A stretch of 39,498 nt of DNA from a virus. The position numbers and the translations under genes were made by a program. Within the stretch, counting starts at the first letter, position 1. Each line of letters opens with the position of its first letter. Shown one piece after another: positions 1 through 39,498 of this stretch. The DNA lies in the IMG/VR virus record IMGVR_UViG_3300042261_000565, positions 1 through 39,498 of that record. One strand, written 5' to 3'. The notes under the pieces are model-generated. The model saw only the letters and a list, made by a program, of their open reading frames with translations, was not told where the DNA came from and did not search any database.

Positions 1-1
1 T

Positions 2-160
2 CGTTCAGGAGAAATGTTTCAGTGTCAGAAATGTGGCTACACTGATAACGCAGATATAAATGCATCTAGAAACATTTTGAACAGATTTCTTACAGGAAAG
101 TACGGTTCCTGTTACAAACCAGAAAATATACAAGAATTAACTACTAGTAGATTTTTGTAG
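2..160 (+). CDS. tnpB: TnpB (IS200/IS605 OrfB family), C-terminal fragment
   Basis: The gene runs in from the left edge; only the last 52 codons are present, read in the frame starting at base 2. It shows the second half of the TnpB zinc finger (CQKCGY, residues 8-13 of the fragment), then the RuvC-III motif TDNADINASRNI with the catalytic aspartate, then a short tail ending FL. This motif order is diagnostic of TnpB, the RNA-guided nuclease of IS200/IS605-type elements. The first CxxC pair and the other RuvC motifs lie outside the window, so activity cannot be judged. It faces the tRNA cluster, which is on the other strand and starts about 60 bases downstream. Confidence 0.9.
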   Translation, partial: RSGEMFQCQKCGYTDNADINASRNILNRFLTGKYGSCYKPENIQELTTSRFL

Positions 161-222
161 GTTTAAAGGAACGGTCTAGGCCGATCTCCTCTGCGATTGG
201 GATACGAAAGCATGAAATTTGT
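161..222 (+). ncRNA. possible 3' part of a TnpB omega-RNA
   Basis: TnpB guide RNAs usually overlap the 3' end of tnpB and run past its stop codon. This stretch follows the stop and can form small hairpins (CGG/CCG around 173-184 and ATCTC/GGGAT around 184-203). It is richer in G and C than other intergenic DNA here. No element end or target-site motif could be fixed, so the boundaries are a guess based on position. Confidence 0.25.
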
Positions 223-297
223 GCTAGTGGTGGAAATCGAATCCACAAAATCACAACTTTTTAAGAGTTGCCGCTTTGCCAAATTGCGTACACTAGC
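223..297 (-). tRNA. tRNA-Leu(UAA)-like, short variable loop
   Basis: The acceptor stem GCTAGTG/CACTAGC pairs perfectly. The anticodon arm is CAACT-CTTAAAA-AGTTG, giving anticodon UAA with U33 in place. The T arm is GTGGA-TTCGATT-TCCAC. The D stem has three pairs. Anticodon UAA reads the Leu codon UUA, but bacterial tRNA-Leu normally has a long variable arm and here only about 7 bases lie between the anticodon and T arms. No CCA is encoded. The fold is well supported; the amino-acid identity is less sure. Confidence 0.75.
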
Positions 298-307
298 GTT
301 GAAAATT

Positions 308-377
308 TGCCCCTCCGTGTAACGCTCACGGTCTGTTTCGGTCAAAGCGAAATGTGCAACTTTCACACTCAGGGGCA
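308..377 (-). tRNA. tRNA-Gln(UUG)
   Basis: The acceptor stem is TGCCCCT/AGGGGCA. The anticodon arm TTTCG-CTTTGAC-CGAAA gives anticodon UUG. The T arm is CCGTG-AGCGTTA-CACGG, with an unusual T loop that lacks the usual TTC start. The D arm has three pairs and the variable loop four bases. CCA is not encoded. Confidence 0.8.
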
Positions 378-390
378 GTCTTAAATTGGA

Positions 391-473
391 GCTACGGATA
401 GGATTCGCACCTACAATATGATTTCTCATACCCGATTACAGGTCGGGGGTCTTACTATTCGACGCACCGTAGC
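391..473 (-). tRNA. class II tRNA, anticodon UGU by position (Thr) or offset GUA (Tyr)
   Basis: The acceptor stem GCTACGG/CCGTAGC is perfect, and T plus CCA follows at 387-390. The anticodon stem CCCGA/TCGGG encloses the 7-base loop CCTGTAA. Read by position, the anticodon is UGU (Thr) with an unusual C33. The loop also contains CTGTAA, the tRNA-Tyr(GUA) signature shifted by one base. A hairpin TATGA/TCATA between the anticodon and T arms is a long variable arm, expected for Tyr, Ser or Leu and not for Thr. That it is a tRNA or tRNA relic is likely; its identity is unresolved. Confidence 0.65.
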
Positions 474-480
474 GAAAAAT

Positions 481-578
481 TGGCACAGAAGCAGGGGATC
501 GAACCCTGTCGGATTTAACGTTTATAGTTAAATACTCATGAATTTTGGAGACTCATCGGCTTCCCTAGCCTCTTCTGT
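481..578 (-). tRNA. tRNA-Trp(CCA) with enlarged variable arm
   Basis: The acceptor stem is ACAGAAG/CTTCTGT, followed by discriminator G and an encoded CCA. The T arm is CAGGG-TTCGATC-CCCTG. The anticodon arm TGAGT-CTCCAAA-ATTCA carries the standard Trp loop, and G73 fits tRNA-Trp. The variable region is about 30 bases and holds a 7-bp hairpin (ATTTAAC/GTTAAAT), which is odd for Trp. The D loop is unusually short. Identity rests on the anticodon loop and discriminator. Confidence 0.65.
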
Positions 579-714
579 ATAAATTGTTGAAATATATTCT
601 AAATTATTAAATAATTATAGCAGTAATCAAAGATGTTGAAGCATACTTTGAAACAACGGGATAACTCGTTATATAATATAATTGGTGAATATATTAAAAA
701 TATTATAAATAAAA

Positions 715-808
715 TGGCGGAAAGTAAAAGATTTGAACTTTTGACCCCCATTACTGAGAGTAACAATTTAGCAAATTGTTTCCATAAACCAAGCTCGGAC
801 AACTTTCC
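715..808 (-). tRNA. tRNA-Ser(GCU)
   Basis: The acceptor stem GGAAAGT/ACTTTCC is followed by G73 and an encoded CCA. The anticodon arm ACAAT-TTGCTAA-ATTGT gives GCU. The long variable arm (ACTCTC/GGGGGT with wobbles) and the T arm AAAAG-TTCAAAT-CTTTT are those of a class II serine tRNA. Confidence 0.93.
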
Positions 809-846
809 AAAAATAGTAAAAATATCATATTCTGATATTTTAAAAA

Positions 847-920
847 TGGCTGGCAAATCTGGATTTGAACCAGAATTCTTCGGGTAACAGCCGAGAGTCC
901 TACCATTGAACGATATGCCA
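847..920 (-). tRNA. tRNA-Asn(GUU)
   Basis: The acceptor stem TGGCATA/TTTGCCA has one mismatch and is followed by G73 and an encoded CCA. The anticodon loop CTGTTAC gives GUU. The T arm TCTGG-TTCAAAT-CCAGA is perfect and the D arm GTTC/GGAC pairs. Confidence 0.92.
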
Positions 921-932
921 ATAAAATTAAAC

Positions 933-1023
933 AGGTTAGTTTCTACTTTGTTCTTTTAAATCTACAAAAGTCGAAAAAAGATACGCATTTGGCTTTCGCC
1001 AGTTTGTTTGCTGAACCTAACCT
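933..1023 (-). ncRNA. structured RNA E1, related to E2 at 1137-1280
   Basis: On the minus strand this 91-base element starts AGGTTAG and ends CTAACCT, so its ends pair perfectly over 7 bp. Inside is a small hairpin TGGC-GAAA-GCCA. It has tRNA size but no recognisable T arm or anticodon arm, so it is not an ordinary tRNA. It shares with E2 the start AGGTT, an early CAGCAAA, TTTTGTAG in the middle and AAAGTAGAAA just before the closing strand. The end stems differ in sequence between the two copies, yet both still pair. It lies between tRNA-Asn and tRNA-Ser(UGA) on the same strand and is presumably cut from the same transcript. Function is unknown; a Y-RNA-like role is proposed in the findings. 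Confidence 0.5.
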
Positions 1024-1032
1024 TTATAAAAA

Positions 1033-1127
1033 TGGCGGCTCCTGTCAGACTTCAACTGACACTCCTTACTCACGTAAGAAGTCTCCTTTTCAAGAGGAGT
1101 GGATTCCTTTCTTTCTCCCAAGGAGCC
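1033..1127 (-). tRNA. tRNA-Ser(UGA)
   Basis: The acceptor stem GGCTCCT/AGGAGCC is followed by G73 and an encoded CCA. The anticodon arm CTCCT-CTTGAAA-AGGAG gives UGA. A long 9-bp variable arm (ACTTCTTAC/GTAAGGAGT) closes on GTGA. The T arm is GTCAG-TTGAAGT-CTGAC. Confidence 0.93.
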
Positions 1128-1136
1128 GAAATAAAC

Positions 1137-1280
1137 AGGTTGATTTTTCTACTTTTTACAGAATTTCGAAACTGGTGTTATTTTCACAGAACTACAAAAC
1201 TGCCAAATTTTATTAACCTATGTGATTTGGTAACACACGATCTGTTTCATGTTAATTTTTTATTTTGCTGTAATCAACCT
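1137..1280 (-). ncRNA. structured RNA E2, related to E1 at 933-1023
   Basis: On the minus strand this 144-base element starts AGGTTGATT and ends AATCAACCT, a perfect 9-bp closing stem. It shares sequence blocks with E1 at both ends and in the middle, with about 50 extra bases. An inner ATTAAC/GTTAAT stem encloses a TGTG/CACA hairpin, and a TTCGAAA string resembles a T loop. The 13-mer TTGATTACAGCAA at its 5' end (bases 1265-1277) recurs at 13721-13733 in the leader of the Ro60-like gene. It lies between tRNA-Ser(UGA) and tRNA-His. It could instead be a decayed tRNA pair, but the paired ends argue for a retained structure. Confidence 0.5.
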
Positions 1281-1286
1281 TAAAAT

Positions 1287-1361
1287 TGGGGTGTCATACG
1301 AATCTCGAAATCGTTCCAAAAGCTTCACAGGCTTCTATGCTTCCGTTACACCAATGACACC
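1287..1361 (-). tRNA. tRNA-His(GUG)
   Basis: The acceptor stem is GTGTCAT/ATGACAC with an extra encoded G at the 5' end opposite C73, the G-1:C73 pair specific to histidine tRNA, and CCA follows. The anticodon arm GAAGC-CTGTGAA-GCTTT gives GUG. The T arm ACGAT-TTCGAGA-TTCGT has one mismatch. Confidence 0.92.
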
Positions 1362-1365
1362 ATCA

Positions 1366-1430
1366 CAATGATACAAGTATGATCTATTGTGGGCTATTTT
1401 AAGCACTAAAGGCACAATAATGTATCATTG
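1366..1430. other. nested inverted repeat, possible structured RNA
   Basis: A 10-bp outer stem, CAATGATACA/TGTATCATTG, encloses an ATTGTG/CACAAT stem and a small GCT/AGC hairpin. It lies in the leader of the tRNA transcript, just upstream of tRNA-His. It lacks tRNA arms. It may be a processing or stability structure, or a third small RNA. Confidence 0.45.
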
Positions 1431-1432
1431 AC

Positions 1433-1485
1433 TAAATACATTACGACATAACGCTTAAAAAGATACATATGTCGTAATGTATTTA
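1433..1485. repeat. perfect 18-bp inverted repeat (hairpin)
   Basis: TAAATACATTACGACATA at 1433-1450 is exactly complementary to 1468-1485, with a 17-base loop. No T-run follows on either strand, so a simple terminator is unlikely. It sits in the leader of the tRNA transcript; an RNase III-type processing site or an operator are both possible. Confidence 0.85.
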
Positions 1486-1509
1486 GAATTAACTATTTTC
1501 AAATATTCA

Positions 1510-1523
1510 GTTTTCAAAGACCT
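1510..1523 (-). promoter_or_regulatory. boxA-like antitermination element
   Basis: On the minus strand the tRNA leader reads AGGTCTTTGAAAAC about 20 bases after the expected start of transcription. This resembles the boxA of bacterial rRNA operons (TGYTCTTTRA core), where Nus factors bind. Sequence resemblance only. Confidence 0.4.
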
Positions 1524-1544
1524 TCAATCACAAACAACTCTAAT

Positions 1545-1572
1545 AATCTATCACAAATTCAAAAAATGTCAA
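1545..1572 (-). promoter_or_regulatory. sigma70-type promoter of the tRNA cluster
   Basis: On the minus strand TTGACA (1572-1567), a 16-bp spacer and TAGATT (1550-1545) precede the tRNA/ncRNA cluster. The promoter comes directly after the terminator at 1581-1614, which separates it from the upstream gene run. Confidence 0.65.
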
Positions 1573-1580
1573 CCTTTTAA

Positions 1581-1614
1581 AAACAAAAACCCACTTTTTT
1601 TATTAAGTGGGTTT
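1581..1614 (-). terminator. rho-independent terminator
   Basis: On the minus strand AAACCCACTT pairs with AAGTGGGTTT around an 8-base loop and is followed by a T-rich run. It ends the leftward gene run that includes 1727-4490. Confidence 0.85.
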
Positions 1615-1620
1615 CGTGAT

Positions 1621-1679
1621 TAGTACAAAAACCCGCTTAATCGTTCCATTGTGTGGAATGATTGAGCAAATTTGTACTA
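1621..1679 (-). terminator. second hairpin / probable terminator
   Basis: Outer arms TAGTACAAA/TTTGTACTA enclose an imperfect GCTCAATCATTCCA/TGGAACGATTAAGC stem, and on the minus strand GGGTTTTTGT follows the inner stem. It lies just upstream of the strong terminator, making a tandem pair. Confidence 0.6.
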
Positions 1680-1726
1680 TTTAATGACATTTTCATAAAT
1701 TGTATAATTATTTAGTAAATTGGCAA

Positions 1727-2056
1727 TTAAATATCGAGATTTTTTAAATCATTAATAGATTTATTAATATCAATAACATTATTTGTCTTTAAAGTTGCCA
1801 AAGATTTAGCAACAACGGGTGAATCGTCAATAGTTCCTCCGATTACAATTAATATACGACCTACAACTTCTTTAATAGTTGTACAAAGTTTAATAAGATT
1901 TTTTAATTCTTCTATATATTTTGAATCTGGTTTAGAAGATTCAAATCCTTCTTTAACATAGATCATTATAGTTATACCTTCTTTTAGGGTTACATAGACT
2001 TTTTCAAGGGCGGTACGAATATTTCCTAATTTGAATATTGTTTTAAATATGTTCAT
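1727..2056 (-). CDS. hypothetical protein, 109 aa
   Basis: I do not recognise this protein. It is mostly helical in character, with a hydrophobic stretch near residues 66-74 (VGRILIVIGG) and a Leu/Asn/Asp-rich C-terminus. It is the last gene before the tandem terminators. A TATAAATA box lies 19 bases upstream of the ATG, followed by GAAAGGAA as ribosome site, so it can be transcribed on its own late in infection. Confidence 0.7.
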   Translation of the reverse strand: MNIFKTIFKLGNIRTALEKVYVTLKEGITIMIYVKEGFESSKPDSKYIEELKNLIKLCTTIKEVVGRILIVIGGTIDDSPVVAKSLATLKTNNVIDINKSINDLKNLDI

Positions 2057-2074
2057 AATTTTATTCCTTTCAAA

Positions 2075-2082
2075 TATTTATA
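2075..2082 (-). promoter_or_regulatory. TATAAATA late-type promoter
   Basis: An exact T4 late-promoter octamer on the minus strand, 19 bases before the ATG at 2056. Confidence 0.55.
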
Positions 2083-2103
2083 AAAATGAGATAAAAATCA
2101 AGA

Positions 2104-2325
2104 TTATTTCTTTTTTCCGATATTTCTTGTATCATTGAACAAATCTTCTTCTGAAAGTGACCATCTATAATCTTTTTCTATATGTAGATAGCCGCGATCA
2201 TCAATATATTTACCCGGTGGCAATCTGTATGGCATATCTCCTTGTGTAAGGGGTATTTTGTTATAATTTGGTTGTGTAGCTACGCAACCTGTCAATAAAC
2301 AAACTAATATTATAATTTTATTCAT
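2104..2325 (-). CDS. small lipoprotein, possible o-spanin
   Basis: This 73-residue protein has a lipoprotein signal: basic start, hydrophobic run and lipobox LTGC with Cys14 as the lipid-bearing residue. The mature part is short and polar with several prolines and a basic end. Together with the membrane-anchored coiled-coil protein two reading frames upstream it resembles an Rz1/Rz (o-spanin/i-spanin) lysis pair, which bridges the outer and inner membrane. The spanin call is inferred from architecture, not homology. Its ATG overlaps the stop of a 21-codon gene (TAATG). Confidence 0.75.
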   Translation of the reverse strand: MNKIIILVCLLTGCVATQPNYNKIPLTQGDMPYRLPPGKYIDDRGYLHIEKDYRWSLSEEDLFNDTRNIGKKK

Positions 2326-2390
2326 TATTTCACTCCTTCTTTTTTAAATGTTTCCATTAGTTCTTGAAATTCTTGTTTAATAGTTTTCAT
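2325..2390 (-). CDS. tiny coupled ORF, 21 aa
   Basis: An ATG overlaps the stop of the upstream gene (TAATG), and its own stop overlaps the ATG of the lipoprotein gene in the same way. The charged peptide starts MKTIKQEF and ends KKEGVK. Its 3' end carries GAAGGAGTG, a good ribosome site for the lipoprotein gene. It may be a real microprotein or simply a translational coupler. Confidence 0.45.
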   Translation of the reverse strand: MKTIKQEFQELMETFKKEGVK

Positions 2391-2614
2391 TATAAATTAT
2401 TATATTCTTTACGCTTTTTTCTAATTCGTGCTACAGTCTCGTAATCCCCCCTTTGAATGGCTTCTTTAAGTTCATTATCTTCTTTAATTCTGTCTAAATC
2501 TTCTTGCTTCTTTTCTTCCTTTTCAATTTGTTTTTGAGTTTGTTCTTTTTTTCCAAAGATATAACTTAAAATTTTAACAATTAAAGCCAATATAGGTAAA
2601 AATATTGTTTTCAT
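2390..2614 (-). CDS. membrane-anchored coiled-coil protein, possible i-spanin
   Basis: It has 74 residues. Residues 3-20 form one membrane helix, followed by a charged coiled-coil region rich in K, E and Q. One N-terminal membrane anchor with a helical tail is the layout of Rz-type inner-membrane spanins, and a lipoprotein gene lies just downstream. No sequence signature proves this; a generic small membrane protein is the alternative. Its start overlaps the previous gene's stop (ATGA). Confidence 0.7.
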   Translation of the reverse strand: MKTIFLPILALIVKILSYIFGKKEQTQKQIEKEEKKQEDLDRIKEDNELKEAIQRGDYETVARIRKKRKEYNNL

Positions 2615-2808
2615 AATTTTTTGTCTAATAATGAATCTATAATCTTTTCAGAAATTTTCCTACGCTTTTGCCAATTCATTTTAAGATAAGGAATGTATCC
2701 ATTATCGTCATAAGAATAATTATTTTGTTCAATTAAAATATTTTTATTTTGTTTTACAAATTCAGTACAAACTAAAGTTACTAAATCTTCTAATTCTATA
2801 GTTTTCAT
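2611..2808 (-). CDS. hypothetical protein, 65 aa
   Basis: Not recognised. It is an acidic-then-basic small protein with an aromatic middle (NNYSYDDNGYIPYLKMNW) and a lysine-rich end. It overlaps both neighbours by ATGA, so it is translated as part of the run. Confidence 0.7.
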   Translation of the reverse strand: MKTIELEDLVTLVCTEFVKQNKNILIEQNNYSYDDNGYIPYLKMNWQKRRKISEKIIDSLLDKKL

Positions 2809-3044
2809 CCATATTCACCATATTCACAATCGTTTAATGATTTCGATCTGGTATTTACACCCATTTTGACTGTTGTTCCTACCGATGGATGTGATCTTAC
2901 CAAATCTTTTATAGTTTTCTGCATTACAGATTCCAAATGATCAAAAACATCACCCGAAACTCTTGTAAATTTTTTTGCTCTTGTACTATCAGCAATCTCT
3001 AATACAAATTTTTTACAAGCTGATCTATTTATTAAACTTGGCAT
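2805..3044 (-). CDS. small basic protein with histone-fold-like layout
   Basis: The 79 residues contain a helix (about 9-23), the loop TRVSGD (28-33), a long helix (34-53) and HPSVGTTVK (54-62). This matches the order of an archaeal or bacterial histone fold: alpha1, an RVS-D first loop, a long alpha2, then a loop of the GRKTIK type. A third helix is short or missing. Histone-like proteins are known from some phages, and a DNA-binding role would fit the basic character. This is my reading by eye; no search was run. Start overlaps the upstream stop (TAATG). Confidence 0.75.
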   Translation of the reverse strand: MPSLINRSACKKFVLEIADSTRAKKFTRVSGDVFDHLESVMQKTIKDLVRSHPSVGTTVKMGVNTRSKSLNDCEYGEYG

Positions 3045-3220
3045 TATTTACTAATTCCTTTTTCGTTTAACAATACTCGTACATCATTCATATATGGTTC
3101 ATCTTCAACAACTTCTTTAATTTGTTGATCTTTTTGAATGGCATTATATCTAAGCCATTGTATAAGATTTGCTTCGTCTACTAACCATGTTTTACCGCCT
3201 GCATATACTGTTATTTGCAT
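3044..3220 (-). CDS. hypothetical protein, 58 aa
   Basis: A short reading frame starting MQITVYAGGKTW and ending NEKGISK, preceded by AAGGAGAAAGT as ribosome site. Its TAA overlaps the ATG of the next gene (TAATG). Codon usage and coupling support it; the function is not recognised. Confidence 0.75.
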   Translation of the reverse strand: MQITVYAGGKTWLVDEANLIQWLRYNAIQKDQQIKEVVEDEPYMNDVRVLLNEKGISK

Positions 3221-3229
3221 ACTTTCTCC

Positions 3230-3457
3230 TTATTTTAGATTTGCTGATTCTTCTATGATTTCTGTTATTTCCTCTGACATAACTTTATTGTTTTTTGTGT
3301 CTATTGGTGCATTCTTTCTACGTTCCATGCACCTAATTGATCGTAAAGGTTTCTTTGGAAATGGATTTTTATTTGTAAAAGTCGTATTTCCACAAATTTG
3401 ACACACATCTTTTAACTTTGCTATATCGCTACCATAATGACATTTTTCACACCACAT
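3230..3457 (-). CDS. zinc-ribbon protein, 75 aa
   Basis: Cys pairs CEKC (3-6) and CQIC (19-22) form a typical zinc ribbon, followed by a basic stretch and an acidic helical tail. A nucleic-acid or protein contact role is possible. An AGGAGAAATT ribosome site precedes the ATG. Confidence 0.75.
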   Translation of the reverse strand: MWCEKCHYGSDIAKLKDVCQICGNTTFTNKNPFPKKPLRSIRCMERRKNAPIDTKNNKVMSEEITEIIEESANLK

Positions 3458-3466
3458 AATTTCTCC

Positions 3467-3853
3467 TTATAAACCTATTCCTTGTATTGTACCTTGTATT
3501 TTCTTTCTTTGATCCACTAATCTAGCCCTAATTTCATATAAATCTTGTCCTAACTTTGTACATGGTGGTTCGGGATTAGATATATCCTTTATATTCTGTT
3601 CAGGTTTAGGACGTTGATCAATAATTGGCTGAAGTCTTTCGATTAAGAAATAAATTTCTTGACCTAATAGCTCAGATTCATTATATAATTGCTTTATAAA
3701 CCTTTCTATTTCAGGTATATTATTATTTTCAAACTCTTTATAATTTGCACCGCACTCTGGCAATGTGTTTATTGCCTTACCCAATTTATCAGGTGTGTTT
3801 ATTTTTAATGACATTGATGGTGATGGTGATATACTGACATTATCTGAATACAT
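3467..3853 (-). CDS. hypothetical protein, 128 aa
   Basis: Not recognised. It has a Ser/Pro-rich start and two helical segments with coiled-coil character (about 45-75 and 98-120), separated by a Pro-rich linker. AAGGAGAAA precedes the ATG. It starts with MYSDN, much like its upstream neighbour (MYSEN), which may hint at a duplicated gene start. Confidence 0.7.
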   Translation of the reverse strand: MYSDNVSISPSPSMSLKINTPDKLGKAINTLPECGANYKEFENNNIPEIERFIKQLYNESELLGQEIYFLIERLQPIIDQRPKPEQNIKDISNPEPPCTKLGQDLYEIRARLVDQRKKIQGTIQGIGL

Positions 3854-3862
3854 ATTTTCTCC

Positions 3863-4198
3863 TTATTGATTTCTTAGTTCTTCTATTCTGCGTTTATTGG
3901 CTTGATCTAATAATAAATGATCATATATGATTGTTCCTGCCTTGGTTCTTAACATTAAAAATTGTTTACCGCAAGATTCAACTATAAAATTACCACTTTT
4001 AATCTTAACTTCTTTACCCTTTTTAATTGGTTCACTTATATTAACACCTTCTAATATCATCTTTTTCTTTCCAAATGATATTACCTTATAAGTAGAGTTA
4101 GATATTTTAACTAATTCATCTTTTTGAATTAGACAAAAGCCAGAATTATCAGAAGTTTGTGTTTCTTCTTGAATTTTTATTTCGTTTTCTGAATACAT
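3863..4198 (-). CDS. hypothetical protein, 111 aa
   Basis: An upstream start at 4273 is possible but lies well inside the preceding gene. The ATG at 4198, one base after the preceding stop codon, is preferred. The protein alternates lysine-rich beta-type segments (SFGKKKMILEGV, KKGKEVKIKSGNF), suggesting a small beta-barrel followed by a basic helix. No family recognised. Confidence 0.7.
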   Translation of the reverse strand: MYSENEIKIQEETQTSDNSGFCLIQKDELVKISNSTYKVISFGKKKMILEGVNISEPIKKGKEVKIKSGNFIVESCGKQFLMLRTKAGTIIYDHLLLDQANKRRIEELRNQ

Positions 4199-4199
4199 A

Positions 4200-4490
4200 T
4201 TATGCCTTTGGTTTTCTTCCACGCTTCTTTGGTTTATTGTCAATAATCTTATCAGATTTTTCAGATTTGTCAATATCTTTTATCTTTTTAAGAAAATTTT
4301 CCTTTTTCTTAGGGTCTTCTAACTCTTTTACAATGTCAGACAACATATTAACAAGTGCATAATTAATTAAAGCATTATCATCTTTTTGAATCCTCTCCAA
4401 ACCATATGCAATCATTAACTTACGTTCTTCATCTGTTAGACTCATATCGTACTCTACCATGTCAATCATTCTTTCATTTGATAAATTCAT
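4200..4490 (-). CDS. AT-hook-ended small protein, 96 aa
   Basis: The body is helical and acidic. The last residues KPKKRGRKPKA contain an AT-hook-like core (RGRKP), which in other proteins inserts into the minor groove of AT-rich DNA. This would suit a phage with AT-rich DNA. It is the first gene of the leftward run and lies behind a possible TTGATA-16-TATTCT promoter, with AGAAAGG as ribosome site. Confidence 0.75.
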   Translation of the reverse strand: MNLSNERMIDMVEYDMSLTDEERKLMIAYGLERIQKDDNALINYALVNMLSDIVKELEDPKKKENFLKKIKDIDKSEKSDKIIDNKPKKRGRKPKA

Positions 4491-4513
4491 AATTTTTATA
4501 CCTTTCTATAAAT

Positions 4514-4541
4514 AGAATAACCTATTAAATATAAATATCAA
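4514..4541 (-). promoter_or_regulatory. sigma70-type promoter (weak)
   Basis: On the minus strand TTGATA (4541-4536), 16 bp, TATTCT (4519-4514) precede the 4490-2104 gene run. The spacing matches the other early-type promoters in this window. Confidence 0.4.
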
Positions 4542-4568
4542 GTAAAAAGTTGAAAATTTATTAATTAA

Positions 4569-4576
4569 TATAAATA
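4569..4576 (+). promoter_or_regulatory. TATAAATA late-type promoter
   Basis: An exact octamer followed by ATT lies 9 bases before the ATG at 4586. Transcription would start only a few bases before the gene. Confidence 0.5.
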
Positions 4577-4585
4577 ATTACATAT

Positions 4586-5164
4586 ATGAGTGCAACTGAA
4601 ACAAATTCGTTATTAGAAGAACTTAAAAATCTTAATAAAGATTTAAAAGGCGAGTTAAAAAATACAAAAAATTCGACTTTATCTACTACAACTACTATTA
4701 CTTCATCTATTTCTTCGACAATAGTGCCTGTTATTAGTAGTGCAGTTAAACCTACCTTAACAGAGGAAAATTTAAGTGATTTTATATTAGAAAAAGCACA
4801 GGAATTAATAATAACAGGCTTAGATACCGTTAAAGACCTCCAAATGACCGTTGTGAACACATTGGACACAAGGGCTATGCAAGGTTATGCTAACATAATT
4901 GGAGCCACCACAGCCGCAATAGACACCTTAAATGCCATAAATTTGGAACGCAGCAAACAAAAGGCCCAAAAAGAAATAAAAACTATGGAAATTGAGGCTA
5001 AAAAAGCTATTGGTCCTTCTAAAAATACTCACAATACAGTAAATCTTATAGCTAATCGTGAAACTATATTAAAAATGTTACAAGAAGGAACAAATATACC
5101 AGCTAAAGAAAATATTATTGATTTAAAACCCGAAGAATATAGTGTATCTGAAGAGAATAATTAA
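4586..5164 (+). CDS. putative terminase small subunit (T4 gp16-like)
   Basis: The 192-residue protein has a Ser/Thr-rich stretch (about 30-55) and then a long helical region (about 60-145) built like the central coiled coil of T4-type gp16. It includes DTRAMQGYANII at about 93-104, which resembles the family's conserved (D)PRAxEV segment, and then a lysine-rich coiled coil. gp16 forms a ring that recognises DNA and regulates the packaging motor. Length fits the family (about 160-200). The large subunit gp17 is not in the window. Its last 4 bases overlap the convergent methyltransferase gene. Confidence 0.6.
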   Translation: MSATETNSLLEELKNLNKDLKGELKNTKNSTLSTTTTITSSISSTIVPVISSAVKPTLTEENLSDFILEKAQELIITGLDTVKDLQMTVVNTLDTRAMQGYANIIGATTAAIDTLNAINLERSKQKAQKEIKTMEIEAKKAIGPSKNTHNTVNLIANRETILKMLQEGTNIPAKENIIDLKPEEYSVSEENN

Positions 5165-6276
5165 TTTTTACACCATATCCATAATGGTTCACAAAAAACA
5201 CCATTTTTATCGGCAAAAGTGTTTGGTCTTTTTATCATTTTCATACCAATACAACCTTTATAATTTGATTTATTCAATGTAGATATAAAATCGTTCATAG
5301 GATCACAAATTTTATTAATAGTATGATTAGAATAAACGTCAGATATATTTAAAATTAAATATCCACCATCTTTTAAATTATTCCAAAAATTATTTATACT
5401 TTTAAATAAAAATCCTTCTAACCAATTATTTAATTTTTTAAATTTTTTAAAAGATTGATTATCTTGTTGTGTATATCTTTCAATATTAAAATATGGAGTA
5501 CTTGTAAAAAGTAAATCAAATTTTTCTTCTTTAAAATTAACATCCTCTGAACAACTTGATAATATTTGAGCCGTTTTATTTGATATTAAAGTTTTATAAG
5601 TAGATATCTGACTATTATATCCTTCAATTAAATTTATATTTGGATCAATTCCGATATAACTAAAACAATTTGAAGTCCAAAATCCTAATAATCTATCTCC
5701 CCATCCACTAGAAAAATCTAAAACCATTCCATTATTTCCATATTTATTATAAATATACTTTGCTATAATAGGTTTAAATTGTGATGCCATATATTTTCTC
5801 ATTACAATAGCCGTTCTAAAAGTTGAGATTGTAATATCATCTTTAATTAAACCGCTCCAAAAATAATTTAAAAGCGTATTTAAAAATTTATCATTATTCC
5901 AAACTCTTATAGGTGATGGTGAATTAATACTATCACACAATAATCTGTTATTAAAATGGAAAAAATTAGATGCGTTTAACCCCGTATTGTTTCCGTCTAA
6001 ATATTCTTTGTTTTTCTCCCATTTATATTCATATCTGCTAAACCACTCACCTTCTTTTAAAATATCTATAGAACAATTTTTCAATTTTTCAAAATCTTTA
6101 TACATATCTTCTATAGTAGGTTTATTAAATGGTAATAATATGTTATACTCTCTTATTGCTTTTATAATTTCATTTTTGATGTTTTGTTTATCATAATTTT
6201 TATTCAATTCTTTCCAATCTAATTGCGATATATAAAAATTGTTGTTTTTTATAAAATTATGATAATTTAATTGCAT
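5161..6276 (-). CDS. SAM-dependent DNA methyltransferase-like protein
   Basis: The 371 residues contain a class I SAM-binding motif (VLDFSSGWGDRLLG, 185-198), an acidic beta2 end (GIDPN, 209-213), a catalytic-type motif STPYFN (259-264) and GGYLILNISD (304-313). Amino-methyltransferases of DNA usually have (D/N/S)PP(Y/F); here the first proline is threonine, so activity is plausible but not certain. The N-terminal 150 residues may be a recognition domain. The gene is the last of a three-gene operon with two homing endonucleases, 17 bases after the stop of the nearer one. Confidence 0.75.
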   Translation of the reverse strand: MQLNYHNFIKNNNFYISQLDWKELNKNYDKQNIKNEIIKAIREYNILLPFNKPTIEDMYKDFEKLKNCSIDILKEGEWFSRYEYKWEKNKEYLDGNNTGLNASNFFHFNNRLLCDSINSPSPIRVWNNDKFLNTLLNYFWSGLIKDDITISTFRTAIVMRKYMASQFKPIIAKYIYNKYGNNGMVLDFSSGWGDRLLGFWTSNCFSYIGIDPNINLIEGYNSQISTYKTLISNKTAQILSSCSEDVNFKEEKFDLLFTSTPYFNIERYTQQDNQSFKKFKKLNNWLEGFLFKSINNFWNNLKDGGYLILNISDVYSNHTINKICDPMNDFISTLNKSNYKGCIGMKMIKRPNTFADKNGVFCEPLWIWCKN

Positions 6277-6293
6277 TTTATAATTCTTTTCTA

Positions 6294-7925
6294 TTAATTA
6301 TAATATTTTTCAAATGTTAATGTTCCACAATCCCATATACGATCATAACCATTTGCTTTCATATTTTTCCATTCGCTTATATTAGGATTAAAATTTTCAA
6401 AACGCTTTTTTAATATTTGTTTATTAAACGAATAACGATGATATCTTTTTTGATAAGATTTGTCAATATACCAATAATTTGGTCTGCTTTCGTGCAGGAG
6501 TTTAAATCCTAATTTGTAGTATAAATTTCCAATATTCCATCTTTTATCCGAATAGGTTTTAATCATAATAGGTTTATATACTTTCTCAAAATAAGATAGC
6601 AATTTACTTGCTCCTCCTATAATGATAAAATTGTTTATAGAACAAAATCTACTTAATTCATAATATCCTTCAATGTGTTTTTGTCCTAAAGCCTTTCGTA
6701 ATTTAGAAAATGTCATAATAGAAACTAATTTATTTTTATAAAAAAGACCTAAATTTATTACACAACGATCTTCACCTTGTATATGATACTTATTTAAAAA
6801 TTTGTTTTTCAGTTTACTATCAATTTCTTTTATTTCACATTTACGCGCATATATTTTATATTTTGTAAATCCTAATATATTTTTTAAACGATTTTTAACT
6901 ATACTCTTTTTAAAATTCCATTCATCTTCAAATACATGAATAAGGTGTATATGTTTATCACTACATAAGTTTGTTTTAATTAAATGATATTTATGATTTT
7001 TATTTCCTTTTATTTCAGAATGCCAATATAGTCCATCATATTCTATAGCAATTTTATTATCTGGTAAATAGATATCTACTTCTAATGGTTTAATAACAGT
7101 TCTGTCTTGTACTACCACATTATTAACCAATGTTTTTATATATTCTAACAATTCGTTTTCTGAAATTGATTGTCCTTTTGTATTTATAAGTGGATTACAT
7201 TTATAACATCTTGGAATAGAACCATCATCTAAAGTAGATTCAGTTATTTCATTACATGCCGTACATTTAAATTTATATTTCTTATGACCAACTCCTTCAT
7301 ATTCAAAAGTATCAAATAATGGTGTAAATTTATTTGATAATCTATTACCACTTATTAAGTCATTTAAAAATTTATTTCTGTTTGTCGTAATTCTTTTTTT
7401 AATTGTTTCTATTTCATTATTTTTTCTAGTTTTTTTAATTTTTTCTATAATAGATGGTAATTGAAATACATTTTTAACACCATATTTTTCTAAAATTCTG
7501 TTTTCATTTGATGATCTACCATGTTCGGATTTCATATAATGATCTTGTCCATAATGTTCCAAAAAAGTTTGTTGTTTTTTTGTTTTTATTTCTGTGGATT
7601 GTGATGGATTTGTTACACCATATTTTTCCAAAAATGCTTTAACCTTTTTTTCTTTAATACTATTGATTCTATTACTGTGTCCTAAAATATAATCTCTTGT
7701 TGGAGTTAAAACATTATTTCCACAACCACATTTACATTTCTTTATTTCTTTTAAATCGTTTAAATAATAATATACTCTATCTTTAAAAGAAGCATTAATA
7801 GGTAAAAAATTGGTAAAATCCATAACAGCTTTATAAATATAAAAATACTTTGTATTAGGTGTATGACAAACTGCAACACAACCTAATTTATGTTGTAACA
7901 TTTTCAAATCTTCTTTTATATTCAT
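6294..7925 (-). CDS. homing endonuclease with VSR-like nuclease domain (1)
   Basis: The 543-residue protein has an N-terminal Cys cluster (KCKCGCG, 63-69), three EKYGV-type repeats (about 100-155) that look like DNA-binding modules, and a zinc ribbon (C221/C224, C240/C243). The nuclease domain has LEVD at 281-284, EYDGLYWHSE at 295-304 and EDEW at 333-336. This is the pattern of the EDxHD (I-Bth0305I/Vsr-like) homing endonucleases common in T4-type phages. The conserved C-terminus ends NGYDRIWDCG plus a short tail. It overlaps the upstream endonuclease gene by ATGA and is 17 bases from the methyltransferase. Confidence 0.85.
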   Translation of the reverse strand: MNIKEDLKMLQHKLGCVAVCHTPNTKYFYIYKAVMDFTNFLPINASFKDRVYYYLNDLKEIKKCKCGCGNNVLTPTRDYILGHSNRINSIKEKKVKAFLEKYGVTNPSQSTEIKTKKQQTFLEHYGQDHYMKSEHGRSSNENRILEKYGVKNVFQLPSIIEKIKKTRKNNEIETIKKRITTNRNKFLNDLISGNRLSNKFTPLFDTFEYEGVGHKKYKFKCTACNEITESTLDDGSIPRCYKCNPLINTKGQSISENELLEYIKTLVNNVVVQDRTVIKPLEVDIYLPDNKIAIEYDGLYWHSEIKGNKNHKYHLIKTNLCSDKHIHLIHVFEDEWNFKKSIVKNRLKNILGFTKYKIYARKCEIKEIDSKLKNKFLNKYHIQGEDRCVINLGLFYKNKLVSIMTFSKLRKALGQKHIEGYYELSRFCSINNFIIIGGASKLLSYFEKVYKPIMIKTYSDKRWNIGNLYYKLGFKLLHESRPNYWYIDKSYQKRYHRYSFNKQILKKRFENFNPNISEWKNMKANGYDRIWDCGTLTFEKYYN

Positions 7926-9394
7926 AAAATATTATATTGCTTTTCAAATAATAATGTTCCACAGTCCCATATACGATCATAACCGTTTGCTTTCATGTTT
8001 TCCCATTCGCTTATATTAGGATTAAAATTTATTATTTTGTTTTTTAAAATTGATTTTCTAAAATTAAATCTATAAATTCGATTTAAATAATCTTTTGTAT
8101 ACCAATAAGATGGTCTTGTTTTTCTTGTCATAGTAAATCCTAAATTATAATATAAATTACCATTTGACCATCTTCTGTCAGCATAACTTATTATTTTTTG
8201 TGGTTTATATTTTTTCTCAAAATAAGATAATAATTTTCCAGCCGCACCAACAATATTAAATTTAGAAATAGTCGCAAATCTACTTAATTCCCAACAATTT
8301 TCTCGATGTTCTCTCCCTAATACTTTTCTAAATTTACTAAATGTCATAACAGATATTAAATGTGATTTATAAAATAATCCGATATGTTTATTTGAATGAT
8401 CTTGACCTTGTATATGATATTTATTAAGAAATTTATCTTTTGTTTTAATATCAATTTCTTTTATATAGCAATTTCTCGCCCATATTTTATATTTTGTGTG
8501 CTTTAATATATTCATTAATCTATTTTTTACAATAGGCCATTTATACATAATTTCATCTGCAAAAAGTTGTATAAGAAATATTCCTGCTTTTTGTGCTTCT
8601 TCTGTTTTCATTAAATGATAACTAGAATTTGCGCCCATGCTTTCAGAATGCCAATATAGTCCGTTTATTTCAATTCCAATTTTCTTTTCTGGTATATAAA
8701 TATCAATTTCATAAGGTTTAATAATAGATCGAGTATTTAAAACTATTGTTTCATATTTTGTAATAAAATCAATAACTTTTTGTTCTATATTAGAATTTTT
8801 GGTGCAAACTGGACAATGTAACTTTCCAATTTCATAATACCAATGATCAAATATAGTGTTACATTTTATACATTGCCATTTATAAATTTTATCATAACCT
8901 TGCCCAAAATATTCTTTCCTAGTAAATAATGGTTTAATTCCAATTTTTTCAGGAAAATCTAAAAATCTTTTAAACATTACATCTAATATTTTGTTTTTTA
9001 TTACATTTTTATCAGTAGTTTTCGCTTTGCATTTACTACTACAAAAAGATTGCTTAGTAATTCTCTTTTCTCGTAATATCTCTTTTCCACAAATTGTACA
9101 TAATGTCTTTTTTAAGTATGACCAACTTTTTCCTGTAAATTTACGAATCGTTGTGTCATCAACTTCTTCAATACCTATACCATGTTTCTTATTAAGATTG
9201 TTTTTAATATTATACTTACTTTTACAAGTATTATCACAAAAATTTAATCTGCCTTCTTTTTTATCTGCAATTCTTCTATAAAGTTCTTTATTGCAAAAAG
9301 AACATTTAGTTTTATAAACATAAACCCAACCAGAATTAGTACGAGTTCTAAACTTATTATCATCACAAAATATATATTTTTGTTTTGTATCCAT
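7922..9394 (-). CDS. homing endonuclease with VSR-like nuclease domain (2)
   Basis: The 490-residue paralogue of the next gene has three Cys4 zinc ribbons (C31/C34/C53/C57, C99/C102/C118/C122, C174/C177/C194/C197). The nuclease core has E229-x-D231 and EINGLYWHSE (242-251). The second motif has N where the paralogues have D (EYDG versus EING). The C-terminal 250 residues closely match the other two endonucleases. It is first in an operon under a TTGACA-16-TATAAT promoter, just downstream of the capsid gene terminator; a leader of only about two bases is predicted. Confidence 0.85.
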   Translation of the reverse strand: MDTKQKYIFCDDNKFRTRTNSGWVYVYKTKCSFCNKELYRRIADKKEGRLNFCDNTCKSKYNIKNNLNKKHGIGIEEVDDTTIRKFTGKSWSYLKKTLCTICGKEILREKRITKQSFCSSKCKAKTTDKNVIKNKILDVMFKRFLDFPEKIGIKPLFTRKEYFGQGYDKIYKWQCIKCNTIFDHWYYEIGKLHCPVCTKNSNIEQKVIDFITKYETIVLNTRSIIKPYEIDIYIPEKKIGIEINGLYWHSESMGANSSYHLMKTEEAQKAGIFLIQLFADEIMYKWPIVKNRLMNILKHTKYKIWARNCYIKEIDIKTKDKFLNKYHIQGQDHSNKHIGLFYKSHLISVMTFSKFRKVLGREHRENCWELSRFATISKFNIVGAAGKLLSYFEKKYKPQKIISYADRRWSNGNLYYNLGFTMTRKTRPSYWYTKDYLNRIYRFNFRKSILKNKIINFNPNISEWENMKANGYDRIWDCGTLLFEKQYNIL

Positions 9395-9402
9395 TTTGCA
9401 TT

Positions 9403-9430
9403 ATTATACCACTATCTTAATTAATGTCAA
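9403..9430 (-). promoter_or_regulatory. consensus sigma70-type promoter
   Basis: On the minus strand TTGACA (9430-9425), a 16-bp spacer and TATAAT (9408-9403) are perfect hexamers. The ATG of the endonuclease starts at 9394, so the transcript would be nearly leaderless. Confidence 0.85.
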
Positions 9431-9433
9431 TAG

Positions 9434-9470
9434 ACAAAAAGAATGGGTTGCATTTCTGCAACCCATTCTT
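9434..9470 (-). terminator. terminator of the major capsid gene
   Basis: On the minus strand a perfect 14-bp stem (AAGAATGGGTTGCA and its complement) closes on a GAAA tetraloop and is followed by TTTTTG. It begins 17 bases after the capsid gene's stop codon. Confidence 0.95.
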
Positions 9471-9486
9471 AAACAACTGTTTACTC

Positions 9487-10926
9487 TTACATGTAAACGT
9501 GAGCAGCCCCAGGAACAAAGGATTCCCCAAGACCTTTAACGATAAGCAAGTGGTAGAACAAGTTGCTTCCAAAGATGTGATCTACAACACCATAACGTGT
9601 AAGCAAACCAACTCTTGGTGCGAAATCGTTCGGACCAATTGTACGTTGAATCATTACTGGAATATATGGGCAATATACTAAACCAGTATCATAATAATCT
9701 GCACCCTTATAACCAAGTAATGCGTATTCTACGATAGAAGTACGACCACCTTGTTGATATTGGGCTTCAGTACGTGTGTCACGGTAGATGTTGAAACGTC
9801 CACCAACAGAACCTACTTTAGCAATACCTGCGGGTTGGGTATTTACTGTACCGTTTACTTGCATGAACTTGAATTCAGGAAGATTTTCGAGAATTGAGCA
9901 AACTCTTGGAGTTGCGATAATAAAGTTAGCGGGACCACGACGGTTGTTGATCGCAATACGGTTAGCTTCGATGATTATACGAGCATAGAAGTCACGATTG
10001 CGTTCACCAATCCAACGGGCATCGGCTGAACCAGCATACCAGAAGGAATATCCTTGACCCTTAGAAGGTGTGGACGTTCCTGCATTTAAGCAGACTTGAA
10101 CCATACGCATGATCATTTCACGGTCAATTTCGGCTTGAATTTCGTAGCTCATCGCGTTTGTCATTTCAGAGTCGATATCAATACCATTCATGTTCTTTAA
10201 GTCTTGTTCAAGTTCGACAGACCACTTAGCTGCCAATCTACGAGTTCCGGCTTCTACTGCTGTCTTCTCCATGTTGATTGTCATTTGAGGAATGTTACCA
10301 GACATTTCGAATTGCGCTAATAAAGCAGCTACACCGTTATCAAGACCATTTGTTTCGGCATCGAATACACCGGCTAAACCAGAAAGTCTAGCACTTGAAA
10401 CACCAGTATGACGGGTGTTAAGGGTATTCCAACCTACTTCAGTCGAATTTGTGCTCCAATAAGGTTGTGCGCCTTGGGTTGTACCATCAGAACTGCCATT
10501 GTAAGCGTTTGTGGTAGGACTACCAAGAGCGTTTGCATCGTATTTATAACGAAGGGCAAAAGCTAAACCAACCGGACCACTCATTGGTTGTACACCAACG
10601 ATTTCGTTTGTGATTAACTCAGGGAAAGTACGACGAATCATTGGGATTAATACTTTAGGTAAACGAGCGTCACCTGTAGCATAAGTATCACCACTGAAAG
10701 CACCTGCTGTTCCTTGATGTGTACCAAAAACGTTGCCTGATTGGGCAAAGCTATTTTCAACCAAATACTTTTCTTGGTTTTCTAAAAGTACCGCAGTACT
10801 TAAACGTTTGTGAGAATCTTCCAAAGCCGCTACTTTATCTGACTTATAATCCAGAATGGGCTTCCATTTTTCGAGCAATTCTGTTGCTCTATTTCTATCT
10901 ACATAACCTGTTGCTTGTGTTATCAT
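9487..10926 (-). CDS. 23: major capsid protein (T4 gp23-like)
   Basis: The 479-residue protein has the T4-type capsid signatures GDTYATGDARLP (about 79-90), IVGVQPMSGP and ATPRVCSILENLPEF. Its length is close to T4 gp23 (521). The N-terminal scaffold-like region holds LVE at 55-57 before NSF, a match to the (L/I)-x-E cleavage site of the prohead protease, so the mature form probably starts near residue 58. The gene is noticeably less AT-rich than its neighbours, as expected for a highly expressed protein. Its leader carries an AATAAATAATTAAAA late-type box and a GTTCAA/TTGAAC hairpin. A strong terminator follows. Confidence 0.95.
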   Translation of the reverse strand: MITQATGYVDRNRATELLEKWKPILDYKSDKVAALEDSHKRLSTAVLLENQEKYLVENSFAQSGNVFGTHQGTAGAFSGDTYATGDARLPKVLIPMIRRTFPELITNEIVGVQPMSGPVGLAFALRYKYDANALGSPTTNAYNGSSDGTTQGAQPYWSTNSTEVGWNTLNTRHTGVSSARLSGLAGVFDAETNGLDNGVAALLAQFEMSGNIPQMTINMEKTAVEAGTRRLAAKWSVELEQDLKNMNGIDIDSEMTNAMSYEIQAEIDREMIMRMVQVCLNAGTSTPSKGQGYSFWYAGSADARWIGERNRDFYARIIIEANRIAINNRRGPANFIIATPRVCSILENLPEFKFMQVNGTVNTQPAGIAKVGSVGGRFNIYRDTRTEAQYQQGGRTSIVEYALLGYKGADYYDTGLVYCPYIPVMIQRTIGPNDFAPRVGLLTRYGVVDHIFGSNLFYHLLIVKGLGESFVPGAAHVYM

Positions 10927-10993
10927 ATTTTTTATTCCTTTTCTATTTTCTTGAAATGTTCAAAACCGCTTGAACATTAAAATCTATTTTAAT

Positions 10994-11001
10994 TATTTAT
11001 T
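10994..11001 (-). promoter_or_regulatory. late-type promoter variant of the capsid gene
   Basis: AATAAATA followed by ATTAAAA on the minus strand, one mismatch to TATAAATA, about 70 bases before the ATG. The extended form matches the boxes before the gp21, portal and neck genes. Confidence 0.5.
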
Positions 11002-11040
11002 AAATTTAAAATCAATTTTTATAATTTTAATAAATATTTT

Positions 11041-11961
11041 TTATTTTCTTGTAAAAGACTCCTCTTTTTTCATACTTTCTGCAATGTCGTTAATATAAGA
11101 ATATTCATTCATTGCGTCGTTTTCTTCTTTCTTTTCGACTATTACTTTAGGTGTATCGAAAGTTTTTTGATCTATTTTGGTAACAGTTTTTTCTGTTTCT
11201 TTTTCGATTTTTTCAGCTTCGTCTTTATTAAACATTTCGACAACATAATTAAAATTCTTTTCTATTTCTGTAGAATTTTTACCATCGAGCAATTTCATTA
11301 CGAATTTTTTCTTATCGTCTGTTAGGTCTTTGGTTTTACGTTCTAGTAATAGAGTTGCTTCTGTATTTGTTAATTTATTTTTAATTTCAGCAGCTTCTTT
11401 AATTGTTTTATTAAGTTCGCCGCGAAGTTTTTCAATTGTGTCATGACCGTCTTTAAGGGCTGACTTAAAGTTTTCGCTTATAAATTCAGGATCAACTGCT
11501 ACAATTTTGCGAATCTCATCTAACATTGTACGTGCTCTTATATTTTGGCAAGCTTCTTTTAATTGTTCTTTAGGAAGTGTGTCTTCGATATAAAGATCAA
11601 GAAACTTTGTAATTTTTTCAATTAAATCCACACGAAGGGATTCTGCACCGTTTTTCATATCGTTTTCATATTTTTCAACGATTTTCTTTAATTTAGCAGA
11701 ATGTGCTTCATCGATTTGTTTTATAACTTTATGAAATTTGGAAGTGTGATCAGCATCAATAGCTTCAATTAGCTTATCTAATTTTGCTGTGTGATCTTCG
11801 TCCATTTTAGAAAGCTCATTCTCAACTACTAATTGAATTTGTGAATTTGCTTTTTCTTCGACAGCTTCATTGAAAACTTTTGCTAAATTTGTTTTAACTT
11901 CTTCTGTTAAAATATCTGAACTAATTGATTTTAATACATCTTCTATTTTTTGCTTATCCAT
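11041..11961 (-). CDS. 22: prohead core scaffolding protein (T4 gp22-like)
   Basis: The 306-residue, highly charged and almost wholly coiled-coil protein sits between the capsid gene and small core genes, as in T4. It contains a threefold repeat near residues 54-92 (DEDHTAKL, DADHTSKF, DEAHSAKL). gp22-type proteins form the inner core on which the capsid assembles and are then degraded by the gp21 protease. Identity rests on position, composition and length (T4 gp22 has 269). AAAGGAGAATAAC precedes the ATG. Confidence 0.8.
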   Translation of the reverse strand: MDKQKIEDVLKSISSDILTEEVKTNLAKVFNEAVEEKANSQIQLVVENELSKMDEDHTAKLDKLIEAIDADHTSKFHKVIKQIDEAHSAKLKKIVEKYENDMKNGAESLRVDLIEKITKFLDLYIEDTLPKEQLKEACQNIRARTMLDEIRKIVAVDPEFISENFKSALKDGHDTIEKLRGELNKTIKEAAEIKNKLTNTEATLLLERKTKDLTDDKKKFVMKLLDGKNSTEIEKNFNYVVEMFNKDEAEKIEKETEKTVTKIDQKTFDTPKVIVEKKEENDAMNEYSYINDIAESMKKEESFTRK

Positions 11962-11963
11962 TG

Positions 11964-12125
11964 TTATTCTCCTTTAGAAATTATTTCTTCGTCTTTCATC
12001 TGTTCGCTCATTTTTTCCTTAATTCTTTCGGTAACAGCGTTTTGTAAACTGACTTTTGCTTCGGAATAATTGTCTTCAAAAATATTTTTAACAAATATAC
12101 CAATCTGCTCTTGTACTTTAGTCAT
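11964..12125 (-). CDS. small head-core protein, 53 aa
   Basis: A 54-codon frame starts MTKVQEQIGIF and ends IISKGE, with GAAAGGA as ribosome site. Upstream is a CTAAATAATTG late-type box. The charged helical peptide lies between the gp21-type protease and the gp22-type scaffold, where T4 carries the small core proteins gp67 and gp68. It is a likely minor core component, by position only. Its 3' end holds the ribosome site of the scaffold gene. Confidence 0.7.
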   Translation of the reverse strand: MTKVQEQIGIFVKNIFEDNYSEAKVSLQNAVTERIKEKMSEQMKDEEIISKGE

Positions 12126-12166
12126 AATTAAATCCTTTCAATTATTTAGTAATTCTAAATATAAAA

Positions 12167-12610
12167 TTATGAAATATTATATGTTTCTCCACCTATTTTT
12201 AATCTAAACACTTTAGAAATGTCTACATTTCTTATTCTATCTTTTGGATTTGGAAATTTTTGAATATAACTTTCACCATCAATAGAACTTACATACATGG
12301 TTAAAATGTCATAATTATCATATCGTTCTTTTGCATTTCCTAGTGGACTTCCTGCTCCTGTAATGGCCTTTTCCGGTATTTTTAATTTGCCGTTTACCAT
12401 CATTTCATCACCAGCTTTTTTAAACGGATCAGTTTTTGAAGTGTTTTTCCTTATTGTCCAAATAGTGAAATTTTCTGTACCACCATTGGAATGTGCAAAT
12501 ATAAAATTAGATAAATCTTCTTTGGAAACCGTGTTTAAATCTATGTCTTCTTGTAATTTTTGAGTTACAATATTTTCATAAATAAGTGACAATTTTTCCA
12601 AATCATTCAT
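12167..12610 (-). CDS. putative head protein with cleavable leader, 147 aa
   Basis: The start MNDLEKLSLIYENIV contains I-Y-E at 10-12, a prohead-protease-type site. The remainder is a compact alpha/beta domain I do not recognise. It is located between core and protease genes. Nearly the same leader core (LIYE) occurs in the unrelated protein at 31607-32287. Confidence 0.7.
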   Translation of the reverse strand: MNDLEKLSLIYENIVTQKLQEDIDLNTVSKEDLSNFIFAHSNGGTENFTIWTIRKNTSKTDPFKKAGDEMMVNGKLKIPEKAITGAGSPLGNAKERYDNYDILTMYVSSIDGESYIQKFPNPKDRIRNVDISKVFRLKIGGETYNIS

Positions 12611-12619
12611 AGATTTATA

Positions 12620-12829
12620 TTATTTTTTAGTGTCTTTAGAATCTGCGACTTTTTCCTTTTCGTCCTTTTCAGCTTCTTCAACATCTGCATCTAAATCGTC
12701 TTCTTTTGCAGATTGTTTGCGTAGTTTTACGTCCATCTTCGCCTTGCGTTCTGCTTTGTCATATCCCTTGTGCTTACGAACTTTATCATACGCTTCCATT
12801 AACATTTCCATATCTTTATCCATATTCAT
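12620..12829 (-). CDS. small prohead core protein (gp67-like)
   Basis: This 69-residue protein starts with LME at 10-12, a possible protease site. It has a lysine-rich middle and a very acidic C-terminus (EDDLDADVEEAEKDEKEK). T4 gp67 is likewise a small core protein with an acidic tail encoded between portal and protease. The call rests on position and composition. A TATAAATA box lies 31 bases upstream and AAGGAGAAA is the ribosome site. Confidence 0.6.
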   Translation of the reverse strand: MNMDKDMEMLMEAYDKVRKHKGYDKAERKAKMDVKLRKQSAKEDDLDADVEEAEKDEKEKVADSKDTKK

Positions 12830-12859
12830 ATTTTTCTCCTTAATATTAAATCTTACAAT

Positions 12860-12867
12860 TATTTATA
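12860..12867 (-). promoter_or_regulatory. TATAAATA late-type promoter
   Basis: An exact octamer with ATT following, on the minus strand, upstream of the small core gene at 12829 and inside the end of the protease gene region. Confidence 0.55.
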
Positions 12868-12881
12868 CTTTTATGCTGCAA

Positions 12882-13553
12882 TTACCCCTTTAAAACATTT
12901 AAAAATTGTTTAAAACTTTCCAACATATAATTCTCTATATCTTTTTTAGGTAGAGAATTTAAACGACATTCCAAAGAATTACATGCTATTTCAACTATTT
13001 TTCCACCTTCTGAAATAATATATTGGCGATTTTCATTAATACTTTCCAAAATTGCAGAAGCATAAGAAGGTTGGTGTACTAAATCCACCGCAATTAAATG
13101 AAAGTTTTTAACTTTATTATATTCACCTTCGGAAAGTAGACTACCAAGTGCTCTGCTGGAACAACCCAACTTAATACCATCCATTAATAATTGTTTAACA
13201 ACAACCCCTGAAGGTGTTGAAAGTATTCTAGACTTTCCGAAGAAAATATTATCATTTTGTTCAAGAGAAACGATATTATGACAAGCCTTTTCTAATGAAA
13301 CATCTGTTGAATTAGCCGGGTGGTCAAGTTCACCAAGTGCGCGACTATGTTTTATAAAATCAGTAGTATAACGGCCAACTTCACTAACCATTTCATTTAA
13401 ATCATAAATACGTTTATTTTGGTTTGGTTTAGAAGCAAGCATATATGGCCCTTTTATATAAACTACTCTTGGCTCGTCCTTGTTTTTTTCCTCTACGATT
13501 ACTTCTAAATCTTCTGTTATAGGGGTTTCACGTATTAATTTTAAAAGTTGCAT
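12882..13553 (-). CDS. 21: prohead maturation protease (T4 gp21-like)
   Basis: The 223-residue serine protease shows GELDHP with His78, GCSSRALG with the catalytic Ser at 132/133, and VDLVHQPS with Asp157, the triad of the T4 gp21 family. These enzymes sit in the prohead core and cut scaffold and capsid proteins after (L/I)-x-E. Its own N-terminus carries IRE (7-9) and ITE (12-14), fitting self-cleavage. It precedes the core and capsid genes. A TATAAATA box and AGGAGAG ribosome site lie upstream. Confidence 0.92.
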   Translation of the reverse strand: MQLLKLIRETPITEDLEVIVEEKNKDEPRVVYIKGPYMLASKPNQNKRIYDLNEMVSEVGRYTTDFIKHSRALGELDHPANSTDVSLEKACHNIVSLEQNDNIFFGKSRILSTPSGVVVKQLLMDGIKLGCSSRALGSLLSEGEYNKVKNFHLIAVDLVHQPSYASAILESINENRQYIISEGGKIVEIACNSLECRLNSLPKKDIENYMLESFKQFLNVLKG

Positions 13554-13577
13554 AACATCTCTCCTAAAGCTTTTAAT

Positions 13578-13585
13578 TATTTATA
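13578..13585 (-). promoter_or_regulatory. TATAAATA late-type promoter of the protease
   Basis: An exact octamer followed by ATTAAAAG on the minus strand, 24 bases before the ATG. Confidence 0.6.
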
Positions 13586-13677
13586 AATATTCTAATAAAA
13601 TCTTTAAATTTTATTGAAAAATCTAATTTATTATTTTCTTTTCATAAATTATTTATGGTTTTTTTTAATTTTTTCAA

Positions 13678-13705
13678 TTGACATTATTTTATTATATGAT
13701 ATAGT
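13678..13705 (+). promoter_or_regulatory. sigma70-type promoter of the Ro60-like gene
   Basis: TTGACA (13678-13683), a 16-bp spacer and TATAGT (13700-13705). It leaves a leader of about 65 bases, which holds the 13-mer TTGATTACAGCAA at 13721-13733 shared with structured RNA E2. Confidence 0.7.
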
Positions 13706-13776
13706 TATAAACAGAATAGATTGATTACAGCAATTAAAACCATTAAAGGAAAAACATCAGTCTGAAAGAAAAAAAT

Positions 13777-22590: not shown

Positions 22591-23030
22591 TTTAAATCTT
22601 TTTCTGTAATTACTAAAAATTTATAACCATTTTCATTTGCCCACTTTTCAGCAAAATGCCACTTACTTTGGTTAACTTGCCACGCCTCTTTTTCAAATAA
22701 AATCGTCCTGTGTGATTTTCTACTGCTTTGCGTAGGTGGTAAAGTCTGTTTATAAGGTTTATACTCTAATAAATACTTTGTAACACTTCCATCAGGGTTT
22801 TTAAATTTACAACTAAAATCTACAAAATATCTATGAACCTTTCCATCCGTTGGTTTAATATATGGAATAATTATACTCTCACTAGACCATTCTAATATAC
22901 AATCTTTTAAATCTAACCAACGCATCAATAAATATTCGGGCTTACTACGATAACAAACTGGAACACTTCCTTTATATTTATGAGAATTTTTTAAAGGATA
23001 TATTCCTTGACTATAATAAGTGTTACTCAT
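22587..23030 (-). CDS. 4: head completion nuclease (T4 gp4/gp50-like)
   Basis: The ATG at 23030 is chosen; it overlaps the previous stop (ATGAGTAA). The 147-residue protein shows YRSKPEYLLMRWLD (27-40), WSSESIIIPY (48-57), HRYFVDF (66-72) and YLLEYKPYKQT. This is the TnsA-like nuclease fold of T4 gp4, needed to complete DNA-filled heads and join them to tails. Acidic residues of the PD-ExK type are visible (E32, D71, E89 region). Confidence 0.87.
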   Translation of the reverse strand: MSNTYYSQGIYPLKNSHKYKGSVPVCYRSKPEYLLMRWLDLKDCILEWSSESIIIPYIKPTDGKVHRYFVDFSCKFKNPDGSVTKYLLEYKPYKQTLPPTQSSRKSHRTILFEKEAWQVNQSKWHFAEKWANENGYKFLVITEKDLN

Positions 23031-23142
23031 ATTTAAAATTAGTCTTTTCTGGTAGTTTATCACCTTTAATAATATTTTCAATTGTTAATAAAGGCTGTAA
23101 ATTTCCCCAACGATTCATAATTTTTAAATTTGTTTCATCCAT
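23023..23142 (-). CDS. hypothetical protein, 39 aa
   Basis: A short frame starts MDETNLKIMNRW and ends NFKYE; its stop overlaps the ATG of the gp4-like gene. ATAAATGATTTAATGG directly upstream resembles the late-type box. It may be a microprotein or coupler; no family recognised. Confidence 0.55.
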   Translation of the reverse strand: MDETNLKIMNRWGNLQPLLTIENIIKGDKLPEKTNFKYE

Positions 23143-23197
23143 TAAATCATTTATTTTGAAAATTCAAAGGAATAATTACTAATTATTCCACACATAA

Positions 23198-25009
23198 TTA
23201 TGCTTCAGGTGGTGGTGTTGCTGCTGGTGGAGGTGTCTCTGGTGGAGGTGCGGCCTCGCCTGCTGGTGCTTCTCCGCCTGCGGGTGCCTCTGGAGGGGGT
23301 TCCTCGCCACTAGGAGCCGCTCCAAATTCGGGAGGCATGGCTGATGAAGGTGCTCCACCACCACCGCCTGTTGGTGCTGCTGCACCACCTTCAGATGCTG
23401 CTTGCTCTGCATCCTTCCAGTTTGGGCCTAATTCACCGATTTTTGCTAGTTCATATGCTAAAATTGCATCTTTTCTTTTCCACTCACGGTTCTGTGCCAT
23501 TTCCTCATCGGTCAAACCTAGATATTTCTTCTGTGCAAAGCTATTTGAAATTCCGTCGTTTTGTGACATATTGTTAAAATTCTCATATTTTAGTGCAAAT
23601 ATTTGATTTTGTTTTAACATTATATATAAGGTTGGTAAATTAAATTCAATATCAATATTAAATTCTTTAAGTTTAAAATTTTCCCATATTTTTCTAAGTT
23701 TCAAATGGGTTATAAAGCTTGCTTTTATTCCTGCTGCAAAGTTTTTCTGCATACGTTGTAAAAATTTGGCAAAACGCAATTCTTCTCTTGTCATATCTTG
23801 CCCGTCTTTTACAACATTATCGGGGTCTAATCTTCCTATTGGAACTTTCATAGACTTATAAAGTTGTCTAAGGAAATACATTAAGTCATCCAAACCGCCA
23901 AGATTCTGACTTCCCTCGATATTTTCAACGCTAGTTCCTTCGGTTCCTGTACGTTTTGGGAACCAATAACTATCTAACATACTTTGAGGATCATATGTAT
24001 TTGTAATTCTTCCTGTAGAAGTATCATAAGTTTTTTTAGACCAATAATTTTGCATCAAACGTTTCATATATGCTTCCGCTTTTGGTGGTGTTAAATTTCC
24101 AACATCTACTTTAAACACTAAACGTTGTGGTGCTCTTACTAATCTATGTATAACTATACTATCCTCAATAAGTGATAATTGTTTATAAGATTTTCTGGCA
24201 TTTTCAATGTATGGAACCTTCATAGTTCTGTCTTCGTTCCATCTGCCTGTATGAATATATGTAACTTGTCTAGGTTCTAATATGACTAATTGCTCTTTCT
24301 CTTGTTGATTAGAACGTGGATTTATAAGTGGTTTTCTTACTGCAAATCCTTCAATTACATCATTTTGTTGATTTTTATAAAAAGGATTTATTAATTCAGT
24401 AGGTATTGAAACAATTCCTAAAATTCCATATTCAGGATGTGTGTCAGATATTAAATTTTCCCAAAATAATTCACCATCTATCACGAAATTATGACCATAT
24501 TGCCAACCCTTGTCCTTTAAATTAAAAAACTGTATAAATTTATCCCACTCTTTTTGTATTTCATCCTCAATAACTTTACTAAAATCTCCATTAATCTTTA
24601 ATAAAGCACAACGATCCTTTTCATCAAAAGTGAGCCATTCATCAACAATTTCCTCAATACAATCATTTAGCAATGAATATCCTGACATTCTTCTATAATC
24701 TTGTAAACGTTTAACTTTATCAAGATCAAGATTTGCATACATGAAACGTTGATAATTTTTATCAGTAAGCAAACTTCCCATTAAATTTTCAGTATCTTCT
24801 TGGGATTGACGATATATAGAAAGATTATCTAAACGACCTTCACGATCTTTTACCAAATCCTGGAAGGTTTCATATTTTGGATTCAATACGCTAATATTAT
24901 CAAGAATTGAAACCCCGAAAGGTAAACGGGCCATTACGGTAGATAAAAATGATTTACCTGCACTTGTCGTGACGGTTGAGCCACGGTATCCACCTAAAAT
25001 ATCTGCCAT
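23198..25009 (-). CDS. 20: portal protein (T4 gp20-like)
   Basis: The 603-residue protein has the gp20 signatures DYRRMSGYSLLNDCIEEIVDE (helical wing), NFVIDGELFWEN, EGFAVRKP, SYKQLSLIEDSIVIHRLVRAPQRLVF and FPKRTGTEGTSVENI. It forms the dodecameric ring at the head vertex through which DNA is packaged. The last about 55 residues are a low-complexity Gly/Ala/Pro tail (EAPAGGEAPAG type), absent from T4 gp20 and locally much richer in G and C. An AATAAATAATT box and AAGGAGATT ribosome site precede it. Confidence 0.93.
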   Translation of the reverse strand: MADILGGYRGSTVTTSAGKSFLSTVMARLPFGVSILDNISVLNPKYETFQDLVKDREGRLDNLSIYRQSQEDTENLMGSLLTDKNYQRFMYANLDLDKVKRLQDYRRMSGYSLLNDCIEEIVDEWLTFDEKDRCALLKINGDFSKVIEDEIQKEWDKFIQFFNLKDKGWQYGHNFVIDGELFWENLISDTHPEYGILGIVSIPTELINPFYKNQQNDVIEGFAVRKPLINPRSNQQEKEQLVILEPRQVTYIHTGRWNEDRTMKVPYIENARKSYKQLSLIEDSIVIHRLVRAPQRLVFKVDVGNLTPPKAEAYMKRLMQNYWSKKTYDTSTGRITNTYDPQSMLDSYWFPKRTGTEGTSVENIEGSQNLGGLDDLMYFLRQLYKSMKVPIGRLDPDNVVKDGQDMTREELRFAKFLQRMQKNFAAGIKASFITHLKLRKIWENFKLKEFNIDIEFNLPTLYIMLKQNQIFALKYENFNNMSQNDGISNSFAQKKYLGLTDEEMAQNREWKRKDAILAYELAKIGELGPNWKDAEQAASEGGAAAPTGGGGGAPSSAMPPEFGAAPSGEEPPPEAPAGGEAPAGEAAPPPETPPPAATPPPEA

Positions 25010-25036
25010 GATTGAATCTCCTTATAATCTTTAAAT

Positions 25037-25044
25037 TATTTATT
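25037..25044 (-). promoter_or_regulatory. late-type promoter variant of the portal gene
   Basis: AATAAATA followed by ATTTAAAG on the minus strand, 27 bases before the ATG; the same variant precedes the capsid gene. Confidence 0.5.
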
Positions 25045-25078
25045 GAAATTGTATATAATTCAACAAAATTAAAAATAT

Positions 25079-26161
25079 CTATAAAACTTCCACACCACTT
25101 AATAACCTAGAATCTTGTGTTAATTTACCTAGACCTGCAATACCATATCCAATTACATCAAAATATCCAATATTTTGAGTATATGGTATATTAATTGATA
25201 TATTATTATTATCTAATTTTGTAAACTCTGCTGAAACTGCTGTAAAAGCGGGATAAGTACTTGAAAGATGTTTATAATTTACAAAAGGATTAAAAGTTTG
25301 ATAAGATGAAGTTGAAAAAACATTACCATTTAAACTACTCAAGCATATTCCACTTAAATAATCAAACATATTTCCTTTAATATTCAAAGTTCTATTAGTA
25401 GCGTCTGAATGTATTATACATGGTGTAGAATTGTGCATAAAAGGTCTACCAGAAACTACAAAGCTATCTGTTGTTATGTCTGATTCCATATTATGCATTG
25501 TATCATAATCGTCATAAATTGCTGAAACTGCTGTAAAAGTTGTTGGAATATTATAAATTATTCCTGAATTATTATAAGAATTACGATATATCCAACCTTG
25601 TAAGGTAAATTGTGCATCTGCTAAAACTCTATAAGGTTGATTATTGGTGATATCTAATGGATATTGTAGATTAATATTTTTATTCCATTCTAATTTACAA
25701 CGAACTTCATGATTTAAATCTGGATGTTCATAAGATAAAATAATATAGGGGAAAAAATTCGAAAAAATACAGGTTAATATTTGATCTATATCATTTTGGT
25801 AACGAGCCATAATTGATAAATTTAAAGAAATTTCTACAGGAACAGGTTGTGGAAGATTTGCACCTTCAGGTTTAAAAATATGAGAAACGGTAAATCCTTC
25901 TATTTTATTAAATGCTCTTTTGGCATCATAATTTATAGAAGACATGGTTAATGCCATAACCGGAAGTTTTAAATGCTGTGATTTATTGACTAAATCATAT
26001 AAAACTCGTTGTTTTGGTGCATATACTAGAGAGACAGCAACTTGATCTGTGACTGTTGTTTCATCTAATTCGTTATAACGCTTTATAATAAGATGGTCTA
26101 AAGCATTTAAAACTTGTGCTAAAAGTATTTTTATTTCTCGATGATAAGTATATGTTTTCAT
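25079..26161 (-). CDS. tail completion / sheath terminator protein (T4 gp15-like)
   Basis: The 360-residue protein resembles T4 gp15 in order: an N-terminal helix, VAVSLVYAPKQRVLYDL (about 41-57), LPVMALTMSSINYD, LNLSIMARYQNDIDQIL and QFTLQGWIYR (about 185-194). gp15-type proteins cap the tail tube and sheath and bind the neck. The C-terminal 160 residues extend beyond T4 gp15 (272) and look like an added beta-rich domain. A CTAAATAATT late-type box lies 8 bases before the ATG. Confidence 0.75.
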   Translation of the reverse strand: MKTYTYHREIKILLAQVLNALDHLIIKRYNELDETTVTDQVAVSLVYAPKQRVLYDLVNKSQHLKLPVMALTMSSINYDAKRAFNKIEGFTVSHIFKPEGANLPQPVPVEISLNLSIMARYQNDIDQILTCIFSNFFPYIILSYEHPDLNHEVRCKLEWNKNINLQYPLDITNNQPYRVLADAQFTLQGWIYRNSYNNSGIIYNIPTTFTAVSAIYDDYDTMHNMESDITTDSFVVSGRPFMHNSTPCIIHSDATNRTLNIKGNMFDYLSGICLSSLNGNVFSTSSYQTFNPFVNYKHLSSTYPAFTAVSAEFTKLDNNNISINIPYTQNIGYFDVIGYGIAGLGKLTQDSRLLSGVEVL

Positions 26162-26188
26162 AAATATATAATTATTTAGTTAAAAAAC

Positions 26189-26446
26189 TTAACTAAATTT
26201 TGGCATTACAATTCCCTTTTCGGAAATTTTGTAATCATCCGTTATACATTTTGATACACATTTACAAAGAACGTGTAGATTATTCTGTGAATCTCTACAA
26301 GTCCATCCTCTTCCATAACATTTATTACAATTGTGATTTGGAATCTTTTTTAATGGTATTTGATAATTAAACAAAACAGGAATATCTTCTTCCATAATTG
26401 AGAATATTTCACCTGTTACAATGCTTATTGCCCATAATTTATTCAT
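26189..26446 (-). CDS. DnaJ-like zinc-ribbon protein, 85 aa
   Basis: The sequence CNKCYGRGW (about 40-48) and later CKCVSKC form a Cys-rich pair like the zinc repeat of DnaJ (CxxCxGxG). Small proteins of this type occur among T4-like structural genes; their role is not known. Its ATG overlaps the preceding gene's stop. Confidence 0.7.
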   Translation of the reverse strand: MNKLWAISIVTGEIFSIMEEDIPVLFNYQIPLKKIPNHNCNKCYGRGWTCRDSQNNLHVLCKCVSKCITDDYKISEKGIVMPKFS

Positions 26447-26787
26447 AATGTTTGAATTGTTAATATTCTATCATAAAATCTTGAAACACAAGGTTTTTTT
26501 ATTTTTGTTATTAATTCCTCTAAATTATTATTTTTTATAAAAGTTTTAATTTTATAATCAAAATATATTAAATCGTCTTTTTTATACATATCAAATGGTA
26601 ATGGAAGCTTTAATATATCTGTTTTATTTTTTGTTTTGTTTTTTAATAATAAATTCAAACTAAAAAAGTTATAATTAAATGAAATAAAATTACCTTCTTT
26701 ATATTTGTTTCCTTCAATCTTTAAAAGAATATTATTTAATAAAATAGTTTTTAAAATCTCGTCTATATTTTTATTGTAATCTTGCAT
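26443..26787 (-). CDS. hypothetical protein, 114 aa
   Basis: Not recognised. Asn/Lys/Leu-rich, mixed strand-helix protein, very AT-rich. It overlaps the next gene by four bases. An adjacent virion-assembly role is possible only by position. Confidence 0.65.
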   Translation of the reverse strand: MQDYNKNIDEILKTILLNNILLKIEGNKYKEGNFISFNYNFFSLNLLLKNKTKNKTDILKLPLPFDMYKKDDLIYFDYKIKTFIKNNNLEELITKIKKPCVSRFYDRILTIQTL

Positions 26788-26825
26788 GTAATAATTTATT
26801 AATTAAATTAAAATTGCAAGTAATA

Positions 26826-27221
26826 TTAACTTTTCATAAATCTCAATTTATCCATTGGCGACATTTTAGCTAAATAACCTTCAAAGAATTTCCAAAATTT
26901 TTCTTGGTCTTTTTGTGTATGTGTCGGCATAGCGTTTAAAACTCTTACCCATTCCACTGGTATAGCTCTCCAGGATTGCCAAATAATATCCCATGTAAAT
27001 ATCACGTTATGTTGAACTGGATTATAAGCAGGTGGATGAGTTGGAACTTGGTAATTAAGGGTAAATCTACCAGGAAGGCTTAATAATAAATTTTTATCCA
27101 ATGTTGTGAGCATTCTTCTGGTTGGAGGAAATCCCATTTTTTCATTGCGTCGAACAAAGAAAATCTCGACAACATGTGTTTGCAATAATTGCTTTAAACC
27201 GTCTCTTGATAATTGTGCCAT
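26826..27221 (-). CDS. SH3-like beta-barrel protein (DUF2693/WYL_2 type)
   Basis: The 131-residue protein has VVEIFFVRRNEK (17-28), TRRMLTTLD and HNVIFTWDIIWQSWRAIPVEWVRVL (about 70-95), a pattern of beta strands ending in a W-R-x-(I/F)-x-V motif typical of small phage SH3-like barrels. Function unknown. A TATAAATA box lies 5 bases before the ATG, so its mRNA is probably leaderless. Confidence 0.65.
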   Translation of the reverse strand: MAQLSRDGLKQLLQTHVVEIFFVRRNEKMGFPPTRRMLTTLDKNLLLSLPGRFTLNYQVPTHPPAYNPVQHNVIFTWDIIWQSWRAIPVEWVRVLNAMPTHTQKDQEKFWKFFEGYLAKMSPMDKLRFMKS

Positions 27222-27226
27222 AAAAC

Positions 27227-27234
27227 TATTTATA
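27227..27234 (-). promoter_or_regulatory. TATAAATA late-type promoter
   Basis: Exact octamer followed by GTTTT and the ATG at 27221; it overlaps the stop codon of the upstream gene. Confidence 0.55.
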
Positions 27235-27487
27235 ATAATTTAAGACTAAATAAAGCATTATCTAATTCTTCTGTTATAAGATCAGAAGCTCTTTCTAATA
27301 TTTCTTTTCTATGTTCATCTAAAAATAATTTTTCTGCTAATAATACATATTCTATATGATCTTTAGCGTTTAATGAAGAATCGTGTTGTGTATGATTATA
27401 TATTAAACCTAGTGTAGTGTATCCAGTTGCATTATTTATTCTTTTTTTTGCTTCTTTTAAATTTTCAATATCTTTTACTAAATTCAT
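27230..27487 (-). CDS. hypothetical protein, 85 aa
   Basis: Start taken at the ATG 27487, two bases after the upstream stop, and not at a TTG at 27499. It is a helical protein of the four-helix type (MNLVKDIENLKEAKKR..., ending FSLKLL). No family recognised. Confidence 0.7.
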   Translation of the reverse strand: MNLVKDIENLKEAKKRINNATGYTTLGLIYNHTQHDSSLNAKDHIEYVLLAEKLFLDEHRKEILERASDLITEELDNALFSLKLL

Positions 27488-27489
27488 AA

Positions 27490-28011
27490 TTATATCCAAA
27501 ATGATGTATCTAATTCTCCATTATTAATTTTATCTAAATATGTAAACATATCGTCCCAATTTGTAAAAAAGTTGTGTTCTTTAATAAAGATAGTAATCCA
27601 AGGGTTGAATTTTTCTAATTGGTTTTTGTTATATTTTAATAATATTGGTTTCTTTTCAAGATTAGCAACAACAAGCTCATGTATAGAACCTACTGTTGAA
27701 ACTTCTGGATTATAATCAAATATTATAAAATCAGATTTATCAACACTTCTCAAATCCCATCTTACAATAGGCCAAAACTCTTCTTTAATCTTTTTCCAAT
27801 CTTCTTTCATGATAATATTAGTGAAATTTTTCTTCGCTTCGCCAATTTCAGCCATATTATCATTTTTCTTACAAGGATCATAAACTATTAAACCATATCC
27901 TAATAGTTTAGGAGTTATATGATCTCTCCAAGATATACCATCGTCTGATAAATCTTTTATGGCACCACAAAGATAGCAACTTTTATCTTTTAAATAATTC
28001 ATGTTATTCAA
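27490..28011 (-). CDS. nucleoside 2-deoxyribosyltransferase-like protein
   Basis: The 173-residue protein opens with CYLCGAI (12-18), WRDHITPKLLGYGLIVYDP (about 28-46) and later KSDFIIFDYNPEVSTVGSIHELVVA (about 92-116). This order (start strand with G-x-I, then D-P, then a Gly plus HEL in place of the usual Gly-x-x-x-E-L) matches the Rossmann-like 2-deoxyribosyltransferase superfamily. Such enzymes act on nucleosides or their monophosphates; a role in salvage, nucleotide modification or NAD breakdown cannot be separated by sequence. It overlaps the co-chaperonin gene by 8 bases. Confidence 0.65.
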   Translation of the reverse strand: MNNMNYLKDKSCYLCGAIKDLSDDGISWRDHITPKLLGYGLIVYDPCKKNDNMAEIGEAKKNFTNIIMKEDWKKIKEEFWPIVRWDLRSVDKSDFIIFDYNPEVSTVGSIHELVVANLEKKPILLKYNKNQLEKFNPWITIFIKEHNFFTNWDDMFTYLDKINNGELDTSFWI

Positions 28012-28390
28012 TATAAAAAATACGCGATTCGTTTAAAAATACATACTTCTTTTTATTAGCTGATATAATCTTTATTCCTTTATCAGAGGGATATACCACA
28101 ATATCATTTACTTGTACTTCTTCGCATTTTTTACCCATTTTAAGTACTTTGGCTTTTCTCCATGTTTTCGTTCCCATGTTTTCTTTAATCCATATTCCAT
28201 TTCTAAGTACCTCACCGTGTTCATTTTCGTCTATAACTTCACAAAGTATTATATCTCCTAATACTTTTTTTGCGTTTTCTGGTACAATGCCTAAAGATGA
28301 TATATCGCCACAATCATCTAAATTTAATGGTGCATAACCCTTTATATTATCTTCAACAACTTCTGGTCGTACTTCAATGTTTTTATCCAT
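28004..28390 (-). CDS. GroES/gp31-like co-chaperonin
   Basis: After a 40-residue N-terminal tail, the protein follows the GroES order of strands: VLGDIILCEVID (43-54), an acidic mobile-loop-like stretch (ENEHGEVLRNGIWIKENMG, 55-73), KAKVLKMGKKCEEVQVNDIVVYP and VFLNESRIFYIE at the end. T4 needs its own co-chaperonin gp31 to fold the capsid protein with host GroEL. Length (128) is near gp31 (111). The assignment is by pattern only. Confidence 0.6.
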   Translation of the reverse strand: MDKNIEVRPEVVEDNIKGYAPLNLDDCGDISSLGIVPENAKKVLGDIILCEVIDENEHGEVLRNGIWIKENMGTKTWRKAKVLKMGKKCEEVQVNDIVVYPSDKGIKIISANKKKYVFLNESRIFYIE

Positions 28391-28392
28391 AA

Positions 28393-28626
28393 TTATTCCC
28401 TTTCTTCTATATTATCATCCTTTTCTGTATAATCAAAATTATTTTGAATTGCTTTGTTTATATGTCCACACAATAAACATCTTTTACCATTTTCTGTATA
28501 CTGATGTTTCCCATATTGTCCATTTGATTGACGATTTTTCTTGCAAAAGATGTTTTTATTTATCTTTTTCTTAAAATGATGTCTGTGTCCGTGTTCATCA
28601 TTTAACCATTTTTCCCAATGTGGCAT
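28393..28626 (-). CDS. small His/Cys-rich protein, 77 aa
   Basis: A His-rich start (HGHRHHF) and a CLLCGH pair suggest metal binding. The middle is Lys/Asn-rich and the end acidic. Not recognised. It starts one base after the previous stop. Confidence 0.65.
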   Translation of the reverse strand: MPHWEKWLNDEHGHRHHFKKKINKNIFCKKNRQSNGQYGKHQYTENGKRCLLCGHINKAIQNNFDYTEKDDNIEERE

Positions 28627-28627
28627 A

Positions 28628-29020
28628 TTATGCTTTCTCCTCCATATCTTCTATCAATTTCATATTATTTAATATTTCTCTTGTTGACCTTTCGTATTTA
28701 TTTGCCATTTTTTTAACCAACTCATCTTTTTCTTCGTTTTTTACTCTTTTTTCCCTTTTTAAAAAGGTAATTTTTTTATAACTTTTTTGTTTATCAATTA
28801 AAGTAATAAATAATTTAGCACATAACTCTTTATCTTCTGAAAGAGATTTACATAATTTATTAGTAGTTTCCGATATTAAATATGCATTTTTAATATTATA
28901 CATACTCAACCATCTTTGTAAAATATAAGTATTTTGTACAATTTCATCAAACTCATTATTATTTATGAATTTTCCTGTTTTTTCAGTTAAAATATCTTTT
29001 AATATATCGAAAAGGGTCAT
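28628..29020 (-). CDS. putative clamp-loader small subunit (T4 gp62-like)
   Basis: The 130-residue protein starts MTLFDILKDI and has NTYILQRWLSMYN (about 30-42), then ISETTNKL and a basic segment KKITFLKREKRVKN, ending with a helix containing YERSTREILNNM. This order resembles gp62-type subunits of T4-like phages, which with gp44 load the sliding clamp. It is shorter than T4 gp62 (187), as is common in distant relatives. gp44 is not in the window. Confidence 0.55.
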   Translation of the reverse strand: MTLFDILKDILTEKTGKFINNNEFDEIVQNTYILQRWLSMYNIKNAYLISETTNKLCKSLSEDKELCAKLFITLIDKQKSYKKITFLKREKRVKNEEKDELVKKMANKYERSTREILNNMKLIEDMEEKA

Positions 29021-29026
29021 ATATTC

Positions 29027-29584
29027 CTACATTTTAGAAGTTTTTAAGAAAATATTATTAACTAAATGATAAAATGATTCATTTATCATATCCATATATT
29101 TATAACATAATTCTGTTGACAATTGCAAGGAAAAAGCTCTAGGTATTGAAAGTTTTCCAGTTTTATTATATAACCCTACATAAATTAAAATTGCTCCGTT
29201 AATATTTTTTATTAAAGAACCTGATGCTATACCATCTAACTGATGTATTCCTGCATTATCGTGTTCCTTTTTTATTATAATGTCATTATTTATGATTTCT
29301 ATTTGAACATTATTCATTATTTTATTAGATAAAATATTCGCAATATTTGTTAAAAATAATTGTTGAAAACACACACCAGCATAATTAGAAATTTCTGGTA
29401 TTTCAACTAAAAAATTAATAGATTCATCTGAAATAATCTTATTGTCATCTAAATTAATATCAACTGGACATAAACAAGATACAATATTTCCAATTCTTAA
29501 TGTTCTTGCATCACTAAGATACTTATTTGCAAATTTTTTGGATAATAAATCGTTATTAATTTGTTTTATAGTATTTATAATCAT
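29027..29584 (-). CDS. hypothetical protein, 185 aa
   Basis: Not recognised with confidence. Residues 55-100 form alternating strands and helices (NFLVEIPEIS, VCFQQLFLTNIANIL, VQIEIINNDIIIKKE), and a Gly-rich segment GIASGSLIKNINGAILIYVGLY (about 119-140) suggests a compact alpha/beta enzyme or binding domain. It overlaps the dCMP deaminase gene by ATGA and precedes the clamp-loader gene, so a replication or nucleotide-related role is possible. Confidence 0.65.
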   Translation of the reverse strand: MIINTIKQINNDLLSKKFANKYLSDARTLRIGNIVSCLCPVDINLDDNKIISDESINFLVEIPEISNYAGVCFQQLFLTNIANILSNKIMNNVQIEIINNDIIIKKEHDNAGIHQLDGIASGSLIKNINGAILIYVGLYNKTGKLSIPRAFSLQLSTELCYKYMDMINESFYHLVNNIFLKTSKM

Positions 29585-30045
29585 ATTTCTGATAATACCT
29601 TTATATTTACATCTCCTAAAGTTAGAATATTAGTAGAAATAGCAAAATTATACTTATCTGTAGATTTTTTTATAGCGGTTTTCATAATAATCTCTTTTAT
29701 ACCACTTTGCACAATCATCCTAGCACAAGTAGAACAAGGATAATATCCCTTTTCAGAAAATAAATATAAAACACAACCAGTTAAATCTTGTTTTGCATTT
29801 ATAATAGCATTTTCCTCAGAATGACATGCATAGTCGTATTTTGTCGGTTTCTCCCAAAAATCATAACCCTGAAATCCATTATCGTCAAAACCACTTGGTA
29901 AACCATTATAACCAATAGATAATACTTTATTGTCTTTTACGATACAACTACCGTGTCTTGTGTCAGGGTCTTTGCTGCGTTTTGAGGCCAATTCAGCAAT
30001 TCCCATAAACAATTCATCCCAACTTATATAATCTTTTCTCTTCAT
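29581..30045 (-). CDS. dCMP deaminase
   Basis: The 154-residue protein has the cytidine/deoxycytidylate deaminase zinc site: HSEEN (His75, Glu77) and PCSTC (Cys104, Cys107). The common HAE is HSE here. DTRHGSCIV and IGYNGLPSGF match the dCMP deaminase family, which makes dUMP for dTTP synthesis. Fits a low-GC phage with a strong need for dTTP and partners the B12-dependent reductase. A TTGTAT-16-TACATT promoter ends only 9 bases before the ATG. Confidence 0.9.
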   Translation of the reverse strand: MKRKDYISWDELFMGIAELASKRSKDPDTRHGSCIVKDNKVLSIGYNGLPSGFDDNGFQGYDFWEKPTKYDYACHSEENAIINAKQDLTGCVLYLFSEKGYYPCSTCARMIVQSGIKEIIMKTAIKKSTDKYNFAISTNILTLGDVNIKVLSEI

Positions 30046-30054
30046 ATTTATAAT

Positions 30055-30082
30055 AATGTAACATTTTTTTGTGGAAATACAA
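30055..30082 (-). promoter_or_regulatory. sigma70-type promoter (weak)
   Basis: On the minus strand TTGTAT (30082-30077), 16 bp, TACATT (30060-30055). It would serve the run of genes starting with dCMP deaminase and give a near-leaderless mRNA. A TATAAATA directly abutting the ATG is an alternative. Confidence 0.45.
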
Positions 30083-30090
30083 GCATTTTT

Positions 30091-30098
30091 TATAAATA
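30091..30098 (+). promoter_or_regulatory. TATAAATA late-type promoter
   Basis: Exact octamer followed by ATTAAAAG, 27 bases before the ATG at 30126, with AAAGAGGATA as ribosome site. Same extended form as at 17973. Confidence 0.6.
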
Positions 30099-30125
30099 AT
30101 TAAAAGATTTAAAGAGGATACACAT

Positions 30126-30563
30126 ATGTCAAATAAATTTAAAAAATATTTTGCAAAATCATTAATAAATGAGGCCGCTCCTGCTACTTCTGATATTCCT
30201 AGTGATGCAGAAGCATTAGACAAATCTATTGAAAATCCAATAGACAAGCAAAGATTAGACCACGAACTTCAAAATGTTGCTGTAGGTGCAGATGCTGTGA
30301 ATGCAGATATTTCTAAATTACGTGAAACTGCTAGTCAATATTCTAATGAATTAATGTCAATATTGGACAGAATTGTTAAAATACACGATGACATTACTAC
30401 TGGTTCTTTGGCTAAACTTGGTATAAAATTGAGTTCTAATACACTTACGAGTATTCGGGGTGATCTAGGGAAACTCGCTCAAATTATTGGTGGTGGAGCA
30501 AATGATGTTATCATCAAGAACGAAACCGAAAAAGCAAAAGAAGCAAAGACACCTGTTGTATAA
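30126..30563 (+). CDS. putative internal head protein with cleavable leader, 145 aa
   Basis: The start MSNKFKKYFAKSLINE-AAP has basic-aromatic residues ending in I-N-E (14-16) followed by Ala, like a T4 capsid-targeting sequence cut by the prohead protease. The mature part is helical and mildly acidic. It is driven by a late-type promoter, fitting a virion protein. No domain recognised. Confidence 0.7.
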   Translation: MSNKFKKYFAKSLINEAAPATSDIPSDAEALDKSIENPIDKQRLDHELQNVAVGADAVNADISKLRETASQYSNELMSILDRIVKIHDDITTGSLAKLGIKLSSNTLTSIRGDLGKLAQIIGGGANDVIIKNETEKAKEAKTPVV

Positions 30564-30570
30564 TTGATAG

Positions 30571-30598
30571 TTGACTTTCTTAAAAAAAGAAATATACT
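30571..30598 (+). promoter_or_regulatory. sigma70-type promoter of the primase gene
   Basis: TTGACT (30571-30576), 16 bp, TATACT (30593-30598). The ATG at 30606 lies 8 bases after the -10 box, so the transcript would start at or next to the start codon. Confidence 0.65.
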
Positions 30599-30605
30599 AT
30601 TAACA

Positions 30606-31610
30606 ATGAAACAATTGCCTTATAATCTCATTGAAAAGTATTTCATTCAATATGCAGGGTTTGCAAAAAAACAATCCAGTAATAAATTAAATGGTTGTTG
30701 TTGGCATTGTAGAGAAGGAAATTCTTGGGGTAAAAAACATAGATTATGGTATTTACCCGATAAAAACATAATACATTGTCACAATTGCTCTACTACGTGG
30801 ACTCCTTTAAATTGGATTAAACAAGTTTCTGGATTATCTTACAAAGAAATCTTACAAGAATCAAATGGTTTCGATCATTTTTATTCTGATGAAGAGGATA
30901 CAGAAATATTTAAAAAATCTAAAAATACACAAACATTACCCACAGATTCTATTAATTTATTTGATCCTATTCAAACAAAATATTATAACGACAACAAAAT
31001 AGTAACTGATGCAGTAAACTATATAAAAAATAGAAAACTGGATACTTGTATAAATAAAACGGAATTATATATAAGTTTAAAAGACTTTATTCACAAAAAC
31101 AGAATATGCATTCCATTTAAAGATAGTGATAATAAAATAAGATATTATCAAACCAGAGCAATTTATCCACACGATGAAAAAGACGGAAGAAAATATCTAT
31201 CAAAGGCTAATTCTGAAAAAACTGTATTTGGTTTGGATAAAATAGACCCAAATTATGAATTTCTTTTTATAACCGAAGGGCCGATAGATAGTATGTTTAT
31301 TGCAAAAAATGGTACATCAATGGCAGGTTTGAAAATAACCGAACATCAAAAATCATTATTAAGCAAATATATAAACTTTGAAAAAATTTGGATATTAGAC
31401 AATCAATTGGATAATGAAAATGTTTTAGATAAATATAATAAACTCATAGAAAATAATGAAAGAATATTTATTTGGCCTAAACGTTATAAAAAATTTAAAG
31501 ATATTAACGAATTGTGTTGTAAAACCAATTTAAATCAAATAAATACAGATTTCTTTATTAACAATTCCTATCAAGGATTGAAAGCTAAATTAGTGTTATC
31601 GGATAATTAA
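30606..31610 (+). CDS. DNA primase with zinc-binding and TOPRIM domains
   Basis: Start taken at ATG 30606 (MKQLPYNL); an in-frame TTG at 30564 lies upstream of the promoter. The 334-residue protein has a zinc site C32/C35...C58/C61 and a TOPRIM domain with FLFITEGPIDSMFI (219-232, Glu224) and WILDNQLDNE (262-271, Asp265). Primases of this build make RNA primers for lagging-strand synthesis. There is no helicase domain, as in T4 gp61. It ends overlapping the convergent gene at 31607. Confidence 0.85.
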   Translation: MKQLPYNLIEKYFIQYAGFAKKQSSNKLNGCCWHCREGNSWGKKHRLWYLPDKNIIHCHNCSTTWTPLNWIKQVSGLSYKEILQESNGFDHFYSDEEDTEIFKKSKNTQTLPTDSINLFDPIQTKYYNDNKIVTDAVNYIKNRKLDTCINKTELYISLKDFIHKNRICIPFKDSDNKIRYYQTRAIYPHDEKDGRKYLSKANSEKTVFGLDKIDPNYEFLFITEGPIDSMFIAKNGTSMAGLKITEHQKSLLSKYINFEKIWILDNQLDNENVLDKYNKLIENNERIFIWPKRYKKFKDINELCCKTNLNQINTDFFINNSYQGLKAKLVLSDN

Positions 31611-32287
31611 AGATTTATAAAATTTCCATCTAAAATAGAAATTGCATCATTAATTGTTAAATCTACTGATTCACCAATAAACTTTTTAAGTGCCATATAT
31701 TGCTTATGATCATATCGAGTTCTTGGATTTATTACCTTTTTGCCAGTAATTTGTTCAAATCTTTTCTGTGCTTTAGGATTAGATTGTACCTTCGTTTTTA
31801 ATTTTCTTAATTGATTTTTATTTAATAACCCAACACTAGGATTAATATTTCTTATATCTTGTTGTGTTAATTGTTCTGGTTGTGGTGCAGGAGTAGCCGC
31901 TGGTGCAGGAGTAGCTGCTAGTGCAGGAGTAGCCGCTGGTGCAGGAGTAGCCGCTGGTGCAGGAGTAGCCGCTGGTGCAGGAGTAGCCGCTGGTGGTGTT
32001 GTTTGTTGTTTATTTGCTATTTGTTTATAATTTATCATTAAAGATGTTAATGTATTATCTAAATCACCAATATTTAACTTAGAAACATAATCATTACCAA
32101 ATAAATTTCTAAGATTATCTCTAAATTCTTTAATAACACTAGATAATTTTGCTTGTCTGTAAGATTCCGTTCTGTCCATACCCGGTGTAGGTTTTAACCA
32201 CGCTCCAACACCTTTAGAACGTGCAACAAATCTATCTAACTTTCCTTCGTATATCAAATTAATATTCTCATCGTCTCTTGTTTGCAT
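31607..32287 (-). CDS. putative virion protein with AATPAP repeats, 226 aa
   Basis: The leader ends in LIYE-G (Ile12-Tyr13-Glu14), a protease-type site. After a helical domain comes a linker of AATPAP repeats encoded by an 18-bp tandem repeat, then a C-terminal helical basic domain (about 160-226). The layout suggests two domains on a flexible spacer. It belongs to a run of genes with similar leaders. Confidence 0.7.
   Translation of the reverse strand: MQTRDDENINLIYEGKLDRFVARSKGVGAWLKPTPGMDRTESYRQAKLSSVIKEFRDNLRNLFGNDYVSKLNIGDLDNTLTSLMINYKQIANKQQTTPPAATPAPAATPAPAATPAPAATPALAATPAPAATPAPQPEQLTQQDIRNINPSVGLLNKNQLRKLKTKVQSNPKAQKRFEQITGKKVINPRTRYDHKQYMALKKFIGESVDLTINDAISILDGNFINL
31884..31991. 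repeat. six tandem 18-bp repeats
   Basis: The unit GGTGCAGGAGTAGCCGCT occurs six times with two or three point changes. It encodes the AATPAP linker of the virion protein at 31607-32287. Such repeats change copy number easily. Confidence 0.95.
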
Positions 32288-32296
32288 TTTAGCTCC

Positions 32297-33199
32297 TTAT
32301 AATGTTGAAGTTGTACCTGATTTTAAATAATTCATTAATGATGTATCTGCTGCTTGCATTCCTCTTTGTAATATATTTCCTCTATCTTCATCTTTCTGAT
32401 AATTTTTTGCATCTGCTTCAGTTAAATACATTATACTAATTCCTGTATTTACTTTACTATATTTACCGTTTTTTAAAAATGTCATTAATCTATCATGTGT
32501 AACCGATAAATTATAATGTGATGATCTTATATCAAGTTTAACAGAATATCTTTTTCTTGAACGTAATTCTTGGTCTAATAATTCAGTAATTTTAAAATAA
32601 TTTTGTTTTTGTGTTGTAATGGCCGCTGAAAATGCATTATATAATAAAATAGGTAATGTTGTGTATCCATATTGATAATTACTACCTATATTGTGTTCAG
32701 TATCTGGTGTTTTAATTTCGCCATTTTCGTCAAAAGGAAATGCTATTTTTTTAATATCAGCTTCAAGTTTTTTTAATTTTTCTGTTTCTATTTTTAAATT
32801 ACCTTCTAATTCTGTTAATTTTTGTTGTGATGCTGTATCTTGTGGATCATGATTAACCTTTGAATTATATACTCTAATCTCATTATTTAATTTAGTAATT
32901 CCCTCTATTATTTTAGCTTCTTCTGCATTTTGTTCTTTTGTTACACTCTCCAATGAATGTGTATTTGCTGCAATGTTAAATTTTTCATACATTGTAGGTA
33001 AAGTTTTTGAACCACCGACTAAATAATAAACATTATTAGCATTAAAATTTTCGTGTGGTTTTATCCACAATCTAGTAGAAGGTGGTAATAAATGATACAA
33101 AGAACTAAAAAATCCTATATTATCTGCTTCTAATAAAATATTTTCGTTTATTTGAAGATCAGATTTAACTTGATTGAGTTTTTGATCAAATTTTCTCAT
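32297..33199 (-). CDS. putative virion protein with cleavable leader, 300 aa
   Basis: The N-terminus has L-L-E (22-24) followed by ADN, a close match to the prohead protease site. A coiled coil spans about 83-150 and the C-terminal part is mixed alpha/beta. No family recognised. It overlaps none of its neighbours and lies within the run 31607-35764 of likely head proteins. Confidence 0.7.
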   Translation of the reverse strand: MRKFDQKLNQVKSDLQINENILLEADNIGFFSSLYHLLPPSTRLWIKPHENFNANNVYYLVGGSKTLPTMYEKFNIAANTHSLESVTKEQNAEEAKIIEGITKLNNEIRVYNSKVNHDPQDTASQQKLTELEGNLKIETEKLKKLEADIKKIAFPFDENGEIKTPDTEHNIGSNYQYGYTTLPILLYNAFSAAITTQKQNYFKITELLDQELRSRKRYSVKLDIRSSHYNLSVTHDRLMTFLKNGKYSKVNTGISIMYLTEADAKNYQKDEDRGNILQRGMQAADTSLMNYLKSGTTSTL

Positions 33200-33204
33200 T
33201 TCTT

Positions 33205-33714
33205 TTATTGGTCGCCATAGTTATATGAATCTGGATCACTTAACGGATCATCATCAATTTCTGGATTTAATCCATAACCTCTAACTTCATCTGGTGTCAT
33301 TCTATCGCTTGAAAGTATGTCAGATTTATCACTTATACCCATAAATCCGCCCTTTGTTTCTCTATAATTTAGCTTATATTTGGGATAATCAGTATCTTCT
33401 ATTCGTTGCAATGCTTCATCAACGGTCATATCACCTGATTTAATTCTAGCTATATAACCCTTTTCTATTGAAATAATAGCATAAGCCTTTCTTTCAAAAG
33501 CATTTAACTCGTCTGGATCAGAATCTTCTTGCCCTAAATCTGGAAGTATACCCAAGGTTTCTTGTGCGTCTAATATTTCTTCTTTAGTAACTTCTTCAAC
33601 GGCAGACAAATCGACATCAGATTCCTCTTTTTCAATATCACCTAAGTCTAAATCTTCTGGTTCTGCTAAAATCGCTTCATTAACCACTAATTTATATAAA
33701 GTATCAAATTTCAT
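33205..33714 (-). CDS. acidic putative virion protein with leader, 169 aa
   Basis: It starts MKFDTLYKLVVNEAIL; the V-N-E (11-13) before Ala is a near match to the cleavage motif. The rest is strongly acidic and Asp-rich at both ends. A CATAAATAATTAAAA late-type box and TAGGAGAT ribosome site lie upstream. Confidence 0.7.
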   Translation of the reverse strand: MKFDTLYKLVVNEAILAEPEDLDLGDIEKEESDVDLSAVEEVTKEEILDAQETLGILPDLGQEDSDPDELNAFERKAYAIISIEKGYIARIKSGDMTVDEALQRIEDTDYPKYKLNYRETKGGFMGISDKSDILSSDRMTPDEVRGYGLNPEIDDDPLSDPDSYNYGDQ

Positions 33715-33734
33715 ATAATATCTCCTATTTTAAT

Positions 33735-33742
33735 TATTTATG
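33735..33742 (-). promoter_or_regulatory. late-type promoter variant CATAAATA
   Basis: CATAAATA followed by ATTAAAA, 20 bases before the ATG at 33714, on the minus strand. Confidence 0.5.
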
Positions 33743-34352
33743 TAAAAGCGTTTGTAATTAACGAATCTTCTGCACAATATGCCTGTCCATCAGTATTTAT
33801 ATATAATTTCATCATTTGTATTTTTTCTTGTACATTTCCGAATATTTCTATCATTGGCGGCGATCCAGATGGTTCGTTAAATGGAAATATCCAAGGTTTA
33901 TTTTTTGTATAAGTTTCTAATATTACACTATAAAAATTATCAAATTCTGTATCAGTGTTGCCTTCTTGTTTGTTGGATAAACACAAATAAAAAATAACAT
34001 CATAAAATGTCATTGATTGTTTAGCCAACATTATTGCTCTTTGTATAAAAAGATCATCAAATTCTTCATTGCCTTTGGAAGCATTCCAAAATATACTTAC
34101 CAAAGAATCCAACGTGCTATACGTATGTAAAATATTTTTAGTTTTGTTAAATTCCATTGCTTTGTCTATTCTATCATTTAATAATTTATATTGCTTATTA
34201 GCCAATGTTTCATTATCTGGATATGTTAAATCTTTATTAAGATTAATCTCTGGTTTAACCTCAACTATTTCATACATAGGCCATTCTTTAATAAGTTGGG
34301 ATATAAATTCGTTTGTGTCATTTTGACGCACACCGCATAATGCTATTCTCAT
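33738..34352 (-). CDS. P-loop NTPase-like protein with degenerate Walker A
   Basis: The start RIALCGVRQNDTNEFI has the strand and Gly of a P-loop, but the GK(S/T) residues are D-T-N. Later YDVIFYLCLSN (about 118-128) and MIEIFGNVQEKIQMM (about 168-182) follow the order of NadR-type AAA ATPase/kinase domains. It may bind no nucleotide, or act as a structural relic of a kinase. It is located between a secreted nuclease gene and head-type genes. Confidence 0.6.
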   Translation of the reverse strand: MRIALCGVRQNDTNEFISQLIKEWPMYEIVEVKPEINLNKDLTYPDNETLANKQYKLLNDRIDKAMEFNKTKNILHTYSTLDSLVSIFWNASKGNEEFDDLFIQRAIMLAKQSMTFYDVIFYLCLSNKQEGNTDTEFDNFYSVILETYTKNKPWIFPFNEPSGSPPMIEIFGNVQEKIQMMKLYINTDGQAYCAEDSLITNAFT

Positions 34353-34361
34353 AATTCTCCT

Positions 34362-34835
34362 TTAATAATTTTTATATACTGCTTCACCATTTTCTACTAT
34401 TTTTTTATTTATATTAATTCCATCCAAATAAATAGTTACAATATATCTTCCATATTTATCAGTTTCCTCGTCTTCCGTTTTTATTACAACTTCTTTATCT
34501 TGAATAAGTTTTGTTAAAAATTCTTTGGATTTATGTCCATTATTATCCTTATCGTTTTTCATTTCAGGCGCATTAATTCCAAACAATCTAAATCTTTTTT
34601 GAATTTTAACATTAAAACCTAAATCTACTAACATATCTACTGTATCACCGTCTACTACTTTTACCACTTTCGCCTTATGATAAAAATCGAATTGTATTGC
34701 TGATCTCCAATAGTTTGTTGATGCTATATTGCCTGAATAACAATAATTTGTTGTAACTGTTGTAAAATCATTTATTTGTGAATAACCTGAAAGAGATAAA
34801 AATATACTAAAGATAAAAATTATTATAAATTTCAT
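34362..34835 (-). CDS. secreted staphylococcal-nuclease-like (SNase) protein
   Basis: Start taken at ATG 34835, preceded by AAAAGG; a GTG six bases upstream is less likely. A signal peptide (residues 1-19) directs export. The SNase domain shows VVDGDTVDMLVD, RLFGINAPE and DKYGRYIVTIYLDG. The calcium-binding Asp of the DxPE-type motif is Asn here (INAPE). It may degrade nucleic acid in the periplasm or be carried by the virion. Confidence 0.87.
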   Translation of the reverse strand: MKFIIIFIFSIFLSLSGYSQINDFTTVTTNYCYSGNIASTNYWRSAIQFDFYHKAKVVKVVDGDTVDMLVDLGFNVKIQKRFRLFGINAPEMKNDKDNNGHKSKEFLTKLIQDKEVVIKTEDEETDKYGRYIVTIYLDGININKKIVENGEAVYKNY

Positions 34836-34880
34836 AAACACCTTTTAATAATTTATAATAATTTTTAATAATTCAAGTTA

Positions 34881-35426
34881 TTAAGGTATATATTTAGAAT
34901 TTAAACCAATAACATTAACTATTTTATCATAAATTTCTTTTGCGTTTTCTACAGTAACTTCTGAAATTCTTGATATATCAGCATATTCTGGTTCTTGTGG
35001 AGATTTGTCAACATCATACAAAGCTTTTAATGCAATTGTTACCATATCAATTAAATCGTTACCTTCTACTGGAGTTTTAGAACCTTTTCCAAAATTTTTA
35101 TTAAAATGTTTTTGTGCATCTGTAGGTAAATTAGATTGAATAATTTGTAAAAATTTATAAACATTTTCGTTTGTAATTTTAGTATTTGACATTCCTGTAT
35201 ATTTATTTAACTTAGGTTTTGTTTTAAAAGCATCTAAAATAGTTTGTGTTATTGCAGCAAAGGCTGGTGATGACGGTTGTTTTTGTACAGGAGGAGCAGG
35301 AGGAGGGGGTGTATCTGATGTTCCTGCGGGGGCTGGTGGTGCTGGTGCTCCTGCTTGTGCCGCATTAACATCGTCAGCTTCTAATAACATTTTATATTTA
35401 TCAATACTTTTATCAAATAATCTCAT
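34881..35426 (-). CDS. putative virion protein with leader and Pro/Ala linker, 181 aa
   Basis: L-L-E (14-16) before Ala-Asp fits the prohead protease site. A Pro/Ala-rich linker follows (about 25-52), then a helical domain (about 55-181). The build (leader, flexible linker, folded domain) is shared with 35429-35764 and 31607-32287. Confidence 0.7.
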   Translation of the reverse strand: MRLFDKSIDKYKMLLEADDVNAAQAGAPAPPAPAGTSDTPPPPAPPVQKQPSSPAFAAITQTILDAFKTKPKLNKYTGMSNTKITNENVYKFLQIIQSNLPTDAQKHFNKNFGKGSKTPVEGNDLIDMVTIALKALYDVDKSPQEPEYADISRISEVTVENAKEIYDKIVNVIGLNSKYIP

Positions 35427-35428
35427 TA

Positions 35429-35764
35429 TTATACCTTTGTTGTAACCTGTTGTTGCATTGGTTGTTGTGTATTGGTTTGAACCTGTTGTTGTGGTTGATT
35501 TTTTGTTATATAATCTTGTAAAGCTTTTTGTAAATTAGGGTCTTTTTGAATTTTTGAAAGTATATCTGGTAAATTTTGTGCTGTAACTTGTACATCCGTT
35601 GGCTTTGCAACTGGTTGTTGTGTTGGTTGAGCAGTTGCTTGTGTTCCTGCTACTGGTGCTGTTTGTGTGGTAGATGTTGTTTGTGGTTTTGATGCATTTG
35701 GAGCAGATTGTAATGCAGCTTCATATAATTTCATTTTTTGTTCTATTAATTTATCGAATTTCAT
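35429..35764 (-). CDS. putative virion protein with leader, Gln/Thr-rich, 111 aa
   Basis: L-Y-E (13-15) before Ala-Ala fits the protease site. The rest is low-complexity Gln, Thr, Pro and Ala around a short helical part (about 55-88). A TATAAATAGTTAAAA box and CAGGAGATT ribosome site precede it. Confidence 0.7.
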   Translation of the reverse strand: MKFDKLIEQKMKLYEAALQSAPNASKPQTTSTTQTAPVAGTQATAQPTQQPVAKPTDVQVTAQNLPDILSKIQKDPNLQKALQDYITKNQPQQQVQTNTQQPMQQQVTTKV

Positions 35765-35786
35765 TTTTTAAATCTCCTGTTTTAAC

Positions 35787-35794
35787 TATTTATA
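35787..35794 (-). promoter_or_regulatory. TATAAATA late-type promoter
   Basis: Exact octamer followed by GTTAAAA, 22 bases before the ATG at 35764. Confidence 0.6.
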
Positions 35795-35864
35795 TAAAAT
35801 AATATCTTTTTCAAAGACAAAATTAGATATTATGTGTGTTCAGCGAAGGTATGGCTTTATAAAA

Positions 35865-35921
35865 CCTTTTCTTTTTGTTTCTTTCTTTCTTATATATTCT
35901 TTCTTTCTTTCTTTTTCTTTT
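35865..35921. repeat. polypyrimidine/polypurine tract
   Basis: A CTTT/TTTC-rich tract, pure purine on the minus strand apart from a TATATA interruption. It lies in the 239-base gap between genes at 35764 and 36004. The rest of that gap holds only very AT-rich DNA and the late promoter. Confidence 0.85.
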
Positions 35922-36003
35922 AGAATTTTATAAAAGTTTTATATTATATATTATAAATCTTATAAATATTAAAAAAGCTTAAAGCCAGGATTTTTTTATT
36001 GAT

Positions 36004-36408
36004 TTAGAATCTGTTTATCTTGTAAAACACTTCTTGTATCAAATCAGGATTCGTCAGCAATGCCTCTCGCTTGCCCAAGAAAATTCGATCAGGGCATAAC
36101 CCGCGCAAAGACCTTAACTGAGGTTTTAAGAATTTTCTAAGGGCTTCCAAGTCTATGTACTCCAATTCTCCCTCAACAATGTTCGGAAATATAACAAAAA
36201 CATCTTTAATTAATGGATCATTGGATTTGTGTTTCAAAATAAAATAAGATATAAAATTAATAAAAATTTGTTTAACTTCTCTTTTTTTTAAATTTACTTG
36301 ACCATTTTCAAATAAACCATAAGCGTAAATAGAATCCATGATCGTGTTATGGATTTTATTTTTATAAAAAAGATTAAAATCAATTAGATTGATATTATAA
36401 TTCACCAT
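36004..36408 (-). CDS. hypothetical protein, 134 aa
   Basis: Not recognised. The protein is helical and basic, with an aromatic-rich start and an Arg-rich C-terminal third (RSLRGLCPDRIFLGKRE). No ribosome site is obvious. Confidence 0.65.
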   Translation of the reverse strand: MVNYNINLIDFNLFYKNKIHNTIMDSIYAYGLFENGQVNLKKREVKQIFINFISYFILKHKSNDPLIKDVFVIFPNIVEGELEYIDLEALRKFLKPQLRSLRGLCPDRIFLGKREALLTNPDLIQEVFYKINRF

Positions 36409-36425
36409 GATAATATCATAGCATA

Positions 36426-36887
36426 TTATTTAAATGATTCAAGAATAGTCTTTTCAATTAATTCCGATGGAAGTCCATTGGTTTTTGCTTCCATTAAACA
36501 ATCTTTAAATCTTTTTGAAATTATTGAAAGTTCTGATTTAAATTGCAACTCCTTTTCGTATAATTCAATTGGAAGATTTGAAGTATTTACTAGACGTTCT
36601 AAGAAAACAGAAGTATTTAATATATCTATTTTATTACCAACAAGTTTTTTTAATTTTGTGATATAAGCATCAATTGCAGTAAAAGCTAATTTTTCGTCAA
36701 TTGTTATTGGTCTTTTTAATTGATTTCCGTTTTCGTCAATAATCCCAAGTTTAAAAGCCTGTGAATTTATAAATGGTTCTTCCATTTTTTTCATCAAATA
36801 AGAAGTTAAAAAAGATTCATTTAAATTTAATGAATATTCTGATTCTGGAGAATTTCCACATAAAATACATTTTTCTTTATTTTTCAT
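36426..36887 (-). CDS. virion-associated protein of T4-like type, 153 aa
   Basis: After a zinc-knuckle-like start (CILCG) it has LNESFLTSYLMKKMEEPF (22-39) and AFKLGIIDENGNQLKRP (44-60), a segment known from structural-region proteins of many T4-like phages. L-N-E at 22-24 fits the protease motif, so the Cys-rich leader may be removed. A CTAAATAATT box lies 3 bases before the ATG. Confidence 0.7.
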   Translation of the reverse strand: MKNKEKCILCGNSPESEYSLNLNESFLTSYLMKKMEEPFINSQAFKLGIIDENGNQLKRPITIDEKLAFTAIDAYITKLKKLVGNKIDILNTSVFLERLVNTSNLPIELYEKELQFKSELSIISKRFKDCLMEAKTNGLPSELIEKTILESFK

Positions 36888-36901
36888 TTGAATTATTTAG
36901 T

Positions 36902-37588
36902 TTATTTATTTGACTTTTCAACAAGTTTAAATTCCAATGGAATGATTCCTATGCACATTTTTAAATTATTTTCCGGTGGTGCAAATGGTGATAATTTTAA
37001 TATTAATGAAATACATTCTTTTTCTAAAAGCTTATTATTTTTGTCTGAAGCTGATACAAGTTTAATAATTTCACCTTTTTCATTTATTCCAATACACAAA
37101 ATAATATTACCTGATATATTGTTTCTTAATGAGTTTTTAGGGTATTTTATTTTATTTTGTATAATATTTCTAACTATATTTAAATATAATAATTCGTTTG
37201 TATTAGAAAAATTAGAAAATAATTCGCTTTTAAAAGAATCATTATTAAAATAATAACTATTAAAATAATAACTATTTGTAATACTATTTATAACACGATT
37301 ATTATGTGGAATAATTTGTTTTATATCATCTGAATAAACCAAAGATTCTTTAAAATTGCTAATTTGTGATATTTCAGTTTGAATGTCGAAACTATAACAC
37401 GAATTTCTCTCAACAATATCTAATTTAACTTCTTCAATCGAATTTATATTTAAATATTCTAAATAAATTGGTTTATAATAATTTATATTAATATTTCTAA
37501 TATAACCTAATATAAAAATATTAAAAAATATCAGAACAATTAAATGAATTATTATTGAAATTAAAAACGAAAAATTAAATCTTTTCAT
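36902..37588 (-). CDS. TonB-like protein
   Basis: Residues 7-29 form one N-terminal membrane helix after a short basic start. The C-terminal domain (about 134-223) matches TonB: YLNIVRNIIQNKIKYP (135-150, with the YP typical of TonB), GNIILCIGINEKGEI, LLEKECISLILKLSPFAPP and IPLEF. The long Pro-rich spacer of cellular TonB is replaced by an Asn/Ser/Tyr-rich stretch. TonB couples inner-membrane energy to outer-membrane receptors; a phage copy could alter receptors or block other phages. It overlaps the HNH gene by ATGA. Confidence 0.8.
   Translation of the reverse strand: MKRFNFSFLISIIIHLIVLIFFNIFILGYIRNININYYKPIYLEYLNINSIEEVKLDIVERNSCYSFDIQTEISQISNFKESLVYSDDIKQIIPHNNRVINSITNSYYFNSYYFNNDSFKSELFSNFSNTNELLYLNIVRNIIQNKIKYPKNSLRNNISGNIILCIGINEKGEIIKLVSASDKNNKLLEKECISLILKLSPFAPPENNLKMCIGIIPLEFKLVEKSNK
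37244..37273. repeat. 15-bp tandem duplication
   Basis: ATTAAAATAATAACT occurs twice in tandem inside the TonB-like gene and encodes a doubled SYYFN-type stretch in its spacer region. Confidence 0.9.
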
Positions 37589-37995
37589 TTCAACAATATT
37601 TCTAAATTTTTAATAATATTTTCTAAATATTCTGTAGTTAAATCAACATTATTTTGATAATTTTTTAATAAATATTCATAACGTTCTGGATATTTTTGTC
37701 TAAACCATTCTGAAAAAATAATACCACCTTTATGCGCTCCAGTTGAGGAAAATTTATGACACCAAGAACATAAACTTACCCCATTTTCGATATCCCAGGA
37801 TAAATTATGATTTTCCCGTCCTACAACATGATGTGCATTTAAAATTGTTGGCCTTCCTCTTTTATTAAGTTCTTTATATTTTATACCACAAAGTTCACAA
37901 TATCCTTTGTTTCGAACAATTTCAGACCACAATTTCCATGCTTGTTTTTTTAATTTGAAAATAGAAGGTTTTTTTATTTTTTTATTCTTTTTCAT
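37585..37995 (-). CDS. HNH endonuclease
   Basis: The 136-residue protein has CELCG (about 33-37), LNAHHVVGRENHN with the catalytic His, NGVSLCSWCH, and a later HKGG with EWF. This is a complete HNH nuclease core with a zinc site. Similar free-standing HNH genes occur in T4-like phages as mobile genes or packaging helpers. It overlaps the TonB-like gene by four bases, so both are translated together. Confidence 0.87.
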   Translation of the reverse strand: MKKNKKIKKPSIFKLKKQAWKLWSEIVRNKGYCELCGIKYKELNKRGRPTILNAHHVVGRENHNLSWDIENGVSLCSWCHKFSSTGAHKGGIIFSEWFRQKYPERYEYLLKNYQNNVDLTTEYLENIIKNLEILLK

Positions 37996-38009
37996 GTAGA
38001 TATTTACAA

Positions 38010-38783
38010 TTAAATGTCTAATTTCAATTGAGGTTCTGGTTTAGGCTTGGGTTGTGGATGTGTTTTATCAAAAAGTTTCTGTTTCAATTCCGGTGTCAGT
38101 TCAAAGGCTTCATAATTTGATGACATATCTCTGGTTTTGTGTTTATATGATCCAATGGCTTGTTTAGGCGAATATCCCCATGCTGTTACAAAACCATGAA
38201 AATTATTTACGTCTTTATGATTTATAATATATTCCCCATTTTTTAATAAAACATAACGAATTCTAGGTGTATGTGCTTCATTAACTAAAGTTCTACGAAT
38301 TATTGGAATTTTATCTTTTTTCTTTTTCTTTTTAGATTTTTTATCGGTGGCTTGAGGAATTACCATTCGTGCATCGCCTGTAGCATAAGTATCGCCACTA
38401 AATTGTGTGGAGGTTGCAGTTACATTGGAACCAAACATACTTCCACCTCCACCTGCCATCGTATTTTCTTTCAATTCTTTCTCTTTGTCCAATTCTGCTA
38501 CAATATCTTTAAAAGATTTTTTAACACCTTTTTTAAGCCTTTTCTCAGCAGTATCCAACTCGTCATAATATTTTGAAGATATTTTATCATCTTTTTTAAT
38601 AGGAAACTCGGACATATGCTGTTTAGCAATAGTTTCAGCTTTTTTTGAATCTGTGGTATGCTCTTTTTCTACATTTGCACCTTTTTTAACAACTTTTGAA
38701 TCAAAATCAGATGTTTTTGTATGTAAAAGATTAACCTTTTCTATTAAATTACTTTTAAAAATATTTAAAAAATTCATTGACAT
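38010..38783 (-). CDS. putative head protein sharing a segment with the capsid protein
   Basis: The 257-residue protein starts with L-I-E (13-15), a possible cleavage site. Near residues 125-137 it contains FSGDTYATGDAR, identical to the capsid protein's N-terminal region, and then IPIIRRT, matching IPMIRRT there, but split by an insertion of KKSKKKKKKDK type. The C-terminal part has a folded domain (about 170-235) and a Pro/Lys tail. It may contact or mimic the capsid protein in the prohead. TACTAAATAC lies upstream as a possible late box. Confidence 0.7.
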   Translation of the reverse strand: MSMNFLNIFKSNLIEKVNLLHTKTSDFDSKVVKKGANVEKEHTTDSKKAETIAKQHMSEFPIKKDDKISSKYYDELDTAEKRLKKGVKKSFKDIVAELDKEKELKENTMAGGGGSMFGSNVTATSTQFSGDTYATGDARMVIPQATDKKSKKKKKKDKIPIIRRTLVNEAHTPRIRYVLLKNGEYIINHKDVNNFHGFVTAWGYSPKQAIGSYKHKTRDMSSNYEAFELTPELKQKLFDKTHPQPKPKPEPQLKLDI

Positions 38784-38833
38784 TACCTTTGTTTATGATA
38801 TTCTCTAAGTATTTAGTAGGATTATAAACAAAT

Positions 38834-39498: not shown

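What the first reader, a model, noticed from the sequence alone, without database searches (positions are those of the whole stretch)
933..1280. Two related non-tRNA RNAs with matching closing stems inside the tRNA cluster
Elements E1 (933-1023) and E2 (1137-1280), both on the minus strand, share AGGTT at the start, CAGCAAA soon after, TTTTGTAG in the middle and AAAGTAGAAA near the end. Their terminal stems have different sequences (AGGTTAG/CTAACCT versus AGGTTGATT/AATCAACCT), yet each pairs perfectly, which suggests that pairing is being kept. They lack the arms of a tRNA. This looks like an undescribed phage small-RNA family processed together with tRNAs.
Basis: partly seen in the sequence, partly recalled or inferred. 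Interest (0 to 1): 0.8.

Follow-up and report, generated by a model that had tools for sequence, protein, structure and literature searches.

The report
Phage Y-like RNAs for Ro60-like protein
Two small RNAs in this phage's tRNA cluster belong to a widespread, apparently undefined family of phage RNAs that closely accompanies a viral relative of the human Ro60 protein, so they are probably its RNA partners, much as Y RNAs are in cells.

Summary
E1 (933-1023) and E2 (1137-1280) are paralogous, non-tRNA elements. A near relative (contig L007) has three, and about 40 distinct copies of this subtype from other viral contigs keep the closing stem through compensatory changes (11 of 12 modelled pairs change on both sides). 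'TTTTGTAG' is not conserved; the conserved parts are the closing stem, CAGCAA, a T-arm-like TTTCGA hairpin, AAAGTAGRAA and a 3' GTT.

The elements go with one gene, a DUF2828/DUF7788 protein. The window's copy (13777-15198) is predicted to have the full-length Ro60 fold (Z 23). Around this gene in 16 cultured phages of many hosts, half of all CAGCAA hexamers sit inside a perfect 7-bp closing stem (37/74; all hexamers 2%; opposite strand one CAGCAW hit; loci without the gene 4/329). An independent set of 27 loci gives 34/74. Several elements carry a YrlA-like permuted tRNA module. A mini-element, with the same stem and CAGCAA, lies in the leader of the window's own Ro60-like gene.

Best explanation: phage Y-RNA-like ligands of a divergent Ro60, with probable autoregulation through the leader copy. 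Binding and function are inferred. A phage Ro60/Y RNA pair is a known kind; the CAGCAA signature, its breadth and the leader copy appear new.

The parts
933..1023 (-). E1: Y-RNA-like element, 91 nt; closing stem AGGTTAG/CTAACCT, CAGCAAA, TGGC-GAAA-GCCA hairpin, TTTCGA, AAAGTAGAAA
   Evidence: family model R1 48.8 bits (the sequence was in the model)
1137..1280 (-). E2: Y-RNA-like element, 144 nt; closing stem AGGTTGATT/AATCAACCT, CAGCAAA, T-arm-like CAG-TTTCGAAATT-CTG, AAAAAGTAGAAA; same place (after tRNA-His) as the first element of relative L007
   Evidence: model R1 46.0 bits (in the model)
13718..13764 (+). Mini-element in the leader of the Ro60-like gene: AGATTGA-TTA-CAGCAA...TCAGTCT-G, ending 12 nt before the ATG
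   Evidence: model R1 25.7 bits, E 0.002, not used to build the model; sequence
13777..15198 (+). Ro60-like protein, 473 aa, Pfam DUF2828 + DUF7788 (vWA-like), MIDAS D-x-S-G-S
   Evidence: invariant D277/S279/S281; predicted fold Ro60, Foldseek E 9e-9, VIA-align Z 23.0 over 414 residues
1287..1360 (-). tRNA-His upstream of E2
1033..1127 (-). tRNA-Ser(UGA) between E2 and E1
847..920 (-). tRNA-Asn downstream of E1
1545..1572 (-). Promoter-like TTGACA-16-TAGATT upstream of the tRNA/E2/E1 cluster, just after a terminator-like hairpin (1586-1615)
   Evidence: consensus match only

Best explanation
E1 and E2 are phage Y-RNA-like noncoding RNAs. Their paired ends (7-9 bp, a 1-3 nt linker, then CAGCAA) form a docking site for the phage's own divergent Ro60-like ring protein (DUF2828/DUF7788, 13777-15198). 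The RNA body is a variable module: here a T-arm-like hairpin, in relatives sometimes a complete permuted tRNA mimic. As with bacterial Y RNAs, the docked RNA would occupy or gate the protein's RNA-binding surface and tether it to RNA-processing partners during infection. A short copy of the docking element in the gene's leader would let surplus protein repress its own translation. Shown: the elements, covariation, genomic link, predicted Ro60 fold, leader copy. Inferred: transcription and processing, binding, gating or tethering, autoregulation.
For: (1) Covariation: 46/46 distinct subtype copies fully paired; 11/12 pairs with double changes, covariation score 0.39 against 0.13 in shuffles. 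(2) Link to the gene from RNA-only searches: 63 of 70 loci carry the DUF2828-type gene, mostly just downstream on the same strand; the other seven are loci without it in their stretch, four of them further pieces of L007-type contigs that carry it elsewhere. On 20 whole contigs the RNA model and PF11443 agree in all 20 (16 both, 4 neither). (3) Link to the RNA from protein-only searches: 16 cultured phages, CAGCAA enclosed in the fixed frame 37/74, every other hexamer at most 8 hits, background 2%, opposite strand one CAGCAW hit; 27 genome-collection loci 34/74, nominal p 1e-35; loci without the gene 4/329. (4) Full-length Ro60 fold with MIDAS. (5) YrlA-like modules (34-48 bits, below Rfam's cut-off) inside the same end frame in L088, L108, L174 and L177. 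(6) Leader copies: 26 of 45 genes have one ending within 45 nt of the start codon.
Against: No binding, expression or processing data for this phage. E1 and E2 lie 12.5 kb from the gene, in the tRNA cluster. CAGCAA is not the end motif of Rfam's YrlA, and E1 and E2 do not match YrlA. The protein shares only 12-17% identity with solved Ro60 chains and has no Pfam TROVE match. Four of 16 cultured phages with the gene show no element in this frame.
Confidence: 0.86

Rival explanations
1. Degenerate or processed tRNA genes: E1 and E2 are decayed tRNAs or tRNA-like spacers.
For: They lie between tRNAs; many copies have a T-arm-like G-TTTCGANTT-C hairpin; some relatives contain tRNA-like T and D arms.
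Against: The stem covaries and CAGCAA is invariant across the alignment, which decay would not give. No acceptor/D/anticodon/T order and no CCA. The elements follow the Ro60-like gene, also outside tRNA clusters.
Confidence: 0.03
2. Members of the T4 RNA C / RNA D class of stable phage RNAs of unknown function, unrelated to Ro60.
For: Same setting: non-tRNA stable RNAs of about 120-140 nt in the tRNA cluster of a T4-like phage.
Against: rnaC and rnaD have no CAGCAA-plus-closing-stem end, and the family model finds nothing in the T4 stretch.
Confidence: 0.03
3. A structured RNA family that is merely co-inherited with the Ro60-like gene and binds some other protein or acts as antisense sRNA.
For: Binding was not tested; closeness alone does not prove contact.
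Against: The link holds over phages of Gram-negative hosts, Gram-positive hosts and mycobacteria. A copy lies in the leader of the gene itself. YrlA-type Y RNA modules, known Ro60 partners, carry the same ends. The bodies vary freely while the ends are fixed, unlike antisense RNAs.
Confidence: 0.08
4. Processing signals or spacers that only guide tRNA precursor cleavage.
For: Position between tRNA genes on one strand.
Against: Many copies stand away from tRNAs and directly before the Ro60-like gene.
Confidence: 0.02

Closest known systems
Bacterial Y RNAs (YrlA, Rfam RF02553; D. radiodurans Y RNA) with Rsr/Ro60
   Same: Small RNA with paired ends, encoded beside a Ro60-fold protein gene; several family members carry the permuted T-arm/D-arm tRNA mimic typical of YrlA.
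   Different: The end motif is stem + NNN + CAGCAA instead of the CgaAUG/AcUUG pattern of Rfam's YrlA consensus; the partner is DUF2828/DUF7788, not Pfam TROVE; several RNAs per genome; a copy in the gene's leader; E1 and E2 themselves lack the full tRNA mimic.
Putative Y RNAs of Listeria phage CKA15 (PMC12282133)
   Same: Ro60/Rsr-like gene CKA15_055 (by HHpred) downstream of the tRNA genes and of highly transcribed noncoding regions, proposed there as Y RNAs. The relative cka14 has three CAGCAA elements just before this gene.
   Different: No motif, structure or family was defined there. The highly transcribed region may instead be a ROOL RNA, which lies about 1 kb upstream of the gene in cka14.
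'Ro-like RNA binding protein' of mycobacteriophages such as LeBron (gp53)
   Same: Homologous protein (29% identity), with three CAGCAA elements directly after the gene, one of them YrlA-like.
   Different: Annotated as protein only; no RNA is annotated in the stretch shown.
T4 RNA C and RNA D (species 1 and 2)
   Same: Stable non-tRNA RNAs in a T4-like tRNA cluster.
   Different: No CAGCAA end and no match to the family model.
Thermus phage phiLo Ro60 (PDB 9l5y)
   Same: Phage-encoded Ro60 fold; matches the window protein (Z 16.7).
   Different: Annotated as TROVE-domain protein; I found no RNA partner described and did not examine that phage.

Membership tests
Y RNA (bacterial Y RNA / YrlA class) | 5' and 3' ends pair into a conserved stem | tested here: met
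Y RNA (bacterial Y RNA / YrlA class) | Encoded with or near a Ro60-fold protein gene | tested here: met
   Gene in the same phage 12.5 kb away; adjacent in most relatives; predicted Ro60 fold
Y RNA (bacterial Y RNA / YrlA class) | tRNA-like module (permuted T and D arms; YrlA type) | tested here: inconclusive
   E1 and E2 show only a T-arm-like hairpin; other family members (L088, L108, L174, L177) have the full module
Y RNA (bacterial Y RNA / YrlA class) | Bound by the Ro60 protein | not testable with these tools
   Needs gel shift or cross-linking
Rfam YrlA (RF02553) | Covariance-model score at or above 69 bits | tested here: not met
   E1 and E2: no match; best family member 47.8 bits
Ro60/TROVE proteins (fold) | Helical-repeat ring plus vWA domain with MIDAS | tested here: met
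   Predicted model only:
Pfam TROVE (PF05731) | Score over the curated cut-off | tested here: not met
   No TROVE match for the window protein at E up to 1 and none on 13 contigs
tRNA | Cloverleaf recognised by ARAGORN or Rfam tRNA | tested here: not met
T4 RNA C / RNA D | Sequence or structure match | tested here: not met
CAGCAA RNA family defined here | 7-bp stem, 3-nt linker, CAGCAA, partner arm followed by G | tested here: met
   E1, E2 and the leader element

The most novel reading that the evidence does not exclude
A pan-phage ribonucleoprotein system. A divergent viral Ro60 (the 'unknown function' families DUF2828/DUF7788) reads one sequence-and-structure tag (stem + CAGCAA) shared by a modular set of RNAs (tRNA mimics, hairpins, ~200 nt bodies) and by its own mRNA leader, giving the phage several exchangeable RNA adaptors plus feedback control of the protein.
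Probability: 0.55. Interest if true: 0.85.

Novelty: new variant of a known kind. Interest (0 to 1): 0.78.

Why it matters
About 675 of 50,697 cultured phage records carry this gene, usually annotated as hypothetical or 'RNA-binding'. Identifying it as Ro60-like together with its probable RNA ligands turns two 'unknown function' Pfam families and many unannotated phage noncoding stretches into one testable ribonucleoprotein. It offers simple genetic systems, among them an E. coli K-12 phage, for the open question of what Ro60 and Y RNAs do, and explains some of the non-tRNA RNAs in large phage tRNA arrays.

Tried and rejected
BLASTN of the whole cluster and of three family members against cultured phages found nothing useful; the elements are too short and variable. 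The first two exact patterns in viral contigs gave only chance hits, partly because TTTTGTAG is not conserved; patterns rebuilt from the relative L007 worked. A nucleotide-pattern scan of 20 relatives was too loose to be informative. Exact peptides of the window's Ro60-like protein matched no viral contig; its homologues were found from the RNA side and by tblastn. A profile search of the protein against PDB sequences gave no Ro60 hit, and phmmer gave only a weak one (E 0.036, TROVE), so the Ro60 relation rests on the predicted structure. A degenerate tRNA, T4 RNA C/D and an Rfam family were considered and rejected. A canonical TROVE gene as partner was looked for and not found.

Full report
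What is there. On the minus strand the cluster reads tRNA-His, E2, tRNA-Ser(UGA), E1, tRNA-Asn, tRNA-Ser(GCU) and further tRNAs, behind a promoter-like TTGACA...TAGATT. E1 and E2 are at the stated coordinates with the stated stems. The AGGTTNNNTNCAGCAAA start occurs only at these two places and never in shuffles. No tRNA finder or Rfam model claims them. Single-sequence folding is not significant.

Relatives. The window is a fragment of a T4-like myovirus (capsid, portal, sheath-stabiliser and adaptor genes). The relative L007 (capsid 84% identical, 248 kb contig) has three elements in its own tRNA cluster, the first after tRNA-His as in the window, with different but paired stems: AGGTTGATT/AATCAACCT, AGATTGTGT/ACACAATCT and AAGTTGG/CCAACTT. 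Patterns built on the shared core (CAGCAAA, TTTCGA, AAAGTAGRAA), not on pairing, brought in dozens more viral contigs. All 46 distinct copies pair completely in one fixed frame (7-nt arm, 3-nt linker, CAGCA), with 16 different arms; reshuffled arms give on average 9.4 complete pairings. On the alignment, 11 of 12 pairs change on both sides, 97.8% of cells pair, and slid controls reach at most 52%.

The partner. Next to the elements stands one gene: 63 of 70 element loci show it, usually within a few hundred bases downstream on the same strand. It is a DUF2828 + DUF7788 protein, and the window has its own copy at 13777-15198. AlphaFold2 from 33 homologues gave pLDDT 82.7. The top matches are Ro60 structures over the whole chain: Foldseek E 9e-9; VIA-align Z 23.0, 4.4 A, 414 residues, against about 12.6 for the best unrelated vWA row. 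The vWA MIDAS D-x-S-G-S is invariant. Pfam TROVE does not detect it. On whole contigs, RNA model and PF11443 hits coincide: 16 with both, 4 with neither; the 16 were reached through the RNA, so this alone is not independent.

Independent test. Starting from the protein alone, 675 of 50,697 phage records have the gene. Around it in 16 cultured phages I asked, for each of the 4096 hexamers, how often it sits 3 nt inside a perfect 7-bp stem followed by G. CAGCAA: 37 of 74 occurrences; next hexamer 8 hits; all hexamers 2.0%; CAGCAW on the opposite strand 1. Twelve of 16 phages score, with hosts including Synechococcus, Cronobacter, Aeromonas, Rhizobium, Vibrio, Listeria, E. coli, Mycobacterium, Campylobacter, Enterococcus and Staphylococcus. 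A second set of 27 loci from the genome collection, also chosen by protein, gave 34 of 74 against 2.3%. Loci without the gene gave 4 of 329. The nominal p (1e-35) ignores relatedness among loci, but the effect is about 20-fold in both sets. The covariance model built only from the E1/E2 subtype also finds many of these shorter elements, mostly on the gene's strand.

Modules and leader. Across all loci 247 distinct enclosed elements were counted, both strands and some chance hits included; the median length is 89 nt. The bodies differ: T-arm-like hairpins as in E2, bare 45-60 nt loops, ~200 nt bodies, and in L088, L108, L174 and L177 a YrlA-like module with T arm followed by D arm (34-48 bits, under Rfam's 69-bit cut-off). 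In L177 the better-scoring one has CAGCGA instead of CAGCAA. A short copy often ends just before the start codon: 26 of 45 genes within 45 nt. The window has one at 13718-13764 (25.7 bits, E 0.002), and L007 and L011 have shorter or slightly changed versions. In KVP40 a weaker (6 of 7 pairs) version has a 3' arm that overlaps the annotated start codon.

Interpretation. Conserved ends plus free bodies, one protein with the Ro60 fold, YrlA-type members and a leader copy fit Y-RNA-like ligands of a phage Ro60 with autoregulation. In Deinococcus, Rsr is tethered by Y RNA to PNPase for decay of structured RNA (as summarised in PMC7790460), so gating or tethering is the likeliest role here, but it is inferred, as are transcription, processing and binding. 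A role in countering host tRNA cleavage is possible: PMC7790460 considers YrlA as a possible competitive inhibitor of an anticodon nuclease.

Against the literature held. Ro/TROVE proteins in jumbo phages are noted in PMC7824862. PMC12282133 suspected Y RNAs near an Rsr-like gene in a Listeria phage without defining them. The four held papers that mention DUF2828 are, by title, plant studies. The 2014 Y RNA paper and the 2020 review were not held, so an earlier description of some phage members, mycobacteriophages in particular, cannot be excluded.

Noticed in passing
L172 2434-2985 (Listeria phage cka14): A ROOL RNA (86 bits, just under Rfam's cut-off) lies about 1 kb upstream of the Ro60-like gene; the very highly transcribed noncoding region that PMC12282133 proposed as Y RNA in CKA15 may be this ROOL. 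Coordinates of the two phages were not reconciled.
   Followed up: partly
window 305-380 (-): Looks like a degenerate tRNA-Gln(UUG): acceptor TGCCCCT/AGGGGCA, anticodon arm TTTCG-CTTTGAC-CGAAA, but an aberrant T loop and no CCA; not called by ARAGORN or Rfam.
   Followed up: no
window 480-577 (-): tRNA-like acceptor and T arm with encoded CCA, but an unusual middle (TTAAC-TATAAAC-GTTAA); not called by the tRNA tools.
   Followed up: no
window 1-160 (+): C-terminal end of what looks like a TnpB-type protein (CxxC zinc-finger-like FQCQKCGYTDNADINASRN), cut by the contig end.
   Followed up: no
window 6294-7925, 7922-9394, 19294-20973 (-): Three genes of one homing/HNH endonuclease family (phrog_3339) within 15 kb, among structural genes.
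   Followed up: no
window 1427-1494: Long inverted repeat (CTAAATACATTACGACATA...TATGTCGTAATGTATTTAG) between the promoter-like site and tRNA-His.
   Followed up: no
L105 9487-9696: Element of about 210 nt with GGGATGA/TCATCCC ends and CAGCAA: a much longer body, apparently a different module class.
   Followed up: no
L193 1746-2397: Three tandem copies of a 125-131 nt element with identical ACGATAC/GTATCGT ends upstream of the gene in a Clostridia MAG contig.
   Followed up: no
L196, L199, L200, L201: Up to four CAGCAA elements in tandem upstream of DUF2828 genes in Oscillospiraceae MAG contigs; whether these are phage contigs was not checked.
   Followed up: no

Follow-up and report, generated by a model that had tools for sequence, protein, structure and literature searches.

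Short stretches ending in (L/I)-x-E stand near the start of several proteins encoded at this locus, which raises the question of whether they are leaders that carry otherwise unrelated proteins into the phage head. The initial annotation of the window (the whole stretch of viral DNA that was analysed, 39,498 nucleotides) had read such sites in a dozen proteins as capsid-targeting leaders cut by a T4-type prohead protease, and had proposed a large packaged cargo. Every tripeptide that it named is found in the window sequence. The biology of capsid-targeting (CTS) propeptides and of the capsid N-fist has been described earlier (PMC9026906, PMC9958956, PMC7136217). In T4, IPI, IPII, IPIII and Alt bear a short N-terminal propeptide that ends in L/I-x-E, often followed by Ala, and the window resembles them in this as well as in the unrelated bodies of the proteins, the presence of an S77 prohead protease in the genome and a late-type promoter. 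For IPIII, replacement of the P1 Glu by Asp is reported to stop the cut while the protein is still packaged.

Head module of the window

The window carries a T4-superfamily head module, with genes for a gp21-type S77 protease, a gp22-like scaffold and a gp23-like capsid protein in the T4 order 21-22-23. Searched against the phage collection, the DNA of the window gave no match. The head genes are listed below (^ marks the putative cut).

9487-10926, minus strand: major capsid protein, gp23-like (phrog_138, 7.6e-88)
10756-10926, minus strand: capsid propeptide of 57 residues, LVE at its end
10654-10755, minus strand: fist segment of the mature capsid protein
11041-11961, minus strand: scaffold, gp22-like (phrog_237, 7.5e-6), leader with LTE^E
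12882-13553, minus strand: prohead protease, gp21-like (Peptidase_S77, 2.9e-18; phrog_207, 7e-46), N-terminal IRE

The capsid site LVE^N, counted earlier among the leaders, matches the gp23 cut of T4 in position but closes the 57-residue propeptide and not a short leader. The region around this cut is kept in 55 distinct relatives, mostly as x-x-E followed by A, E, S, N or Q. LTE or LNE is kept at the scaffold N-terminus in most relatives. An LxE near the start of the protease is kept as well; of the two sites proposed there, IRE holds (LRE or LLE in relatives) while ITE is not conserved.

Leaders in unrelated proteins

The genes with a leader or a related N-terminal site are as follows.

11964-12125, minus strand: 53-aa core-type protein, IFE^D (kept in the relative G001, with 75% body identity)
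12167-12610, minus strand: 147-aa core-type protein, leader MNDLEKLSLIYE (leader score p=0.0004; orthologues with LLMEA and FVEA)
12620-12829, minus strand: 69-aa highly charged protein, leader MNMDKDMEMLME^AY (KD..LxE class), with TAAATAATT 27 nt upstream of the gene
30126-30563, plus strand: leader protein MSNKFKKYFAKSLINE^A (p=0.0004; G001 orthologue ...KTLINE^A; promoter-like site upstream)
32297-33199, minus strand: leader protein MRKFDQ...ILLE^A (top leader score; LLE^A kept in G001, body identity 29%)
33205-33714, minus strand: acidic leader protein MKFDTLYKLVVNE^A (p=0.0012; identity 77% in the leader vs 32% in the body)
34881-35426, minus strand: leader protein MRLFDKSIDKYKMLLE^A (p=0.01; MLLE^AD kept in G001)
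35429-35764, minus strand: leader protein MKFDKLIEQKMKLYE^A with a low-complexity body (second-best score; identity 80% in the leader vs 46% in the body)

Since (L/I)-x-E is a common tripeptide, the matches near protein starts might have been hand-picked from chance occurrences. The loose motif [LI].E is indeed present in about a quarter (24%) of interior tiles, and at residues 9-25 it occurs in 24 of the 51 window genes (odds ratio 2.9, P=5e-4); for [LIV].EA the figures are 7 of 51 genes vs 2.8% of interior tiles. This excess is real, but one single match is weak evidence because the motif is common near protein starts by chance, and counting it was dropped as sole evidence. A stricter leader, defined as an early aromatic residue followed by [LIV]xE and then A, G or S, is found in 6 window genes, where 0.55 (shuffles) or 0.95 (interior rate) are expected. 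A position model of the leader was trained on distant relatives only, T4 and the window being left out, its training set having been picked with a regular expression similar to the T4 CTS; at the 1% level it selects 7 window genes vs 0.55 expected, and applied to T4 as a cross-check it places ipI, ipIII and ipII at ranks 1-3 among 244 genes. The score of the 35764 leader is matched by no random segment. The stricter leader is real and beyond chance.

Leaders are 12-16 residues long in most of the proteins and 24 in 33199, compared with about 10-19 residues in the usual description of a CTS, and, as expected of a CTS, the leader is common to otherwise unrelated proteins of one phage. Compared with those of the T4 internal proteins and Alt, the window leaders fall into more classes (FD..LxE, KD..LxE, GFMxE) and are longer, at 12-24 residues; the bodies show no sequence relation, and packaging is here a prediction. 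The phiKZ and SPN3US phages likewise carry N-terminal propeptides cut behind a Glu motif on head and ejection proteins (PMC5694885), mostly longer than 100 residues, whereas the window leaders are short and T4-like.

Conservation across relatives

Leader alignment across relatives, which the initial annotation had suggested as a check, finds the leader and the cut-site Glu kept in the orthologues of all five cargo candidates (30126, 33199, 33714, 35426 and 35764). In a 248-kb relative the orthologues retain both while body identity falls to 29-63%, although in three of the five orthologue pairs the leader is conserved only slightly better than the body. Scans for cargo homologues returned contigs of one close relative only, and since the G001-like contigs look like copies of one relative, the conservation of the cargo genes rests on few independent lineages. 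Genes at the place of the 33714 gene in three further relatives (G008, G009 and G010) are leader-bearing too. More broadly, unrelated genes lying between gp21 and gp22 in relatives carry recurring leader classes: the KD..LxE class, to which LME^A of 12829 belongs, occurs 22 times vs 1.4 expected, and another class 10 times vs 0.0.

Together with the position-model score and the retained Glu, these counts make chance an extremely improbable explanation of the set as a whole, a reading already disfavoured, even though three of the listed sites (32287 IYE, protease ITE and 38783 LIE) are not conserved. For 32287 the leader score is p about 0.15 and G001 has no leader at the same position. The dozen was thus an overcount, with about nine sites retained. 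Among them, IYE^N of 12610 is replaced by LMEA or FVEA in relatives, and several belong to assembly proteins (capsid, protease, core), which trims the idea of packaged cargo. Two sites absent from the earlier list are IFE^D of the 53-aa gene and LTE^E of the scaffold.

Late-promoter-like element

Several leader genes and head genes have a late-promoter-like element in common (8 occurrences vs 1.4 expected).

13571-13584, minus strand: before the protease gene
10987-11000, minus strand: before the capsid gene
30092-30105, plus strand: before 30126
33728-33741, minus strand: before the 33714 unit
35780-35793, minus strand: before the 35764 unit, one mismatch

The conserved leaders, the cross-check with T4, this element and the leader-bearing genes that many relatives carry between gp21 and gp22 agree with the earlier proposal of T4-type propeptides on unrelated proteins in a genome with a gp21-type protease, and we regard it as very probable that the leaders are such capsid-targeting propeptides.

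Packaged cargo or parts of the core

Late in infection, proteins with these short hydrophobic or amphipathic N-termini ending in (L/I/V)-x-E would be taken into the core of the prohead, around the gp22-like scaffold, where the gp21-like protease would cut after the Glu and leave the mature proteins in the head; some of them may then be injected. The proteins of 12829, 12610 and 12125 and the protease are probably core or assembly members, and the other five are candidates for cargo or core. Injection is plausible by analogy with T4 IPI-III, which are injected anti-restriction proteins (PMC12373910). Alternatively, the leader proteins may all be core or scaffold parts that enter the prohead, are cut, serve assembly and are afterwards degraded or expelled. 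The location of 12829, 12610 and 12125 between protease and scaffold, the T4 core proteins gp67 and gp68, which are cut to fragments, and the acidic nature of the 33714 protein with its additional L/V-x-E sites are in line with such a fate. However, in relatives the leader is found on ADP-ribosyltransferase, lysozyme and polymerase domains, which suits delivered enzymes, and the injected T4 proteins set a precedent for delivery, so that a purely structural fate appears rather doubtful to us.

Pfam and PHROGs searches with the five cargo candidates found no function, and the AlphaFold model of the 33199 protein (pLDDT 41) was useless. The predicted model of the 12610 protein (pLDDT 74) gave no convincing fold match, and its suggested likeness to gp67/gp68 is one of position only. 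Because T4 IPI-III are anti-restriction proteins (PMC12373910), the unassigned bodies of the window are candidate early counter-defence proteins. In uncultured T4-like phages, the leader allows proteins that are candidates for head packaging, and perhaps for injection, to be listed from sequence only.

A copy of the capsid N-fist on a separate protein

38010-38783, minus strand: fist-mimic protein of three parts, to which the capsid arm has its best non-self match (z=14.2)
38466-38783, minus strand: its N-terminal part, DUF5661-like (match weak, below cut-off), LKE at end
38289-38465, minus strand: its capsid-arm copy with a Lys-rich insert, followed by the C-terminal part
38834-39241, plus strand: UvsY-like gene (phrog_231, 4e-9; synteny)
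30564-31610: gp61-like primase (phrog_47, 1.8e-36)

LIE, the site proposed for the 38783 protein, is LNE^V in G001; the meaningful conserved site is LKE^N at residues 104-106, and G001 conserves both this site and the arm behind it. Behind LKE the protein repeats the stretch with which the mature capsid protein begins (the "N-fist" of T4), a copy that the initial annotation had overlooked. In T4 gp23 the N-fist (residues 66-91) starts immediately behind the gp21 cut and is in contact with four subunits (PMC9958956, PMC7136217); there it lies within the coat protein, whereas the window copy is on a separate protein.

Relatives show the same design with a clade-specific fist sequence, as do T4 gp61.1, the homologues of gp61.1 and a cyanophage protein encoded near gene 61. 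In T4 gp61.1 the putative cut lies after IKE-10, and the processed protein would begin with DMVAGDSGG. In 8 of 10 genomes the capsid arm has no better non-self match than the fist copy, and the same holds for phiM12 and S-ShM2. BLAST matches gp23 to gp61.1 in four isolates, and phmmer matches gp61.1 to gp23 in PDB. Across 11 phages the similarity of the fist to the phage's own capsid lies beyond all 20000 permutations; within the window clade P=0.013, a signal that is in part clade structure, and within the four T4-like isolates P=0.17. G011, G016 and P-SSM2 yielded no fist mimic, the P-SSM2 candidate being rejected for having no match to its own capsid.

A functionless recombination remnant of the capsid gene could also leave such a copy, which is short, and some gp61.1 records bear capsid-like labels. 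Its presence in T4-like coliphages, Aeromonas phages, phiM12, a cyanophage and the window clade, the differing fist sequences that track each phage's own capsid, and the hydrophobic-x-E ahead of the copy in nearly all cases make a remnant very unlikely. The fist copy is very probably a real module. From the 38783 protein the same protease would yield a different kind of product, a cut at LKE^N exposing the fist copy with its Lys-rich stretch, and this, joined to the leaders as propeptides, is an account of the locus that we consider likely.

Tentatively, we propose that the loose fist binds where the shell has sites without a capsid fist, beside pentamers or the portal, and that the docked mimic links the shell with DNA or core. 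A soluble copy could instead compete with the capsid N-terminus, which is disordered inside the prohead and shifts outward only on expansion (PMC9958956), and so act as an assembly regulator that is not retained; T4 gp61.1, with only 54 aa, would suit this. Such a regulator appears unlikely, as the tails rich in Lys and Arg (for the window clade +8 to +15) and the fusion to further domains fit a retained tether better.

Like T4 gp61.1 (phrog_1823 / phrog_2086), the mimic appears to combine a targeting part with hydrophobic-x-E at its end, a copied N-fist of the phage's own capsid protein and a charged, mostly basic tail. It differs in its DUF5661-like and extra C-terminal parts, in matching neither the phrog_1823 nor the phrog_2086 profile, and in its direct neighbour, a UvsY-like gene that is constant in relatives, the gp61-like primase being about 6.4 kb off. 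The profile test rules out a plain gp61.1 family member; the 38783 protein would work like gp61.1 and is not filed in that family. No function for T4 gene 61.1 was found in the open literature searched. Possibly, T4-superfamily phages including T4 have an overlooked, conserved head protein in which cleavage by the prohead protease uncovers a second N-fist evolving with the capsid, and which fills shell sites where a coat-protein fist is missing (next to gp24 pentamers or the portal) with its basic tail toward the DNA; at one for each gp24-facing site, about 55 copies of gp61.1 would be expected. The mimic gives gene 61.1 a testable role in one of the best-studied viruses, its structural prediction is concrete and checkable in cryo-EM maps already available (5vf3, 6uzc, 8t1x), and the two genes may reveal a long-missed head component.

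The family phrog_2086 holds RB43 gp61.1 (2e-67), and a further window gene encodes a homologue of the N-terminal domain of the long gp61.1 proteins.

36426-36887, minus strand: homologue of this domain (phrog_2086, 6e-13)

Its candidate LNE site, also listed earlier, is LNE^A in G001 and has a leader score of p=0.02.

Head gene module and relatives

The window, a single virus record of 39.5 kb, carries on its minus strand a head cluster of T4 type, comprising an S77 prohead protease, short core-type genes, a scaffold and the major capsid protein. One further head gene was assigned from size and position rather than by family search:

23198-25009, probable portal gene

The closest match of the capsid protein among isolates is ~35% identical. 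In IMG/VR, 104 relatives were found and 80 of them retained; the 248-kb contig G001 (capsid 84% identical, syntenic with the window) was used as the chief comparison genome. Three mutually related homing-endonuclease-type genes (6294-7925, 7922-9394 and 19294-20973) lie within the structural region. A phrog_850 ('RNA-binding protein') gene (13777-15198; 5e-105), also present in close relatives, is located immediately upstream of the prohead protease gene and divergent from it.

Leader sequences and their conservation

The initial annotation had proposed that a dozen proteins share a capsid-targeting leader ending in (L/I)-x-E. The tripeptide itself is frequent, the loose form [LI].E at residues 9-25 being present in 24 of the 51 window genes as against 24% of interior tiles, and context sharpens the signal. 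[LIV].EA is found in 7/51 genes (2.8% in tiles); six genes have a leader in which an aromatic residue comes early, where 0.55 (shuffles) or 0.95 (interior rate) would be expected. A position model was trained on 58 leaders of distant relatives, with T4, the window and close relatives of the window left out; since these leaders were picked by a regular expression resembling the T4 capsid-targeting sequence (CTS), its results should be read as a check of consistency rather than as a fully blind test. At the 1% level it gives 7 window matches (0.55 expected), namely 12610, 30126, 33199, 33714, 35426 and 35764 (genes named by start coordinate) and 1727-2056, the last probably a false hit. Among 244 T4 genes, ipI, ipIII and ipII rank 1 to 3 and gp22 ranks 8. 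The start of T4 gp2, the DNA-end protector (MAIFQIINE-S; L153:26061-26885), was also scored as CTS-like (rank 11/244, p=0.008).

All five cargo candidates (30126, 33199, 33714, 35426 and 35764) have a G001 orthologue with [LIV]xE^A (^, predicted cut) at the same position, their bodies being 29-63% identical. Leader identity exceeds body identity in each, clearly by itself in 33714 (77% against 32%) and 35764 (80% against 46%) and weakly in the other three; the five together give P=0.004, which is indicative only. More distant relatives have, at matching positions, a leader-bearing gene adjoining the 33738 orthologue, and short leader proteins rich in proline or glutamine. In many relatives the interval from protease to scaffold holds several short genes that are unrelated but start almost identically, either M..KD..(L/I)xE (22 N-terminal cases, 1.4 expected), the type to which window gene 12829 belongs, or MK.I..GF(M/L)xE (10 cases, 0.0 expected).

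Most of the sites proposed initially are supported, namely capsid LVE, which closes a 57-residue propeptide, protease IRE, and those of 12829, 12610, 30126, 33714, 35426, 35764 and 33199, the last as LLE rather than INE. Protease ITE and 32287 IYE gained no support, 36887 LNE is a possible site, and IFE^D in 11964-12125 is an additional one. In about half of the capsid relatives (L058, L060, L061 and others) the aligned cut position reads CIE, CLE, CFE or similar instead of L/I-x-E, a tally in which the regular expression may be one residue off at EE; the P3 preference of the protease may therefore vary within the clade.

The element ATAAATAATTAAAA, similar to the T4 late-promoter core TATAAATA, has 8 copies in the window (at most 1 mismatch; 1.4 expected, reached in 0/100 shuffles). 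These precede the capsid, protease, neck and probable portal genes, 30126, the 34841 gene and the 33714 and 35764 units, so late expression seems, from the motif, to be common to head and leader genes.

Proteins behind the leaders

Propeptides of the T4 internal proteins (IPs), 10-19 residues long, direct proteins to the core, residues 4 and 7 acting mainly in targeting and residues 8 and 10 in processing (PMC9026906). The window leaders are consistent with this pattern. No recognisable domain was found in the cargo-candidate bodies with Pfam and PHROGs. In relatives, the leader is present on a PcfJ-like protein (5e-10) and on the following:

L130:8610-9338 (G011), ADP-ribosyltransferase domain, 7.6e-13
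L139:16415-17410 (G016), phage lysozyme domain, 7e-7
L102:16772-18232 (G001), poly(A)/CCA-type polymerase, 1e-28
L098:14926-16875 (G001), metallopeptidase/VWA protein, 3e-25

This assortment is similar in kind to T4 Alt and the IPs, which favours the suggestion that at least some leader proteins would be delivered. The leader system is of a known kind, the T4 CTS, in a new clade and with extra leader classes. In the relative G008, at least 10 different proteins of L119-L121 (~173-198 kb of the contig) have a common start ending in LxE and then a second motif, K(L/I)xALKSF, with a mid-protein repeat in some; they seem to form a separate, large group of leader-tagged proteins.

Separate proteins carrying a capsid fist

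For the 38783 protein, LIE had been the wrong site; the one that is conserved and resembles a cut site is LKE^N (residues 104-106). The segment after it, NTMAGGGGSMFGSNVTATSTQFSGDTYATGDARMVIP...KKSKKKKKKDKIPIIRRTL, mirrors the mature capsid protein start (fist), NSFAQSGNVFGTHQGTAGAFSGDTYATGDARLPKVLIPMIRRTF, and, when all six frames of the window are searched with the capsid arm, ranks first among 512 non-self segments (z=14.2). Applied to 10 genomes, this search puts a mimic at the head of the non-self matches in 8 (window, G001, G008, G009, G010, G015, G019 and T4) but not in G016 and G011, both partial. The small mimics of relatives adjoin the UvsY-like gene; in them a short leader that closes with hydrophobic-x-E runs into the fist copy, after which comes a K/R-rich tail. 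In the window (Pfam match under the curated cut-off), G001 and G009, the fist has a DUF5661-like part ahead of it.

The T4 match is gp61.1 (z=9.3), MKTFKEFIKE-DMVAGDSGGNPENISIGTTSGAVVNKGP-EQIPKKKKEESKEKEE, to be compared with FLTE-AEIGGDHGYNATNIAAGQTSGAVTQIGP of gp23. BLAST with a gp23 fragment retrieved gp61.1 of T4 (1.2e-4), AS-zj (5e-6), RB43 (1.4e-5) and PX29 (5.5e-4). In phmmer against all PDB sequences, gp23 is the first match for gp61.1 of T4 (E=0.0067) and RB43 (0.005), values that are modest singly and gain weight from their agreement. Long gp61.1 forms (PX29, RB43, AS-zj, phiR1-RT and KAW3E185) have a C-terminal fist copy, preceded by a LIE, VLE, LFE or LYE-like pattern, after a helical-looking domain homologous to window 36426-36887 (phrog_2086). 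Further mimics, with different fist sequences, are present in phiM12 (z=6.4) and cyanophage S-ShM2 (z=17.6); the latter fist opens its protein, starting from the initiator Met, which makes cutting unnecessary. An exception is the basic-tailed P-SSM2 gene 205 near gp61 (L229:544-1191): its segment, LPEE-MMGAGAIANNVGDGKIAGT..., shows no match to the fist of the P-SSM2 capsid protein. Own-pair fist/capsid similarity in 11 phages lies above all 20000 permutations, mostly through clade differences; inside clades, P=0.013 for the window clade and 0.17 for four T4-like isolates.

The N-fist of gp23 (residues 66-91) arises on expansion, touches four subunits, one adjacent capsomer included, and is disordered in the five portal-facing subunits; fists are reported for gp23 and not for gp24 (PMC7136217, PMC9958956). 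As a tentative hypothesis, a free fist bearing a basic tail might therefore occupy acceptor sites next to pentamers or the portal.

In the open literature as far as consulted, gp61.1 is named in two papers, one of which gives it only as a conserved hypothetical protein. The fist-mimic class and this reading of gp61.1 were not found there, and may have been noticed earlier elsewhere. Some records already label gp61.1 'major capsid', so annotation has caught the resemblance. S-ShM2 gene 188 (L228:993-1853), the mimic gene near gp61, carries the annotation 'major head protein'; its capsid likeness is confined to the first ~35 residues, and the label is likely a misannotation from the fist copy.
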